64,000 nt of DNA from Brevundimonas sp. GTDB lineage: Bacteria > Pseudomonadota > Alphaproteobacteria > Caulobacterales > Caulobacteraceae. The notes below the pieces were generated by a model, which was not told the origin of the DNA, did no database searches, and was given only the letters and a program-made list of their open reading frames with translations. The translations under genes were made by a program, and so were the position numbers. The stretch spans positions 1-64,000 of the forward strand of contig NZ_JACESA010000005.1 of assembly GCF_013912065.1 (NCBI RefSeq), read 5' to 3'. Of this stretch, positions 1-64,000 are shown in pieces (the first letter of the stretch is position 1; every line of letters begins with the position of its first letter).

Positions 1-798
1 CTGGCGACCAACATGGCCTTCAACGTGGCCCGCGCCTATCAGTGGGAGCCGACGCCGGAGGGCCGCAAGACGGTCAACGGCGGGGTGGTGGCCTTCTATT
101 CGCTGGAAATGAGCGCCGAACAGCTGGCCATGCGGATCCTGGCCGACGCCTCGGGCGTGTCGTCGGACAAGCTGCGCAAGGGCGAGATCGACGCCACCGA
201 CTTCGGCAAGCTGCGCGACGCGGCGGTCGAGATCGGCGAGAGCCCCCTCTACATCGACGCCACCGGCGGTCTGTCCATGTCCAAGCTGGCGGCGCGGGCG
301 CGGCGGCTGAAACGGATGGAGCATGGGCTGGACCTGATCATCGTTGACTATCTTCAGCTGGTCACGACCGGCGACAGCGGCGGCCAGAAGAACCGGGTGC
401 AGGAGGTGTCCGAGATCACCGGCGGGCTGAAGGCCCTAGCCAAGGAGCTGTCGGTGCCGATCATCGCCCTGTCGCAGTTGTCGCGTCAGGTCGAGCAGCG
501 CGAGGACAAGCGGCCCCAGTTGTCCGACCTGCGCGAATCCGGCTCGATCGAGCAGGACGCCGACTGCGTGATGTTCGTCTATCGAGAGAGCTACTACCTG
601 GGCCGGGCCGAGCCGCGCGAGGGCACCGAGGAGCACCTGCAATGGCAGCAGGACATGGACCGGCTGCAAGGCCAGGCCGAGGTGGTCATCGGCAAGCAAC
701 GCCACGGCCCCATCGGCATCGTCAAACTGGCCTTCGACGCCGAGACTGTCCGCTTCGGCAACCTCGCGCACGGCTATGAGGAAGTCAGCTACGAATAG
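1..798 (+). CDS. dnaB: Replicative DNA helicase DnaB, C-terminal part (5' end outside window)
   Basis: This is the RecA-like motor domain of the hexameric helicase that unwinds DNA ahead of the replication fork. The frame is open from base 1 (LATN before the first Met), which fits the residues just after the Walker A lysine, so Walker A and the N-terminal domain lie upstream of the window. Visible motifs are SLEMSAEQLA, the Walker B stretch LIIVDYLQL, the SQLSRQVE segment and the DLRESGSIEQDAD segment near the end, all typical of DnaB. About 15 extra residues (WEPTPEG and following) sit between the helices after Walker A, as in other alphaproteobacterial DnaB proteins as I recall them. The gene ends normally with TAG. 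Identity is secure. Confidence 0.96.
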   Translation: MATNMAFNVARAYQWEPTPEGRKTVNGGVVAFYSLEMSAEQLAMRILADASGVSSDKLRKGEIDATDFGKLRDAAVEIGESPLYIDATGGLSMSKLAARARRLKRMEHGLDLIIVDYLQLVTTGDSGGQKNRVQEVSEITGGLKALAKELSVPIIALSQLSRQVEQREDKRPQLSDLRESGSIEQDADCVMFVYRESYYLGRAEPREGTEEHLQWQQDMDRLQGQAEVVIGKQRHGPIGIVKLAFDAETVRFGNLAHGYEEVSYE

Positions 799-845
799 GG
801 GTCGCGCCGGTTGACCTGGGCCGCGAACAGGCCCCTTGGGTGCGG

Positions 846-1097
846 ATGGCCAGCGAAACCGTCTATATCCTCCAGACCTATGTCCAGGGCCGCGGGAAGG
901 CCCTGAGGGCCGAGCCACAGGTCGGCTGCAAGGACGCCGAGGAGGCGCGCCGCAAGGCCGAGCGCCTGGCGCCGCTGCGGCTGGGCGTGGTGGCCTTCTC
1001 CGTCTCGGCGGATACCGAGATGGGCGATTATGACGAGCATCCGACCATCATCTTCAAGTCCGGCCAACTGCCGCCGCCGTTCGCCGACGAGGACTGA
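846..1097 (+). CDS. Small conserved-looking hypothetical protein
   Basis: I do not recognise a named family. The 83-residue product begins MASETVYILQTYV, carries a charged helical middle (KDAEEARRKAERL) and ends in an acidic tail. It has no signal peptide or membrane segment. The layout of short strands around one helix suggests a small alpha/beta protein. It sits between dnaB and alr on the same strand. The GTG at 840 is an alternative start, only two codons earlier, and neither start has a strong ribosome site. Coding character is supported by high GC at third positions and a sensible amino acid composition. Confidence 0.7.
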   Translation: MASETVYILQTYVQGRGKALRAEPQVGCKDAEEARRKAERLAPLRLGVVAFSVSADTEMGDYDEHPTIIFKSGQLPPPFADED

Positions 1098-1135
1098 GCC
1101 CTTCCATCGCCGGAAACTTGCGCCATAAGGGCCCC

Positions 1136-2200
1136 ATGCCCTCCCCCGCCTTGCTGTCCGTCGATCTGAGCGCCCTGGCGCGCAACTTTCGCACCCTGGA
1201 AACCGTCGCCGGCGCGCCTGTCTATCCGGTGGTCAAGGCCGACGCCTATGGACTGGGCGCCGCCGCCTGCGCGACCCGGCTGATGGCCGAGGGGGCGCGC
1301 AGTTTCTTCGTCGCACGAGCGGCCGAGGGCGTGGCCTTGAGGGCGGCGCTGGGACCAGAAGGCTCGGGCGGGCCCGCCATCCATGTGCTGGACGGGTGCG
1401 CCGGAGAGACGGCGCAAGACCTCAAGGCGGCGGACCTGCGGCCGGTGCTGAACAATCCCGATCAACTGCGGACCTGGACTGCGGCCGGCGGCGGCGCCTG
1501 CGGTCTGCAGATCGACACCGGCATGAACCGGCTGGGCTTCCGCCCCGAGGACGCGCCCGAACCCTTCGACGGCCTGGGCCTGGTGATGAGCCATCTGGCC
1601 TGCGCCAACACGCCGGACCAGCCGATGAACCGGCGCCAGCGCGACGCCTTCGCCGCCGCCGCCGCCCGTTATCCGGGCGTGACCCGGTCGCTGGCCAACT
1701 CCGGCGGATGTTTCCTGGGGCGCGACTTCGCCTTCGACGCCGTGCGGCCGGGCATATGTCTGTATGGCGGCGGGCCGGAGGGTCGGCCGGATGCGCGGAT
1801 CGCGCCCGTGGCCACCCTGTCGGCCGAAGTATTGCAGGTGCGCGAGGTGCCGGCGGGCGAGAGCATCGGCTATGCGCGCGGCTTCGTCGCCGACCGTCCG
1901 GTGCGAGCGGCCGTGATCGCCATCGGCTATGCGGACGGGGTGACGCGCGCCTTCGGGCCACGCGGCGCGGTCTGGGTGGCCGGCGAGACCCGGCCTCTGC
2001 TGGGGCAGGTGTCGATGGACGTCTGCACCACGGATGTGACGGGACTGGAGGTGGCCGTCGGCGACCGCGTGGAACTGTTCGGCGCCAATCGGCTGCTGGA
2101 CGAGGCTGCGGCCGCGGCCGGGACGGTCAGTTATGAACTCTTGACCGGGATCAGGCCCCGCGTGGAACGCCTCCATACCGAAGACTGCGACCGGAACTGA
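1136..2200 (+). CDS. alr: Alanine racemase
   Basis: This PLP enzyme interconverts L- and D-alanine and supplies D-alanine for peptidoglycan. The PLP-binding lysine is K34 in VVKADAYGLG, and the opposite-face catalytic tyrosine is Y246 in SIGYARGF. The N-terminal TIM barrel is followed by the C-terminal beta domain with IAIGYADGV and VSMDVC. The 354-residue length is normal. The open frame can start earlier at a TTG (1118), but the ATG at 1136 gives the usual N-terminus just before the first barrel strand. It lies between the dnaB neighbourhood and radA on the same strand. Confidence 0.95.
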   Translation: MPSPALLSVDLSALARNFRTLETVAGAPVYPVVKADAYGLGAAACATRLMAEGARSFFVARAAEGVALRAALGPEGSGGPAIHVLDGCAGETAQDLKAADLRPVLNNPDQLRTWTAAGGGACGLQIDTGMNRLGFRPEDAPEPFDGLGLVMSHLACANTPDQPMNRRQRDAFAAAAARYPGVTRSLANSGGCFLGRDFAFDAVRPGICLYGGGPEGRPDARIAPVATLSAEVLQVREVPAGESIGYARGFVADRPVRAAVIAIGYADGVTRAFGPRGAVWVAGETRPLLGQVSMDVCTTDVTGLEVAVGDRVELFGANRLLDEAAAAAGTVSYELLTGIRPRVERLHTEDCDRN

Positions 2201-2249
2201 CGCAGACCTGGGCGATACGGTCGCGCCCTCCGCCCTGCTAAGGAAGTCC

Positions 2250-3620
2250 ATGGCTCGCGATTCCGCCCTCTATGTCTGTCAGTCCTGCGGCACGGTCCAC
2301 GGCAAATGGTCGGGCCAGTGTTCGTCGTGCGGACAGTGGAACACCCTGAGCGAAGAGAGCCGGTCGGCGCCCCCCGGCGCGATCAAGCCGTCGGCGGCCG
2401 CCTCGGCGCGCGGACGGGGTCTGCAGTTCGAGACGCTTCAATCCGACACCCCCGAGCCGCCGCGCCTGACCACGGGCGTGGCCGAGTTCGACCGGGTCTG
2501 CGGCGGCGGCGTGGTGCCCGGCTCGGCCATTCTGCTGAGCGGCGATCCGGGGGTGGGCAAGTCGACCCTGCTGCTGGAGGTGGCGGCCAAGGCGGCCCTG
2601 CGCGGGTCGCGCATCGCCTATATTTCGGGCGAGGAGGCGGTCGAACAGATCCGGGCGCGGGCCAAGCGGATGGGGCTGGAGCAGGCGCCGGTCAATCTGG
2701 CGGCGGCGACGGCCCTGCGCGACATTCTGGGCACGCTGAAGCGCGAACAGTTCGACATCGTCATCGTCGATTCGATCCAGACCCTGTGGTCCGACGTGCA
2801 TGAGAGCGGGCCGGGCTCGATCACCCAGGTCCGGGCCTGCGCCGGCGAAATGGTGCGGCTGGCCAAGACCCAAAGCGTGGCGGTGATCCTGGTCGGCCAT
2901 GTGACCAAGGACGGCCAGGTGGCGGGGCCGCGCGTGGTCGAACACCTGGTGGACGCCGTCATGACCTTCGAGGGCGAGCGCGGCTATCCGTTCCGCATCC
3001 TGCGCGCCGGCAAGAACCGGTTCGGGGCCACCGACGAGATCGGGGTGTTCGAAATGGGCGACAGCGGCCTGCGCGAAGTGGCCAATCCGTCCGCCCTGTT
3101 CCTGGGCGAGGGCAAGGAGCGAGCGCCGGGCGCCGCCGTCTTCGCCGGGATCGAGGGGTCGCGACCGGTGCTGGTCGAGATGCAGGCCCTGGTGGCGCCG
3201 TCCGCCTATGGCACGCCGCGGCGGGCGGTGGTGGGCTGGGACTCGGGTCGTCTGGCCATGCTGCTGGCGGTGCTGGAGGCGCGCTGCGGCCTGGGGTTCG
3301 GCGACAAGGACGTCTATCTGAACGTGGCGGGCGGCCTGCGGATCAACGAGCCCGCGGCCGACCTGGCGGCGGCGGCGGCCCTGATCAGTTCGGCCCTGGA
3401 CATGCCCCTGCCCCAGGGCTGCGTCGTCTTCGGCGAGATCGGCCTGTCGGGCGAGGTGCGCAGCGTCGGTCGGGCCGAGGCGCGACTGCGCGAGGCGCAG
3501 AAACTGGGCTTCGACCAGGTGCTGGGTCCGACCCTGACGGTCAAGACCAAGGGGGTGAAGGTGACATCCGCGACGCGATTGACGGATGTGGTCGAACGAA
3601 TCTCGCAAAACCGCTATTAG
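2250..3620 (+). CDS. radA: DNA repair protein RadA
   Basis: RadA is a RecA-related ATPase that helps branch migration and processing of recombination intermediates. The N-terminal zinc finger has C10, C13, C24 and C27, Walker A is GDPGVGKST at residues 98-106, and the RadA-specific KNRFG motif is at 255-259. A Lon-protease-like domain without protease function fills the C-terminal third. The 456-residue length is standard. The ATG is preceded by AAGGAAG at good spacing. It follows alr by about 50 bases and precedes cvpA. Confidence 0.97.
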   Translation: MARDSALYVCQSCGTVHGKWSGQCSSCGQWNTLSEESRSAPPGAIKPSAAASARGRGLQFETLQSDTPEPPRLTTGVAEFDRVCGGGVVPGSAILLSGDPGVGKSTLLLEVAAKAALRGSRIAYISGEEAVEQIRARAKRMGLEQAPVNLAAATALRDILGTLKREQFDIVIVDSIQTLWSDVHESGPGSITQVRACAGEMVRLAKTQSVAVILVGHVTKDGQVAGPRVVEHLVDAVMTFEGERGYPFRILRAGKNRFGATDEIGVFEMGDSGLREVANPSALFLGEGKERAPGAAVFAGIEGSRPVLVEMQALVAPSAYGTPRRAVVGWDSGRLAMLLAVLEARCGLGFGDKDVYLNVAGGLRINEPAADLAAAAALISSALDMPLPQGCVVFGEIGLSGEVRSVGRAEARLREAQKLGFDQVLGPTLTVKTKGVKVTSATRLTDVVERISQNRY

Positions 3621-3649
3621 ACAAGCGCAACAGCCGCCTGGACCCCTGA

Positions 3650-4246
3650 GTGACCGGTTACGACGTCTTCGCCATCGTGGTGATCCTGTTCTCCGCAGCG
3701 GCCGGCTGGGTGCGCGGCGGGGTGCGCGAGGTCATCACCCTGCTCAGCGCCCTGCTGGCGGCCCTGGTCGCCCTGGTGACCCTGCCGTGGACGGCGCTTC
3801 TGGGACGCGCCCTGGTCAATCCTGACTGGGCCGGGACCATACTGGCGGCGGTGGTCGCCTTCTTCATCGTCTATTTCGGCATCCGCATCTTCGGATCCTT
3901 CCTGTCGAAGCGCGCCCAGGCCCATCCGCAGCTGGGCGGGGTCGATCGGTTCATCGGCGTCTTCGTCGGCGCGGGCCGGGCCTTGGTGCTGTTGGGGGCC
4001 ATCCATCTGGTCATCGTCGCCGCCATGCCGGGCGAACGGACGCCGCGCTGGCTCAGCGAAGCGGCCCTTTACAAGGTCAGCGCCGTGGGGGCCCGGGCCA
4101 TCCAGATAGTCCTGCCCGGCATAGGCCGGGGGGTCGATGCGATCACACCCGTCGTCGATTCGTCCGTGCGCAAAGGATTTTCGGACGACGAAGCCTTGCC
4201 CTCGACGCAATCCAAGACTAACTCGCCGCGCGAAGCCGCCCCTTAA
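3650..4246 (+). CDS. cvpA: CvpA family membrane protein
   Basis: CvpA proteins are small inner-membrane proteins first linked to colicin V production, and their gene is often next to purF, as here. Four hydrophobic segments are visible, starting with VFAIVVILFSAAAGWVRGG and including the typical ALLAALVALV and IVYFGIRIF stretches. The C-terminal 50 residues are hydrophilic. The start is a GTG because no in-frame ATG exists before the first membrane helix. Together with purF 26 bases downstream it probably forms an operon. Confidence 0.9.
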   Translation: MTGYDVFAIVVILFSAAAGWVRGGVREVITLLSALLAALVALVTLPWTALLGRALVNPDWAGTILAAVVAFFIVYFGIRIFGSFLSKRAQAHPQLGGVDRFIGVFVGAGRALVLLGAIHLVIVAAMPGERTPRWLSEAALYKVSAVGARAIQIVLPGIGRGVDAITPVVDSSVRKGFSDDEALPSTQSKTNSPREAAP

Positions 4247-4272
4247 GTTTCCCCGGTCATCGGAGCCCCACG

Positions 4273-5778
4273 ATGCGCCACCATATCGCCGATCCCGTCG
4301 TTCACCGCGAGCACTGGCGCGAGCCGGAGGATGACCAGCTGCGGCTGGAGTGCGGCGTCTGCGGCGTCTGGGGCGCCGACGAGGACGAGGGGTCGGCTGT
4401 CGTGGCCCTGGGCCTGCACGCCCTGCAACACCGGGGCCAGGAAGCCTGCGGCATCGCCAGCATCAAGGAAGATCGCTTCTACACCGAGCGGCACCAGGGT
4501 CTGGTGGGCGAGGCCTTCGGCGGCGCCGACCTGATGACCCGCATGCCCGGCCGCGCGGCCGTGGGCCACACGCGCTATTCCACCGCCGGCGGCAGCTTTC
4601 TGCGTAACATCCAGCCGATGTTCGCCGATCTGGACCAGGGCGGCATCGCCATCGCCCACAACGGCAATCTGACCAATTTCAAGTTCCTGCACAGCCAGCT
4701 GGTCAGCGAAGGCGCCATCTTCCAGTCGACATCGGACTCGGAAGTCATCCTCCACCTGATCGCCCGCAGCCGTAAGGCCAAGATCGTCGACCGCTTCATC
4801 GACGCCCTGGCGCGGATCGAGGGCGGATACGCCCTGGTCGCCCAGACCCGCCACAAGATGATCGGCGCCCGCGACCCGCTGGGCATCCGCCCGCTGGTGC
4901 TGGGCCAGATCGGCGACGGCTGGGTGCTGGCGTCCGAGACCTGCGCCCTGGACATGATGGGCGCGACCTTCGTGCGCGACGTCGAACACGGCGAGGTCGT
5001 GGTCATCGACGACAACGGCGTGGAATCGATCAAGCCCTTCCCGGCCCGCGCCGCCCGCCCCTGCCTGTTCGAATACGTCTATTTCTCGCGCCCGGACTCG
5101 GTCGTGAACGGCCGCTCGGTCTATGAGGTCCGCAAGGCGATGGGCCGGGGCTTGGCCCGCGAACTGGGCGTGGACGCCGACATCGTCGTGCCCGTGCCCG
5201 ACTCGGGCGTGCCGGCCGCCCTGGGCTACGCCCAGGAAAGCGGCATCCCCTACGAGATGGGCATCATTCGCAGCCACTATCTGGGCCGAACCTTCATCCA
5301 GCCCAGCCAGGGCGCCCGTCAAAAGGGCGTGCGGATGAAGCACAGCCCCAACAAGTCGGCCCTGGAAGGCAAGCGGGTCGTCCTGATCGACGACTCCATC
5401 GTGCGCGGCACCACCTCGGTCAAACTGGTCCGGGCCGTGCGCGCGGCGGGGGCCAAGGAGGTTCACCTGCGTTCGGCCAGCCCGCAGATCCTGTTCCCCG
5501 ACTTCTACGGCATCGACATGCCGGAGCGGGCGCAACTGCTGGCCGCCAACAAGACGCTGGAAGAGATGCGCGAGATGCTGGAGGTCGATTCGCTGGGCTT
5601 CCTGTCCATCGACGGCCTGTATCAGGCGATGGGCGAGACGGGCCGCAACAACGCCCATCCGCAGTTCACCGACCACTATTTCACCGGCGACTATCCCACC
5701 CGCCTGCTGGATCGCGAGATCGAGGAAGGCGGCCGGGAGTTTTCGGCGCGGCAACTTTCACTTTTGGTGAGCGCCTGA
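4273..5778 (+). CDS. purF: Amidophosphoribosyltransferase
   Basis: PurF catalyses the first committed step of purine synthesis, transferring ammonia from glutamine to PRPP. The N-terminal class II glutaminase nucleophile is C27 in ECGVCGVWG, following a 26-residue propeptide that should be removed. The PRPP-binding loop VLIDDSIVRGTT is at about residues 370-381. The 501-residue length is normal. GGAG lies seven bases before the ATG. Placement after cvpA matches the classical cvpA-purF pair. Confidence 0.97.
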   Translation: MRHHIADPVVHREHWREPEDDQLRLECGVCGVWGADEDEGSAVVALGLHALQHRGQEACGIASIKEDRFYTERHQGLVGEAFGGADLMTRMPGRAAVGHTRYSTAGGSFLRNIQPMFADLDQGGIAIAHNGNLTNFKFLHSQLVSEGAIFQSTSDSEVILHLIARSRKAKIVDRFIDALARIEGGYALVAQTRHKMIGARDPLGIRPLVLGQIGDGWVLASETCALDMMGATFVRDVEHGEVVVIDDNGVESIKPFPARAARPCLFEYVYFSRPDSVVNGRSVYEVRKAMGRGLARELGVDADIVVPVPDSGVPAALGYAQESGIPYEMGIIRSHYLGRTFIQPSQGARQKGVRMKHSPNKSALEGKRVVLIDDSIVRGTTSVKLVRAVRAAGAKEVHLRSASPQILFPDFYGIDMPERAQLLAANKTLEEMREMLEVDSLGFLSIDGLYQAMGETGRNNAHPQFTDHYFTGDYPTRLLDREIEEGGREFSARQLSLLVSA

Positions 5779-5791
5779 TACCCTGAGGTTT

Positions 5792-6103
5792 ATGGCGCAC
5801 AACCTTGCCCAAAGAGAGCAATCTGGCGACGGCCCGGCCTTTCTGGCCCGGCTCATCCGTCGCCTACTGGCCATCGTCGCACTGCTCTGCGGCCTCAATC
5901 TGTTTCTCGTTCAACATGAGGCCGCCCAATCACCTTCCGGCATTGCGGGATTGGTCTGCGGGCTGGGTATTGGAATGACGTGGCGGGCCATACGCAAAAC
6001 GACCCTCCCCTCGGCGCTCTGGCTGGGTGTGGGCCTGATCGCCATCCTATTGGCCGCAACAGCCGCCTACTGGATCGCCAAGGCGCTGGTCGGCGGAAAC
6101 TGA
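5792..6103 (+). CDS. Small hypothetical membrane protein
   Basis: The 103-residue product has a basic N-terminus and three hydrophobic segments (around IVALLCGLNLFLV, GIAGLVCGLGIGM and LWLGVGLIAILLAATAAYWI), so it is probably a three-helix inner-membrane protein. No family is recognised. It begins 13 bases after the purF stop with GAGG just upstream, suggesting co-transcription with purF. GC at third positions is somewhat lower than in neighbours. No function is proposed. Confidence 0.7.
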   Translation: MAHNLAQREQSGDGPAFLARLIRRLLAIVALLCGLNLFLVQHEAAQSPSGIAGLVCGLGIGMTWRAIRKTTLPSALWLGVGLIAILLAATAAYWIAKALVGGN

Positions 6104-6129
6104 ACGCCGACTGGAGCGCTTAGAACAGC

Positions 6130-6474
6130 ATGAAAAACCGGCTCGGCTACTTCTTCATGGAGACGCCCGACGTCGAGAGGGCCCAGACCTTCTACGCCGG
6201 TCTGTTCGGCTGGACGTTCGAGCATGACACTCCGACCTATACCCATGTGCGGGCGGCCGGCGCCGAGGGGGAAACCGCATTCGGCATAGTGAAGGGCGAG
6301 AAGAAGGATTTTTCGCACCTGTTCTTCCAGGTGGCCGACGTGGACGCCGCCTGCAGGCGGGTGACGGAACTGGGCGGTCGGGCCTCCATGCCAGCCGATG
6401 CCGCATCAGGCCGCAACGCCATCGTCTGCGACGACCAGGGCGTCAGTTTCGGCCTGTGGTCGCCGCCGGCCTGA
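6130..6474 (+). CDS. VOC (glyoxalase/bleomycin resistance) family protein
   Basis: This is a single 114-residue vicinal-oxygen-chelate domain. The N-terminal FFMETPDVERAQTFYAGLFGW pattern and the second half with HLFFQVADVDAACRRV show the paired beta-alpha-beta modules of the fold. It ends with DDQGVSFGLW, typical of the last strand. Such proteins can be metalloenzymes or ligand-binding proteins, and the substrate cannot be told. It is a lone gene between a membrane protein and an SDR gene. Confidence 0.85.
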   Translation: MKNRLGYFFMETPDVERAQTFYAGLFGWTFEHDTPTYTHVRAAGAEGETAFGIVKGEKKDFSHLFFQVADVDAACRRVTELGGRASMPADAASGRNAIVCDDQGVSFGLWSPPA

Positions 6475-6514
6475 TGGGCTTTGCGGTTGCGTCTGACGCG
6501 CGCTAATCAGGCCT

Positions 6515-7267
6515 ATGTCTGAACTTCCGCTCTCTGATCGTATCGCACTCGTCGTCGGCGCCTCGCGCGGCATAGGCTATGAGAGCGCTCTGGCCCTGGC
6601 CAGGGCCGGCGCCCACGTCGTCGCGACGGCGCGGACCCAGGGCGGGCTGGAAGAGCTGGACGACGCCATATTCGCCGCCACCGGCAAGCACGCGACCCTG
6701 GTCCCGTTCGACCTGGTGGACGGCGGCGGCATCGACCGGCTGGGCGGCGCCATCTTCGAACGGTTCAAGCGGCTGGACGTCTGGGTCCAGGCGGCGGCGA
6801 CCATGGGGCCGTCAGGCCTGACGCCCGTGGCCCACGCCGATCCGCGCGAATTCGCCAAGGTGGAGAAGGTGAATTTCACCGGCGTCTATCGGCTGATCCG
6901 CTCGCTTGAGCCGCTGCTGCGCGCCTCGGACGCCGGGCGGGTCATCCATCTGACCTCCAGCGTCGCCGCCACGCCCCGCGCCTTCTGGGGCATGTACGCG
7001 GCGACCAAGGCCGGGGCCGAGGCCCTGATGAAGGCCTGGGCGGACGAGGTGGAGAGCACCCCGATCCGCGTCAGCATCGTCGACCCCGGCCGGATGCGCA
7101 CCGCCATGCGCGCCCAGGCCTTCCCGGGCGAAGACCCTCAGACCCTGCCCCATCCTTCGGAGATCGGGTCCCTGATGGTGGAACTGGCGCGCGCAGACCT
7201 GACGCCGCCGCCGACGGTCAGGTTCCGCGACTGGCGGGACGCGCCGACGACGGAAGCCCTGGTCTAG
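6515..7267 (+). CDS. SDR family NAD(P)-dependent oxidoreductase
   Basis: This is a classical short-chain dehydrogenase with the dinucleotide motif GASRGIG at residues 15-21, a catalytic serine in HLTSSVA, and YxxxK as Y161 and K165 in MYAATKAG. Its 250 residues are normal for the class. It resembles the YciK-like subgroup, but the substrate is not identifiable. It converges with the unrelated SDR gene downstream, leaving only seven bases between the two stop codons. Confidence 0.88.
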   Translation: MSELPLSDRIALVVGASRGIGYESALALARAGAHVVATARTQGGLEELDDAIFAATGKHATLVPFDLVDGGGIDRLGGAIFERFKRLDVWVQAAATMGPSGLTPVAHADPREFAKVEKVNFTGVYRLIRSLEPLLRASDAGRVIHLTSSVAATPRAFWGMYAATKAGAEALMKAWADEVESTPIRVSIVDPGRMRTAMRAQAFPGEDPQTLPHPSEIGSLMVELARADLTPPPTVRFRDWRDAPTTEALV

Positions 7268-7274
7268 GCCGGGG

Positions 7275-8159
7275 TCAGCCCCAGGCGCTGGCGCCCGGTT
7301 CCTCACGGAAAGCGAAGTCGCCGTCGGTGGAGGCGGACAGGTCGCGCCAGGCCTCCAGCTCCGTCGTCAGACCGGCGATCTTGCCCTCGATCATGCCCAG
7401 GGCGTCCGTCCCGGCGGCCCATCGCACGGGCGGATTTTCGGCATTGGACAGGGCCACCAGAGCCTGACCCAGTCTTGCCGGATCCCCCGCCTGGTTATGA
7501 CTGCGCGCCTCATAGAATTCGCGAAGCGCGGCCGAGGCCTGGGCGTAGTCGGCGATGGGATGGGCGGCGTAGACGACCGAGGAGGCGTCCAGGAAGTCGG
7601 TGCGGAAGAAGCCCGGCTCGACGATGGTGACATGGACGCCAAAGGGGCTGACCTCCTGGGCGATCGACTCGCTGAAGCCCTCGACGGCGAATTTGGATGC
7701 GCAATAGATCGCGCCGGACGCCCCGCCGACCATGCCCCCCACGGACGAGATGTTGAACACATGCCCCGAACCCTGGGCCCGCATGACCGGCAGGACGGCG
7801 CGGGTCATGTCGAACAGGCCGAAGACATTGGTGTCGAACTGGATGCGCGCGTCGTGGCTGGTCGTCTCCTCGAAGATGCCGAGGTGGCCATAACCGGCAT
7901 TGTTGACCAGGACGTCGATACGGCCAAAACGGGCCATGGCCGCCTCCACAGCGGCGTCGATGGCGGCCGTGTCTGTGACGTCTAGAGCCACGGACAGGAC
8001 GTTGTCGCTGTCGGGGCCGAACGCCTTGATCAGGGCGTCGCGGTTTCGCCCCGCGACGACGACGCGGTCGCCGGCGTCCAGTGCGGCGCGGGCGATGCCG
8101 GCGCCCAGTCCCCGGGCCGCGCCGGTGACGAGCCAGGTCTTTTGAGTGGTAGGTGTCAT
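7275..8159 (-). CDS. SDR family oxidoreductase
   Basis: This is a second classical SDR of 294 residues with TGAARGLG at 12-19, NNAG at about 86-89, a serine in NISSVGG and YxxxK as Y152 and K156. The ATG at 8159 has GGAG upstream; a longer frame to 8210 lacks such a site. The gene is divergent from an AraC-family regulator with a 144-base shared promoter region, a common arrangement in which the regulator controls the oxidoreductase. The substrate is unknown. Confidence 0.88.
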   Translation of the reverse strand: MTPTTQKTWLVTGAARGLGAGIARAALDAGDRVVVAGRNRDALIKAFGPDSDNVLSVALDVTDTAAIDAAVEAAMARFGRIDVLVNNAGYGHLGIFEETTSHDARIQFDTNVFGLFDMTRAVLPVMRAQGSGHVFNISSVGGMVGGASGAIYCASKFAVEGFSESIAQEVSPFGVHVTIVEPGFFRTDFLDASSVVYAAHPIADYAQASAALREFYEARSHNQAGDPARLGQALVALSNAENPPVRWAAGTDALGMIEGKIAGLTTELEAWRDLSASTDGDFAFREEPGASAWG

Positions 8160-8303
8160 GGGAAGTCTCCTCTGTCTGACGAGGCGGAGAAGACGCCGTT
8201 TCAGCCGCACAGCGTTAGAGCGATCCGGGCGTTCTCTTGCACAATCCTGTCAAACTCCGCCCATCGGCTTGCGCGCACGCGACGACGGGCGTTGGATGCG
8301 TCC

Positions 8304-9197
8304 ATGAGCCTCTTGCCCGAAATGACCGACATCATCGCGCGCCATGCGCCGCCGGACCTGTCGCGCTCCGCCGTGCCTGGCCTGCGCCTGTATGGCAGCG
8401 ACACGCAGACGCGGATGATCGCCGTGGCCTATGATCCCATGCTGTGCCTGGTGGTGTGCGGCGCCAAAAAGACGATCCTGGGCGAGACGGTCTATTCCTA
8501 TCGGGCCGGAGACTGTCTGGTGGTGTCGGCGGAACTGCCGGTGTGCGGCAGCATCGTCGAGGCGCCCTATCGCGCCCTCAGCTTCGACCTGAACCCCGCG
8601 ACCATCGCCGACCTGATGCTGGAGATCGAAGCCCCCGCCGCCTCGGATCAGCCGCCGCCGACAGGAATCCGTGTGACCCGCCTGGAAGACGAATTGCTGG
8701 AGCCCATGGCCCGCCTGTTGCGCCTTCTGGATCGACCCGGCGAGATCGCCGTGATGACGCCGATGATCGAGCGCGAACTGGTCTGGCGCCTGCTCCACAG
8801 CCGACACGCCGCCACCGTCCGTCAGATCGGCTCGACCGAAAGCCGCCTGTCGGGCGTCAACCGCGCCATCCGCTGGATCCGCGCCAATTACGCCCGTCCG
8901 ATGCGGATCGAAGAGCTGTCGGACATGGCGGGGATGAGCCTGTCGACCTTCCACCGGCATTTCCGCACCGTGACGACCATGAGCCCGCTGCAGTTTCACA
9001 AACAGGTGCGGCTGCGGGAGGCGCGCGCCCGTCTTCTGAGCGGCGGCGACGGCGCGGCCGAGACGGGATTCGCCGTCGGCTATGACAGCCCCTCGCAGTT
9101 CAGCCGCGAATACGCTCGCCAGTTCGGCCTGCCCCCCGGCCGCGACGCGGCGCGAATGCGCGAAGGCCTGACGGCGAGCGACGCTCTGGCGGTCTGA
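8304..9197 (+). CDS. AraC family transcriptional regulator
   Basis: The N-terminal about 170 residues match the AraC-type regulator N-terminal domain (PVCGSIVEAPYRALSFDL region), and the C-terminal 100 residues carry the double helix-turn-helix with MRIEELSDMAGMSLSTFHR and the closing GYDSPSQFSREYARQFG. The ATG at 8304 gives the usual 297 residues; the open frame extends 54 codons further with no sensible protein sequence. It is divergent from an SDR gene and is its likely activator by position only. Confidence 0.9.
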   Translation: MSLLPEMTDIIARHAPPDLSRSAVPGLRLYGSDTQTRMIAVAYDPMLCLVVCGAKKTILGETVYSYRAGDCLVVSAELPVCGSIVEAPYRALSFDLNPATIADLMLEIEAPAASDQPPPTGIRVTRLEDELLEPMARLLRLLDRPGEIAVMTPMIERELVWRLLHSRHAATVRQIGSTESRLSGVNRAIRWIRANYARPMRIEELSDMAGMSLSTFHRHFRTVTTMSPLQFHKQVRLREARARLLSGGDGAAETGFAVGYDSPSQFSREYARQFGLPPGRDAARMREGLTASDALAV

Positions 9198-9202
9198 ACC
9201 CG

Positions 9203-9652
9203 CTATTTTGCAGGAGGAGACGCTGGACCTACGGGCTCAGGCAGGATCGGGGGCGTCGCGTCAGCGTAGGTCAGGAAGTCGCGCCAGATCACCTGGGTCC
9301 GCTCCCGGGTCATTCGGGTGCTGCAGCTCAGGGCCATGAGGGTGCGGATCGTGCCGCCGCTCCAACGGTTGTAGACGCCGTTACAGACAATGTCCCTGTA
9401 AGCGACCCAGGCGGTCTGGCCGTTGTCCAGATAGGCGCGCTGGGAAGACGCCGGCCCGTTGTCGCTCGCGCCCTGGTCGTCGGCCAAAGCCTTTCGGCGC
9501 GCGGCGGCGAGGTAGGTTTCCATCCGCTCGGTCTCCGCCGCCAGATCCCGGGCGGCGCAGGCGTTGATCTGGGGCGTCGTCATGGCCTCGGCGCAGTCCG
9601 CGGGCGCGACGGGGCTCTGGGCGATCAGGACGGCGGCGATAAGGGTAAGCAT
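9203..9652 (-). CDS. Secreted LprI-like protein (DUF1311)
   Basis: The product starts with a signal peptide (MLTLIAAVLIAQSPVAPA) followed by a short helical domain with paired cysteines: DCAEAMTTPQINACAARDL, then IVCNGVY and LSCSTRM. This is the pattern of the LprI N-terminal/DUF1311 family of periplasmic proteins, some of which inhibit lysozyme. GGAGG stands seven bases before the ATG at 9652, which favours that start over the in-frame codon at 9676. The role here is unproven. Confidence 0.82.
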   Translation of the reverse strand: MLTLIAAVLIAQSPVAPADCAEAMTTPQINACAARDLAAETERMETYLAAARRKALADDQGASDNGPASSQRAYLDNGQTAWVAYRDIVCNGVYNRWSGGTIRTLMALSCSTRMTRERTQVIWRDFLTYADATPPILPEPVGPASPPAK

Positions 9653-9677
9653 AGGCCACCTCCGAGAAGGCCCCATC

Positions 9678-10166
9678 TTAACCCGGTTGCGCCCCCTGCT
9701 CCACCATCAGTCCTTCGATGATGTCGGCCAGATCGTCGGGCCAGACGGTCTCGGCGGAGGCGCGGATTTCGGCGGCGCTCCACCAGCGGTGTTCGGCCAG
9801 GACGCGCTGTTCCTCCTCGGTCCAGCCGCTGGAGGACAGGGCGAAAGCCTCGGCGCGCAACAGGAAGAATCTCTGATCCACATCGGCCATGCGGCCGTCC
9901 GGCAGGCGGAAGCTGACCCGGCGGCGCGCCACCTGCGGACCGGGATCGGCGACGGTCAGGCCGGTCTCCTCGAACAGTTCGCGGCGGGCGGCGTCCTCAT
10001 AGGTCTCGCCCGGATCGACGCCGCCGCCGGGTGTGGCCCAGAATTCGGAGCCGGCGATGGGGCCCTCGAGGAAGGCGAAACGGAACAGCAGCACCCGCCC
10101 CTGCCCGTCCAGGATCAGCCAACGCGAGGTCGGCCGGTCGGGAAGGACAGGCTCGACCGCGCTCAT
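9678..10166 (-). CDS. Nudix hydrolase
   Basis: The product contains a complete Nudix box at residues 48-70, GX5E then REUXEEXGU (GVDPGE and RELFEETGL visible), so the metal site should be active. Nudix enzymes hydrolyse nucleoside diphosphates linked to other groups; the exact substrate is unknown. The 162-residue length is usual. It follows der on the same strand with a four-base gap, so the two genes are probably co-transcribed. Confidence 0.92.
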   Translation of the reverse strand: MSAVEPVLPDRPTSRWLILDGQGRVLLFRFAFLEGPIAGSEFWATPGGGVDPGETYEDAARRELFEETGLTVADPGPQVARRRVSFRLPDGRMADVDQRFFLLRAEAFALSSSGWTEEEQRVLAEHRWWSAAEIRASAETVWPDDLADIIEGLMVEQGAQPG

Positions 10167-10170
10167 GGCG

Positions 10171-11790
10171 TCACTTCTTGGCGCCGCCCTTTTGGCCGGT
10201 GCGGATACGGCCGGAGCGCGAGACCTGGCGGGCGCCGCCGCGGGCGCCCTTCTGAACCGCCACCGACGAGCCCGCCTTCTTGGACGCGCTGGACTTCAGA
10301 CCGCCCAGGACCTTGGGCTGGGCCTTGCGGGTCTTTTTCTGCTCCAGCGCCTTGCCGGGCAGTTTGGACAGGGCCTCTTCCTTCTCGGCCTTCTTGACCC
10401 GGCGGGGCGCGGTCTTGGCGTCGCCCTTGTAGCGTTCGGGACCGGACTTGGCGCCGCCCTCGGCATAAGGGTTCACGCCGCTGGACTTGACGTCCAGGCG
10501 GATGGGCGTGCCGGGCAGGTCGAAGCTCTCGCGGATCGAATTGACCAGATAGCGCTTGTAATGCTCCGGCATCGACTCGGCGCGATTGGCCATCAGCACG
10601 AAGGTCGGCGGACGGGCCTTGGTCTGGGCGATGTATTTCGGCTTGATCCGTTTGCCGTCCACGGCGGGAGGCGGGTGCCGCTGGGTGGCCATGGACAGCC
10701 AGGTGTTCAGGTCCTTGGTCTTCACCTTGACCGACCAGGTGTCATAGGCCTGAAGCACGGCGGGCATCAGGCGTTCGACGCCACGGCCCGAGTGCGAGGA
10801 CAGGGCCACGAACGGCGAGCCCTTCAGCTGAGGCAGCTTGTCCTCGGCCATGGCTTTCAGCTTGGCCATGCGAGCCTGGGGCTCGTCTTCCAGGTCCCAT
10901 TTCGACGCGACATAGACCAGGGCGCGGCCTTCGCGCTCGACCAGGTCGGCCAGCTGCAGGTCCTGAGTGTCGAAGGCGTCGTCCTTGTCCATCATCAGGA
11001 TGACGACTTCGGCAAAGGTGATGGCGCGGATGGTGTCGGCGACCGACAGCTTCTCCAGCTTCTCCTGCACCCGCGCCTTGCGACGCATGCCCGCCGTATC
11101 GACCAGACGGATGTTCTTGCCCTCGAACGTCCAGTCGACCGAAATGGAGTCGCGGGTGATGCCCGCTTCCGGCCCGGTCAGCAGGCGGTCGTCGCCGATC
11201 AGACGGTTGATCAGGGTGGACTTGCCGGCGTTGGGGCGGCCGATGACGGCGATGCGGATCGGCTTGTCCGGCTCGTCGATCTCTTCGATGAAGATGTCTT
11301 CGGAGGCGGCGCGGATGGCCTTGTACAGGTCGGCCATCCCCTCGCCGTGCTCGGCCGAGATGGCGACCGGCTCGCCGAAGCCCAGGGCGTGCGCCTCGCC
11401 GACGCCGCCGCCGCTTTCGCGGCTCTCGGACTTGTTGGCCAGCAGGATGATGGGCTTGTGCACCTTGCGCAGGCGCTCGGCGAAGATCCGGTCCAGCGAG
11501 GTTACGCCTTCACGGGCGTCCATCATGAACATGACCAGTTCGGCGTCATCGAGCGCGGCCTCGGTCTGCTCGCGCATCCGGGCTTCCAGGCTGTCGTCGG
11601 TGACGTCCTCGTAGCCCGCCGTGTCGATCAGCGTCAGATCCATGTCGCCGATATTGCCGTCGGCGTAGCGCCGGTCGCGCGTCACGCCGGGGCGATCGTC
11701 GACCAGCGCAAGGCGCTTGCCGACGAGGCGATTGAACAGGGTCGACTTGCCCACATTGGGGCGGCCGACGATGGCGACCTTAAGAGCCAT
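10171..11790 (-). CDS. der: GTPase Der (EngA), ribosome biogenesis
   Basis: Der has two tandem GTPase domains and a KH-like C-terminal domain and is needed for 50S assembly. P-loops are GRPNVGKS at residue 9 and GRPNAGKS at 184, and both DTAG switch motifs are present. The G4 motif of the second domain reads SKWD (296-299) instead of the usual NKxD. After the KH domain a basic, Lys/Arg-rich tail of about 90 residues follows from 447 to 539, making the protein longer than the roughly 490-residue E. coli form. The order YfgM-like, bamB, der matches enterobacteria. Confidence 0.95.
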
Positions 11791-11822
11791 GTCGGCTTTC
11801 TAGCGTAATTCGGGCTGAAAAG

Positions 11823-13202
11823 TCAGCGGATGCAGATCAGCTGACCATTGTCGGTCAGCACATACAGGGCGCCGTTGTAGGCGGCGGGAGCGATATAGGC
11901 GGGCGCGCCCAGGTTCAGCGTGGCCTGGGCCTCGCCGGTCTTCGGGTCGAAGGCCACGGCCTCGCCATAGGAATTGACCATCACCAGACGGTTGGAGGCC
12001 AGCAGCGGACCCGACCATTGCGGATAGATGGTGCGACGACCGAAGCGCAGGAAGCCGCCGACCTTGCGCGACCGTCCGTCGTTCAGTTCGCGGGTCCAGT
12101 AGATCTGGCCGGTATCGCGGTTGACGGTGACCAGTTGACCCGACTTGGAAACGACGAAGACCACGTCGCCGACCGGCAGGGGCGCGTTCACGCCGGTGAT
12201 CGGCAGTTGCCACTTGGGCTGGCCGGACCGCAGGTCCAGAGCCGACAGGACGCCCGAGTGGCTGACGCCATAGACCATGCCGCGGCTGACGACCGGACGG
12301 CCGGCGACGTCGCGAACCTCCGACAGGGCGCTGGTGCGGCTGGTGCGCGACAGGGTCTCTTCCCACAGCGGCTGGCCGTTCAGGGCGCTGAGCGCGACGA
12401 GTTGGCCCGACGAGAAGGGGGCGATGACCGTATTGCCGGTGACGGCCGGGCTGGAGGCCCGCATCACGCGCGCCGGCTCGGCGATGCCGCGATAGGTCCA
12501 GTCCTGGGCGCCGGTGTTGACGTCGAAGGCGAACAACTGGCTGTCGACATCGACGACGAAGACGTGCGACCCGGCCACCGTCGGCGCGCCATGGATCGGG
12601 GAATCGACCGGCTGGGTCCAGACGACCGCGCCGGTTGCGGCGTCGAGGGCGGTCACGGAGCGATAGCCGGACGAGACGAAGACCTTGCCGCCCGCGACGG
12701 CCACGCCGCCGCCAAAGCCGCCGTTGCGGTCACGGTCCGCGTCCTTGACGTTGGCCTTCCACAGGATGGCGCCGGTGTCGGCGGAGACGGCCGACACGGT
12801 GGATTCGCCGTCCAGAACGAAGATCTTGCCGTCAGCGGCGACGATCGGCGCCATGACGTTGCCGACACGGGCCGAACCCTCGCCGATGTCGCGCTTCCAG
12901 GCGACCCGGAAGTCGGGAGCGGCGATCACATGTTCGACCAGGTTCTCCGCCGTTCCGCCCGGCTGGGTCCAGGCCGTCGCGGCCTGGGGACCCGGCAGGA
13001 AGAAGCTGCGGCCCGACAGGGCGGCCGACGGCGTCAGCTGCTGTTCGAACTCCAGCACCGAGATCCGGTCGCCGGCGGAGGCGGTCGCGCCGGGATCGTC
13101 CTTCTTGCCCAGACCGAAGGGCAGGTTGCGGCTGACCGCGCCGCAGGAGGCCATGGTCGTGGCGACGCCGCAGATCAGCGCGACTTTCAGAACTCGGTTC
13201 AT
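11823..13202 (-). CDS. bamB: BamB-like PQQ-repeat lipoprotein, outer membrane assembly
   Basis: BamB is a beta-propeller lipoprotein accessory to the BAM complex that inserts outer-membrane proteins. The N-terminus is a lipoprotein signal with the lipobox cysteine C20 (TMASC), and repeated blades such as GAILWKANV, GAVVWTQPV and GQIYWTREL follow. The ATG at 13202 has AGGA nine bases upstream; an in-frame GTG at 13229 overlaps the upstream stop but would give an odd pre-signal extension. The location between der and a YfgM-like gene supports BamB over other PQQ-repeat proteins. Confidence 0.9.
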   Translation of the reverse strand: MNRVLKVALICGVATTMASCGAVSRNLPFGLGKKDDPGATASAGDRISVLEFEQQLTPSAALSGRSFFLPGPQAATAWTQPGGTAENLVEHVIAAPDFRVAWKRDIGEGSARVGNVMAPIVAADGKIFVLDGESTVSAVSADTGAILWKANVKDADRDRNGGFGGGVAVAGGKVFVSSGYRSVTALDAATGAVVWTQPVDSPIHGAPTVAGSHVFVVDVDSQLFAFDVNTGAQDWTYRGIAEPARVMRASSPAVTGNTVIAPFSSGQLVALSALNGQPLWEETLSRTSRTSALSEVRDVAGRPVVSRGMVYGVSHSGVLSALDLRSGQPKWQLPITGVNAPLPVGDVVFVVSKSGQLVTVNRDTGQIYWTRELNDGRSRKVGGFLRFGRRTIYPQWSGPLLASNRLVMVNSYGEAVAFDPKTGEAQATLNLGAPAYIAPAAYNGALYVLTDNGQLICIR

Positions 13203-13225
13203 CGGGGGCGTCCTGTAAGGGGTCG

Positions 13226-13972
13226 TCACTGTTGGCTCGGAGCGGCCGTGGTCGACGCATTCGCTGCGCCGGCGGCGGGCGGGGTCGCCGTCTTGGCCGC
13301 GGCGGCGATGTCCTTGAGCGCGCCCGCCGTGCCGGCGTCGATGGTGGCGACGGCGATATTGGCGCGCTGGCGCACGTCGTCGGGCACGTCCTGGCCCAGT
13401 TGCAGCAGGACCAGAGCCTCGCGGGCTTCCTTGACCTTGCCGTGTTGCAGACGGGCCAGGGCCAGGGCTTCCTGGGCGAAGGCGTGCAGCGGACGATCGT
13501 CCTCGGCCAGCGGCGTCAGCCGGGCCTCGATATCGGCCAGGGGGGCGGTGTCCATGACCAGGAAGGCGGCCTTCAGGGCGGGCGGGTCCGACAGGATCGG
13601 ATCGCTCGACGCCTTGGCGGCCTCGTCGAACAGGCGGACGGCGTCGGGAATCTTGTCGGCGGTCACGGCCAGACCGGCCTGCTGCTGCAGGGCCAGAACC
13701 TTGTAGGCGCCGTTGCCTTCCTTGATCGCTTCCTCGAAGGCCAGACGGGCCTCGGCGGGCTTGTCGGCGCGCAGGGCCTCCATGCCGCGATCATAGGCTT
13801 CGGCGGCCTTGGCGGCCTTGCTCGAATTCAGGCTGTCCCAGCCCCACCAGCCCAGGGCGGCGACCAGGGCGACCACCAGGACCACGCCCGCGACGGGCAG
13901 CCAGGTGCGGGCCAGGCGCTTGTACCGGTCGGAGCGAAGCTCCTCCTCGACCTGTTCGAAGACATCAACCAC
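13226..13972 (-). CDS. YfgM-like tetratricopeptide membrane protein
   Basis: The product has a short cytoplasmic N-terminus, one membrane helix at residues 24-45 (LPVAGVVLVVALVAALGWWGW) and a periplasmic helical-repeat domain, the layout of YfgM, an ancillary partner of the SecYEG translocon and periplasmic chaperones. It has an Ala-rich tail. The gene is directly upstream of bamB and der, as yfgM is in E. coli, which is the strongest support. The 248 residues are slightly longer than E. coli YfgM. Confidence 0.85.
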   Translation of the reverse strand: MVDVFEQVEEELRSDRYKRLARTWLPVAGVVLVVALVAALGWWGWDSLNSSKAAKAAEAYDRGMEALRADKPAEARLAFEEAIKEGNGAYKVLALQQQAGLAVTADKIPDAVRLFDEAAKASSDPILSDPPALKAAFLVMDTAPLADIEARLTPLAEDDRPLHAFAQEALALARLQHGKVKEAREALVLLQLGQDVPDDVRQRANIAVATIDAGTAGALKDIAAAAKTATPPAAGAANASTTAAPSQQ

Positions 13973-14052
13973 TGAAACGTCGCCCCAAAATCGCTAAAAG
14001 CAAACCGGCGCGGACCCTAGAAGGTCGGCTCCCCGCCCGCAACGTCGTTCCG

Positions 14053-14889
14053 TTACTGCGAAGCCGGCTTTTTCGAGAAGTAGGTCTCGACTTCGGCAGG
14101 AAAACGGCGGGTTTTCACATCATTGGCGAAAGCGGCGGCGGCGCGGTCGATCTCGGTGCGCAGATCGGCGTATTTGCGGACGAATTTCGGGGTCCAGTCG
14201 AACAGGCCCAGCATGTCGTTGACCACCAGAACCTGACCGTCGCAGGCGGCCGAGGCGCCGATGCCGATGGTGGGGACGTCCAGGCTCTCGGTGATATCGC
14301 GGGCCAGCGATTCGGCCACCCCCTCGATGACGATGCAGAAGGCGCCGGCCTCGGCTGTGGCCTTTGCTTCCGCCATGACACGGTCGCGCTCGACGTCGGT
14401 GCGGCCCTTGGCCCTGAAACCGCCCTCGGCCAGAATCGCCTGGGGACGCAGGCCCACATGGCCCATGACGGGAATGCCGCGTTTGACCAGGAAGGCGACG
14501 ATCTCGGCCAGTTCGATGCTGGTCTCCAGCTTCACCGCCTGGGCGCCGGTCTCCTTCATCACCCGAACGCAGGCGTCGTAGGCGGCCTCCCGACTTCCTT
14601 CGTAGGCGCCGAACGGCATGTCGACGACCACCAGGGCTCGGCGCGAACCCCGCACCACCGCCTGGCCGTGCAGGATCATCATTTCCAGCGTCACGCCCAC
14701 GGTGTTCGGCAGGCCGTGCACCGCCATGCCCACACTGTCGCCAACCAGAAGCACATCGCAGTGTGGATCCAGCAGGCCCGCCATAGGGGCGTCATAGGCC
14801 GTCAGACAGACGATGGGCTCGCCGCCCTTGCGACCGGCGATATCGGGCACGGAGATGCGTTTGACGGTCTCCTGGACATGAACGGACAT
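14053..14889 (-). CDS. panB: 3-methyl-2-oxobutanoate hydroxymethyltransferase
   Basis: PanB transfers a hydroxymethyl group from methylene-tetrahydrofolate to make ketopantoate for pantothenate and coenzyme A. The conserved segments [26 protein letters not shown] and IGIGAS with the catalytic region following are all present in 278 residues. AGGAGG lies five bases before the ATG. No panC or panD is next to it in the window. Confidence 0.96.
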
Positions 14890-14946
14890 CGCGGGCCTCC
14901 TGACGTGAAGCGGGTCAGATAGGCGCGCCGACCGCCCGAGTCACCC

Positions 14947-15348
14947 TCACACCTCCTGCGACAGCTTCACCAGGCCCGCAGCCAGAACGGCGAAGACCGC
15001 CCCGGCCACGATCCAGAAGGCCATCATGCCCGAGCCGTCCATCAGGTCGAACGACCCCACGCCCAAACCGTCCAGGCTGGACTGAGCCGCGCCCTGGGCC
15101 GCGGCGGCCGCCGTTCGCATGCCTTGCGACAGAGTGGTCTCGCCGTCGGTGGAGAAGTTGAAATTGACCCCCTCGCGCACCGCCAGAACGCCGCCGAACA
15201 GGCCGGCCGCCGTCAGGGCCAGGGTCCGCCAACGCGACCGCTTCTCCATGCTGGCCTGAACGGTGGCCAGAAACAGGGCCTCGTCAGCCAGTCGCGGGTT
15301 CTGTGCGAACAGCCGCTCGATCATGGGATCGAATTCATCCGCCGACAT
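14947..15348 (-). CDS. Putative membrane anti-sigma factor paired with the upstream sigma gene
   Basis: The 133-residue product has a soluble N-terminal helical region (DPMIERLFAQNPRLADEALF) and two hydrophobic segments (ALTAAGLFGGVLAV and MMAFWIVAGAVFAVLAAGLV). There is no zinc-binding HxxxCxxC anti-sigma motif. It overlaps the ECF sigma gene by 14 bases, and GGGAGG stands just before the ATG at 15348. Overlap with a sigma gene and a membrane anchor make an anti-sigma role likely, but that is inference from context only. Confidence 0.72.
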   Translation of the reverse strand: MSADEFDPMIERLFAQNPRLADEALFLATVQASMEKRSRWRTLALTAAGLFGGVLAVREGVNFNFSTDGETTLSQGMRTAAAAAQGAAQSSLDGLGVGSFDLMDGSGMMAFWIVAGAVFAVLAAGLVKLSQEV

Positions 15349-15895
15349 GGGTCGACCTCCCGCCTGATGCCGCCGCCGGCTGAAGCCGGGCGCGGAGTTT
15401 ATCCAGACCACGTTTGACATGTGACTTCACCGTGCCGAGCGGCAAATTCATGGCCGCCGCGATTTCGGGATGGGACATCCCCGCGCCGTGGCACAGGGAA
15501 ACACAGACCCGCTCAGTCTCGCCGAGCGTCTTCAAGGCCTCGTCCAGATCCATGCTCCCCGCCTGATCGACGACCACATCGGCCTCTTCGGCTTCGACTT
15601 CCGCGACATAGCGGGCCTCTCGGGCGACGCGCTTCAGATAGAGGCGCGCGGCGATCTTCTTGATCCATCCCGCGAAGGTCCCCTGCCCCCGGAATTCCGA
15701 ACAGCGCTGGAACCCTTGCAGAAAGGCGTCCTGCGCCACGTCGTCGGCCAGGGACGGGGCGGCGCCCATGCGGCGCAACAGGCCCCGGACCGCCGACCCG
15801 TGCCGGCGGACCAGTTCGCCATACTCCCGCCGCCCGCCAGCCGCCGCCTGGGCGGCCAGCTCGACGTCGTGGAGATCGCGCAAGGATTTGCTCAT
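15335..15895 (-). CDS. ECF-type RNA polymerase sigma factor
   Basis: The product has sigma-70 region 2 (ADDVAQDAFLQGFQ, then GTFAGWIKKIAARLYLKR) and region 4 with the helix-turn-helix MSHPEIAAAMNLPLGTVKSHVKRGL. Regions 1 and 3 are absent, so it is an extracytoplasmic-function sigma factor of 186 residues. It is followed by an overlapping membrane protein gene, the probable anti-sigma factor, and preceded by a DUF6249-like gene on the same strand. The target promoters are not known. Confidence 0.9.
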   Translation of the reverse strand: MSKSLRDLHDVELAAQAAAGGRREYGELVRRHGSAVRGLLRRMGAAPSLADDVAQDAFLQGFQRCSEFRGQGTFAGWIKKIAARLYLKRVAREARYVAEVEAEEADVVVDQAGSMDLDEALKTLGETERVCVSLCHGAGMSHPEIAAAMNLPLGTVKSHVKRGLDKLRARLQPAAASGGRSTHVGG

Positions 15896-15919
15896 GACCT
15901 CACCCCCCTCAGGCCGACT

Positions 15920-16315
15920 TCAGGCCTTGTTGGGGTTGAAGAAGCCGAGGATGATGAAGGCGACGCCGATGGCGATCGGGATACAGGCGAGGCCGAGCAA
16001 AGCCTGTTCGCCATTGCCGCCCCATTCGCGGACGCTGGATTGCAAGACGAGCGCAAACCCGGCGAGGCCGGCGCCCCCCGCAAGGCTCAGCACGCCCTTT
16101 CGGAGGTCCTTGGTGCGCGACGGCAGGTTTTTCTGCACGTCCTTGGTCATGGCGTCGATCAGTTCGGGGGGAAGGGTCTGGCCCTTGTCGACCGCATGCC
16201 GGACCGTCAGCTGCATTTCGCGACGATCGCGATTCTTGAGGAAAGACGGCCCGACGACGACCGCGACGATCGAGGAGAAGATGATGAAAACGATGAAGAT
16301 GGGGGTGGCGTCCAT
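15920..16315 (-). CDS. DUF6249-like small membrane protein
   Basis: The 131-residue product has an N-terminal helix (PIFIVFIIFSSIVAVVVG), a charged cytoplasmic segment (KGQTLPPELIDAM) and two further C-terminal helices ending in GFFNPNKA. The TLPPELIDAM pattern is what I associate with DUF6249 proteins, which are often beside ECF sigma genes. It is upstream of the sigma gene with a 24-base gap and is probably the first gene of that operon. Function is unknown. Confidence 0.82.
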   Translation of the reverse strand: MDATPIFIVFIIFSSIVAVVVGPSFLKNRDRREMQLTVRHAVDKGQTLPPELIDAMTKDVQKNLPSRTKDLRKGVLSLAGGAGLAGFALVLQSSVREWGGNGEQALLGLACIPIAIGVAFIILGFFNPNKA

Positions 16316-16563
16316 GAGAGATGTTCTTTCGATCCGGGTGCGACAGCCTGATGCGGCGGCCTTCTGATCACAAGAGGCTGCGGGATGAGCTCACGGATGC
16401 GCGGCGCAAGGTGAAATCTTTGTAAGGTCGGGCCGCGCCCCCCGCGTCGTCTTCTCAGCCCTGTCCTCGCGTCGAAATCTAAGCTCGACAGCCGCAGGCG
16501 CACGCGCGATCCTCGGCTCAGTTCGCTGGCGTACGTGGTTCCAACCTTTCACGCGAGGTCGCG

Positions 16564-17061
16564 ATGCTGCTTCCCCAACTGTCCGCCCTGGGCTGGTTTC
16601 ACACCCTGGGCAGCCTGCCGGCCGTGCCGCTGGCGCTCTATCTGCTGATCCGGCACGGGCGCATCCCGCCGGACAAGCCGCTGGGCAAGGCCTTCCTGAT
16701 CTTCATGTTCATAGGCTCCGTCTCGGGCGTTCTCGTGATCAAGGACGCGCCGGGCGTGGCCATCTCGATCCTCAGCCTAGGATCTCTGGTCGTCGGCTCG
16801 ACGGTCGGATCGATCCCGCCGCTGGCGAACCACCGCTGGTGGATCGAGACGGTGGCGCTGAGCACCGCCGTCTTCACCCTGTTCCTGCCCAGCGTGACCG
16901 AGACCCTGACGCGTCTGCCGGCCGGCGACCCGATCGCCGCCAGCCCCGCCGCGCCGCTGGTCGTGGCCTTCCAGCTGTCGCTGGTCGTCGTCCTGATCGT
17001 GGGAGTAACGCTGCAACTGCTGTTCCTGCGGCGGCCGGTTCGGGCTACGGTCCCCGCCTGA
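16564..17061 (+). CDS. Hypothetical multi-pass membrane protein
   Basis: I do not recognise a family. The 165-residue product has about five hydrophobic helices: residues near 8-28, 40-58, 63-83, 92-110 and 125-155. Histidines sit near the membrane faces (FHTLG, RHGR and NHRWW), which might suggest a cofactor or ion role, but nothing decides this. GAGG is five bases before the ATG. The 248 bases between it and the divergent DUF6249 gene must hold promoters for both directions; I see no clear boxes there. Confidence 0.7.
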   Translation: MLLPQLSALGWFHTLGSLPAVPLALYLLIRHGRIPPDKPLGKAFLIFMFIGSVSGVLVIKDAPGVAISILSLGSLVVGSTVGSIPPLANHRWWIETVALSTAVFTLFLPSVTETLTRLPAGDPIAASPAAPLVVAFQLSLVVVLIVGVTLQLLFLRRPVRATVPA

Positions 17062-17079
17062 CCCCGAAGGAGAGCTCCC

Positions 17080-17319
17080 ATGACCCAAGTCACCTATCGC
17101 ATCGTCGAACACGACGGGGGCTGGGCTTATAAGGTGGGGGACACCTATTCGGAGACCTTCTCAAGCCATGAGGCCGCCAAGGCCGCCGCGGTCCGCGCCG
17201 CGCGCGAACAGAAGGTGCCGGACGAGACCGCTTCTATCGAATACGAGACCACCGACGGCCAATGGCTGACCGAACGCGCCGACGGCCACGACCGCCCGGC
17301 GACCGAGGTCGAGGACTGA
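17080..17319 (+). CDS. DUF2188-like small protein
   Basis: The 79-residue product has the pattern of DUF2188: a YRIVEHDGGWAYKVGD strand pair, a helix rich in alanine (SHEAAKAAAVRAAREQ) and a final strand with DGQWLTE. It is soluble with no signal. A GGAG site precedes the ATG, and the gene follows the membrane protein by 18 bases, so the two may be one transcript. The function of the family is unknown. Confidence 0.78.
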   Translation: MTQVTYRIVEHDGGWAYKVGDTYSETFSSHEAAKAAAVRAAREQKVPDETASIEYETTDGQWLTERADGHDRPATEVED

Positions 17320-17326
17320 CGCCGCC

Positions 17327-17686
17327 TCAGGCCTGGTCGAAGGCCGCGGCGTAAGCCTCGGGCTTGAAACCGATCAAGCGCCGGTCGCCCAGGTCCAGCA
17401 CCGGGCGCTTGATCATCGACGGCTGGGCCAGCATCAGGGCGATGGCCTTGTCGCGGTCCAGGTCTGCCTTGTCCGCCTCGGGCAGTTTCTTGAACGTGGT
17501 CCCGGCGCGATTCAGCACCGTCTCCCAGCCGTGTTCGTCGATCCACTGTCCCAGCTTGCCCGCATCGGCGCCGGTCTTCTTGTAGTCCTGGAACACATGG
17601 TCGACGCCGTGCTGATCCAGCCAGACGCGCGCCTTCTTGACCGTGTCGCAGTTGGGGATTCCGTAGAGGACGACGGTCATTCGCAT
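17327..17686 (-). CDS. ArsC/Spx-family reductase-like protein (YffB type)
   Basis: The product has a thioredoxin-like fold of the arsenate reductase family with one cysteine in GIPNCDTVKKARVWL near residue 13 and the arginine-containing MIKRPVLDL motif near 93. A single cysteine and the KKARVWLDQHGVDH pattern fit the YffB/Spx subgroup, whose arsenate activity is doubtful. The 119-residue length is usual. An ATG at 17680 is an alternative start. It converges with the DUF2188-like gene. Confidence 0.88.
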   Translation of the reverse strand: MRMTVVLYGIPNCDTVKKARVWLDQHGVDHVFQDYKKTGADAGKLGQWIDEHGWETVLNRAGTTFKKLPEADKADLDRDKAIALMLAQPSMIKRPVLDLGDRRLIGFKPEAYAAAFDQA

Positions 17687-17800
17687 AGGCCTTTTAAGGG
17701 ATGGAGGTCGGGGGCTAGATAATCATCCTGACCGGCGGGGAAAGACTATCTTCACGCCGGGGGATCTAGATCGTGTTCGCCCGCCAAGGACGGTCCGCGC

Positions 17801-19612
17801 ATGATCACTTCCACAGTCATCAGACGCCTTCGTGCCTTGACCAAGGTCAGGGCTGCGCGTTTCGCCGCCCTGATGCTGGCGACCATGACGGCTGTGATCG
17901 CGGCCCTTATCATCGTGGTGTTCGAAAATCTGTCCACCATCCAAAGGGCCGATCGCTCGGTTCAGCGAACCGCGGTGATCGAGAACGCGGCGGCCGATCT
18001 GCTGGCGGCCGCGGTGGACCAGGAAGCCGGCGTCAGAGCCTATGTGGAAAGCGGCGGCGACCTCGCGTCCCTGGAGCCCTATTTCGTCGGTCAGGAGAAG
18101 TTCGCCGACCTGCTGCAGGTTCTATCGCGTCTGGCGTTCGACCATCCGTCCCAACTCGCCCGACTGCACAGCCTGCGCCAAGCCATCGATCATTGGCGCG
18201 CCGTCTATGCCGTGCCCCAATTATCGCACCCGCAAAGCCGAGTCGTCGATCCGGAAACGGCGCGGAAAGGCCGGGAGGCGATGAAGGAGGTTCGTCGCCT
18301 TCTGGGCGAGGTTCGAACACAGGAAGCCCTGGTCAGCCTGGAACGCTCGCGCGAGCGCGAGCGCGCCTACTCGACGGCCCGTTTCACCGTCGCCGGCGTC
18401 GGTCTGGGCGCCCTGGGCTTCGGCGGCGGCCTAGGTCTGTGGGCCGTCCGAGCCTCGGCGCGGCGCGAGCGAGACGCCGTGGCCTTCGCCCGGGCCAAGA
18501 CCCAGACCCTGGCCATCGTCAGCCACGAAATCCGCACGCCCCTGAACGGCATGCTGGGCATGCTGCAGGTGATGGCGACCGAGCCGATGACGCCTGGCCA
18601 GAAGCAGCGTCTGGAGGTCGCGCTGGAATCCGGAGAGACCCTGACGGCTCTGCTGAACGATCTGCTCGACTCCTCCAAGATCGAGGCCGGGCGACTGGAT
18701 CTGGTGGCGACCGACTTCGATCTGACCCGGATGCTGGCGCGCATTGAGGCGGCCTTCGGCGAGGTGGCGCGCAAGAAGGGCGTGGCCCTGCGGATCGAGG
18801 TCGCGCCCGAGGCGGCCGGCGACTGGATCGGCGACAAGGTTCGGATCGGCCAGATCCTGGCCAATCTGGTGTCCAACGCCGTGAAGTTCACCGATCAGGG
18901 CGAGGTGCGCGTCTCCGTCAGCGCCCCAACCGCCGACGGCATTCTAGTCGCCGTGAAAGACAGCGGCGTCGGCATGGACGAAACCACCCTGGATCGACTG
19001 TTCGCGCCCTATGCCCAGGCCAGCGCCACGACATCCCACACCCACGGCGGCACCGGGCTGGGCCTGTCGATCTCGCGCTCTCTTGCGCGTATGATGGGCG
19101 GCGAGATCGTGGTCGAGAGCGTGCCCGGTCAGGGCTCATGCTTTACGGTCTCGCTTCCGCTGCAGCGAGGCGTCGCCGTTACGGACGAGCCGCAAAACAC
19201 GTCGAGCCTGTCCGACCTGCGTATTCTGGCGGCCGACGACAATCCCGTGAACCGCATGGTCCTGTCCGCGATCCTGGCCAACCTCGGCGTCGAGGTCACG
19301 GTGGTGGAGGATGGGGACCAGGCTGTCGCCGCGTGGCGCGACGGCGACTATGATCTGGCGCTGCTGGACCTGCGGATGCCGGTCTGCGACGGCTTCGAGG
19401 CCGCGCGACGGATCCGCGCGGAGGAGGCGTCGGGGCGGCGCATCCCGCTGGTGCTTCTGTCCGGCGACGTGTCCGCCCAGGTGAGGGAACAGGGCCGAGA
19501 GGCGGGGCTGGACGGCTTCGTGCCCAAGCCGCTGGACGTCCATACGCTGATCGATACGATCGCCGCCGCCCTGCCCCCTCAACGCCCGCCCGCGCGTCCG
19601 CTGGCCGCCTGA
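17801..19612 (+). CDS. Hybrid sensor histidine kinase/response regulator
   Basis: A first membrane helix (residues 21-41), a periplasmic CHASE3-like helical region, and a second helix near 195-216 are followed by a HisKA domain with phospho-acceptor H242 (SHEIRTPLNG), an HATPase domain (NLVSNAVKFTD, DSGVGM and GGTGLGLSIS) and a C-terminal receiver with D523 in LALLDLRMP. It probably passes phosphate to a separate phosphotransferase or stays self-contained. No cognate regulator is next to it. It stops immediately against the convergent receptor gene (TGA then TCA). The signal sensed is unknown. Confidence 0.93.
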   Translation: MITSTVIRRLRALTKVRAARFAALMLATMTAVIAALIIVVFENLSTIQRADRSVQRTAVIENAAADLLAAAVDQEAGVRAYVESGGDLASLEPYFVGQEKFADLLQVLSRLAFDHPSQLARLHSLRQAIDHWRAVYAVPQLSHPQSRVVDPETARKGREAMKEVRRLLGEVRTQEALVSLERSRERERAYSTARFTVAGVGLGALGFGGGLGLWAVRASARRERDAVAFARAKTQTLAIVSHEIRTPLNGMLGMLQVMATEPMTPGQKQRLEVALESGETLTALLNDLLDSSKIEAGRLDLVATDFDLTRMLARIEAAFGEVARKKGVALRIEVAPEAAGDWIGDKVRIGQILANLVSNAVKFTDQGEVRVSVSAPTADGILVAVKDSGVGMDETTLDRLFAPYAQASATTSHTHGGTGLGLSISRSLARMMGGEIVVESVPGQGSCFTVSLPLQRGVAVTDEPQNTSSLSDLRILAADDNPVNRMVLSAILANLGVEVTVVEDGDQAVAAWRDGDYDLALLDLRMPVCDGFEAARRIRAEEASGRRIPLVLLSGDVSAQVREQGREAGLDGFVPKPLDVHTLIDTIAAALPPQRPPARPLAA

Positions 19613-22231
19613 TCAGAATCGTTTCGTCAGCGACAGGCTGAACACCCGCCCGCGCGTATCGGCGACGACCGGGTCGTAGCCGAAGGCGAACTGGGCCAGG
19701 GGCGGCGCCTTGTCGGCCAGGTTGACGACGCCCAGGGCCAGATCCAGATCGTCGCCGAGCGCGCGACCGTACAGCAGGTCGATCGTCGTCTGGCTGGCGA
19801 TGGTCGTGTCGGTGATCCCCGCGCGGTCGTTGTCATAGCCGGAGGTGTAGTGGACCAGGCCGGTCAGGGCATGGACCCCGCCGCTCCAGCCCAGGGCGAA
19901 CTCGCCGCGATTGCGCGGCAAGGACCGTCCGATATTGCCGAGATTGGTCGAGCCCACGCCCGAAACCTCGGTCGCGTCGTCGTTCAGTTGGATGTCGTAG
20001 CGATCGACATAGGTCCAGGTCGCCGAGGCCGTGGCGCGCCCGCCCCACAGGCCGCGGCCATAGCGGGCCGACAGGTCGATCCCCTGGGTCTCGATGGACG
20101 AGGCGTTGATGAAATAGAGCTGGACGAAGGTCAGGGCGCCGCTGTCCGAGCGGGTGATGCGCGACTGGGCGTCCGTGCCGGTCAGGCCCGCCGTCGTGTC
20201 GGCCGCCGCCTGATCAATGATTGCCTGGGCCGACTCCTTGACCACCTGATCCGTATAGTCGAACCGCCAGGCGTCGAGCCCCAGCTCCAGCCCGTCGAAC
20301 GGACGCCACAGGGCGCCGAGGGTCAGGCTCTCGGACTTCTCGGGCTTCAGATCCGCATCGCCGGAGGTCAGGGTGTTGACGAAGACAAAGGCGCCGCGAT
20401 CGAACACCGAGGGCTGGGAGGCCTGGGCGCCGGACTGGGCGTAGACCGAGGGGGCGCGGAAGCCCTGCCCCCAGGAGCCGCGCAGGGCGAAGCTGTCGAA
20501 GACGTCCCAGCGCACGGCGGCCTTGGGGCTGAACCGTCCCTCCCCGTCATAGGATTCGTAGCGCCCCGCCAGTTGCGCCTCGACCCGGTCGCCCAGATTG
20601 AGCCGCGCCTCGGCATAGGCCGCCAGCGCCTCCTGGTCGCCTTCGAAGTCGGGCGAATAGCCGGCGGTCAACAGGTCGCCGGCGTTGACCAGATCGCTCC
20701 AGTCGTGGCGGAAGGCGCTGCGGCGATACTGGACCCCCAGCGCCAGATCGACCGAACCCCCGGTCCAGTCCAGGGCCCGGCCGGCGGTCGAGGCGTCGGC
20801 GGTGATCAGGCTGGCCGCGCCGCGCAGGCCGGTCGAACCGATCAGACTGTCGATCAATTCAGCACTGTTGGCCGTGCCGGTCCCGAGATAGGCGCTGCCG
20901 AACGGGTTGAAATACTGGCAGGCGCCGACGCCCGGCCTGCCGGTCGCGGCGTCGCAGCCGGCGCCGCCCAGGCCGTTCAGGGCGTTCTGCAGGGCGCTGC
21001 CGATCACATCCGGCTTGTCATAGGCGACATGCTGACGGCTGGCGGTCGCGGCGAGGCTCCAGGTCCAGCCGCTGGAAAAATCGCCGTCCAGACCGGCGGC
21101 CAGACGCCAGGTCCGATAGTCGAACTCGGCCTTCGAGGCCCCGGCCTCGGCGCCCAGCAGTCGTCCACGAAACAGGACATCCTCGCCGAAGGGATTGTCG
21201 GGATGGGAGGCCGGCACGGTCAGCGACCGCGCCAGGATCGGCAGGGACGGCGTCTGGCGCGCGGTGGTCGAGGTCGCCGACCACGCCGCCTGCAGCGACA
21301 GGCGCATGTCCCCGACCGGTCGGCGATAGTCGGCGAACAACTGGGTCCGGGTCTCTTCCGGGGTCAGGTCGAAGAAGTCGGAATAGTCGAGACGGCAGAA
21401 GGCGTCCGTCGCACTGTTGCGATAGGCGGCGGTAAAGGCGGGATCGTCGCAGTCCGGATCGGGCGCATAGGTCCCCGTGCTGGGTCGGTAATAGGAGCCC
21501 GGCTGGCCATAGCTGGTCACGGCCGTCCAGGCGGCGCGGTCATAGGTCTCGGCCTGGGTGAAGTCCCGCTCGTCCGTGCTCAGGGCCGAGCGGTGGAAAT
21601 GCGACGCGGCCAGGGTCAGGTCGCCGCCCATCAGGCCGAAACCGCCTATGGCCTCGATGACGCTCTCTTCCGATCCGTCGGCGACGGCGTATTTGGCGCC
21701 GACCTCGGGGCGTTCGACATCATGGCGGGTGATGAAGTTCACCACCCCGGCGACGGCGTCGGAGCCATAGACGGCCGAGGCGCCGTCCTTGACCACCTCG
21801 ACCCTTTGCAGGGCGATCATGGGCACGAGCGAGTTGATGTCGACGAAGGCCGAACCGTCCGTGGCCACCACCGCGCTGGACGTCCAGCGCTGACCGTCGA
21901 CCAGGACCAGGGTCGATCCCAGGCCCAGATTGCGCAGATTGAACTGGGCCGTGCCCGAGCTCTGCGGCTGGTTCAGCTGATCCACCTGAGCCTCCGAACC
22001 CGAGTTGGCCGTGACGAGGCGGACCAGTTGCGAGGCGTCGGCGATGCCGGCGGCGGCGATGGCGTCCCGACCGACCGTCTCCACCGGCGCGATCCGGTCG
22101 CCCCCGGCGATGCGCGAGCCGGTGACGACGATGTCGTCGATCTGGGCCCCATCATCCTGAGCTTGCGTGGCGAAAGCCGTCGCCAGCCATGCGACCGAAG
22201 CCGTCGCCATCAGGATCTTGCGCTGCGTCAT
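19613..22231 (-). CDS. TonB-dependent outer membrane receptor
   Basis: This is an 872-residue TonB-dependent transporter. A signal peptide (to about residue 24) is followed by the TonB-box-like DDIVVTGSRI, a plug domain with LRNLGLGSTLVLVDGQR and VYGSDAVAGVVNFITR, and a 22-strand barrel ending in an aromatic residue (LTKRF). The plug is the type common in Caulobacterales and sphingomonads, where many such receptors take up sugars or oligomers. It is divergent from a sugar-type ABC ATPase with a shared 177-base region containing a LacI-like palindrome, so a carbohydrate ligand is a reasonable guess, not shown. Confidence 0.92.
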   Translation of the reverse strand: MTQRKILMATASVAWLATAFATQAQDDGAQIDDIVVTGSRIAGGDRIAPVETVGRDAIAAAGIADASQLVRLVTANSGSEAQVDQLNQPQSSGTAQFNLRNLGLGSTLVLVDGQRWTSSAVVATDGSAFVDINSLVPMIALQRVEVVKDGASAVYGSDAVAGVVNFITRHDVERPEVGAKYAVADGSEESVIEAIGGFGLMGGDLTLAASHFHRSALSTDERDFTQAETYDRAAWTAVTSYGQPGSYYRPSTGTYAPDPDCDDPAFTAAYRNSATDAFCRLDYSDFFDLTPEETRTQLFADYRRPVGDMRLSLQAAWSATSTTARQTPSLPILARSLTVPASHPDNPFGEDVLFRGRLLGAEAGASKAEFDYRTWRLAAGLDGDFSSGWTWSLAATASRQHVAYDKPDVIGSALQNALNGLGGAGCDAATGRPGVGACQYFNPFGSAYLGTGTANSAELIDSLIGSTGLRGAASLITADASTAGRALDWTGGSVDLALGVQYRRSAFRHDWSDLVNAGDLLTAGYSPDFEGDQEALAAYAEARLNLGDRVEAQLAGRYESYDGEGRFSPKAAVRWDVFDSFALRGSWGQGFRAPSVYAQSGAQASQPSVFDRGAFVFVNTLTSGDADLKPEKSESLTLGALWRPFDGLELGLDAWRFDYTDQVVKESAQAIIDQAAADTTAGLTGTDAQSRITRSDSGALTFVQLYFINASSIETQGIDLSARYGRGLWGGRATASATWTYVDRYDIQLNDDATEVSGVGSTNLGNIGRSLPRNRGEFALGWSGGVHALTGLVHYTSGYDNDRAGITDTTIASQTTIDLLYGRALGDDLDLALGVVNLADKAPPLAQFAFGYDPVVADTRGRVFSLSLTKRF

Positions 22232-22280
22232 CTCGATATTCCCCCACGGTTAGTGGCGGGCTTCTATCCAGTGATGCAGA

Positions 22281-22312
22281 TTTGCGAAAGTGAATTTTTG
22301 CAACTTTGCAAA
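22281..22312. promoter_or_regulatory. Cluster of three TTTGC(A/G)A motifs upstream of the receptor gene
   Basis: TTTGCGAAA (22281-22289), TTTGCAA (22297-22303) and the palindrome TTTGCAAA (22305-22312) lie within 32 bases, starts 16 and 8 bases apart, in an AT-rich patch about 50-80 bases upstream of the receptor start. Regular spacing near a promoter suggests repeated binding of a regulator, but I cannot name one. Confidence 0.35.
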
Positions 22313-22356
22313 TAGCCCATCGCGATTGAGGCGTTTCGCAGCATTGATCCCGCGAT

Positions 22357-22368
22357 GTAACCGGTTAC
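22357..22368. promoter_or_regulatory. LacI-family operator candidate
   Basis: GTAACCGGTTAC is a perfect 12-base palindrome with a central CG, the half-site form typical of LacI-family operators. It lies 41 bases upstream of the ABC ATPase start and about 125 bases from the divergent receptor start, so one repressor could control both. No lacI-type gene is in the window. The assignment is from motif form only. Confidence 0.55.
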
Positions 22369-22408
22369 GGTACGCCAAACAAAAGAGCGGCTTAGGGAAA
22401 CAGGAAGC

Positions 22409-23493
<1,085 letters not shown>

Positions 23494-23497
<4 letters not shown>

Positions 23498-23850
23498 TCG
23501 CGTTTCCGATCGTCGCCGATAAAGGCGCCGGCGACCCAGCTGACCAGACCGGTGACGATGGCCGCCCCCACCCCGGCCCACAGACCGTCGACCGCGAACC
23601 CGTCCAGGAACATCGCCGTCAGGCCGATCATGGCCGCGTTCACCACCAGCAGGAACAGGCCCAGGGTCACCACGGTGATCGGGAAGGTCAGGATCACCAT
23701 GATCGGCCGCACCACGGCGTTGACCAGGCCCAGAATGATCGCTGCGGCGATCAGCGAAGCGTTGCTGCTGAACCCGACCCCTGGCACGACCTGGGCCGAC
23801 AGCCACAGACCGATCATGGTGACGACGGCCTGGATGATGAAACGGATCAT
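23494..23850 (-). CDS. Phage holin family (PF04020-like) membrane protein
   Basis: The product is a 118-residue hydrophobic protein with four membrane helices ([49 protein letters not shown] and [18 protein letters not shown]). [20 protein letters not shown] is the family signature. Despite the name it is a common chromosomal protein and no phage genes are near. It overlaps the end of the convergent ABC gene by four bases. Confidence 0.88.
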
Positions 23851-23961
23851 GATGTCCTCGACGCGGTTGAAGCGTCACCATAACGCGACATGTCGGCAAA
23901 GGCTCCCCTAGGTCTTCTTCGGCTGCTAATCGGAATCCCGACACCGATATGGAGCATGCAG

Positions 23962-24402
23962 ATGAGCCTTCACGGCGCCTACGACCCCGACAATATCTTC
24001 GCCAAGATCCTGCGCGACGAAATCCCCTCCGTCAGGGTGTGGGAGGACGAACATATTCTGGCCTTCATGGATGTCTTTCCCCAGTCGGACGGCCATGTGC
24101 TGATCATCGCCAAACAGTCCCAGGCCCGGAACCTGCTGGAGGTCGAGCCCGAGGTCCTGGCCCGGATGACCACGGCCCTGCAGCGCATCGCCCAGGCCGT
24201 CGAGAGGGCGCTGAAGCCCGAGGGCATCTCGGTCATGCAGTTCAACGGCGACGCGGGCGGTCAGACCGTCTTCCATCTGCATTTCCACATCATCCCCCGC
24301 TGGGCCGACCGGCCGATGAAGGGACACGGCCAGGCGCCCATGGCCGAGGTCGCGACCCTGAAGCCCCTGGCCGACCGGATCGCGGCGGAACTGGCCGCAT
24401 AA
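23962..24402 (+). CDS. HIT family nucleotide-binding protein
   Basis: The histidine triad HLHFHII uses H105, H107 and H109 and marks a nucleotidyl hydrolase/transferase of the HINT group. DNIFAKILRDEIPS at the start and FNGDAGGQTVFH before the triad are typical. GGAG lies eight bases upstream of the ATG at 23962, so I prefer this over the ATG at 23956 and the longer frame to 23890. The 146 residues are normal. The physiological substrate is unknown. Confidence 0.92.
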   Translation: MSLHGAYDPDNIFAKILRDEIPSVRVWEDEHILAFMDVFPQSDGHVLIIAKQSQARNLLEVEPEVLARMTTALQRIAQAVERALKPEGISVMQFNGDAGGQTVFHLHFHIIPRWADRPMKGHGQAPMAEVATLKPLADRIAAELAA

Positions 24403-24468
24403 GGGTCGAACCGTCTTGCACACGGCCCGATCCGTCCGCATAAGGCGCGCCTGTCTAGTGTGGACGGG

Positions 24469-24544
24469 GCCGGTTTAGCTCAGTTGGTAGAGCGCCAGTT
24501 TTGTAAACTGGATGTCGCGGGTTCGATTCCTGCAACCGGCACCA
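24469..24544 (+). tRNA. tRNA-Thr (TGT)
   Basis: The cloverleaf is complete: acceptor GCCGGTT pairs with AACCGGC, the D arm begins with AGCTCAG, the anticodon stem CCAGT/ACTGG holds loop TTTGTAA with anticodon TGT, and the T arm contains GGTTCGATTCC. CCA is encoded after discriminator A. It lies in a 270-base gap between the HIT and oxidoreductase genes. Confidence 0.95.
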
Positions 24545-24675
24545 CCTCCCTATGGCGCGCGCTTCGGGTGCGACAGGATGATGGCTTGCCGTCGGCGGGA
24601 AAACAGCTCTGTATCCAGAGGCGCCCGGCGGCTATCGCGTCGGAACGGACATCCCACTGAAGCGAGCGGACGGTC

Positions 24676-25770
24676 ATGAAGCCCACGCGCCGATTTCTGA
24701 TGCAGTTTGGCGCGGCCGCGGCCGGCCTTGCGCCCGCCTCTCGTCTGGCGGCCTCGGCGCCGGATCGACGACTGGGATACGCCATCGTCGGCCTGGGCGG
24801 CTATGCGGACGTCATATTGCCGCGCTTCGCCGAATGCACGCATTCGCGGGTCGCCGCCCTCGTCAGCGGCTCGCCCGAGAAGGCGCGACGATACGCCGAA
24901 CGCTACGGCGTGCCGCAGAGCGGCCTGTACGACTATCGGACCTTCGACCGGATCCGCGACAACCCGGACGTCGACATCGTCTATGTGATCCTGCCCAACG
25001 GCCTGCACCACGAGTACACCCTGCGGGCCGCCGCCGCCGGAAAACATGTCCTGTGCGAAAAGCCGATGGCCAATACGGCGGCCGAGGCGGAAGCCATGAT
25101 CGCCGCCTGCCGGGCCGCCGACCGCAAGCTGATGATCGGCTATCGCTGCCATTTCGAAGCCGCCAATCGCGAGGCGATGCGGATCGTCCGGGCTGGCGAA
25201 ATCGGCAGGCCGCGCGTGGTCACGGCCGAGCACGGCTTCAATATCGGCGACCCCGCCCAGTGGCGGCTGGACCGCGCCTTGGCCGGCGGCGGTTCGCTGA
25301 TGGACATCGGCATCTACAGCCTGCAGGCGGCGCGGTATCTGACGGGCGAGGAGCCGACGCAGGTGGTGGCGATGGAATCCACCGACCGTTCGGATCCCCG
25401 GTTCAAGACGGTGGAAGACACCATCAACTTCCAGCTCCGCTTCCCCTCCGGCGCCGTGGCCAACTGCGTGTCCTCCTATGGTTCGCATCACAACCGCTAT
25501 CGGGTCGTGGGTACGGAGGGCTGGATCGACGCCGAGCCGGGCACGGCCTATTCCGGCAACAGGCTGCGACGGCTGAAGGATTGGCGGGCCGAGGATCATC
25601 CCGTCCCCGAGGCGCCCCAGAACCAGTTTTCGGCCCAGTTGGATCATCTTTCCCAATGCGTCATGACCGGCGCCGAGCCCATCGTGGCCGGCGAAGAAGG
25701 TCTCAGGGACATGCGGATCATCGAGGCCATCTACCGGTCCGCTCGCGAAGAGCGCGCCGTTTCGCTCTGA
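24676..25770 (+). CDS. Tat-exported Gfo/Idh/MocA family oxidoreductase
   Basis: An N-terminal twin-arginine signal (TRRFLMQFGAAAAG) precedes a Rossmann domain (YAIVGLGGYADVILPRF) and the family motif CEKPMANT with catalytic K129. The C-terminal alpha/beta substrate domain follows. The protein resembles glucose-fructose oxidoreductase, which is exported with bound NADP and converts sugars to lactones. An SMP-30-type lactonase is encoded about 2.7 kb downstream, which would suit a sugar lactone product, but the genes are not in one operon. The substrate is not proven. Confidence 0.9.
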   Translation: MKPTRRFLMQFGAAAAGLAPASRLAASAPDRRLGYAIVGLGGYADVILPRFAECTHSRVAALVSGSPEKARRYAERYGVPQSGLYDYRTFDRIRDNPDVDIVYVILPNGLHHEYTLRAAAAGKHVLCEKPMANTAAEAEAMIAACRAADRKLMIGYRCHFEAANREAMRIVRAGEIGRPRVVTAEHGFNIGDPAQWRLDRALAGGGSLMDIGIYSLQAARYLTGEEPTQVVAMESTDRSDPRFKTVEDTINFQLRFPSGAVANCVSSYGSHHNRYRVVGTEGWIDAEPGTAYSGNRLRRLKDWRAEDHPVPEAPQNQFSAQLDHLSQCVMTGAEPIVAGEEGLRDMRIIEAIYRSAREERAVSL

Positions 25771-25960
25771 CCCTTCCCGTCTGTGGCGCTCGACCGGTGG
25801 ATCGCGCCGGACGCCCGCGCCACTGCGGACAATGCGTATTGTGGCGTCCGGATTTCCGTGAACTCTGTTTTATAAACTGGGAAACGCGACAATGGGATGT
25901 GGCCCCGAATCTGCCGCCTGCGGCGAACGGTTTGTCCCGGCTAGCGCAGAGGGTGAGGAG

Positions 25961-26464
25961 ATGCGCTCTGGCCCCGCCGAATGGAGTTCCAAGTCCAGGG
26001 AAATCGACGAACGTCGCGAACTCGGCAACACCCTGGCGCTGACAGTCGCCATTCTGGCGCGACGCTGGGCCGCCTGCCTGGACGAGGTCCTGGCGGAGAC
26101 GGGGCTCACTGTTGGTCAGCTCGGCGTACTGACTATTCTGAAGGATCAGAGAGCGGGCCTCACCCAAAGAGAGGCTGCGGATCAGCTGGCGGTTTCGGAA
26201 GCGGTCATGTCGACACGCACAGCCGCGCTTCTTTCGGGAGGCTTCATCGACCGACAGCCCCTGCTGGGGGATCGCCGCGCCCACCTGCTCCAGATCACCG
26301 AAGAGGGGCGGCAGGCGCTTGAGGTCGGTTCCACCTGCCTGGTTTGCGTGCACGAACGCATAATGGAATCTGTGCCGACCCAGGACCTGTTGACCGCCTT
26401 GGCGGTGCTGTCCCGGATCGGCGCCGCCATCGAGGCGCCCGCCTGCGCCGCGCGACAGGCCTGA
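25961..26464 (+). CDS. MarR family transcriptional regulator
   Basis: The 167-residue product has the winged helix pattern of MarR: LTVGQLGVLTILKDQ, then LTQREAADQLAVSEAVMSTRTAALLSGG (recognition helix) and the wing DRRAHLLQITEEG. The ATG at 25961 has GAGGG upstream; the open frame begins earlier at 25892, but the extra sequence does not resemble the family. It converges with the chemoreceptor gene. Its targets are not known; the oxidoreductase upstream is a possible one. Confidence 0.88.
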   Translation: MRSGPAEWSSKSREIDERRELGNTLALTVAILARRWAACLDEVLAETGLTVGQLGVLTILKDQRAGLTQREAADQLAVSEAVMSTRTAALLSGGFIDRQPLLGDRRAHLLQITEEGRQALEVGSTCLVCVHERIMESVPTQDLLTALAVLSRIGAAIEAPACAARQA

Positions 26465-26510
26465 CGGGCGTCCATAACGCCGAGTGACGGGGAATAATCT
26501 CTGGCCGCGG

Positions 26511-28271
26511 TCAGAACTCTTCCCAGTCCGGCTCGTCCTGAAGGGCTTGAACCCGCCCGCCGCCCACGGCCGCCAGTTGAACCGGACGCCTTCTTGGGGG
26601 CGGCGCAGAACCCGTCGAGGCGGAAGCGGAGCCGAGACGGAACCGCCCGATCATCGCGGTCAGATTCTCTGTCTCTTGACGAAGCGAATGCGAGGCGGCC
26701 GTGGACTCCTCGACCATGGCGGCGTTCTGCTGAGTGACCTGATCCATCTGGTTCACAGCCGTGTTCACCTCGTTCAGGCCTGTCGACTGTTCGCTCGCCG
26801 AGGTGGCGATGTCGGTGATCAGACCGTCGATCTCGGCGACGCGGTCCACGATGACGGACAGGGCCTGACTGGTCTCGCCGACCAGCTTGACCCCCTTGTT
26901 GACCTGTGTGGTGCTGCTGGCGATCAGCCCCTTGATCTCCTTGGCGGCTTCGGCGGAGCGTTGGGCCAGGGCCCGCACCTCGGATGCGACCACGGCGAAA
27001 CCGCGTCCCGCATCGCCCGCCCGCGCCGCTTCCACCCCGGCGTTCAGGGCCAGCAGATTGGTCTGGAAGGCGATCTCGTCGATGACGCCGATGATCTGGT
27101 TGATCTCCACCGAGGACCGCTCGATTTCGGACATGGCGCCGATCGCCTCGTCCATCACGGAGCCGGAGCGTTCCGCGTCTCCTCTGGCGGTCGCGGCCAC
27201 CGTCGCGGCCTGCTGGGCGTTGGTCGCGCTGCGGTTGACGGTGGCGGTCAGTTGATCGAGCGCGGCGGCGGTTTCTTCCAGGCTGGCCGCCTGCTGCTCC
27301 GTCCGTCGCGAAAGATCATCCGAGGCGGTGCCGATTTCGTCGGCGCCGGCGCGGATGGCGCCGGCCGTGGAACCGACGCTGCTCATAGTGGTCTGAAGGG
27401 TTTCGACGGCCGCGTTGAAATCGGTGCGCAGCTTGTCGAGCTCTGGAATGAAGGACTTGGTGATGCGCTGTTCCAGGTCGCCGTCCGCCAGGGCCGTCAG
27501 AGCATCGCCGATTTCCTGGACAGCCTCGACCCGACGAGTGACGTCCGTTGCGAACTTCACGACCTTGGCCACCTTGCCGTCCGGCCCCACGATGGGATTG
27601 TAGGCGCCCTGGATCGTGACGCGTCCGCCGTCCTTCTTGACCCGGGCGAATTCACCGGACTGGAACCGACCCTCGGTCAGACTCTGCCAGAACTGGCGGT
27701 AGGCCTCGCTGTCGCGATAACTGGCTTCCGTGAAGATCGCGTGTTTGCGACCCACGATCTCCTCGAGGCCATATCCCATAGCCTCCAGGAACCGTTGATT
27801 GGCGTGAACGATGGTCCCGTCCAGCTTGAATTCGATCATCGCCTGGGACTGGCCGATGGCTTCGATCTGGGCGGCGAAATCCTCGCTCGCCAGACGGTGG
27901 CGCGCATCCGCCCATTCGACGACGAACCCAGCCGGTTTGCCGCCCCGTCGCAAGGGGCTGACGAGCAGATCGAAGGTGCGAGTTCCGACACGAATCGTCG
28001 CGGCGTGGGGCTTGGTCAGAGCCGCCAGCATGTTGCGCTGATGGGACGGGTTCTTGTGAAAGACGTCGATATTGCTGCCGATCAGACGGGCGGCGCTGAA
28101 GTTCGGCAGTTCCGACCGCAAGTCCGCCTCTGCCTCATTGAGCAAGTCTCGGACTGACGGGTTCATATAGGTGATGTTCAGGTCCTTGTCCGCCAACATG
28201 ACATTGGTTCGCAAGGCCTCCATTGCCGTCTCGAGCATTGCCGATGACGACCGCTTTTCTCTTCCTAACAC
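26511..28271 (-). CDS. Soluble PAS-containing methyl-accepting chemotaxis protein
   Basis: No membrane helix is present. Two PAS-like domains (about residues 10-110 and 125-250, the second with HANQRFLEAMGYGLEEIVGR) are followed by a HAMP-like linker and the MA signalling domain, whose hairpin tip reads IDEIAFQTNLLALNAGVEAARAG. The last five residues, DWEEF, match the xWxxF CheR/CheB tether seen on some receptors. GTG is the start, with GGAGGGA seven bases upstream. Such cytosolic receptors often sense redox or metabolic state; the ligand is unknown. Confidence 0.92.
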   Translation of the reverse strand: MLGREKRSSSAMLETAMEALRTNVMLADKDLNITYMNPSVRDLLNEAEADLRSELPNFSAARLIGSNIDVFHKNPSHQRNMLAALTKPHAATIRVGTRTFDLLVSPLRRGGKPAGFVVEWADARHRLASEDFAAQIEAIGQSQAMIEFKLDGTIVHANQRFLEAMGYGLEEIVGRKHAIFTEASYRDSEAYRQFWQSLTEGRFQSGEFARVKKDGGRVTIQGAYNPIVGPDGKVAKVVKFATDVTRRVEAVQEIGDALTALADGDLEQRITKSFIPELDKLRTDFNAAVETLQTTMSSVGSTAGAIRAGADEIGTASDDLSRRTEQQAASLEETAAALDQLTATVNRSATNAQQAATVAATARGDAERSGSVMDEAIGAMSEIERSSVEINQIIGVIDEIAFQTNLLALNAGVEAARAGDAGRGFAVVASEVRALAQRSAEAAKEIKGLIASSTTQVNKGVKLVGETSQALSVIVDRVAEIDGLITDIATSASEQSTGLNEVNTAVNQMDQVTQQNAAMVEESTAASHSLRQETENLTAMIGRFRLGSASASTGSAPPPRRRPVQLAAVGGGRVQALQDEPDWEEF

Positions 28272-28486
28272 AAGTCCCTCCGCCTTTGTCTGGACGCCCC
28301 TTACTGTTGCTAAACCACATCTGTTAAACCCTGCCTTCGAGATGCTCAGGCCCCGAACCTCTGCAAATAGGGCGCGCGATAAAGCCGGATCGACGTGGCG
28401 CGGACGACACCCTATTCTCGTGTCGGCTGCGTCGGCGGAAGGTCCGCTGGCGATTGGCGTCTGACCGCCGTTTCTGGAGATCCGCC

Positions 28487-29509
28487 TTGCCCCTTTCCCG
28501 TCGCCTTGTTCTCGCCGGAAGTCTTGCTGGCGTCGTCAGCCATTCCACGCTCGCCATCGCGGGATCACCCAAGAGCCATCCGGAAACCGGCGTCATCCGC
28601 CTGGACCCTGCGCTCGACCGGTTGATTGCGCCTGATGCCCAACCGGAGACCCTGGCGGCCGGATTCACCTGGTCGGAAGGTCCGGTGTGGATCGCGGACG
28701 GGGGCTATCTGCTGTTCAGCGACGTGCCGGAAAACCGCATCCATCGCTGGTCCCGGGCGGACGGCGTCTCGGTCTTCATGGACCCGTCGGGATATGACGG
28801 CCCCGACGCCTCCGGTTTCCGCGAGCCGGGATCGAACGGCTTGATCGCCGGGCCGCAGGGGTCGATCCTGATGGCTGATCACGGGAACCGGGCCATCGCC
28901 CGCGTCGATCTGGCTTCCCGGACCAAGACCCTGCTGGCCGGCCGCTATGAAGGCGCGCGGTTCAACTCGCCCAATGACCTGATCCAGGCGTCGAACGGGG
29001 CGATCTTCTTCACGGACCCGCCCTATGGCCTCAAGGACATGGACCAGTCGCCGCTGAAAGAGATGGCGCAGAACGGGGTCTATCGCCTCGATCCGAACGG
29101 GGACGTCACCCTGTTGGTGGACGATCTGACCTTCCCCAACGGCGTCGCCCTGTCGCCCGATCAGCGCACCCTCTATGTCGCCGTGTCCGATCCCGCACGG
29201 CCGGTGCTGATGGCCTATGACCTCGACGCCGAGGGCCTTGCGCGGGACGGGCGGGTGTTCAAGGACTTCGCCAGCCTGACGGGACCGTCCATGCCGGGCC
29301 TGCCGGACGGGCTGGCGGTCGATGTCGAGGGCCATCTGTTCGCGACCGGACCGGGCGGCGTTCATGTGCTGGCGCCGGACGGCCGCGCCCTGGGCCGTAT
29401 CGACACCGGCGGCGCGGCGGCCAACTGCGCCTTCGGCGAGGACGGCCGCACCCTGTTCATCACCGCCGGCGACCGGCTGCTGCGGCTGCGGACCCTCACG
29501 CGCGGATAA
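28487..29509 (+). CDS. SMP-30/gluconolactonase family protein, exported
   Basis: The product is a six-bladed beta-propeller lactonase. Family motifs are GFTWSEGPVW, FNSPNDLI and LTFPNGVALSPDQ with the usual metal-binding Glu, Asn and Asp positions. A signal sequence with twin arginine-like SRRLVLAGSLAGVV precedes it. The TTG at 28487 has GGAGATCCGCC upstream and is preferred over a TTG at 28454. Sugar lactone hydrolysis is the likely reaction, which would pair with the Tat-exported oxidoreductase at 24676. Confidence 0.88.
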   Translation: MPLSRRLVLAGSLAGVVSHSTLAIAGSPKSHPETGVIRLDPALDRLIAPDAQPETLAAGFTWSEGPVWIADGGYLLFSDVPENRIHRWSRADGVSVFMDPSGYDGPDASGFREPGSNGLIAGPQGSILMADHGNRAIARVDLASRTKTLLAGRYEGARFNSPNDLIQASNGAIFFTDPPYGLKDMDQSPLKEMAQNGVYRLDPNGDVTLLVDDLTFPNGVALSPDQRTLYVAVSDPARPVLMAYDLDAEGLARDGRVFKDFASLTGPSMPGLPDGLAVDVEGHLFATGPGGVHVLAPDGRALGRIDTGGAAANCAFGEDGRTLFITAGDRLLRLRTLTRG

Positions 29510-29531
29510 GGCGCGTCCTCAGCCGGGAGCC

Positions 29532-30005
29532 TCAGGACGCGGGAGCCAGCGCGCCTTCCAGGCTGATGGTGGCGTCGGCGTTCTCGACGACGTTCAGGGT
29601 GGTCGCCTCGACCTTGCGGTCATGAAGGGCGGCCAGCCAGCCGAAGGCGGCGGTGCTGGACACATTGGTCAGGCTGAAACCCAGGCCGCCGTCGGCCGAC
29701 ATCCCCATGACCGGCGTCAGCCCGGTCACCCCGCCGACCTCGGCCACCACGGCCGAGACATCGACGCCGCCGGCCGCAGGATCGCCGCTGGACAGACGCC
29801 CGGTCGCCTTCTGGACCATGGCCAGATCGGCCTCGGCGACGGCGCGCGCCTCGGCCGCCTCGGCCCGCCAGCCCCAGGCCGGACGCACGATCAGCAGCCA
29901 GACCAGGACGGCGGCGATGGCCAGGGCCATGACCATCAACATGCGCCGCTCGCGCAGGGTGCGGCCCTCCCACCAGGCGGCGGCTTGAGACATCAGGCCG
30001 TTCAT
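29532..30005 (-). CDS. gspM: Type II secretion protein GspM
   Basis: GspM is a small inner-membrane platform protein that works with GspL. A short cytoplasmic N-terminus with TLRERRMLMVM precedes one membrane helix (MALAIAAVLVWLLIV), then a periplasmic ferredoxin-like domain. It is the last gene of the gsp operon and overlaps gspL by four bases (ATGA). An in-frame ATG four codons later is an alternative start. gspN is absent after it, as in many alphaproteobacteria. Confidence 0.9.
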   Translation of the reverse strand: MNGLMSQAAAWWEGRTLRERRMLMVMALAIAAVLVWLLIVRPAWGWRAEAAEARAVAEADLAMVQKATGRLSSGDPAAGGVDVSAVVAEVGGVTGLTPVMGMSADGGLGFSLTNVSSTAAFGWLAALHDRKVEATTLNVVENADATISLEGALAPAS

Positions 30006-31114
30006 GCGGCGCCTCCCACGATGACTTCGCTGACGACCCGGCCGCCATCCTCAACGGTCGAGGCGTCGGACAGGGACAGCCCGGACCCGGCCAGGGCGGT
30101 GCGGATGGTCTCCAGATCCGAGAAGGCCGGATAGCTGAGGGTCGCGCGGACCCCCTGGCCCGGGTCGGCCGTCAGACTGTCCAATTCGGCGCCCTCGACC
30201 TGTTCCACGGCGGCGAACAGGGCGGCCGAGACCGTGGCCAGACCGCCGGGCGGCGGGGCGACGGCCAGCATCCGCCGCGCCTCCTCCACCGGGTCGGCGG
30301 CGCGCGCGGCCTCGGGCAGGGCCTGTTCGATCAAGGCCAGAGTCTGGCGTTCGGCGCGGTCGGCGGCGACCTGATCGCGCGCACCCGCCGCCAGGGTCAG
30401 GATCAGGGGCGAGACCACCAGGGCCGCGGCCAGTCCCGCCGCCAATCGCCAACTCCCGGTCCGGGCCTCGCGCTTGCGCTCCAGACCGGACAGAAGATCG
30501 ACGGCCGGGGCCGAGGCGGCGGCCGCCAGCAACCGTTCCATGGTTTCGGCGTCGTCCATGCGGTGCAATGTTCGCCCGTCGGCGACGACCTCGACCAGAT
30601 CGCCCTGAACCGTGGCCGCGAAATCCACGCCGCGCAGACCCATGTCGGCGCCGAAGACGGCGGCGTTCAGCCCCTCCCCGTCCGGCGCCGGCAGCACCAG
30701 ACAGTCGGGCACGACGGCGACGGGCGTGACGCCCAGGGCGGCGAGATAGTCGATCCAGGCTTCCAGCAGGCCCGCGCTGACGGCCGCGACCAGACGCGGA
30801 GCCTCGCCCTCGGCGCCTCGAACGACGGGACCGACGGCGACCACTGTGCGGTCGGGATCGCCCGCGAGATCCTCCTTCAAGGCCCAACGGGCGGCCGCGC
30901 GAACCTGTGCTCCGCCGCCGACCGGCAAATTCAGCCAGCGCACCAGGATGTCGGCGCCCGGCGCGACGGCGACGGTGCGGACATCGGGCGTCGTGACGGG
31001 ATCTTCCATCAGCAGCGATCCACGCTGAAGCACCCGTCCTCCCGCGTCGAAGGTCACGAAGGGCGCCGGCATCGAGGCGGCCGGAGGGATGATGACGATA
31101 CGGGTCTGGCTCAT
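30002..31114 (-). CDS. gspL: Type II secretion protein GspL
   Basis: GspL links the cytosolic ATPase GspE to the membrane platform. An N-terminal actin-like cytoplasmic domain of about 240 residues is followed by a membrane helix (LAAGLAAALVVSPLILTLAAG) and a periplasmic domain similar to GspM. The 370-residue length is a little short for the family. It overlaps gspK and gspM by four bases each, indicating translational coupling. Confidence 0.92.
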   Translation of the reverse strand: MSQTRIVIIPPAASMPAPFVTFDAGGRVLQRGSLLMEDPVTTPDVRTVAVAPGADILVRWLNLPVGGGAQVRAAARWALKEDLAGDPDRTVVAVGPVVRGAEGEAPRLVAAVSAGLLEAWIDYLAALGVTPVAVVPDCLVLPAPDGEGLNAAVFGADMGLRGVDFAATVQGDLVEVVADGRTLHRMDDAETMERLLAAAASAPAVDLLSGLERKREARTGSWRLAAGLAAALVVSPLILTLAAGARDQVAADRAERQTLALIEQALPEAARAADPVEEARRMLAVAPPPGGLATVSAALFAAVEQVEGAELDSLTADPGQGVRATLSYPAFSDLETIRTALAGSGLSLSDASTVEDGGRVVSEVIVGGAA

Positions 31115-32097
31115 TCTTCGGGGGTCCAGCGGCGGATGACGGTGCGCACGCCGCCGTCCGATGCGGCGTGGAGCAAGGCGGTGCGGACGGCATGGGCGCC
31201 GCCGTAGTCGATATCGACCCGAAGATCGAAATAGCGCGTCAGCAGAGTGGTTTGTGCGCGTGTTTCATCATCGGATGTGAAGGCTTTCAACGCCGGCTGA
31301 TCCCAGAAGGCGTCGATGCTGGACCAGCCCAGAGCCGGACGCGCCGCGATGGCGGCGCGGGCCGTCTGCAGCCCGATCGCCCCATCGCTCAGCATCACCA
31401 GGAAGGGCGCCTGGGCCGGCGCCAGGGTGTTGACGTTCAAGGCCGCCTGGGCGGTCGTGGGCAGGGCGCAGACATAGGGGCGCAGCCGGCGATACAGTTC
31501 CGCGTCTATACTGGCCACCGCCCGCATCTCGCTGACGTCGGCCAGCATGACGCCGCCGGTGCGATAGGGGGTGGTCAGGCCGGCGTAGCGGGCGTCCTCG
31601 CCGCCGTTCGGCTGGCTCTCGGCGTCTTCGTCCATCCAGTCGGTCAGGGCGGCGGCGGCGGCGGTCATCCGCGTCCGGGACAGGCCCAGCGCCTGGCCGA
31701 GAGCGATGAACTGGGCCGTGCCCTCGGGACGGGCGAACAGGTCCTCGCCCTGGCCATAGACCAGGGAGTTCAGGTTGAAACAGGCCTGACCGTCCGTGAC
31801 GACGGCGCGAATGGCGCCCTCTTCCACCGGAAACTCCATCACCCGACCGTTCCAGCGCGGCTCGATCGGGGTGCGGGCGGGGTCGGCCTTCAGCAGATCG
31901 GCGATCTGGCGCCGGGCCAGGCTTTCGGCCCCAGCGGCGTACCACTGAGCCTGGGCCTGGGTTTCGCCATTGGTGGTGCGGCGAACGGAGAAGCGGACGT
32001 CGTCCAGTATGGCCACCGCCACGACCGCCATCACCGCCACCAGCAGCAGGACGGTCAACAGGGCCATGCCCTCGCGTCTTCGCCGCATCCTCCTCAT
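31111..32097 (-). CDS. gspK: Type II secretion minor pseudopilin GspK
   Basis: GspK caps the pseudopilus tip. The leader MRMRRRREG is followed by the hydrophobic helix MALLTVLLLVAVMAVVAVAI, with cleavage expected after G9; the residue after is Met, and no +5 Glu is present, which is normal for GspK. The large globular domain and the SAM-like repeats (ALNVNTLAPAQAPFLVML) follow. The ATG at 32097 overlaps the gspJ stop as ATGA; a longer open frame to 32733 is a shadow of gspJ. Confidence 0.92.
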   Translation of the reverse strand: MRRMRRRREGMALLTVLLLVAVMAVVAVAILDDVRFSVRRTTNGETQAQAQWYAAGAESLARRQIADLLKADPARTPIEPRWNGRVMEFPVEEGAIRAVVTDGQACFNLNSLVYGQGEDLFARPEGTAQFIALGQALGLSRTRMTAAAAALTDWMDEDAESQPNGGEDARYAGLTTPYRTGGVMLADVSEMRAVASIDAELYRRLRPYVCALPTTAQAALNVNTLAPAQAPFLVMLSDGAIGLQTARAAIAARPALGWSSIDAFWDQPALKAFTSDDETRAQTTLLTRYFDLRVDIDYGGAHAVRTALLHAASDGGVRTVIRRWTPEE

Positions 32098-32708
32098 GCG
32101 GATGCGACCAGGAACAGCTGATCCAGGCGGCCGACGCCGTCCAGGGTCATGACGATGCGGACGGCGTCCGGCAGGGGCCGATCGCTGGAGGCGATGAAGG
32201 CCTGGGCCTCGGACCCGTTCTGGATGAAGGTCACGGCGGCGTCCTTGACCCCGCGATAGAGAACCTGCGGCGGCCCGGCGCGGGCGCCGTCCAGATAGGG
32301 CGAGACGCGCCGCTCCAGCCGATCCTCGACCACCCGGTATTCGACCCGCTGCAGCGACGGCCGGCTCGCGCCCTCGGGATTGGACCAACCGTTGCGGACC
32401 AGGATCAGGATCGGATCGCCCGGCGTCTCCTGCCCCATCAGGGCGCGCGGCAGGGGTCGGCCCGTGGGTGCGCGTGTGCGACGCGGCGCGGCCTGGGCCA
32501 GGTCGGCCTTCAGCAGGGCGCGCATCCGTTGCAGATCGCCGATCCGGTCGGTCTCGGCGCGGACGGCGAACCGGGTGTCGATCGTCTGGCTCAGCACCAG
32601 GGCGCCGGCCCCGGCCAGGACGGCGAAGATGGCCAGGGACACCAGGACCTCGACCAGGGTGAAACCCGCCCGGCCGGCGCCCCCACCGCTGCGCCGCGAC
32701 GCCCTCAT
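32094..32708 (-). CDS. gspJ: Type II secretion minor pseudopilin GspJ
   Basis: GspJ is part of the GspIJK tip complex. The leader ends RAG at residue 15, then FTLVEVLVSLAIFAVLAGAG with Glu at +5, the prepilin peptidase signature. The 204-residue length is typical. It overlaps gspI and gspK by four bases each. Confidence 0.94.
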   Translation of the reverse strand: MRASRRSGGGAGRAGFTLVEVLVSLAIFAVLAGAGALVLSQTIDTRFAVRAETDRIGDLQRMRALLKADLAQAAPRRTRAPTGRPLPRALMGQETPGDPILILVRNGWSNPEGASRPSLQRVEYRVVEDRLERRVSPYLDGARAGPPQVLYRGVKDAAVTFIQNGSEAQAFIASSDRPLPDAVRIVMTLDGVGRLDQLFLVASA

Positions 32709-33082
32709 GCCCCGGCCGACCGGAACAGGACACGGTCCGCCACCTGGCCGTCGTCGGTCGAGACGCGCACGTCGATCCGCCCCATGCCGGGGACTTCCGT
32801 CCCTGTGACGACGCGCCGCCAGCGCCAGACGCGGCCGGCCATCTGGGTCTCGCCCGAGGTCTCGCCGACCGGCAGGCTCTGCGCGATCATGGCCTCGGCG
32901 GCGACATTCTCGGCCACCACCCCGCCCAGGGTGCGTTCCTCGAGACGCACCGCCGAACGCGTGCTCTCGCCCGACAGGTTCAGCAGGGCCATGGCCGCCA
33001 GGGCGAATACCGCCAGGGCGACCAGCATCTCGATCAGGGTGAAGCCAGCCGAGCGCGCTTTCGGACCACGACGATCAATCAT
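32705..33082 (-). CDS. gspI: Type II secretion minor pseudopilin GspI
   Basis: The leader MIDRRGPKARSAG is followed by FTLIEMLVALAVFALAAMAL with Glu at +5. The 125-residue length is typical for GspI, the nucleus of the pseudopilus tip. It overlaps the gspH end by eight bases and gspJ by four. Confidence 0.94.
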   Translation of the reverse strand: MIDRRGPKARSAGFTLIEMLVALAVFALAAMALLNLSGESTRSAVRLEERTLGGVVAENVAAEAMIAQSLPVGETSGETQMAGRVWRWRRVVTGTEVPGMGRIDVRVSTDDGQVADRVLFRSAGA

Positions 33083-33623
33083 GGATCGCCACCTCGCCCG
33101 CGCCGTCGACCACGACCGTGCGGGATGTATTGTCGCGCGTCAGACGCACCTGGGCGGGATCGGCGACGCCGGTGGGGTCGAAGACGACGCGCAAGGGCTC
33201 GCGTGGCGGAACGACGCCCTCGCCCCAGGTCCGCGCGACGAAGACGCCGTTCAAGGGGGTCCATTCCACGCCGTCGAAGCTTGAAAATCCATAGCCGGAC
33301 GCGTCCACATCCGCCGCCACCGACCGGTTCGTCAGGATCGCCTCTTCGCGCGCGCGCGACAGGCGGGCGGCGAACTGTTCCGCTTCCAGACCCACGGCCG
33401 GACGCGGGTCGGGCATGGACAGAACCACGGCCCCGGCCGCCAGCCCGATCACCGCGATGGTGACCATCAGTTCGACCAGGGTGAAGCCTGATCTTCTTTT
33501 TGCACTACCGCTCGCCGCGCGGCGGCTCGCTGTTTGAGCGCCGTTTGTCGCGCTACCGCTCGCCGCGCGGCGGCTCGCTGTTTGAGCGCAGTCAGCCCTG
33601 CCAGTTGCCGAGGTCCGCGTCAT
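33075..33623 (-). CDS. gspH: Type II secretion minor pseudopilin GspH with repeat-extended leader
   Basis: The mature part starts FTLVELMVTIAVIGLAAGAV with Glu at +5 and is a normal GspH. The unusual part is the leader. The only start codon with a plausible ribosome site is the ATG at 33623, inside the end of gspG, giving a 46-residue leader instead of the usual 6-15. The leader includes a 16-codon tandem repeat (AQTASRRAASGSA twice) encoded by an interspersed-type DNA repeat. It is basic and could still enter the membrane for cleavage. A non-standard start nearer the cleavage site is possible. Confidence 0.82.
   Translation of the reverse strand: MTRTSATGRADCAQTASRRAASGSATNGAQTASRRAASGSAKRRSGFTLVELMVTIAVIGLAAGAVVLSMPDPRPAVGLEAEQFAARLSRAREEAILTNRSVAADVDASGYGFSSFDGVEWTPLNGVFVARTWGEGVVPPREPLRVVFDPTGVADPAQVRLTRDNTSRTVVVDGAGEVAIHD
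33505..33588. repeat. Two direct copies of a 36-base GC-rich repeat with palindromic core
   Basis: Identical 36-base copies occupy 33505-33540 and 33553-33588, offset by 48 bases. Each contains the palindrome CGCCGCGCGGCG and is bounded by CGCTC and GAGCG, so each can fold. The 48-base offset keeps the gspH reading frame. The palindrome is also seen once at 59827. The form suggests a dispersed genomic repeat element that entered the start of gspH. Confidence 0.9.
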
Positions 33624-34044
33624 TGCCCTCGCCCCCTTCCTTGCCGTCCGCTCCCAGGGAGAAGACGTCGAACTGCTGACCGTGGGTGCTCTGGCGACGA
33701 TAGCGATAGGGGTTGCCCCACGGATCTTCCGGCAGGCGACGCACATAGCCGCCCTGGCGGTAGCGTTCGGGTTGGGCCAGGCCGGCGGGCGCCGAGACCA
33801 GGGCCTGCAGCCCCTGCTGGTCCGTCGGGAAGTTCAGATTATCGAGGCGATAGGTCTCGATCGCCTGTTCCAGCACCGAGATGTCCGCCTTGGCCTTGCC
33901 GACCATGGCCCGGTCCTGGCTGGGCAGGACATTGAGGGCGACCACGGTGGCCAACAGGCCGATGATGACGATGACCACCATCAGCTCGACCAGGGTGAAA
34001 CCTTGACGCTTCAGACGTTTGGCGCGGTTTTCTGCAGTAATCAT
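33592..34044 (-). CDS. gspG: Type II secretion major pseudopilin GspG
   Basis: GspG builds the pseudopilus shaft. The leader ends KRQG at residue 15, followed by FTLVELMVVIVIIGLLATVV with Glu at +5. The C-terminal part has the typical DPWGNPYRYR and DVFSLGADGKEGGEGNDADLGNW calcium-binding loop. The ATG at 34044 has AAGGGA upstream; a GTG at 34059 overlapping the gspF stop is an alternative. Confidence 0.96.
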   Translation of the reverse strand: MITAENRAKRLKRQGFTLVELMVVIVIIGLLATVVALNVLPSQDRAMVGKAKADISVLEQAIETYRLDNLNFPTDQQGLQALVSAPAGLAQPERYRQGGYVRRLPEDPWGNPYRYRRQSTHGQQFDVFSLGADGKEGGEGNDADLGNWQG

Positions 34045-34055
34045 GACACTTCCCT

Positions 34056-35264
34056 TCACCCCATCGCCAGGGTGTTGATCTGAAGAATGGGCAGCAGGAT
34101 CGACAGGACGATCATCGCCACGACCCCGCCCATCACCACAATGATGGCAGGCTCGAGCAGACTCAACATCACGGCGGTGAAGGTCGAGAACTCGCGTTCC
34201 AGATAGTCGGCGGCCCGTTCCAGCATCGGCTCCAGCCGCCCGCTGCTCTCGCCCGAGGCGGTCATATAGACCAGCAGCGGCGGGAAGACGTCGGCGCGGC
34301 GCATGGCGGCCGACAGACCCCCGCCCTCGCGCACCGCCTCGGCCATGGCCTCGGTCGCGCGCCGCAGCGCCATGTTGGACACGGTGCGGGCGGTGATGGT
34401 CAGACCCTCCAGCACCGGCAGGCCGGCGGCGATCATCGTCGATAATGTCCGGGCCATTCGGGCGCCGTGCAGATCGCGCGTCAGCCGGCCGATCACCGGC
34501 AATTTCAGCATCGCCTGGTCGATCCGCAGCCGCACCTCGGGCCGACGCCGCGCGACCACCCCGGCGACCACCAGACCGGCCAGCGCCAGCAGGATCAACC
34601 AGCCCCAGTTTCGCATCAGATCCGACACCCCGATCACCATCCGCGTCAGCAGCGGCAGGGTCTGGTTCATGCTCTCGAACTGATCGACCACCTTGGGCAC
34701 GACAAAGGTCATCAGGATCGCGATGACGCCGAAGGCCACCATGGCGAGAACGCTAGGATAGACCACGGCGGTGATCACCTTGCCGCGCACCTGCTGATCC
34801 CGCTCCAGCCCGTCGGCCAGCCGTTCCAGGATGGGCTGTAACGCGCCCGACTGTTCGCCGGCCGAGACCATGGCGCGATACAGGGGCGGAAAGGCCTGGC
34901 CCTGCAGAGACATGGCGTCGGACAGGCGACGCCCTTCCATGACGCCCGCATGGACGCCCTCCAGCACACGTCTGACGACGGGCCGGTCAGCCTGCAGCGC
35001 CAGGGTGCGCAGCGCCTCCTCGATCGGCGCGACCGAAATCAGCGTGGCCAGCTGGCGCGTGGTCAGGGCCAGGGTCTTGGAATTCAATCGACCACCCTTG
35101 GCCGTCCGTTCGCCGCGCGGCGCGATGCGCGCGGGCGTCAGTTCCAGCGGCATCAGCTTGCGACGCGTCAGCTGATCCCGCGCCTTCGCCTCGTCCGCTG
35201 CGGTCACGGCCCCGGACACGGTGCGTCCGACGGCGTCGACGGCGACATAGTCGAAGGCCGCCAT
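34056..35264 (-). CDS. gspF: Type II secretion inner membrane platform protein GspF
   Basis: GspF is the polytopic platform protein that contacts GspE. Two related GspF domains are visible, each with a YxxxxxAGExSGxL-like motif (YRAMVSAGEQSGAL and VYMTASGESSGRL), and three membrane helices. The 402-residue length is standard. It overlaps gspE by one base (ATGA type junction). Confidence 0.96.
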   Translation of the reverse strand: MAAFDYVAVDAVGRTVSGAVTAADEAKARDQLTRRKLMPLELTPARIAPRGERTAKGGRLNSKTLALTTRQLATLISVAPIEEALRTLALQADRPVVRRVLEGVHAGVMEGRRLSDAMSLQGQAFPPLYRAMVSAGEQSGALQPILERLADGLERDQQVRGKVITAVVYPSVLAMVAFGVIAILMTFVVPKVVDQFESMNQTLPLLTRMVIGVSDLMRNWGWLILLALAGLVVAGVVARRRPEVRLRIDQAMLKLPVIGRLTRDLHGARMARTLSTMIAAGLPVLEGLTITARTVSNMALRRATEAMAEAVREGGGLSAAMRRADVFPPLLVYMTASGESSGRLEPMLERAADYLEREFSTFTAVMLSLLEPAIIVVMGGVVAMIVLSILLPILQINTLAMG

Positions 35265-36760
35265 CAGGCCGCCTCAACCGAATCGGATGCGGTCTCCTGC
35301 CGAGCCACGCGCACCGCCTCCTCGACCGAGGTGACGCCTTCCAGAACCAGGGTCCGGGCGCGGTCGGTCAGGGTTCCACCGGCGCCGAAGGCGGCGGCGA
35401 CCAGGGCGTCCTCGTCCGCCTCGGCCGCGATCAGCCGGCGCACGCGGTCGTCGATCTTCAGCACCTCGTACAGACCCACCCGCCCCACATAGCCCGTATT
35501 GCCGCAATGGGCGCAGCCGTGCGGACGCCAGACCCGGATGCCCGCCTTGGCCCCGATCAGTTTGGCGGTCGGCTTGTCGGCGATCTCGGGCGTGCGGCAA
35601 TGTTCGCACAGACGGCGCACCAGCCGCTGGGCCACGATCAGCCGCAGGGTCGAGGCCAGAAGGAAGGGCTCCACCCCCATGTCGCGCAGCCGGGTCACCG
35701 CCCCCGCCGCGTCATTGGTGTGGACCGTGGACAGGACCAGGTGGCCGGTCAAGGCGGCCTGAACCGCGACCCCGGCCGTCTCGACGTCGCGGATTTCGCC
35801 CACCATCACCACGTCCGGGTCCTGGCGCAGAATGGCGCGCAGACCGGCGGCGAAGGTCATGCCGACCTTGGTGTTGACCTGGGTCTGGCCCACGCCGTCG
35901 ATGGCGTATTCGACCGGATCCTCGACGGTCAGAATATTGCGGGTCTGGTCGTTCAGCAGAGACAGGCCGGCATAGAGGCTGGTGGTCTTGCCCGAGCCGG
36001 TCGGGCCGGTGACCAGAATGATGCCGTTCGGCTCGGCCAGGGCCGCGCGGAAGGCCGCCAGGGCGTCCGGCGCCATGCCCAGCCGATCCAGCGTCAGACC
36101 GGCCTGATCCTTGTCGAGGATCCGCAGCACCACCCGCTCGCCGCCGCGCGACGGCAGGGTCGAGACCCGCACGTCCAGCGTCTTGCCGCCCAGGGCCAGG
36201 GGGATGCGCCCATCCTGCGGCACCCGCTTCTCGGCGATGTCGAGCCGGGCCATGACCTTGATCCGCGACACCAGCAGCGGGGCGATGCGCGGGTTCAGGC
36301 TCAGGGCCTCGCGCAGCACCCCGTCGATCCGCATCCGCACCAGCAGCGCGCTCTCATAGGTTTCCAGGTGGATGTCGGACGCGCCGGTCCGCACCGCCTC
36401 GGCGATGATCCCGTTGATCAGGCGGATGACCGGAGCATCGTCGGCCGTGTCCAGCAGGTCCGCCGCCGCCGGAATGTCGTCGATCAGACTGTCCAGACCG
36501 GCCGGCATGTCCAGATCGTCGCCATCGGTCGCCGCCAGATGATCCCCGGCGTAGATTTCGGACAATTGCCGGTCGAAGGCGGCCTGACCCAGCGGCTCGA
36601 CGACCAGGGGCCGACCCAGCACCCGACGCGCCTCGATCAGGGCCCTGGGGTCCGCCCCCTCGCGCAATCCCACCCGCGCCACATCGCCCGCGTCCAGCAG
36701 CAGGACGCCGTGTCGTTTGGCGAATCCATAGGGCAGGCTGGGACTGACCAGGGTGATCAT
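35264..36760 (-). CDS. gspE: Type II secretion ATPase GspE
   Basis: GspE is the cytoplasmic motor. Walker A is GPTGSGKT at 252-259, the Asp box and Walker B (DPDVVMVGEIRDVETA) follow, and a zinc module uses C385, C388, C416 and C419 (CEHC and CAHC). The N-terminal part is the N1E-like domain that binds GspL. The 498-residue length is typical. Confidence 0.97.
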   Translation of the reverse strand: MITLVSPSLPYGFAKRHGVLLLDAGDVARVGLREGADPRALIEARRVLGRPLVVEPLGQAAFDRQLSEIYAGDHLAATDGDDLDMPAGLDSLIDDIPAAADLLDTADDAPVIRLINGIIAEAVRTGASDIHLETYESALLVRMRIDGVLREALSLNPRIAPLLVSRIKVMARLDIAEKRVPQDGRIPLALGGKTLDVRVSTLPSRGGERVVLRILDKDQAGLTLDRLGMAPDALAAFRAALAEPNGIILVTGPTGSGKTTSLYAGLSLLNDQTRNILTVEDPVEYAIDGVGQTQVNTKVGMTFAAGLRAILRQDPDVVMVGEIRDVETAGVAVQAALTGHLVLSTVHTNDAAGAVTRLRDMGVEPFLLASTLRLIVAQRLVRRLCEHCRTPEIADKPTAKLIGAKAGIRVWRPHGCAHCGNTGYVGRVGLYEVLKIDDRVRRLIAAEADEDALVAAAFGAGGTLTDRARTLVLEGVTSVEEAVRVARQETASDSVEAA

Positions 36761-36764
36761 CGGA

Positions 36765-38921
36765 TCAGTTTCCGGTCGGCGGCAGGGGCGCGGTCTCGAC
36801 CGGGGCCACGGGCGCCGTGACGCCGGTCGGCGCGATCACCAGGGGTTGGCCCGTCGCCGGGGCGGCCGGCGCCTGGGTCCGCATGTAGTCGCGCACCAGG
36901 GCGTCCAGACTGGGTTCGCGATCCGGCTGCACCGCCTGCTGCTGGTCGCGCATATAGCCCCAGCGGTCGGCGGCCAGGCCCTGGGCCTCTTCGCGGGTGC
37001 GGATGATGGTGGGACGCAGGAAGACCATCAGATTGGTGCGGCCGCGCTGGCGGCTGTTCGAGCGGAACAGGGCGCCGACGCCGGGGATGTCGCCCAGGCC
37101 GGGGATCTTGTCCGTCTGGATGATGTCGTTCTGGTCCAGCAACCCCCCGGCGACCGCGATGTCGCCGTCGTCGACCACCAGGGTCGTCTGCAGCTCCCGC
37201 TTGTCCAGCACCAGGTCCGTGGCGCTGCTGGTCAGCCCGCCGTTGATGGCCGAAACCTCCTGGCGCAGCGTCAGGGTGATGGAGCCCCCGGCGTTGATCT
37301 GGGGCTTGACCGTCAGCCGCACGCCGATGTCCTTGCGGTCTGTCGTGGTGAACGGGTTGGAATTGCCGTCCAGTAGGGTCTGGCCCGTGGTGATCGGCAC
37401 CTCCTGTCCGACCAGGAAGGTGGCCTCTTCGTTGTCCAGCGTCATGATCGACGGCGTCTGGAGCAGGTTGGACCCCGCGTCGGTCTTGGCCGCATTGATG
37501 ATGAAGCCGAACAGGCCGTCGCCGACCTCGAACCCGCCGCCGCCGACAAAGCCGTTGGCGCCCACCAGGCTGTTCAAGGCCAGGTTCTGCAACTGTTCGC
37601 GCAGCGGGTCGTCCTCGTCCAGCTGCCCCGCATAGGCGCCGCCGGCGATATTCACCAGAGGCGTCGCACTGTTGGTATAATTGGTCAGGCCCACGCCGTT
37701 CTCGCCGCCGTAAAGCCACTGGACCCCCAGTTCGCGCACGGCGTTGTCGCTCAGTTCGACGACGATGGCCTCGATCAACACCTGCTGGCGGCGCACGTCC
37801 AGCCGACGGATGACATCGGCCAGGGTCCGCTGCATGTCGGCCGGGCCGGCGATGACCAGGGCGTTGGCGCCGGGGAAGCGGGCGATGGTGGCGCGCTGTC
37901 CGGTGGCGGTGACGGTGGACGACCCTATGGCGCCGCCGTCCGTGTCTCCGCCGCCCAGGCTCGAGGCGGTGCGCGACAGGCCGCTGGACGCACCGGCCGT
38001 CGAACCGGTCTGGGCGGTCCGCAAGGATTGGCTCGCGTTCGTCGAGGTCGTGACCGGCTGGCCCACCACCTGTTGCAGCACCGGCAGCAGCTGTTCGGCG
38101 TTGGCGTGTTCCAGGAAGACGACATTGACGTCCTGGTTCGCCCGCGAACGGCCGTCCAGATCGTGGATCAGCCCCCGCACGCGGGCCAGGGCCTGGCCGT
38201 CGCCGCGCAGGACGATGGAGTTGGAGCTCTCGACCGGCGTGACGGTGACCATCCCCTGCCCGCCGCCGCCCGGCGTCGCCATGACCTGTTGCAGCACACC
38301 GGCGATCTCGCGCGCCGAGGCGTTTTCCAGGGCCACGACCTCGTAGCTCGAGCGATCGACGTCGATACGGGCGATCAAGGCGCGAATACGGGCCAGATTG
38401 TCGGCGAAATCCGCGACGACCACGCTGTTGGCGCCGGGATTGGCCAGAACCTGGCCCTGGGCGCCGACCAGGGGGCGGATGGTCTCGGCGGCCGAGGCGG
38501 CCTCGATGTTGCGCAGCTGGAAGACTTCGGTCGAGAACCGTTCGACGCCGACGGTCGATGGGCCCTGGGCGGCGCCCTGGGCCGGGCTGATGCGATAGGC
38601 GCCCGACTGGGTCGGCGTCACCACCAGGCCATTGGCGCGCAGGGTCGACAGGAAGACCTCGAACAGCTGGGCGCGGCCCAGCGGCCGGTCGCTGGTCACC
38701 GTCACCGTGCCGGTCACGGCCGGATCGACGATGAAGGTGCGGCCGGTGGTCCGGGCCACGTCCTGGATGAAGGCGCGAATATCGGCGCCCTGGACGTTCA
38801 GGGTCTGGCGGGCTTCCTGGGCCAGAACCGGTGCGGCGGACAACGGCCCCTGCAGGGCCAGGACGGCGGCGAGGGCCCCGACGCCGGAACGCAGCAGGCG
38901 GTGGCGCGGAGAGGCGGTCAT
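36765..38921 (-). CDS. gspD: Type II secretion outer membrane secretin GspD
   Basis: GspD forms the outer-membrane channel. A signal peptide (to VLAQ at about residue 34) is followed by N0 (DIRAFIQDVARTTGRTFIVDP), three further N domains and the secretin core with VPITTGQ and the closing NLMVFLRPTIIR segment. A Ser/Gly-rich insert of about 50 residues (about 290-340) lies within N3. The C-terminus is a Pro-rich tail with no obvious S domain. It overlaps gspC by four bases. Confidence 0.96.
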   Translation of the reverse strand: MTASPRHRLLRSGVGALAAVLALQGPLSAAPVLAQEARQTLNVQGADIRAFIQDVARTTGRTFIVDPAVTGTVTVTSDRPLGRAQLFEVFLSTLRANGLVVTPTQSGAYRISPAQGAAQGPSTVGVERFSTEVFQLRNIEAASAAETIRPLVGAQGQVLANPGANSVVVADFADNLARIRALIARIDVDRSSYEVVALENASAREIAGVLQQVMATPGGGGQGMVTVTPVESSNSIVLRGDGQALARVRGLIHDLDGRSRANQDVNVVFLEHANAEQLLPVLQQVVGQPVTTSTNASQSLRTAQTGSTAGASSGLSRTASSLGGGDTDGGAIGSSTVTATGQRATIARFPGANALVIAGPADMQRTLADVIRRLDVRRQQVLIEAIVVELSDNAVRELGVQWLYGGENGVGLTNYTNSATPLVNIAGGAYAGQLDEDDPLREQLQNLALNSLVGANGFVGGGGFEVGDGLFGFIINAAKTDAGSNLLQTPSIMTLDNEEATFLVGQEVPITTGQTLLDGNSNPFTTTDRKDIGVRLTVKPQINAGGSITLTLRQEVSAINGGLTSSATDLVLDKRELQTTLVVDDGDIAVAGGLLDQNDIIQTDKIPGLGDIPGVGALFRSNSRQRGRTNLMVFLRPTIIRTREEAQGLAADRWGYMRDQQQAVQPDREPSLDALVRDYMRTQAPAAPATGQPLVIAPTGVTAPVAPVETAPLPPTGN

Positions 38922-39760
38922 GGGCGCGTCCTTATCGTGGTGGTGCGCGTCTCGCCCGCGCGTTCATACTGGATTTCGGCGGACGGGGCGCTGGCCAGCT
39001 GGCCGCGCAGGGCGCCGATCGCTTGCGGGCTGTTCAGCGCCACGCCGTTGACCGACAGAATGACGTCGCCGGCCTGCAGACCGGCGCTGCGCAGCTCCGA
39101 CGCATTGCCCGCCGAGGAGACGGTGAAACCGTTGACGCCCAGGCCCTGGAGGCGCGGACGCAGCGAGGCCTGGGCCATCAGTCTTTGCGGATCGACTACG
39201 GCGCCCTGGCCCGTGGCGGTGGTCGGCGACGGGGTGACGACCTGGGGCGTCGAAGGCGGCGGCGGGGGCGCTGCGGCGCCGGCCGGCGCGTCCGCGAACT
39301 CCAGACGGCTCAGCGACTGGTCTCGGGCCAGGGTGACGAAGTCGGGTCCGACGCTCTGCAGGATCAGGCCGGGCTCGACCTCCTCGCCGACGCCGACCGA
39401 GATCTGGCGTCCGTCCGGCAGGCCTATGATGGCGGACCCGCCGCCCACGCCGCCCGCGCGGACGCCGAACAAACGCATCTGACTGGCTTCCGCGCCGGAG
39501 GCTCCGGCCAGGGCGCCGGGCGCGCCCGTACGGAAGAAGGCGTCGAAACGCGATAGAATGCTCAGGTCCACAGGGCCTGTCGGCGTCGCGACGGCGACCG
39601 CCTCAGTCTGGGGCCGAGGCCCGGCGAACAGCCAGACCAGCCGACCCGCCTGCACCAGCAGCAACAGAACCAGGACCCCTTCGAGGATCCGGCGCAGAGG
39701 GAGGCGTCGTATCGCCTGGGCCGAAGCCGGCAGGCTGAAATTGCGGAATGCAGCGATCAC
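38918..39760 (-). CDS. gspC: Type II secretion protein GspC
   Basis: GspC bridges the platform to the secretin. One membrane helix (ILEGVLVLLLLVQAGRLVWLF) is followed by the HR domain (MRLFGVRAGGVGGGSAIIGLPDG) and a C-terminal PDZ domain (GNASELRSAGLQAGDVILSVNGVAL). A Pro-rich linker separates them. The start is uncertain: GTG at 39760 gives a normal short cytoplasmic tail, while the frame is open to 39865. It is the first gene of the gsp operon. Confidence 0.9.
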   Translation of the reverse strand: MIAAFRNFSLPASAQAIRRLPLRRILEGVLVLLLLVQAGRLVWLFAGPRPQTEAVAVATPTGPVDLSILSRFDAFFRTGAPGALAGASGAEASQMRLFGVRAGGVGGGSAIIGLPDGRQISVGVGEEVEPGLILQSVGPDFVTLARDQSLSRLEFADAPAGAAAPPPPPSTPQVVTPSPTTATGQGAVVDPQRLMAQASLRPRLQGLGVNGFTVSSAGNASELRSAGLQAGDVILSVNGVALNSPQAIGALRGQLASAPSAEIQYERAGETRTTTIRTRP

Positions 39761-39893
39761 GACGCCATGCCCGTCCCGGCCCCGACGGCCATTGCGCGAT
39801 CTAGACGAACCGTCCGTATGCGGGCCGCACGGATGTGTGAAGACATGAAGAACATGTTGTGACACTTGCGCGCTATGCGGATCATTTATCTAG

Positions 39894-39930
39894 AACGAAA
39901 ACGACCGGGAGGCCAAGGGCCGCCCGGTCG
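39894..39930 (-). terminator. Intrinsic terminator after the TonB-dependent receptor gene
   Basis: CGACCGGG (39902-39909) pairs with CCCGGTCG (39923-39930), with a nested GGCC pair in the loop. On the minus strand the stem is followed by TTTTCGTT. It begins 25 bases after the receptor stop, so it should separate receptor transcription from the gsp operon downstream. Confidence 0.75.
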
Positions 39931-39954
39931 CGAAGTCGTCGCCTGTTTCTGAAA

Positions 39955-42597
39955 TCAGAAGCGGGCGGTCAGGCTGATCGAGGCGCTCTGACCCAGGTCA
40001 TAGTTGTTGACGCGGATCTTGTTGCCCAGTTCCTGATACTCGTCGAAGTCGGTGCCGAGCAGGTTCCGCAGTTCCAGGGCCATGCCCATGTCGCGGTTCA
40101 TGACGGTGAAGTCCTTCCGATAGACGAAGTCGAGGAAGACACCCGGTTCCTGGATGAAATCGGGTTCGCGGCTGGAGCCGTTGCCGGCCCCGCGCGCCGT
40201 GATGCGGTCGCTCACATAGTTGACGATGATCGTCGCTTGCGACCGGGCCGTGTCGTCTTCCCAGCCCAGTTGCAGGTTGGCGACATGCTCGGACTGGCCT
40301 TGCAGACGGCTGCCGTCCTGGATGAAGAAGGACGCCTGTTCCGGCGTACCGGCGCCGCCCAGCGTCAGGACGGTGTCGTCATCGCCGACTTCGACCTCGG
40401 AGTCCGAGTAGGTGTAGTTGGCCTGCACCAGCCAACGCTTGTTGGAGATGAAGGACATGCTCTGGTCGGGGAACTCGAAATACTTCTTCACCTCGACCTC
40501 GGCGCCCATGATGGTGGCCTTGGGCGCGTTCAGGAAGGATTGCTGACGCTGGTTGCCGACATCGACGATGACGGCTTCCACCGGCTTGTCCAGGTCCTTG
40601 TAGAAGACGCCGGCGGTGATGAACTGCTGGCGAGCGAAGTACCATTCGTACCGCGCGTCGAGGTTCAGCAGTTCGGTGTCGACCAGATAGGGGTTGCCGA
40701 TGAAGATGCGGTCGCTTTCCGGATCCGTATAGGCCTGAGGGGCCAGTTCACGGAACTGGGGACGACCGATTGTCTTGGATGCGCCGAACCGCAGTTGCTG
40801 ATCCTCGGCGAAGTTCCAGGTCGCCGTGAACGACGGCAGCCAGTACTGTTCGTCGATCTCGGTCGCCTCGTAAGGTGCGGCGCCGCCGAACAGGTCGCGC
40901 GGCGTGACGCTCTGTTGACCGTCTTCGAAACGAACGCCGACCGTGGTGCGAACCAGCGGGATGATTTCCGCATCGACCATGGCGTATGCGGCGTTGACCT
41001 GAAGCTCGGCGTCATAGGCGTTGGCGCCGTTGGTGCCGGCGATCTCGCGCAACTGAAGCGTCGTCGGATTGATGTTGTAATCCGAGAACAGATAGTCGAT
41101 GCGCGAATGACGCTGGCTGTCCGTCAGGCCGTTGACGGCCTCGAACTGCAGGTCGTGGCGCGAAGCATCGCGGTTGTTGTCGAACGAAGCCACGCCGGCG
41201 CTGATGATGGCTTCCCGGGCCGACGAGAGCGGCAGGGTGTAGGCCACGTCCAGGCCGCCGGAGACGATGTCGTCGTCCAGTTCGCTGAACGAGATCAGAT
41301 TGCCCTGGACGTTGTGGATATATTCGCCGTCCGCATCCACGCCATACTGGAAGCGCGATTCATACGGCGCGTCACGCGAGGTCTTGGCATAGGCGGCTCG
41401 CCAGTCGATTTCGAGCGCACCGTCCATGAACTGATGTTCGCCGGCCAGCTGGCTGCTGAACAGTTGGCGCACGTACCATTCGGTGTAGTCGTTGCGGATC
41501 ACGCTGCCGCCGGCGTCGAAGTCAGGCCCCGCGACCGTCCGGGCCCGCTTGGTGGTGTTGCGGACGTAGAAGTTGGTCCACTTGACCTCATGGTCGGCGT
41601 TCGACAGCGACAGACCGCCGAGGAAGTTCAGGCGGATGTCGTTCTGGTTCGATTCCACGTCGTAGGTGGAGACGGGCACCAGGACGTCGCCCTGGAACTG
41701 ACCTTCTTCCTGGACGCCGCGACGGGCGCGCCAGCTGTTGTCATAGCCCGCGACCGCGACCAGGCCCAGGGTGCCGAACCCCGTGTCCTGCGAGAAGCCG
41801 CCGGCCAGTTCCAGACCACCGTCGATCGGGGTCTTTTCACTCTGCAGCAGGCGCAACGGCGCATTGACCAGAGACTGACCCATGGTCTGGAGTTGGTCCG
41901 CAGTGAAGTTGGCGCTGTTGATCTGCTTGCCTTGGTCAAAGGCGATGCGGACTGCGCCCGGAACTTCGCGCGTGTCGTCGTCGAAACCGGTGAAGTCGGT
42001 GCGCGATCCGTAATAGATCAGGCTTTCCTTGCCGGTCGACTCGGTGTTGCCGCCCAGCGAAAGCTTCATGTTGAAGAAGGGCTGGTTCGGAGCGTCGATC
42101 GTGTGCAGATCGATCACGCCGCCGCCGAATTCGCCGGGGAAATCGGCCGAATAGGTCTTCTGAACCGTCACGCCTTCCAGGATGCTGGAGGGGAAGAGGT
42201 CCAGGGGAACGACGCGCTGCAGCGGCTCGGGGCTGGGCAGGGGCGAGCCGTTCAGAAGGGCCGAGGAATAGCGCTCGCCCAAGCCGCGAACATAGATGAA
42301 CCGTCCTTCGACGATCGACAGGCCGGTGACGCGGGTCAGGGCGGCGGCGGCGTTGCTGTCGCCGGTGCGCTCCAGATCCTCGGAGGTCAGGAAGGCCGCG
42401 ACCTCGGAGCTCTCGCGGTTGGGTTCGGGAATATAGCGGCCCAAGACGACGATTTCGCCGACGTCCGCAGGCTGTTCCTCGACCTGTTCGGCCGGGGTTT
42501 GCGCCGTCGGCGCGGTCTGGGCGAACGCCAGGTTCGGCGCAATCAGCGCGCTGCTGGCGAGAAGGACCCCGCTCAGGGTCAGAGTAAGTCTATTCAT
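39955..42597 (-). CDS. TonB-dependent receptor of the T2SS-linked type
   Basis: This 880-residue outer-membrane receptor has a signal peptide (to about residue 26), a plug with RGLGERYSSALLNGSPLPSPEP and FGGGVIDLHT, and a barrel ending in an aromatic residue (SLTARF). The plug differs clearly from the receptor at 19613. The gene lies directly downstream of a beta-helix lipoprotein gene and upstream of the gsp operon, all on one strand. I infer a surface receptor that works with that lipoprotein; the ligand is unknown. Confidence 0.92.
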   Translation of the reverse strand: MNRLTLTLSGVLLASSALIAPNLAFAQTAPTAQTPAEQVEEQPADVGEIVVLGRYIPEPNRESSEVAAFLTSEDLERTGDSNAAAALTRVTGLSIVEGRFIYVRGLGERYSSALLNGSPLPSPEPLQRVVPLDLFPSSILEGVTVQKTYSADFPGEFGGGVIDLHTIDAPNQPFFNMKLSLGGNTESTGKESLIYYGSRTDFTGFDDDTREVPGAVRIAFDQGKQINSANFTADQLQTMGQSLVNAPLRLLQSEKTPIDGGLELAGGFSQDTGFGTLGLVAVAGYDNSWRARRGVQEEGQFQGDVLVPVSTYDVESNQNDIRLNFLGGLSLSNADHEVKWTNFYVRNTTKRARTVAGPDFDAGGSVIRNDYTEWYVRQLFSSQLAGEHQFMDGALEIDWRAAYAKTSRDAPYESRFQYGVDADGEYIHNVQGNLISFSELDDDIVSGGLDVAYTLPLSSAREAIISAGVASFDNNRDASRHDLQFEAVNGLTDSQRHSRIDYLFSDYNINPTTLQLREIAGTNGANAYDAELQVNAAYAMVDAEIIPLVRTTVGVRFEDGQQSVTPRDLFGGAAPYEATEIDEQYWLPSFTATWNFAEDQQLRFGASKTIGRPQFRELAPQAYTDPESDRIFIGNPYLVDTELLNLDARYEWYFARQQFITAGVFYKDLDKPVEAVIVDVGNQRQQSFLNAPKATIMGAEVEVKKYFEFPDQSMSFISNKRWLVQANYTYSDSEVEVGDDDTVLTLGGAGTPEQASFFIQDGSRLQGQSEHVANLQLGWEDDTARSQATIIVNYVSDRITARGAGNGSSREPDFIQEPGVFLDFVYRKDFTVMNRDMGMALELRNLLGTDFDEYQELGNKIRVNNYDLGQSASISLTARF

Positions 42598-42633
42598 GGT
42601 CTGCGCCTTGAAGGGGTCAGGAAACGCGAAGAA

Positions 42634-42661
42634 CCGGCGGCGACCTCATGGTCGCCGCCGG
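42634..42661 (-). terminator. Strong hairpin between lipoprotein and receptor genes (attenuator or mRNA stabiliser)
   Basis: CCGGCGGCGACC (42634-42645) and GGTCGCCGCCGG (42650-42661) form a perfect 12-base stem with a four-base loop, starting 12 bases after the lipoprotein stop. No run of T follows on the minus strand (TTCTTCGCG), so it may be a partial terminator or a 3' stabilising stem that raises lipoprotein output over receptor output. Confidence 0.6.
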
Positions 42662-42672
42662 CGCAGTCATCG

Positions 42673-44199
42673 TCAGCAGGTGGAGCCGGCGGTCAGGCCG
42701 CAGGTCCAGCCCTGCCACCAGGTGTCGGACGCATTCTGGACGGCGCCGATGTAGGTGGTGTTGGTGAAGAACGAATAGACCGAGTTCGCGTTGACCGGGG
42801 TCACGGCGTTTTCGTTCGCGCCGTTGATGAAGGCCAGGTTCTGGTTGGTGATCGTCGTGCCCGTGGCCGGAGCGGTCAGGGTCGAGGTTCCCGCCGCCGT
42901 GACATTGGTGTTGCGGGCATTGGTGAACACCGCCGTCGAGCGAGCGACGTTGGCAGGACGGTAGGAGATCGCGCAGGACATGAAGATCGAACGCAGCGAC
43001 GGCGTCGAACCGCTGTCGAAGCTCGTCTGCGTGTCGGCGTCGGCGATGTCGAAGCAGCCGGCGAGCGAACCCGCTGTCGCGGTGGCGACGATGTTGATCA
43101 GGTTCGGGTTGGTGCCGGTGTCGAAGTGCATGACCGTGTGGGCGTCGGTCGGCGAGTTACGGCCGACCAGGGTCCAGTTGGCGATCTTCGGCTGCGACAG
43201 GTAGCGCGTGGCATAGGGGGTCCCGGCCGGAGCGGACGAGAACTCGAAGCCGGCCGAACGGCTGGTGGCGTTCGGAGCGCGCTGGGTCACGATGCCGAAC
43301 TGGGCGCCGCCGCGCCAGCCGGTGTCGGTGTCCAGGCCGTCGTCGTCGGCGCCGTTGATGACGATGTACTTCAGGTTGGCGTTGCCGCCGAAGATTTCGA
43401 TGCCGTCGTCCGAGCTGTTGTACGACTGGATATATTCCAGGGTCGTGCCCGAGCCGACGCCGGCCAGGGTCAGGGCCTGAAGCTCGTTGCCGGTCGAGAT
43501 TTCAAAGCCTGAGTATTTGATCTGGACATAGCGGATGCGGCCGGAGTTGTCGGTCGCCGTATTGCCGCCGAAGAAGGCGTTGGTGCCTTCGACCTGGCCG
43601 GTGCAGGTGACCGGGGCGGTCAGCTGGCAGTTGGCCTGGGGCGCGCGGCCCGCGAGGACGATCCCGCCCCACTGACCTTGCGAGTTCAGCGTGGTCGTGC
43701 CTTCGACGTCCTGACGGCTGGTGAAGATGATCGGGTTGGTCGCCGTGCCTTCGGCGTAGATTTGCGAGCCACGGTTAACCAGCAGATAGTCGCCGCCGCT
43801 CGAGGCGAAGATCTTGACGCCCGGCTCGACGGTCAGGATGCCCTGCGTCCCGGTCGTCGAGGCCGGATCGATGCCGCGGTCGGTGCCGACTTCGGTACGG
43901 CCGCTGATCGAGTAGATGGTGCCGGCGCGAACGGCCAGGGTCAGGTTGCCCAGAACCTGTTGCGGCAGCTGGCAGACGCGCAGGGTGTTGTTGGCGATGG
44001 TGCCTACGTTCGACAGACCCGTCGGGCAATCCGTGGCGGGGGTGCCGGGCGTGGGCGTGGTGGGCGTGGTCGGCGTCGTCGGCGTGGTGCCGCCGAAATC
44101 GCCCTCGCCGGGAGAAGCCACCTCGGCGGAGCCGCAGGCGGCGAGCGCGAGGGCGCTGGCCGCCGTCACGAGAAGGGTCTTGATCTGAAGGCCGGTCAT
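42673..44199 (-). CDS. Predicted surface lipoprotein with right-handed beta-helix
   Basis: A lipoprotein signal with lipobox cysteine C22 (LALAAC) is followed by a Thr/Pro linker (TTPTTPTTPT) and a long repetitive domain with short turns such as GTTLEYIQSYNSSDDGIEIFGGNANLKY, typical of parallel beta-helices. Cysteine pairs occur near both ends, including the C-terminal STC. The ATG at 44199 has GGTGGA upstream; ATG at 44202 is equally possible. Placement next to the receptor and gsp genes makes it a candidate T2SS substrate exposed on the surface. No catalytic motif is recognised. Confidence 0.85.
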   Translation of the reverse strand: MTGLQIKTLLVTAASALALAACGSAEVASPGEGDFGGTTPTTPTTPTTPTPGTPATDCPTGLSNVGTIANNTLRVCQLPQQVLGNLTLAVRAGTIYSISGRTEVGTDRGIDPASTTGTQGILTVEPGVKIFASSGGDYLLVNRGSQIYAEGTATNPIIFTSRQDVEGTTTLNSQGQWGGIVLAGRAPQANCQLTAPVTCTGQVEGTNAFFGGNTATDNSGRIRYVQIKYSGFEISTGNELQALTLAGVGSGTTLEYIQSYNSSDDGIEIFGGNANLKYIVINGADDDGLDTDTGWRGGAQFGIVTQRAPNATSRSAGFEFSSAPAGTPYATRYLSQPKIANWTLVGRNSPTDAHTVMHFDTGTNPNLINIVATATAGSLAGCFDIADADTQTSFDSGSTPSLRSIFMSCAISYRPANVARSTAVFTNARNTNVTAAGTSTLTAPATGTTITNQNLAFINGANENAVTPVNANSVYSFFTNTTYIGAVQNASDTWWQGWTCGLTAGSTC

Positions 44200-44355
44200 C
44201 ATCAGTCCACCATGTCTGGTCAAAGAGCTACGACAGGGGACGCCCGAGCCCATGCCCGGCCGCTAAGACGTGATCGTCCCTCCTGCCCGGCTGCATTCAT
44301 TAGGGAAGCCGTGTGACGGTGCATGCGCCTGGACATGAAGGTTAGGCGGAGCTTT

Positions 44356-44388
44356 TACGTAGCTAACGTTTCCGTTGCGCAACGTTTC
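44356..44388 (-). promoter_or_regulatory. Promoter and operator candidate upstream of the lipoprotein gene
   Basis: On the minus strand TTGCGCA and GCTACGTA are separated by 12 bases, close to the Caulobacter housekeeping pattern TTGACGS-N(10-14)-GCTANAWC. The -35 lies in the perfect palindrome CGTTGCGCAACG (44373-44384), and AACGTTTC occurs twice (44365 and 44381), 16 bases apart. This fits a regulated promoter about 150 bases before the lipoprotein start. Confidence 0.42.
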
Positions 44389-44418
44389 GTCTGTCATCTG
44401 ACTATCTCGACATCCGCC

Positions 44419-45075
44419 CTAGTGGACGCCTTCCCGTGTCAGGACGGCTGGAACTGTCCGCGCCAGCAGAACCAGATAGGTCCGGACGGTCAGGTTTCGC
44501 ACCAGCCAGACGTCCATGGCGACGCGGCGCGGATAGGGGATGTCGTTCCGTCCCGACACCTGCCAGAGCCCGGTCAGCCCCGGCCGAACGGCGCGATATG
44601 CGGCGAAATGACGGCCGTAGAGCGCGATCTCGTCCTCGACGATCGGGCGCGGCCCGACCAGCGACATGTCGCCCTTCAGGACATTTATGAGCTGCGGCAG
44701 TTCATCGAGACTGGAGAGGCGAAGGAAACGTCCGAGACGGGTCACGCGCGGATCCTGACGCAGCTTGCGCCGCTCGATCCACTCTTGATCGATCAGTTCC
44801 GGCAATCGGGCCTGGGCGTCGACGGTCATGGATCTGAATTTCAGACAGGCGAACGGTCGCCCGCCCCTCCCGACCCTTTCATGGCGAAACAGAGACGGCC
44901 CACCGTCCTGAAGCTTCACCGCCACGGCGATCATGAGAAGGGTTGGAAAGAAGAAGATCAGGCCGCCGAGCGCGACGACCACGTCCATAAACCGAATAAG
45001 CCCGCCCGTGATCGACGCCGCCTGAGCCTGCCCGTCACTGCCCGTGCGATGCAGCACAGCCGCCACAGTCGTCAT
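44419..45075 (-). CDS. Undecaprenyl-phosphate sugar phosphotransferase (bacterial sugar transferase)
   Basis: This is a monotopic phosphoglycosyl transferase that starts polysaccharide synthesis by moving a sugar phosphate to undecaprenyl phosphate. The re-entrant helix region is [25 protein letters not shown], and the catalytic core shows [30 protein letters not shown] and [13 protein letters not shown]. At 218 residues it is the minimal form without the CoA-binding-like extension. Holdfast or exopolysaccharide synthesis (HfsE/PssY type) is likely in this group of bacteria, but no other glycan genes are near. Confidence 0.92.
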
Positions 45076-45201
45076 GTCTCGCCCCCCGACAAGGCGGACT
45101 ATCTGTTAAGGTTGTAAAATAATCAACCCAAAGGCGCAGGCCGGTGTGAATGCGGTTTTGAACGCGGTTGACCAGGAGCTTCACCTATCATAGGTTGCAT
45201 A

Positions 45202-45378
45202 GTGACCTCTAATGACCGCAAAACGCGCCGCCATCCCGCCCTGCGGCTGATCGAGAAGACACCGGCCGAACCCCGATGGTCCGGCCGTCGGTCGGTGCTG
45301 GCGAGCGTCGGACTGGGGGCGGTCCTGTGGGTGATCGTGGCGGGGGCGGCGTGGCTGGCCGCACGGGCCCTGGGCTGA
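45202..45378 (+). CDS. Small single-span membrane protein, 58 residues
   Basis: A GTG-started frame encodes a basic N-terminus (TSNDRKTRRHPALRL) and one membrane helix (VLASVGLGAVLWVIVAGAAWL). Codon use is GC-rich at third positions as in real genes here. It lies in the 300-base gap between a sugar transferase and a lipoprotein gene, ending directly before the convergent lipoprotein stop (TGA then TCA). The ribosome site is weak and no family is recognised, so it is probable rather than certain. Confidence 0.5.
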   Translation: MTSNDRKTRRHPALRLIEKTPAEPRWSGRRSVLASVGLGAVLWVIVAGAAWLAARALG

Positions 45379-45906
45379 TCAGTCGCCGTTCCACCAGCCC
45401 AGGCTGAAGGGGATACGCTCGCCCCTCACGGTCACGGCGCCGGTGATCACCGGCGTCCGATCCCCGAGATTGCGGCGAGCGGTGGCCAGGGCGCCCTGGT
45501 CGATGCGGGCGTCCAGCGTCGCGTCCTCGCTCTCGGAACTCCCCGTGGCCGGCCCGGCGACCAGATGCAGGCTGTCGTCGGTCAGGTCATAGGCGCGCGG
45601 CGTCAGCTGAATCCGGCCCTCCGGTCCCGACACGACGAGGATCAACGGTGCGGCGTCGCGGCGTCCAGCCTCCCAGGCGTCGAACGCCTCGGCCTGACCG
45701 ATAAACAGGCTTTCGACCCGCCAGGCCCCGGAGGTTTCGGCGACCGGTCGATAGTCCCCGGAAACGTCGCCGCTCAGCCGATGACGGAAGCGGGCCTCGG
45801 CGGCAGGCTGCGTCTGGGACGGAGCCGGCCCCTTCGATGCCTCGCGTCGTTCACACGCGGCCAGGGCGGCCAGACAGATCAGGGCCGGGATCAGAAACCG
45901 GCGCAT
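45379..45906 (-). CDS. Small lipoprotein of unknown function
   Basis: A lipoprotein signal with C18 (LAALAAC) is followed by a 150-residue domain rich in strands (RHRLSGDVSGDYRP, ITGAVTVRGERIPFSLGWW). No named family is recognised. The ATG overlaps the stop of the upstream M28 peptidase gene (ATGA), so the two are translationally coupled and may work together at the outer membrane. Confidence 0.78.
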   Translation of the reverse strand: MRRFLIPALICLAALAACERREASKGPAPSQTQPAAEARFRHRLSGDVSGDYRPVAETSGAWRVESLFIGQAEAFDAWEAGRRDAAPLILVVSGPEGRIQLTPRAYDLTDDSLHLVAGPATGSSESEDATLDARIDQGALATARRNLGDRTPVITGAVTVRGERIPFSLGWWNGD

Positions 45907-46874
45907 CAGCGATCCAGCGTCCGGTCCAGGGCGTGGAAGCCGGCGATGGCCAGTTCCGTCGCGGATATGAAGACCTCCGGCTTGATCCGGTCGAAGTCGT
46001 CGCTGGGGCGGTGATAATCCGGATGATAGTCGACGCCCATATAGAGGAAGGGCACGCCGGCCTCGTGAAAGGCGCCGTGATCCGAGGCCGAGACCCAGTT
46101 GTCCGGGCCCATGTCCTGGGGCGTATCCTTGCCGAAGGCGAAGCTGACCGGGCCGACGGCGGGTACGGGCTCCAGGATCGGCCGGAACTGCGGATGCTGA
46201 TAGGTCCCCGTGACCCACAGACGGCCGTCGGTCTCGGCCCGCGCCGTCATGTCGAAATTCAGGTTCAGGGTGATGGCCGACAGGGGCATGGGCGGCGCCT
46301 TGACGAATTCGCGCGCGCCCAGCAGGCCGCGCTCCTCGCCGTCGAAAGCGACCAGCAGCACGCTGTGCTCCGGCGCCTGGGCCTTCAGCCGCCGGGCCAG
46401 TTCCAGCATGGTCGCCACGCCCGAGGCGTTGTCGTCGGCGCCGTTGTAGATCTGACCGTCGCGCGTTCCGACGTGATCATAATGGGCGCTGACCACTATA
46501 TAACGGTCCGCCACGCGCGTTCCGGGGATCAGACCCAGGATGTTGGCGCCGCGGAAGGTCGTCGGCCCCTCCGGCGACCGCCCGGTCGCCTCGAACGGCT
46601 GCAGCCGGCCGAACGGCGCAGGCGCCACGCCCAGGGCCTCGAGCCGACCGACGATATAGGCCCGCGCCCGCTCCCCGCCCGGACTTCCGGTGCTACGTCC
46701 CTCCATGTCGTCGGCCGAGAGGATCCGGACGTCGTCCAGCAACTGATCATAGGCGGCGGACGGAACGGCTGCCGGCGGAGGCGACGGCATCGGCTGGACG
46801 CAGCCTGCCAGGACGAGGGACACGGCGACGACAGCGCCATGAAGCATAAGGGATCGGACGGCGAGGTGCGGCAT
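45906..46874 (-). CDS. M28 family zinc metallopeptidase, lipoprotein
   Basis: The product is an aminopeptidase-like lipoprotein with lipobox C25 (LVLAGC). Metal ligands are visible in order: H in SAHYDHVG, D in NGADDNASG, E in DGEERGLLG, D in LNFDMTAR and H in DYHRPSDDFD, so the two-zinc site is complete. The PA-like insert is absent and the length is 322 residues. It is the first gene of a two-gene unit with the small lipoprotein, and probably acts in the periplasm on peptides. Confidence 0.92.
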   Translation of the reverse strand: MPHLAVRSLMLHGAVVAVSLVLAGCVQPMPSPPPAAVPSAAYDQLLDDVRILSADDMEGRSTGSPGGERARAYIVGRLEALGVAPAPFGRLQPFEATGRSPEGPTTFRGANILGLIPGTRVADRYIVVSAHYDHVGTRDGQIYNGADDNASGVATMLELARRLKAQAPEHSVLLVAFDGEERGLLGAREFVKAPPMPLSAITLNLNFDMTARAETDGRLWVTGTYQHPQFRPILEPVPAVGPVSFAFGKDTPQDMGPDNWVSASDHGAFHEAGVPFLYMGVDYHPDYHRPSDDFDRIKPEVFISATELAIAGFHALDRTLDR

Positions 46875-46974
46875 AGGCGACTCCGGAAGCGGCGGCCAGA
46901 CTAGCCTGTGGTTCGACCGCCGTCAGCCCGTCGATGCGACCCCTCTCCGCCCTCGCCCGGACCAGTGGTAATGA

Positions 46975-50252
<3,278 letters not shown>

Positions 50253-50263
50253 GGAGTTCTCGC

Positions 50264-51505
50264 ATGTCTGTTCCGCCCCCGCTCGTGTCGCCGTCCGCGA
50301 TGACAGGCCGACGATACGATCTGGACTGGATTCGCGTCGGCGCCTTCATGCTGCTGATCCTCTATCACGTCGGCATGTTCTACGTGCCTTGGGATTACCA
50401 TGTGAACAGTCCACGTCCGGTCGAGGCGCTTGAGCCGATCATGCTGCTGACGAACCCATGGCGGCTGACCCTGCTGTTCCTCGTTTCGGGCTGTGCGACC
50501 CGGTTTCTGGCGGACGGGTTCGCCGCGCGCGGGCAAAGCGGATGGGCGCTGGCCGGATCGCGCGCCCTGCGCCTCTTGCCGCCGCTGCTGTTCGGCATGT
50601 TCGTCATCGTGCCGCCCCAGAGCTATTACGAAATCCTCGAAGCGGCCAAGGGCCTGGGGATCGCCGACCCCGCGCATGGACCGGTGCTCAAGGACTTCTG
50701 GGTGCGGTACGTCACCTCGACCGGCCACTGGTGCGACGCCGACGGTTGCCTGACAACGCCGACGTGGAACCACCTGTGGTTCATCGCCTATCTGCTGCCC
50801 TACAGTCTGTTGCTGACGGTGATGATCGCTTTTCCGGCCGCCCGGCGCGCCCTTCAGGCGGCGGGGGATCGGGTCTTTCGGGGATGGGGTCTGGTGGTGT
50901 GGCCGGTCCTTTATCTGATCCTGATCCGCTGGTTCCTGGCGCCCCGGTTCGAGATCACCCACGCCCTGACCGACGACTGGTACAACCACGCCCTCAGCTT
51001 CGGCGCCTTTCTGTTCGGCTATCTGATCGCCCGGTCCGAAGAGGCGCGTCAGACCCTGATGCGGCTGCGTTGGCCGGCCCTGATCATCGCCCTGTGCAGC
51101 TGGGTGGCCTGGGCGACCTATGCCTGGGTCTATCGCGGCGACGTCAATCCGGCCGAGCCGCTCAGGCAGGCGATGCGGATCGTCTATGCGCTGGATCAGG
51201 CGGGCTTCATCGCCGCCATCCTGGGCTTCGGCGCACGATGGCTGAACCGGGGCGGCCCGGCTCTGCGCTATCTCTCGGTTGGCGTCTTCCCCTTCTATAT
51301 AGTGCACCAGACCGTGACGGTCGTGGCGGCCTATAATCTGGCCACGCTCCACCTGCCGTTGGGCGTGGAGGCCGGGTTGGTGATCCTGATCACCGCCTTG
51401 GGCTGCCTCCTCGCCTACGAGATCGCGCGCCGGATCGGATGGCTGGGCCTGTTGCTGGGGGTGAGGCCGCAAAAGGAGGGGCGAACCGCGCGGTCGCCCG
51501 CCTGA
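50264..51505 (+). CDS. Acyltransferase family membrane protein
   Basis: The product is an acyltransferase-3 type membrane protein with ten or so helices. It begins RRYDLDWIRVGAFMLLILYHVGMF with the catalytic-type histidine in LYHVG, and has the conserved arginine/His elements in loop one and HLWFIAYLLPYSLLL. These enzymes acylate sugars or lipids at the membrane. The divergent membrane LytTR regulator is the obvious candidate regulator. The substrate is unknown. Confidence 0.9.
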   Translation: MSVPPPLVSPSAMTGRRYDLDWIRVGAFMLLILYHVGMFYVPWDYHVNSPRPVEALEPIMLLTNPWRLTLLFLVSGCATRFLADGFAARGQSGWALAGSRALRLLPPLLFGMFVIVPPQSYYEILEAAKGLGIADPAHGPVLKDFWVRYVTSTGHWCDADGCLTTPTWNHLWFIAYLLPYSLLLTVMIAFPAARRALQAAGDRVFRGWGLVVWPVLYLILIRWFLAPRFEITHALTDDWYNHALSFGAFLFGYLIARSEEARQTLMRLRWPALIIALCSWVAWATYAWVYRGDVNPAEPLRQAMRIVYALDQAGFIAAILGFGARWLNRGGPALRYLSVGVFPFYIVHQTVTVVAAYNLATLHLPLGVEAGLVILITALGCLLAYEIARRIGWLGLLLGVRPQKEGRTARSPA

Positions 51506-51826
51506 CGCAAGGACGGGCCTCCTCAGCCCTCCTAATTCTGGAGAAAAACCGTATACGGATCAGAGGCTTGAAAATGTTTCAAGCCGCCAACCCAGCACGA
51601 TCCCAAATGGGATTATGATCGTCTCAGGTCTTTGACATCGCTATCCGTCGCGCCCTTGAGCCGGCTTGAAATTGCACCCTGATTGCACAGTGCAATTCCA
51701 GACAGATTTTTGTCCTTTTAAAACAATCTATTGTTTAGAGATTGCACTGATTGCACTGGTTTTCTTTTGCAGTGCAATTCCCCGCCGGCGCCGCGCTCGA
51801 CCGAGACGACGCCGGCCGTCGGAACC
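51506..51826. repeat. Convergent intergenic region rich in palindromes and ATTGCAC repeats
   Basis: This 321-base region lies between two converging genes and holds no credible gene. From left to right: CCGTATACGG (51549-51558); arms GGCTTGAAA and TTTCAAGCC around ATG (51565-51585); ATCCCA and TGGGAT around AA (51600-51613); ATTGCAC at 51671 and 51682 and its complement GTGCAAT at 51690; AAACAAT and ATTGTTT around CT (51721-51736); ATTGCAC at 51741 and 51750 and GTGCAAT at 51772. The part from 51665 to 51780 is clearly AT-rich against a GC-rich genome. A role is not known. Confidence 0.85.
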
Positions 51827-52855
51827 TCAGATCGTCATCACGATCCGGCCCTCGATCTGGCCCCTGTGCATCCGCTGGAAGATGTCGTTGATGTTCTCCA
51901 GCGGTTCGACCGAGACCGTCGCCTTGACCTTCTCGTCGGCGGCGAACTGAAGCGCCTCCTGCAGGTCCAGACGGGTGCCGACGATGGAGCCGCGCACGGT
52001 CGTGCCGTTCAGCACCATGTCGAAGATCGAGATCGGGAAGTCGCCGGGCGGCAGGCCGTTCAGGGCCACGGTCGCCCCGCGCGCGGTCATGTTGATCGCC
52101 TGTTCGAACGCCTTGGGCGAGACCGCCGTGACCAGCACGCCCTGGGCGCCGCCGTCGGTCTGGGCCTTGATCTCGGCGGCGGGATCGTTGGACGTCTTGG
52201 CGTTTACCGTCACGGTCGCCCCCAGGCGGCGGGCCAGGTCCAGCTTGGCGTCGTCCACGTCCACGGCGGCGACGTTCAGGCCCATGGCCCTGGCGTACTG
52301 GACCGCGACATGGCCCAGGCCGCCGATGCCCGAGATCACCACCCAGTCGCCCGCCTTGGTGTCGGTCATCTTCAGCCCCTTGTAGACCGTGACCCCGGCG
52401 CACAGGATCGGGGCGATGTCGGTGAAGCTGACGTTGTCCGGCAGATGGCCGACATAGTTGGGATCGGCGATGGCGTATTCGGCGAAGCCGCCGTTGACCG
52501 AATAGCCGGTGTTCTCCTGTTCGTGGCACAGGGTCTCCCAGCCGCCCAGGCAGTGTTTGCAGTGGCCGCAGGACGAATAGAGCCAGGGCACGCCGACGCG
52601 GTCGCCCTCCTTGACCAGCTTGACGCCCGCGCCGACCGCCGAGACATAGCCGACGCCTTCGTGGCCCGGAATGAAGGGCGGGTTCGGCTTGACGGGCCAG
52701 TCGCCCTCGGCCGCGTGCAGGTCGGTGTGACAGACGCCGGACGCCTCGATCTTGACCTGGATCTGGCCCGGACCGGGCTGAGGGATCGCGACCTCTTCTA
52801 TGGTCAGCGGCTTGCCGAATTCGCGCACGACGGCGGCCTTCATGGTCTGGGTCAT
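51827..52855 (-). CDS. adhP: Zinc-dependent alcohol dehydrogenase
   Basis: This medium-chain dehydrogenase oxidises alcohols to aldehydes with NAD. Catalytic zinc ligands are C42, H65, E66 and C152; the structural zinc lobe uses C96, C99, C102 and C110; the cofactor motif is GIGGLG at 176-181. The protein is 342 residues and closely resembles AdhP/AdhA. AAGGGA lies before the ATG. The aldehyde dehydrogenase gene upstream on the same strand completes a two-step alcohol oxidation. Confidence 0.94.
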
Positions 52856-53000
52856 GGCCAGTCCCTTAGGTTCGACGAAAGAGGGAACGGGCGGGCCGAA
52901 AGCAGGACACCGGCCCGCCCGCGTTACGCGTTCTCTGGAACAGCACGTCAGAGAACGATCAGAGAATGGCCGATCAGGGACCCGCCATCCTTGATCTAGA

Positions 53001-54518
53001 TCAGAAGAAGCCGAGTTTGTTCGGGCTGTAGCTGACCAGAAGATTCTTGGTTTGCTGATAGTGATCCAGCATCATCCGATGGTTTTCACGCCCGATACCC
53101 GACTTCTTGTAACCGCCAAAGGCCGCGTGGGCCGGATACTGGTGATAGCAGTTGGTCCAGATCCGCCCGGCCTGGATGGCGCGGCCGGCGCGATAGGCGG
53201 TGTTCATGTCGCGCGACCAGACCCCGGCGCCCAGGCCGTATTCGGTGTCGTTGGCGATCTCCATGGCCTCTTCGAAGGTCTTGAAGGTGGTCACGGCCAG
53301 GACCGGACCGAAGATCTCCTCCTGGAAGATCCGCATGTCGTTCGTGCCCTTGAACACGGTCGGCTTGACGTAATAGCCGCCCGCCAGATCGTCCTGCAGC
53401 ACGGCCTGGTCGCCGCCAGTCAGGACCTCGGCGCCTTCGTCCGCGCCGATCTTCAGATAGCTGAGGATCTTGTTCAACTGCTGGTTCGACGCCTGGGCGC
53501 CGACCATGGTGGCGGGGTCCAGCGGGTCGCCCTGGACGATGGCCTCGACCCGCGCGATCGCCTTCTCGATGAAGGCCTCGTAGATGTCTTCGTGGATCAG
53601 GGCCCGGCTGGGGCAGGTGCAGACCTCGCCCTGGTTCAGGGCGAACATGGCGAAGCCTTCCAGCGCCTTGTCGAGGAAGGCGTCGTCGGCATCCATCACG
53701 TCCTTGAAGAAGATGTTCGGCGACTTGCCGCCCAGCTCCAGCGTCACCGGAATGATGTTCTTGGTCGCATATTCCATGATCTTCTGGCCGACGGCGGTCG
53801 AGCCGGTGAAGGCGATCTTGGCGATGCGGGGGTTGGTGGCCAGGGGTTCGCCGACCTCGGCGCCGGTGCCCGAGACGATGTTCAGAACACCGGCGGGCAG
53901 CAGATCCTGGATCAGATCGATCACGACCAGGATCGAGGCCGGCGTCTGTTCGGCCGGCTTCATCACGATGCAGTTGCCCGCCGCCAGGGCCGGGGCGATC
54001 TTCCACGCCGCCATCAGTATGGGGAAGTTCCACGGAATGATCTGGCCGACGACGCCCAGCGGCTCATGGAAATGATAGGCGACCGTGTCGTGGTCCAGTT
54101 CCGAAATCCCGCCTTCCTGGGCGCGGATGCAGCCGGCGAAATAGCGGAAATGATCGACGGCCAGGGGGATGTCGGCGGCCAGGGTCTCGCGCACCGGCTT
54201 GCCGTTGTCCCAGGTCTCGGCCTCGGCGACGGCCTGGAGATTGGCTTCGATCCGGTCGGCGATCTTGTTCAGGATGACGGCGCGTTCGGCCGCGCTGGTT
54301 TTGCCCCAGGCGTCCTTGGCGGCGTGGGCGGCGTCCAGGGCCAGTTCGACGTCGGCCGCGTCAGAACGGGCGACCTCGCACAGAACACGGCCGTTCACCG
54401 GAGAGGTGTTCTCGAAATAGCGACCATTGACCGGCGCGACCCAGCGTCCGCCGATGAAGTTGTCGTAGCGGGCCTTGAACTTAGGGGTCGCCGCGCGGAC
54501 GAATTCGGGTTTGGTCAT
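53001..54518 (-). CDS. NAD-dependent aldehyde dehydrogenase (ExaC/AldB class)
   Basis: The product oxidises short aldehydes such as acetaldehyde to acids. E261 ([11 protein letters not shown]) and catalytic C300 ([11 protein letters not shown]) are present, and the double-cysteine context is typical of the ExaC/AldB class. NWNFP-type IIPWNFP and FTGSTAVG are the cofactor sites. Length is 505 residues. GGAG precedes the ATG. An AcoR-like regulator gene is upstream, and an inverted repeat sits in between. Confidence 0.94.
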
Positions 54519-54629
54519 AATACGCTCCTGCAGATTTCCTCGGGCGTCGATTGTCGACGTCGTTGGGACCGGAAGCTCGGCTCGGACGAAGCGGAGCGCC
54601 AGATGGGCGTTTCATGATGCGATGCAAAC

Positions 54630-54649
54630 CTGTCGCAGGATTGCGACAG
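54630..54649. promoter_or_regulatory. Inverted repeat, operator candidate before the aldehyde dehydrogenase gene
   Basis: CTGTCGCA (54630-54637) and TGCGACAG (54642-54649) are perfect arms around GGAT. The repeat lies 112 bases upstream of the aldehyde dehydrogenase start and just after the regulator stop. Such a dyad is the usual target of Fis-type HTH dimers like AcoR. A weak terminator is an alternative, but no T run follows. Confidence 0.6.
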
Positions 54650-54655
54650 TCGGGG

Positions 54656-55630
54656 TCAGTGGGGATGATTGGCCAGGCCCAGGCGGTGCAGCTTGCGATG
54701 CAGGGTGGCGCGACTGACGCCCAGGGCTCGTGCGGCCGCCGAAACATTGCCGCCGTTCAGCGCCAGGGCGCGACGCACGGCCCCCCGCTCCGCCTCCAGC
54801 AGGTCGGCCTCGACCGAGCCAGCCCCCAGGACCTCGGACGCCGCCAGCTGGGCCGCGATCCGTTCGTCGGTGATCGACAAGGCCAGGCGCGCCGCGCGGG
54901 TGGCCCCTATGACCAGATCGTCCCGGTCGACCGCCAGCAGGGCCGCCGTATTCCGCTCGACCGGATCGCCGGCCAGGACGATCCGCGCCTGGGAAAAGGC
55001 CTGACGGAAGGTCTGCGCCTCGATAGCCCGCGCCGCATCCGCGACCGCCGCCGCGATCAAGCCCAGGACGCCCGCGGTGGCGTCCGCTCGACAGGACGAG
55101 ACGTCCAGCAGTCCCGCCAGACGCCCTTGAGGGTCGTGGATCGGATGGCTGACACAGCTCAGCGCCGTGTTCCGGGTATGAAAATGCTGATCCCGATGGA
55201 TCGTCAGGGGCCGGTGCTCGACCAGGGCGGTGCCGATGCCGTTGGTGCCCTCCACCGCCTCTGACCAGACGGCGCCGGGCCACAGCCCCCAGCGGTGAAA
55301 GGTCTCGTCGTCCGCCGGCGCGCCCCGCCGTTCCAGCGGCACCCCGTCGGCATTGGTCAGCAGAACGCAGCAGCCGGTGTCGCCGACGGCGAGGAAAAGC
55401 CGATCCAGCACGCCCTGCGCCGCCCGCGTCATCGGCTCCATGGCCTCGCGCGCCTCGCGCAACTGCTGCTCGGTCAGGGTCGTGGGGCGGCCTCCGTCCT
55501 CGGGATCGAGCCCGTACAGGGACAAGGAGCGCCGCCACGAGGCCGCCAGCGCCGAACGCGCGGCTCCCGCGCCATTGTCGAGCGCCTGTTTGATCAGGCT
55601 TCCGTGATCGTGTCCCGGCCGTTCGCCCAT
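54656..55630 (-). CDS. AcoR-like GAF-HTH regulator lacking the sigma-54 AAA+ domain
   Basis: The N-terminal region (SWRRSLSLYGLDPE) and GAF domain (about residues 60-200, with VEGTNGIGTALVEHRPLTIH and SCVSHPIHDPQGRLAGLLDVSS) match AcoR/AdhR activators of acetoin and alcohol genes. The C-terminus is a Fis-type HTH (NGGNVSAAARALGVSRATLHRKL). The central AAA+ domain that contacts sigma-54 is missing; the protein is 324 residues instead of over 600, with no sign of a frameshift. It probably controls the downstream dehydrogenases from a normal sigma-70-type promoter. Confidence 0.9.
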   Translation of the reverse strand: MGERPGHDHGSLIKQALDNGAGAARSALAASWRRSLSLYGLDPEDGGRPTTLTEQQLREAREAMEPMTRAAQGVLDRLFLAVGDTGCCVLLTNADGVPLERRGAPADDETFHRWGLWPGAVWSEAVEGTNGIGTALVEHRPLTIHRDQHFHTRNTALSCVSHPIHDPQGRLAGLLDVSSCRADATAGVLGLIAAAVADAARAIEAQTFRQAFSQARIVLAGDPVERNTAALLAVDRDDLVIGATRAARLALSITDERIAAQLAASEVLGAGSVEADLLEAERGAVRRALALNGGNVSAAARALGVSRATLHRKLHRLGLANHPH

Positions 55631-55837
55631 CAGGGCCTCCCAGGCGTTAGTCGCGGAATATCAGACGCCTCGTTCGAAGCAACGTCAATGCGGCCTTGGT
55701 CGGACGCCGTGAAACTTGACCTAAGGTTCAGTTTTCATTGGCTATAAGGCGCCAGTTTCGGCCTTGTTTTGAACCGAAACCCGGACCAACCTGTTTCCCA
55801 ACGCGCCGTCGAAGCGGCCCGAGAAAAGGAAACGACC

Positions 55838-56260
55838 ATGAAGACCAAGATGATGCTGGCCGCCGCGACGCTGGCGGCCGCCCTCGCCTCGCCGGCCCTG
55901 GCGGCCGACCCGACCGGCCTGTGGCAGACCCCGACCAATGGGGGTCAGGTGCGTATCGCCCGCTGCGGCGAGGCCCTGTGCGGGACCCTGGTGACCTCGA
56001 ACCATATCCGCGCCGACGCCAATGCGCGCGACGAGCACAACCGCAACGCCGACCTGCGTAATCGTCCGCTGCGCAATCTGCCGATGCTGACCGGCTTCAC
56101 CGGCGGTCCGACCGAATGGCGCAACGGCTCGGTCTATAATCCGGCGGACGGCCGCACCTATAGCGGCTCCATCACCATGACGAACGACAACAGCCTGCGC
56201 CTGCGCGGCTGCGTCGTCGCCCCCCTGTGCAAGACCCAGACCTGGACCCGCGTTCAATAG
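55838..56260 (+). CDS. DUF2147 secreted protein
   Basis: The product has a signal peptide ending near residue 22 (ASPALA) followed by the DUF2147 domain: DPTGLWQTPTNGGQVRIARCGEALCGTLV, a central FTGGPTEWRNGSVYNPADGRTYSG and a final LRLRGCVVAPLCKTQTWTR. Four cysteines could make two disulfides. The ATG at 55838 has GGA upstream; the earlier in-frame codon at 55769 does not yield a signal peptide. Function of the family is unknown. Confidence 0.9.
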   Translation: MKTKMMLAAATLAAALASPALAADPTGLWQTPTNGGQVRIARCGEALCGTLVTSNHIRADANARDEHNRNADLRNRPLRNLPMLTGFTGGPTEWRNGSVYNPADGRTYSGSITMTNDNSLRLRGCVVAPLCKTQTWTRVQ

Positions 56261-56276
56261 TCGGCGCTCAATGACG

Positions 56277-56310
56277 AAGGCCCGGCCGGAGCGATCCGGC
56301 CGGGCCTTTT
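56277..56310. terminator. Bidirectional intrinsic terminator
   Basis: A perfect 14-base stem, AAGGCCCGGCCGGA with TCCGGCCGGGCCTT, encloses GCGA and ends in T residues, 17 bases after the DUF2147 stop. The A residues on the other side serve the convergent aldo/keto reductase gene. Confidence 0.9.
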
Positions 56311-56338
56311 AATGTCCGCTGGGCGACGGCAGTAGTGC

Positions 56339-57325
56339 TTAGCGGTTAAGGGCGGCGCGCGCAGCTTCCGCGTAACGATGGCCCACCGCGGCGCCCTTGG
56401 GGAAGACCGCATCGATCCGCGCCAGATCCTCCGGCGTCAGGACGATGTCCGCCGCCGCCGCATTCTGCTCCAGGGTGGCGATTCGACGGGTGCCCGGAAT
56501 CGGCACCAGATCCTCGCCCTGGGCCAGGACCCAGGCCAGGGCCAGTTGGGCGGCCGTGACGCCCTTGTCGGCGGCGATGGTCTTGACCGCCTCGACCAGA
56601 TCCAGGTTCTTCTGGAAATTCTCGCCCATGAAGCGCGGATTGCTACGGCGGAAATCGTCGGCGGCCAGATCGTCGATCGAGGTGATGTCTCCCGACAGGA
56701 AACCTCGCCCCAGCGGGCTGTAGGGCACGAAGCCGATGCCCAGTTCACGCACGACCGAGAACAGTTCGTCCTCCGGCTCGCGACTCCACAGCGAATATTC
56801 GGTCTGGAGCGCGGTGATCGGATGGGTCGCATGGGCCTTGCGCAGCGTTTCCGGCGCCGCTTCGGATAGGCCCAGGAAGCGGACCTTGCCCGCCGTGACC
56901 AGGTCGGCCATGGCCCCGACCGTCTCCTCGATCGGCGTGTCGGGATCGACCCGGTGCAGGTAATAGAGATCGATATGATCGACGCCCAGCCGCTGCAAAC
57001 TGCCGTCGATGGCGCTTCGGACATTGGCCGGGCTGCCGTCGGTCAGCAGTTTGGAGCGATCGGCGTTGTAGTTGATGCCGAACTTGGTGGCGATGAAGGC
57101 CTGGTCGCGCCGCTCCTTCAGCGCCTCGCCGACCAGCAGCTCGTTGGTGTGGGGACCGTACATCTCGGCCGTGTCGAACAGGGTGATCCCCAGGTCGAGA
57201 GCGCGGTGGATGACGGAAACGGACTGGGCCTCGTTCGCGCCGCCGTAGAAGGCGCTCATGCCCATGCAGCCAAGACCAAGGGCTGACACCTCGGGTCCGT
57301 TGGGACCCAGTTTGCGCATCTTCAT
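56339..57325 (-). CDS. Aldo/keto reductase
   Basis: This is an NADPH-dependent TIM-barrel reductase of 328 residues. The catalytic tetrad is present: D in [10 protein letters not shown] in the same motif, K in FIATKFG and H in DLYYLHRVD. It resembles the YakC/pyridoxal reductase-like group. The ATG at 57325 has AGGAG seven bases upstream; the open frame runs further to 57484 without a site. The substrate is unknown. Confidence 0.92.
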
Positions 57326-57422
57326 CTGCGCTCTCCTGTCGATGTGGGGGATCGGCGACGGCGCCGACTGACAGCAGATGGTCACCGAGGCGGCGGGCTT
57401 CAAGCCCCGGCGCGCTCTCGGA

Positions 57423-57499
57423 TGGTACCGCCTCTCAGGCTTGAACTGAGGACCTCCGGTTCCACAAACCGGCGCTCTAACCAACTGAGCTAAGGCGGC
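57423..57499 (-). tRNA. tRNA-His (GTG) with A73
   Basis: Acceptor GCCGCCT pairs with AGGCGGT (including a G1-U72 wobble), anticodon stem CCGGT/ACCGG holds loop TTGTGGA with anticodon GTG, and the T arm has GTTCAAGC. CCA is encoded. The discriminator is A, not the C73 that pairs with G-1 in most bacteria; loss of that feature is known in alphaproteobacteria. Confidence 0.95.
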
Positions 57500-57571
57500 C
57501 CGCGCATCGCGAGGCGCGTTCTCTACCGGGCCTTAGGCACGCGATCAAATGATTTCTGAAGTTCTCGGGAC

Positions 57572-57606
57572 AAAGAAAAGGCCCCGGCGGTTTCCCGCCG
57601 GGGCCT
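57572..57606 (-). terminator. Intrinsic terminator of the exbB-exbD-tonB operon
   Basis: A 12-base GC-rich stem (57579-57590 with 57595-57606, core GGCCCCGGCGG) is followed on the minus strand by TTTTCTTT. It starts 23 bases after the tonB stop. Confidence 0.9.
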
Positions 57607-57629
57607 GATCTTTCACCCGGTGTCGCGGT

Positions 57630-58160
57630 CTAGCCGAGACGCCAGTTGATCGGGATGGTCGCGCGCCCGACGACGGGTTGACCGTCGCGCATGGCGGGCT
57701 CGATCCGCATGGTCCGAACCGCGCGAAGGGCCGCTTGGCCGAAGCCGGCGCCCGCAGGCGATTCACTCACCACCGAGCAGTTGGTCAACGAGCCGTTCGT
57801 CTCGACCTGGCATTCCAGGACGGTACGACCCGACTGTTCACGCTCCAGGGCGCGGTCCGGGTAGAACCGGGCCAGATCGGGCTGACGCGTGATGCGCGGG
57901 TTGGAGATCACCGGAGGACGCGGCGGCGCCGGCGGAGCCGGAGGCGGCGGAACCGGCTCGACCAACTCGACCTCGACGGACTCGTCGACGTAGTTGAACT
58001 CCTTCAGCTTGAACTTCGACTGCTGCAGGAAGAAGATCAGCAAGGCGAACAGGATGGTGACGACCAGCAGGCAGACCATGAGCACGGGGTAGGAAACCCC
58101 CATGAACCCCTTAGTCTTGGGTGCGTCGTAACGACTGCGATGATATTCGACGTCTGTCAT
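57630..58160 (-). CDS. tonB: Energy transducer TonB
   Basis: TonB transmits proton-motive energy to outer-membrane receptors. One membrane helix (PVLMVCLLVVTILFALLIFFL, about residues 25-45) lacks the usual SxxxH motif in plain form. A short Pro-rich span (PPPPAPPAPPRPP) leads to the C-terminal TonB domain (ERSG-like REQSGRTVLECQVETNG and AALRAVRTMRIEPA). Length is 176 residues. GGAG precedes the ATG. It is last in the exbB-exbD-tonB operon. Confidence 0.93.
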   Translation of the reverse strand: MTDVEYHRSRYDAPKTKGFMGVSYPVLMVCLLVVTILFALLIFFLQQSKFKLKEFNYVDESVEVELVEPVPPPPAPPAPPRPPVISNPRITRQPDLARFYPDRALEREQSGRTVLECQVETNGSLTNCSVVSESPAGAGFGQAALRAVRTMRIEPAMRDGQPVVGRATIPINWRLG

Positions 58161-58174
58161 ACTATCTCCGCGCT

Positions 58175-58609
58175 CTAATTCGTCGCCTGGTCTTCACCGA
58201 CCAGTGCAACGCTGTAGAAGCCGTTATCCTGCAGGGCGTTCATGACCTGCATGAAATCGCCGTAGCGAGTGTTTTGGTCGCCCCGAATGAAGATCCGCTC
58301 ATCGGCCGGATTCCGGGAGCCGATTTGCTTTTGCAAATCTTCCCCCAGCGCACCGACGCTGGTCGGGAAATCGCCCACGAAGACGTCGCCGTCGTTCTGG
58401 ATCGAAATATAGACCGGCTTGGGCGGATTCGGGGCCGCCTTGGCGACAGCGATTGGCAACTCGACCGGCACCGACACGGAAGCGAGCGGAGCCGCCACCA
58501 TGAAGATGATCAGCAGGACCAACATGATATCAACGAAAGGCGTGACGTTGATATCGCTGTTGGCCTCTACCTGGTTGCCAGCGCCGCCCGATTTAATCTT
58601 GGCGGCCAT
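58175..58609 (-). CDS. exbD: Biopolymer transport protein ExbD
   Basis: ExbD is the small subunit of the proton channel that powers TonB. It has INVTPFVDIMLVLLIIFMV with the functional Asp in VDIM, then a periplasmic domain ending in LVGED. Length is 144 residues. It lies five bases after exbB and 15 before tonB. Confidence 0.95.
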   Translation of the reverse strand: MAAKIKSGGAGNQVEANSDINVTPFVDIMLVLLIIFMVAAPLASVSVPVELPIAVAKAAPNPPKPVYISIQNDGDVFVGDFPTSVGALGEDLQKQIGSRNPADERIFIRGDQNTRYGDFMQVMNALQDNGFYSVALVGEDQATN

Positions 58610-58614
58610 CCGTC

Positions 58615-59502
58615 TTACGCCCCCTTGTCGAGCTGACGCGAGATGCCGTTCAGCAGCTCGGCGGCGAAGCCGTCGGCGCGGGTGCCGTAACCGGCGATGC
58701 GCGTGTTGAAGTAGTTATAGAAGACGACGGCCGGGATAGCGGCGAACAGGCCGATACCGGTGGCCAGCAGGGCTTCAGCGATACCGGGAGCGACGACGGC
58801 CAGGTTGGTCGTGTTGGATTCCGCGATGCCGATGAACGAGTTCATGATGCCGTACACGGTGCCGAACAGACCGACGAACGGACCGATCGAACCGACCGAG
58901 GCGAGGAACTGTTGACCGCCCGACAGGCGCTTGGCCAGACCGGATTGAACGGCGACGACGGCGGCCGTGGCGCGGCCCATCGCATTGTCGAGGTGTTCGC
59001 CGGTGACCGAGAGGCCAGCCTGACGCGACATTTCGATTTCTTCGGTGGCCGCGGCGGCCATGTCGGCCAGCGGGTTGCCGTCGAACTCTTCTTGCGTCGC
59101 GACGGCGCGCATGTCCGCGATGGTGCGGGCGCCGCGGAAGTTCTCGAGGAAGGTGTCGGTCTTGCGGTTCAGCGAGCCGAACTCGAACAGCTTGATGAGC
59201 AGCAGGGTCCAGGAAAGGATCGAGGCGAGCAGCAGGCCGGCCATGACGACCTTAACGACCATGGTCGCTTCCATGAACATGGAGATCGGGGTGATGCCGC
59301 CGCCGTGGGCGCCGCCTACGGTCTCGCTCACGGTTTCCGGGTTTGCCGCGTCGGCGGCCGGAGCCATGGCCGTCGGGGCTTCCGCGGGTGCGGCGGCCGG
59401 GGTCGGCTCGGCCGGAGCCTGGGCCAGAACCGGCGAGCTCGCCATCAGCACGGCGGCGCCGGCCATGGCGAGGATGATGTTCGTCTTTTTGCTGTTCAGC
59501 AT
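58615..59502 (-). CDS. exbB: Proton channel protein ExbB with N-terminal periplasmic extension
   Basis: ExbB is the MotA/TolQ family subunit of the TonB motor. A signal peptide (ILAMAGAAVLMASSPVLAQ) and an Ala/Pro-rich extension of about 40 residues precede the usual three membrane helices (VVKVVMAGLLLASILSWTLLL, SIGPFVGLFGTVYGIM and AEALLATGIGLFAAIPAVVFYNYF). The extension is the long ExbB form. The ATG at 59502 gives the signal peptide; the open frame runs on to 59616 with no reason to use it. Confidence 0.93.
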   Translation of the reverse strand: MLNSKKTNIILAMAGAAVLMASSPVLAQAPAEPTPAAAPAEAPTAMAPAADAANPETVSETVGGAHGGGITPISMFMEATMVVKVVMAGLLLASILSWTLLLIKLFEFGSLNRKTDTFLENFRGARTIADMRAVATQEEFDGNPLADMAAAATEEIEMSRQAGLSVTGEHLDNAMGRATAAVVAVQSGLAKRLSGGQQFLASVGSIGPFVGLFGTVYGIMNSFIGIAESNTTNLAVVAPGIAEALLATGIGLFAAIPAVVFYNYFNTRIAGYGTRADGFAAELLNGISRQLDKGA

Positions 59503-60050
59503 AATTCGCCAGTTCCTGCTTGGTCTGACTCGTGGAACCAAAGGTGCGGCCGTGTCAAAGAGCCGCCCCCCAACCTGAAATGTTTCCTTCAACGCTCGAT
59601 GTCCCATCGGGATCATTCAGGCGCTGAATTCTTGGATGGAGACGTGTCCGGTCGCCCGCACCGCCTCCGATATTCGAACCGCCGGAGAACACGCCTCCTA
59701 AGAATCCGTCTGACGCCTTTAAGGGAGAGCGTCGCAACCCCTTTGGCGAACCCTTACCGGAGCGTCAAGGGACAACAGCTGGATTTCACCTAACGAGAGA
59801 AGTTCGAGTCCGATTTGCAGCTTTGCCGCCGCGCGGCGACTGAAACGCGACGTTTTCGTGATGAATATCTGCTGATTAGCGCAAGATTGCTAGAAATAGA
59901 GATTAAGGAGCAGTTTTTGCCTTCACGGCGAGACTTAACGGATCATCCGCCCTCACGCAGAGCCAGGGCGACAAGACAATACGGCCGTCGGGACGGAAAC
60001 CTGACTTGATAGGGGGAGCTTGTCGGGCGCCGAAACACAAGAGGCGAAAA
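59503..60050. other. Intergenic region between exbB and tRNA-Phe; no gene seen
   Basis: This 548-base stretch has no credible reading frame on either strand; the longest frames have no ribosome site and poor composition. It should hold the promoter of the exbB operon. An AT-richer patch at 59855-59930 is the likeliest place, but no Fur-type or standard promoter boxes are convincing. The palindrome CGCCGCGCGGCG recurs at 59827-59838. Confidence 0.6.
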
Positions 60051-60126
60051 TGGTGCCTGGAGGCGGGTTCGAACCACCGACACGCGGATTTTCAATCCGC
60101 TGCTCTACCAGCTGAGCTATCCAGGC
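60051..60126 (-). tRNA. tRNA-Phe (GAA)
   Basis: Acceptor GCCTGGA pairs with TCCAGGC, the D arm begins AGCTCAG, the anticodon stem GCGGA/TCCGC encloses TTGAAAA with anticodon GAA, and the T arm carries GGTTCGAACC. CCA is encoded after discriminator A. Confidence 0.96.
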
Positions 60127-60189
60127 GCCGACGCGGCGTCGCGAGAGGCGGGTCTATAGGCGAGCCGTTTCCGACTGTCCAGCGCCCTT

Positions 60190-60354
60190 TCAGTCCTTTT
60201 CTTCGTCATCCTCGGCGCCTTCGTCGAGGGCGGCCGGAATGGCGTAGGCGCCCGTGAACCAGCGTTGAAGATCGACCTCGGAACAGCGGCGCGAGCAGAA
60301 GGGCCGGTATTTGGGATCGGCGTCCGCCTTGTGGCAGATCGGGCACTGGGCCAT
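60190..60354 (-). CDS. yacG: DNA gyrase inhibitor YacG-like zinc protein
   Basis: The 54-residue product begins MAQCPICHKADADPKYRPFCSRRC, the CxxC and CxxxC zinc site of YacG, followed by SEVDLQRWFTGAYAIP and an acidic tail. YacG binds zinc and can inhibit DNA gyrase. It starts three bases after the RNase E/G stop and lies in the maf-RNase-yacG order common in alphaproteobacteria. Confidence 0.92.
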   Translation of the reverse strand: MAQCPICHKADADPKYRPFCSRRCSEVDLQRWFTGAYAIPAALDEGAEDDEEKD

Positions 60355-60357
60355 GGG

Positions 60358-61392
60358 TCAGCTCTCTTCTATACGCCCGCCTCCGGGCGGCAGGGCGGCG
60401 TCGGCCTGGATCACGGCGCGCGGCCCCAGTCGGGCGACCAAGGGCCCCAGGACGGCCGCCTCCTCAGGTGCGCAACGCGCCGCGATGCGGGGCGACAGTG
60501 TATCAGACAGCAGTTGACGCCGCAGCCGACGCATCAGCGAAAACGCACGGGTTTCGACCGTCCGACGGCCGGCGGGGTCGAGCAGCACTTCTTCGATCGG
60601 CGTACGCCGCCACGGCAGCGAGAACTGCAGCAGGCCGAACCGGCTGACCGGACCGAAGACCGCCTGGGCTTCGTCGGCGAAGGCGGCGCGCGCCGCCTTG
60701 CCGGCCGCCTCAGCGTCCTGCCCGTCTCCAACCAGATCGACGACGACCAGTCCCGCCCAGTTCCGCAGCCGAATGAGACGCGCGGCCTGAACCAGACCCA
60801 GCTGATTCGCCGCCGCCCGCGCCTGTTTCGGATCCCGTCCAGCAGCCGGGGCATGGTCGATGTCGACGGCGATCAGGGCGCGGGTGCGTTCGATCGCCAG
60901 GTCCAGGCCGTGCGACGCAAAGACATGACGGGCGGCCAGGGCCTCCTCCTCCGCCTCGGTCACGGCGTCGATGGCGGCGACGCCGGCCACCAACTCCGCC
61001 TCGCCCGCCAGATCGCGCAGCTGGGCGGCGACGTCCGGCCCGGCTTCCAGCAGACGCGGCGGCCCCTCCCCTGGCCCCAGGCGTCGGACGACCGCGCCCT
61101 TGCCGGCGCGCGGCTCGGCGGTCACCGCGACCTCCAGCCGCTGCCCCTGGACGAGGCGGTCGTTGCGAGGGAAAGGCAGGAAGGCCGGAGCCCCGGCGCC
61201 GAGATCGACGAAACCGCCTCTCAGCCCCGGATTGACCTCGACGACCCGACCGACGCATCGGGCGCCGAGACGCGTCTGGGCCGGGCTCTCGTCGCGCTGG
61301 ATCAACAGATGAGTATATTGGCCGTCGCGCATGACGGCTCCGCGCGTCTCGCCAGGCGCTTCGTCGAGGAAGACCTCGACCCCGCCGCTCAT
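60358..61392 (-). CDS. Ribonuclease E/G family protein, short form
   Basis: The product has an S1-like region (GRVVEVNPGLRGGFVDLGAGAPAFLP) and the RNase E/G catalytic fold with D in LIAVDIDHA and D in LVVVDLVGDG. At 344 residues it lacks the zinc-link and the long scaffold of RNase E, so it is a compact RNase G-like protein. It overlaps maf by four bases (ATGA) and is followed by yacG. The main RNase E is presumably elsewhere. Confidence 0.88.
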   Translation of the reverse strand: MSGGVEVFLDEAPGETRGAVMRDGQYTHLLIQRDESPAQTRLGARCVGRVVEVNPGLRGGFVDLGAGAPAFLPFPRNDRLVQGQRLEVAVTAEPRAGKGAVVRRLGPGEGPPRLLEAGPDVAAQLRDLAGEAELVAGVAAIDAVTEAEEEALAARHVFASHGLDLAIERTRALIAVDIDHAPAAGRDPKQARAAANQLGLVQAARLIRLRNWAGLVVVDLVGDGQDAEAAGKAARAAFADEAQAVFGPVSRFGLLQFSLPWRRTPIEEVLLDPAGRRTVETRAFSLMRRLRRQLLSDTLSPRIAARCAPEEAAVLGPLVARLGPRAVIQADAALPPGGGRIEES

Positions 61393-61970
61393 GCGCGCCA
61401 GCCGACGCCGTGCAACAGCTGGACGGCTTCGTAGAGCGGCAGGCCCATCACCGACGGATGGCTGCCGACGATTCGCTGGACGAAGGCTCCGGCCGGACCC
61501 TGGATACCATAGCCCCCGGCCTTGCCGCGCCAGTCGCCGGTAGCGACATAGGTGGCGATCTCATGGTCCGACAGCGGCTTGAAGCTGACGCGGGTCTCAT
61601 TGACGCGGGACGACAGCCTGCCGTCGCGCACGACGGCCACCCCGGTGAAGACGCGGTGATTGCGCCCGGACAGCAGTTTCAGAAACCGGGTCGCCTCCGC
61701 CTCGTCGGCCGCCTTCTCCAGAAAGCGACGGCCCACCGCGACGACCGTGTCGGCGGCGATGACGACGGCGTCGGGACGGCGCGTCGCCACCACCTGCGCC
61801 TTGGACGTCGCCAGACGCTCCGCCAGACGCGGCGGCGTCTCGCCTTTCAGCGGCGTCTCGTCGATATCGGCGGGATCGATGTGGTCGGGCCTGATCCCGA
61901 CCTGCGCCAGCAGCTCGATGCGGCGCGGGCTGGACGAGGCCAGCACCAGTTCAGGGCGAGCCCCCGTCAC
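61389..61970 (-). CDS. maf: Maf family nucleoside triphosphate pyrophosphatase
   Basis: Maf proteins hydrolyse non-canonical or pyrimidine triphosphates. The motifs ASSSPRRIELL, the DTVV site (IAADTVVAVGRR) and GKAGGYGIQGPAG are present. The 193-residue length is normal. GTG is the start; no in-frame ATG exists after the infA stop. It overlaps the RNase gene by four bases. Confidence 0.93.
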   Translation of the reverse strand: MTGARPELVLASSSPRRIELLAQVGIRPDHIDPADIDETPLKGETPPRLAERLATSKAQVVATRRPDAVVIAADTVVAVGRRFLEKAADEAEATRFLKLLSGRNHRVFTGVAVVRDGRLSSRVNETRVSFKPLSDHEIATYVATGDWRGKAGGYGIQGPAGAFVQRIVGSHPSVMGLPLYEAVQLLHGVGWRA

Positions 61971-61988
61971 GGAAATGACGGTCGCCCC

Positions 61989-62207
61989 TTACTTGAAGCG
62001 ATAGGTGATGCGACCCTTGGTCAGGTCGTAGGGGGTCATCTCGACCAGGACCTTGTCGCCGGCCAGCACGCGAATACGGTTCTTGCGCATCTTGCCCGCC
62101 GTGTGGGCGATGATCTCGTGGTCGTTCTCGAGCGTCACGCGGAAGGTGGCGTTCGGCAGCAGTTCGCTGACGGTGCCGGGAAACTCGAGTAGTTCTTCCT
62201 TAGCCAT
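61989..62207 (-). CDS. infA: Translation initiation factor IF-1
   Basis: IF-1 is the 72-residue OB-fold initiation factor. [38 protein letters not shown] and [11 protein letters not shown] are typical. The ATG at 62207 is the family start; the frame is open 13 codons further without reason. It lies upstream of maf. Confidence 0.97.
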
Positions 62208-62310
62208 GCGGCCTCTCACGCCCGTTGAATATGCGTTCGACCCCACGCCGGGCGGGCGCGAGGGGCGGAATGGACGGGCCTAATGCCCCAAAACGCAGAG
62301 ATAGTCGAGG

Positions 62311-62778
62311 TCAGCCGCGACGGTAGAGGGCGCAGAGCAACGTAAACAGGCGTCGCGCCGTCTCATGATCGACGACGATCTTGCCCTCGAGCCTGGCTTC
62401 CAGCTGTTCGGCCCCTTCGTTGTGCAGGCCGCGCCGACCCATGTCGACCGATTCGATCTGGCTGGGCGACGAACCGCGCAGGGCTTCGTAATAGCTGTCG
62501 CAGATCAGCAGATAGTCCCTCAGCACCCCCTTCAGCGGCGTCAGGCTGATGGCGTAGGTGCGGGCGAATCCCTCGCCGTCGATGTCGAACACCAGGCGAT
62601 TGTCCTGCAGCGACAGTTTCAATCGATAGGGGCCGCCGTCAGCGCCCACCGGTTCGAAACTGTTCTTCTCCACCAGATCGAAGATGGCGACGCGGCGTTC
62701 GTGCTCGATCTCGGCCGTGGCCGCCGGCAGGGTGACGGTGTCCAGTTCGACCGAGGTCAGCTTGTGCGGGCCGCTCAT
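62311..62778 (-). CDS. UPF0262 family protein
   Basis: The 155-residue protein matches UPF0262: a VELDTVTLP start, [19 protein letters not shown] and [37 protein letters not shown]. The ATG at 62778 overlaps the DUF2948 stop (ATGA), so the two are translationally coupled. Function is unknown, but the gene order is conserved in alphaproteobacteria. Confidence 0.93.
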
Positions 62779-63254
62779 GCCGCATTCCCTTCGTCGGGCT
62801 GATCCAGATGGGTCGGCGCGATCCGGGCCGGCCAGCGCTCGGAGATGTCGGTGACGACGGCGTCGAGGCATTCGACGTCGATCCTCAGGTCGCCGCCGCC
62901 GGCGAACATCAGGATCACCCGCCCGCCCGGCGCCTCGGTCGGCATGAAATCCAGGGCCAGCAGTTCCAGCGAGGCTTCCGGGCTGCGCGACAGTCGCCGG
63001 CTCTTGACCCCCATCACGTCGCCGAACTGCATGGCGCACATGACGCGCGTCCCGCCGCACTCCCAGCAGAAGCGGCTGAAGGCGATGGTCAGGGTGCGGG
63101 CCTGTTTCTCCCAGACGATGTCAATCGGCCGCAGGATGGCGTCCTGCAGCGCGGCCGAGATGATCTGCAGATCGTCGGCGTCCTCGGCCAGCAGGCGCAG
63201 CGGCTCGACCGGCGTGCTGGGAACGGGAGGAACGGCGTCGATCTCAGTGCTCAT
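62775..63254 (-). CDS. DUF2948 family protein
   Basis: The 159-residue protein has the DUF2948 pattern: [21 protein letters not shown], a FSRFCWECG segment with two cysteines and [15 protein letters not shown] near the end. It overlaps murA by about ten bases; the GTG one codon upstream (63257) is an alternative start. Function is unknown; its fixed place after murA suggests a housekeeping role. Confidence 0.93.
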
Positions 63255-64000
63255 CACCCGTTCCCTTTATCCGACGGATCTCGGCCCCGCACGCGCCGAG
63301 CTTATCCTCCAAACGCTCGAAACCGCGATCCAGATGATAGACGCGGCCGACGGTCGTCTCGCCCTCGGCGGCGAGGCCGGCGATGATCAGACACATGGAG
63401 GCGCGCAGGTCGGTGGCCATCACCTGGGCGCCGTGCAGGGTCTCGACCCCGTGGACCTGGGCCTCGCCCGCATGGACCGAGATCTCGGCCCCCAGACGCG
63501 CCAGCTCCGGCACATGCATGAAGCGGTTCTCGAATATGGTCTCGCGCACGGTGCTGACGCCGTCCGCCGTGGTCATCAGGGCCATGAACTGCGCCTGCAG
63601 ATCGGTGGCGAAGCCAGGATAGATGGCGGTCTCGATATCGACCGCCTTCAGCCGCACCTTCGGATCGCGCTTGATCACCACGCCGTCGTCGGTCGGCGTC
63701 ACCTCGACCCCGGCCTCGACCATCCGGTCCGTCAGGGCGCCGATCAGATCGGCCCGCGCCTTGGTCAGCCGCACCTCGCCCCCCGCCATGGCGGCGGCGA
63801 CGGCGTAGGAGCCCATTTCGATCCGGTCGGGGATCACCGACCAGGTCGTCCCGTTCAGCGACGGGACCCCGGTGATGGTCAGGACGTCGGTGTCGATCCC
63901 GTCGATCTTCGCGCCCATGGCGGTCAGGCAGCGGGCCAGGTCGCCGATCTCAGGCTCGCGCGCGGCGCGACGCAGCACGGTCGTCCCCTGGGCCAGCACG
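63244..64000 (-). CDS. murA: UDP-N-acetylglucosamine 1-carboxyvinyltransferase, C-terminal part (5' end outside window)
   Basis: MurA starts peptidoglycan synthesis by adding enolpyruvate to UDP-GlcNAc. Visible parts are [54 protein letters not shown] and [13 protein letters not shown]. The N-terminal portion with the catalytic Cys lies beyond the window edge; the frame is open to the end. It leads the DUF2948-UPF0262 cluster. Confidence 0.96.

Follow-up and report, generated by a model that had tools for sequence, protein, structure and literature searches.

An ElpS-type lipoprotein and its TonB-dependent receptor beside a type II secretion cluster in Brevundimonas, with type IV secretion neighbours in relatives

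The window (the whole stretch of Brevundimonas sp. DNA that was analysed, 64,000 nucleotides) carries a lipoprotein gene, a TonB-dependent receptor (TBDR) gene and a type II secretion system (T2SS) cluster from gspC onward, in that order on one strand. Such an arrangement raises the question of what the three parts do for one another, and in particular whether the secretion machine is what places the lipoprotein on the cell surface. All of the following features lie on the minus strand between 29532 and 44202, with the receptor and the lipoprotein (with its Thr/Pro linker) upstream of gsp, as had been described from the sequence alone.

42673..44202, minus strand: elpS-like surface lipoprotein, 509 aa from ATG 44202 (44199 also possible), lipobox LAAC, Thr/Pro linker
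42633..42662, minus strand: hairpin with 13-bp stem and 4-nt loop, directly past the elpS stop and ahead of the receptor gene (folding vs shuffles)
39955..42597, minus strand: TonB-dependent receptor, 880 aa (Pfam plug and barrel; best NCBIfam match TIGR01782, under its cut-off)
38918..39865, minus strand: gspC (Pfam T2SSC, PDZ)
36765..38921, minus strand: gspD, secretin with N0 domain (Pfam secretin)
35264..36760, minus strand: gspE, ATPase (Pfam T2SSE)
34056..35264, minus strand: gspF (Pfam T2SSF)
33592..34059, minus strand: gspG, major pseudopilin (Pfam T2SSG)
33075..33623, minus strand: gspH (Pfam GspH), true start uncertain, prepilin motif near 33500
32705..33082, minus strand: gspI (Pfam T2SSI)
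32094..32708, minus strand: gspJ (Pfam T2SSJ)
31111..32097, minus strand: gspK, 328 aa from ATG 32097 (Pfam T2SSK); the listed 540-aa ORF overlaps gspJ
30002..31114, minus strand: gspL (Pfam T2SSL)
29532..30005, minus strand: gspM, end of the cluster (Pfam T2SSM)

According to Pfam, the gsp cluster consists of eleven genes, C to M, as successive minus-strand ORFs (29532–39865), and the GspC–M set is complete, with secretin, ATPase and pseudopilins all present. Pfam and the junction measurements agree with the sequence-only reading that most junctions overlap: taking ATG 32097 as the gspK start, they measure −4 nt for C/D, F/G, I/J, J/K, K/L and L/M, −8 for H/I, −1 for E/F and +4 for D/E. No ATG, GTG or TTG was found closely preceding the prepilin motif of gspH. 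The lipoprotein and receptor genes are separated by 75 nt, and the receptor gene and gspC by 89 nt. What the earlier wording called “fused” amounts to adjacency. The next gene past gspM is convergent and of the SMP-30/gluconolactonase family, and there is no gspN there. GspN is part of the Caulobacter cluster but is missing from many other T2SS, and in this genome it was not found anywhere at E 0.001 (PF01203), in a search that was positive in a Caulobacter control. GspO is not local either, in agreement with the sequence-only reading, but exists in trans: contig C34 encodes a 250-aa prepilin peptidase that carries two CxxC pairs. A second peptidase match (contig C7) is, by eye, like the CpaA pilus peptidase.

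In the lipoprotein, the lipobox LAAC is followed by GSAEVASPGEGDFGG and the Thr/Pro linker. The raw-ORF start at 44253 is disfavoured, because its extra residues would precede the signal peptide. The gene is single-copy in the genome (E 0.01) and has copies of 73–90% identity in the nearest Brevundimonas relatives. The beta-helix proposed for it from the sequence alone stays putative: it matches no Pfam family, and its profile, run against solved structures, met nothing better than a chance match (E 0.24). For the receptor, too, no solved structure was matched at E 0.001. The hairpin past elpS has a z score of −4.19, with none of 200 shuffles folding equally well, and a stem of at least 9 is present in 57 of 77 homologous lipoprotein–receptor gaps; it is probably a 3' stabiliser or partial terminator. 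A scan for sigma-70-type promoters over 39700–44700 found 0.

The window locus is another copy of the arrangement published for Caulobacter crescentus, where elpS (CC0170), CC0171 and gspC–N occur in that order (PMC2996285, as far as its available text goes). The two share the order lipoprotein, TonB receptor, gspC onward, as well as a lipobox lipoprotein, and differ in that the window genome has no detected gspN and carries gspO on a separate contig. The window lipoprotein is a putative orthologue of CC0170 on grounds of gene order and description, since CC0170 is not among the loci compared, which include Phenylobacterium and Asticcacaulis relatives. In the available portions of the Caulobacter study (PMC2996285), ElpS is seen only under low phosphate, and proteinase K strips it from wild type and gspC–N deletion alike; the T2SS is dispensable for the arrival of ElpS at the surface and required solely for its release, which also depends on protease. 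In the same portions, ElpS overexpression leads to more supernatant phosphatase activity and is toxic without the T2SS, the elpS deletion leaves phosphatase activity unchanged, ElpS itself is no phosphatase, and CC0171 is expressed in rich and poor medium alike, its deletion leaving ElpS production going (PMC2996285). The statement in the earlier reading that a type II system of Caulobacter secretes a lipoprotein to the surface misstates this work, whose findings contradict surface delivery through the T2SS. The Caulobacter T2SS is a listed member of the PhoB regulon, and matching layouts are reported, in the excerpts available, for Xanthomonas, Sphingomonas alaskensis and Hyphomonas. In the Xanthomonas xcs cluster (PMC2585010), from gammaproteobacterial, plant-associated strains, two hypothetical genes and one for a TBDR lie upstream of xcsC, so that in both cases receptor and hypothetical protein genes adjoin a Caulobacter-like T2SS.

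Across 80 loci, the lipoprotein–receptor pairing is kept in 78, both misses being at contig ends. The proposed linkage of lipoprotein, receptor and gsp genes recurs in 32 of the 80; a VirB-type type IV secretion system (T4SS) is the neighbour in 17, the two machines never occurring at one locus, and 31 have neither within the fetched sequence (12 of these with at least 9 kb each side). The T2SS is downstream on the same strand in 28 loci, upstream on the same strand in 3 and divergent in 1, and the T4SS is downstream on the same strand in 4 and divergent in 13. Lone GspE-like matches lie beside the pair in L033, L052, L055, L058 and L088. The lipoprotein–receptor pair is therefore the constant unit and the secretion system an accessory, not a scaffold, contrary to the notion of a unit built on a secretion machine. 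In the SusC/SusD pairs of Bacteroidota a surface lipoprotein is likewise partnered with a TonB-dependent receptor, and a partnership is plausible for the ElpS pair. The Sus-like description stands as far as this constant pairing goes and fails as to family, since a lipoprotein without any Pfam match, SusD included, is no member of the SusD family.

The T4SS-linked relatives are a new variant of the ElpS locus. Their T4SS, surveyed with Pfam on the proteins of four loci (L062, L074, L092, L099) and with tblastn over all 80, includes VirB4, VirB6, VirB9, VirB10 and VirB11, none of which belongs to the window locus. VirB11 matches inside T2SS loci coincide with GspE, a member of the same ATPase family, and were left out of the count, as was a lone VirB1-like (transglycosylase) match upstream of the pair in L073. 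In none of the 17 genomes with a T4SS-linked locus, several of which are drafts, does a contig bearing the close VirB4 also match VirD4 (PF02534), and 7 of the genomes have no such match on any contig; L071 and L084 have their close VirB4 spread over short contigs. VirB8 (PF04335) has no match genome-wide in 9 of the 17, and just two, L067 and L072, carry it on the contig of the T4SS. T4SS without VirD4 are known, namely Ptl of Bordetella, VirB of Brucella, ComB of Helicobacter and Trw of Bartonella (PMC12857230, in its available part). The relatives' T4SS resembles these in having a VirB channel without coupling protein, but occurs in environmental bacteria, in a phosphate neighbourhood, often without VirB8 and adjoining a lipoprotein–receptor pair. 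No published account was found of a T4SS role in phosphate scavenging of these Sphingomonadales and Erythrobacteraceae.

Neighbouring genes point to a link with phosphate. Of the 80 loci, 20 have phosphate genes (Pst, PhnD, Ppk, Ppx, PlcP-like) near the pair, compared with 0 of 40 control stretches; such genes are common at T4SS-linked loci, with 11 of 17, and rare at T2SS-linked ones, with 2 of 32. A PhoB-like regulator near 10 loci (L044, L071, L074, L076–L079, L082, L085, L086) was left out of this count, as the one copy scanned scores 147 bits against the NCBIfam cut-off of 296. Pho-box-like direct repeats upstream of elpS on the gene strand reach a mean best score of 9.96 out of 14 over 76 loci, relative to a baseline of 8.46 (sd 0.09) in 60 shuffles. 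The elpS promoter of the window has no convincing Pho box: its best score (11 of 14) is on the wrong strand and is equalled or exceeded by 60 out of 869 control regions. Scores in nine near relatives, most of them Brevundimonas, range from 8 to 11.

It is probable, if with some reserve, that the window locus is an ElpS-type phosphate-starvation module, made of a fixed lipoprotein–receptor core and an exchangeable exporter of periplasmic enzymes. Counting against this reading are the weak Pho box of the window, the scarcity of phosphate genes at T2SS-linked loci, ElpS-positive genomes with neither machine or (L063) with both, and the Caulobacter findings that elpS deletion leaves phosphatase activity as it was and that CC0171 is expressed whatever the medium. 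In such a module ElpS would reach the surface by a T2SS-independent route, as shown in Caulobacter only, and would there probably bind or present a phosphorus-containing ligand, or hold an enzyme. The cognate receptor would import the product with TonB energy, and the hairpin would provide for more lipoprotein than receptor. The T2SS would export folded periplasmic enzymes, with phosphatases and the ElpS-freeing protease as likely substrates. An M28 family peptidase at 45906–46874, distantly LapA-like, was dropped as the releasing protease because it carries its own lipobox and its family presumably consists of aminopeptidases. In some lineages a VirB-type T4SS without VirD4 takes the place of the T2SS and may serve for export as well; the exporter would be exchangeable because all it has to do is carry enzymes, delivered to the periplasm by Sec or Tat, out of the cell. 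That two unrelated machines, T2SS and T4SS, occur beside the pair suggests that either may do the same job in the scavenging of phosphate. That a minimal T4SS (without VirD4, often without VirB8) was swapped for the T2SS more than once, as a phosphate-starvation exporter of Sec/Tat-delivered periplasmic enzymes, is possible, and is put forward only tentatively.

How far this exchange is real can be judged from a sample of the class, in which 12 of 387 genomes have ElpS: 7 with a T2SS of the cognate type, 4 with the T4SS and 1 (G010) with neither. All 7 GspK matches of at least 97 bits and all 4 VirB4 matches of 72–73% fall within these 12, so that 11 of 11 genomes with GspK at or above 97 bits or VirB4 at or above 72% carry ElpS. 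GspK is missing from 21 of the 22 ElpS-positive genomes with a close VirB4 (weak-GspK rows dropped), one genome (L063) has both machines, and 9 of 30 GspK-negative ElpS-positive genomes have neither at the thresholds used. The T2SS and T4SS might instead be independent neighbours of a generic receptor locus, their either-or pattern reflecting common descent within a few clades. In favour of this, the neighbour label switches only twice on the ElpS tree, three ElpS-negative genomes have a VirB4 at 54–64%, and the exchange pattern is not significant once kinship is removed, in a pairs test that is too small (8 pairs, median p 0.125). Such an origin is nevertheless quite unlikely, given the linkage in several orientations and across families, the confinement of the close GspK and VirB4 matches to genomes with ElpS, and the direction of the pairs, T4SS going opposite to T2SS in 3.8 of them and the same way in 0.1 on average.

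The T4SS may also have nothing to do with export, and serve for DNA uptake for phosphorus (ComB-like) or as an adhesive pilus (Trw-like), sharing merely a regulon with the T2SS. The phosphate genes flanking the T4SS loci would suit this, and such roles are known for two T4SS that have no VirD4, ComB and Bartonella Trw; however, ComB is without VirB11 (PMC12857230, in its available part), which the relatives' cluster retains, and the 21 of 22 genomes without GspK fit replacement better than an added function. On balance it is unlikely. The sequence-only reading, that ElpS is a T2SS substrate placed on the surface by the T2SS and forms a Sus-like unit with the receptor, to which it passes a ligand, draws on the tight linkage of gsp genes in 32 of 80 loci and on the toxicity of overexpressed ElpS without the T2SS, but meets the surface exposure that survives gspC–N deletion (both in the available text of PMC2996285), the 17 loci with a T4SS and the 12 well-flanked loci with neither machine, and is very improbable.

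For the module with an exchangeable exporter, the comparison corrects the reading of the published arrangement, in that the secretion system is accessory, and makes the ElpS locus a genetic system in which to study the T2SS-independent passage of surface lipoproteins across the outer membrane. The T4SS-linked relatives provide a testable case of a T4SS apparently standing in for a T2SS. If true, two non-homologous secretion machines would have been swapped in the service of a single nutritional module, and a Ptl-like T4SS would be at work in free-living bacteria that have neither host nor recipient cell. VirD4-less T4SS would then have uses beyond those for toxins, effectors, pili or DNA uptake, and some Sphingomonadales and Erythrobacteraceae would rely on such a T4SS to scavenge phosphate.

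The window carries a lipoprotein gene, a TonB-dependent receptor gene and the genes of a type II secretion system (T2SS) on one strand, an arrangement proposed by the sequence-only reading and read here directly on the minus strand (44202-29532). Nearly all junctions within gspC-M overlap.

Features of the window locus and its flanks
44202 down to 29532, minus strand: lipoprotein gene, TonB-dependent receptor gene and gspC-M (eleven genes)
45906-46874, minus strand: gene for a lipobox-bearing M28 peptidase distantly resembling LapA; same strand as elpS, on its upstream side
Upstream flank of the cluster: sugar transferase gene and the M28 peptidase gene
Downstream flank of the cluster: SMP-30/gluconolactonase family gene

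This is a known locus type. According to the available text of the 2010 Caulobacter crescentus paper, that species has the same gene order, with a lipoprotein named ElpS (PMC2996285); CC0170 is likened to the window's protein by order and description. Le Blastier and colleagues report comparable layouts for Xanthomonas campestris, Sphingomonas alaskensis and Hyphomonas neptunium (PMC2996285), and the accessible part of a 2008 Xanthomonas comparison finds xcsC preceded by a TBDR gene and two hypothetical genes, likening xcs to the Caulobacter T2SS (PMC2585010). A literature search for CC0170 and CC0171 (the Caulobacter receptor) by name returned the 2010 paper only (PMC2996285). The mature lipoprotein of the window begins with CGSAEVASPGEGDFGG, followed by a Thr/Pro linker, and is closest, among the matches listed, to that of Brevundimonas intermedia (90% identity). 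It matches no Pfam family and no relative was found among solved structures, so the label 'beta-helix' is unproven.

Transport of the lipoprotein to the surface by the T2SS, as the sequence-only reading had it, does not agree with the Caulobacter data: in the available text, proteinase K degrades ElpS equally in the wild type and in a gspC-N deletion, and release alone needs the T2SS and proteases (PMC2996285). The same text reports that ElpS is seen solely at low phosphate, is palmitoylated and lies in the outer membrane; that elpS overexpression raises phosphatase activity in the medium; that elpS deletion leaves this activity unchanged; that ElpS itself has no phosphatase activity; and that CC0171 is equally expressed in poor and rich medium (PMC2996285). 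Accounts of the T2SS differ, its production being called constitutive in 2010, with two gsp genes up 1.7-fold in poor medium (PMC2996285), whereas the accessible part of a 2024 paper places it in the PhoB regulon (PMC11208175).

The loci compared here are the best 80 of at least 524 lipoprotein relatives from a species-genome scan, taken with flanks of up to 10 kb each, and are therefore nearest relatives, mostly from Caulobacterales, Sphingomonadales and Xanthomonadales. The lipoprotein and receptor genes form a conserved pair: in 78 of the 80 the lipoprotein gene is followed by a receptor gene in the same orientation, and at the other two (L019, L043) the sequence ends 21 and 223 bases past the lipoprotein match. 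The 75-nt gap between the two genes of the window contains a hairpin of 13 bp (z -4.19). Stems of at least 9, varying in sequence, occur in 57 of 77 homologous gaps (the first 200 nt of each at most), with a mean of 11.0 against 6.3 in single-base shuffles. Such a hairpin would fit a greater output of lipoprotein than of receptor.

The proposed co-occurrence of lipoprotein, receptor and gsp genes extends across genomes, with gsp genes adjoining the pair in 32 of the 80 loci: 28 downstream on the same strand, three upstream on the same strand (L032, L036, L037) and one divergent (L053). A VirB-type type IV secretion system (T4SS) adjoins it in 17, downstream on the same strand in four (L062, L067, L069, L072) and divergent upstream in 13. 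VirB4 lies within the DNA examined in 16 of these; L071 was assigned from VirB11 at the locus and partial VirB4 on other contigs. None of the 80 has both machines at the locus, and 31 have neither within the DNA examined, 12 of them with at least 9 kb on both sides. The two systems are either-or neighbours of the pair. A lone GspE-like ATPase gene occurs in L033, L052, L055, L058 and L088, 3-4 kb past elpS and just after the receptor, with no match to gspC or gspD nearby. Seven T2SS-linked loci (L012, L013, L032, L037, L059, L063, L083) have a gspO-like gene within about 4 kb of the pair, whereas that of the window's genome is on a different contig; no gspN was found in the latter genome.

The T2SS marker GspK (PF21687) is absent genome-wide from 30 of the 80 genomes. 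VirB4 with at least 50% identity to that of L062 occurs in 21 of those GspK-negative genomes and in one of 15 GspK-strong genomes (L063, with both machines), in a search that covered 50 of the 80, five weak-GspK genomes, L062 included, standing outside the table. Assigning four of the weak-GspK genomes to either side (L041 is absent from the tree) keeps Fisher's p near 1e-4, for genomes that are related. There are eight tree-based independent pairs; averaged, T4SS and T2SS change in opposite directions in 3.8 of them and in the same direction in 0.1, a non-significant result (median p 0.125). A quick-method ElpS tree comprises the window and 79 of the 80 loci. Counted over loci with either machine, the neighbour label changes twice on this tree: at the L067/L072 clade, nested in T2SS loci, and at a Sphingomonadales/Erythrobacteraceae clade that also contains the Caulobacteraceae MAG L062. 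Two members of the second clade with no T4SS beside the pair (L044, L070) have GspK; Asticcacaulis L025 and L035 have an unlinked T4SS and lack GspK.

A sample of 387 genomes, evenly drawn from the class and not chosen by ElpS, contains ElpS in 12. GspK matches occur in 49, in two tiers divided after the scores were seen, seven at 97-116 bits and the remainder at 78 bits or below. All seven upper-tier genomes have ElpS, 10-11 kb from GspK in five and on separate contigs in G233 and G052. VirB4 was found in 21 genomes at E 1e-100. Identity is 72-73% in four, all with ElpS 2.1-2.3 kb away; 54-64% in three, all ElpS-negative, and a T4SS can therefore occur without ElpS; and at most 46% in 14, including that of the window (40%). 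A cut at 72% is more stringent than the 50% applied to genomes of the 80 loci. G419, a T4SS genome, also has a lower-tier GspK match (51.8 bits), and G010, the remaining ElpS-positive genome, has neither machine.

The T4SS clusters are ordered virB1-B2-B3-B4-B6-(B8)-B9-B10-B11. Pfam confirms VirB1 (SLT), VirB2, VirB3, VirB4 (CagE), VirB6 (TrbL), VirB8, VirB9 (CagX), VirB10 (TrbI) and VirB11, each on at least one locus; by eye, the ORF lists contain no relaxase or VirB5. VirD4 (PF02534) was not found with the T4SS: across the 17 T4SS-linked genomes (several drafts) it has no match on any contig with a close VirB4, and is absent genome-wide in seven. VirB8 is missing genome-wide in nine of the 17, lies on the T4SS contig in L067 and L072 only, and is present in three further clusters away from ElpS (L096-L098). 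The cluster is chromosomal in the single-contig genome G356. In its available text, a 2025 review lists Ptl, Brucella VirB, ComB and Bartonella Trw as VirD4-less, with a periplasmic step for Ptl and some Brucella effectors and DNA uptake for ComB; that text mentions neither 'phosphate' nor 'Sphingomonad' (PMC12857230). Literature matches listed for T4SS in Sphingomonadales, Novosphingobium and Erythrobacter include no report of the cluster, and a Qipengyuania paper, in the part available, says no more than that T2SS and T4SS are overrepresented (PMC9241875).

Other genes also accompany these loci. In 20 of the 80, elpS has a prolyl-hydroxylase-like 2OG-Fe(II) oxygenase gene (Pfam 2OG-FeII_Oxy_3) at a distance of up to about 3.2 kb, and the 60 residues past the lipobox average 14.2 prolines there against 8.1 in 59 other scored lipoproteins, some of them incomplete or mis-anchored (p 2e-6, uncorrected for kinship). 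The oxygenase possibly hydroxylates the ElpS linker. In 16 loci, including 10 linked to a T4SS, a small TPR protein gene neighbours either elpS or the receptor gene. A DUF1800/DUF1501 pair adjoins VirB11, by Pfam in L093 and by similarity in L098; the DUF1501 protein, which by eye resembles a Tat substrate, may be cargo. ElpS is doubled in L004 and L006 (G129), as in class-sample genomes G421 and G441, a single open frame of about 965-969 codons encoding two units.

Accessory genes, examples by locus
L029:8833-9852, minus strand: 2OG-Fe(II) oxygenase gene
L076:9347-9874, minus strand: small TPR protein gene, one of the 16 loci
L093:6903-10191: DUF1800/DUF1501 pair
L098:1226-4518: DUF1800/DUF1501 pair

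The T4SS-linked loci have a phosphate context. One strand of L062 carries phnC-phnD-phnE-like genes, elpS, the receptor and virB1 to virB11 without virB8; a PstS-family gene, under its NCBIfam cut-off, is next on the same strand in L089, its continuation. In L099, and by similarity in L092, Ppk and Ppx come after VirB11; L035 contains pstSCAB. Nine of the 80 loci, and also L089, contain a metallophosphoesterase and GT4 pair resembling plcP-agt, described in the available part of one paper as lipid-remodelling genes of phosphorus stress (PMC4796936). At fixed thresholds, 20 of the 80 loci have a phosphate gene against none of 40 control stretches (20 kb each) sampled in ten T4SS-bearing genomes of the same set (Fisher 1.6e-4), with queries taken from the loci themselves and hence some bias in their favour. 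By neighbour, these are 11 of 17 T4SS loci, two of 32 T2SS loci and seven of 31 others. Scored against a consensus, Pho-box-like direct repeats upstream of elpS average 9.96 on the gene strand, 8.67 on the opposite strand and 8.46 in shuffles (10.29 T4SS-linked, 9.59 T2SS-linked), the window and its near kin scoring weakly.

Low-phosphate induction, T2SS-independent surface exposure and T2SS-dependent release are published for Caulobacter only. Confidence in the overall reading is slightly lowered by the Caulobacter deletion results and by ElpS-negative genomes with a related VirB4. On that reading, ElpS would capture a ligand and the receptor would perform its import, while enzymes would be exported by either a T2SS or a T4SS, and the one machine may have been exchanged for the other beside the pair.
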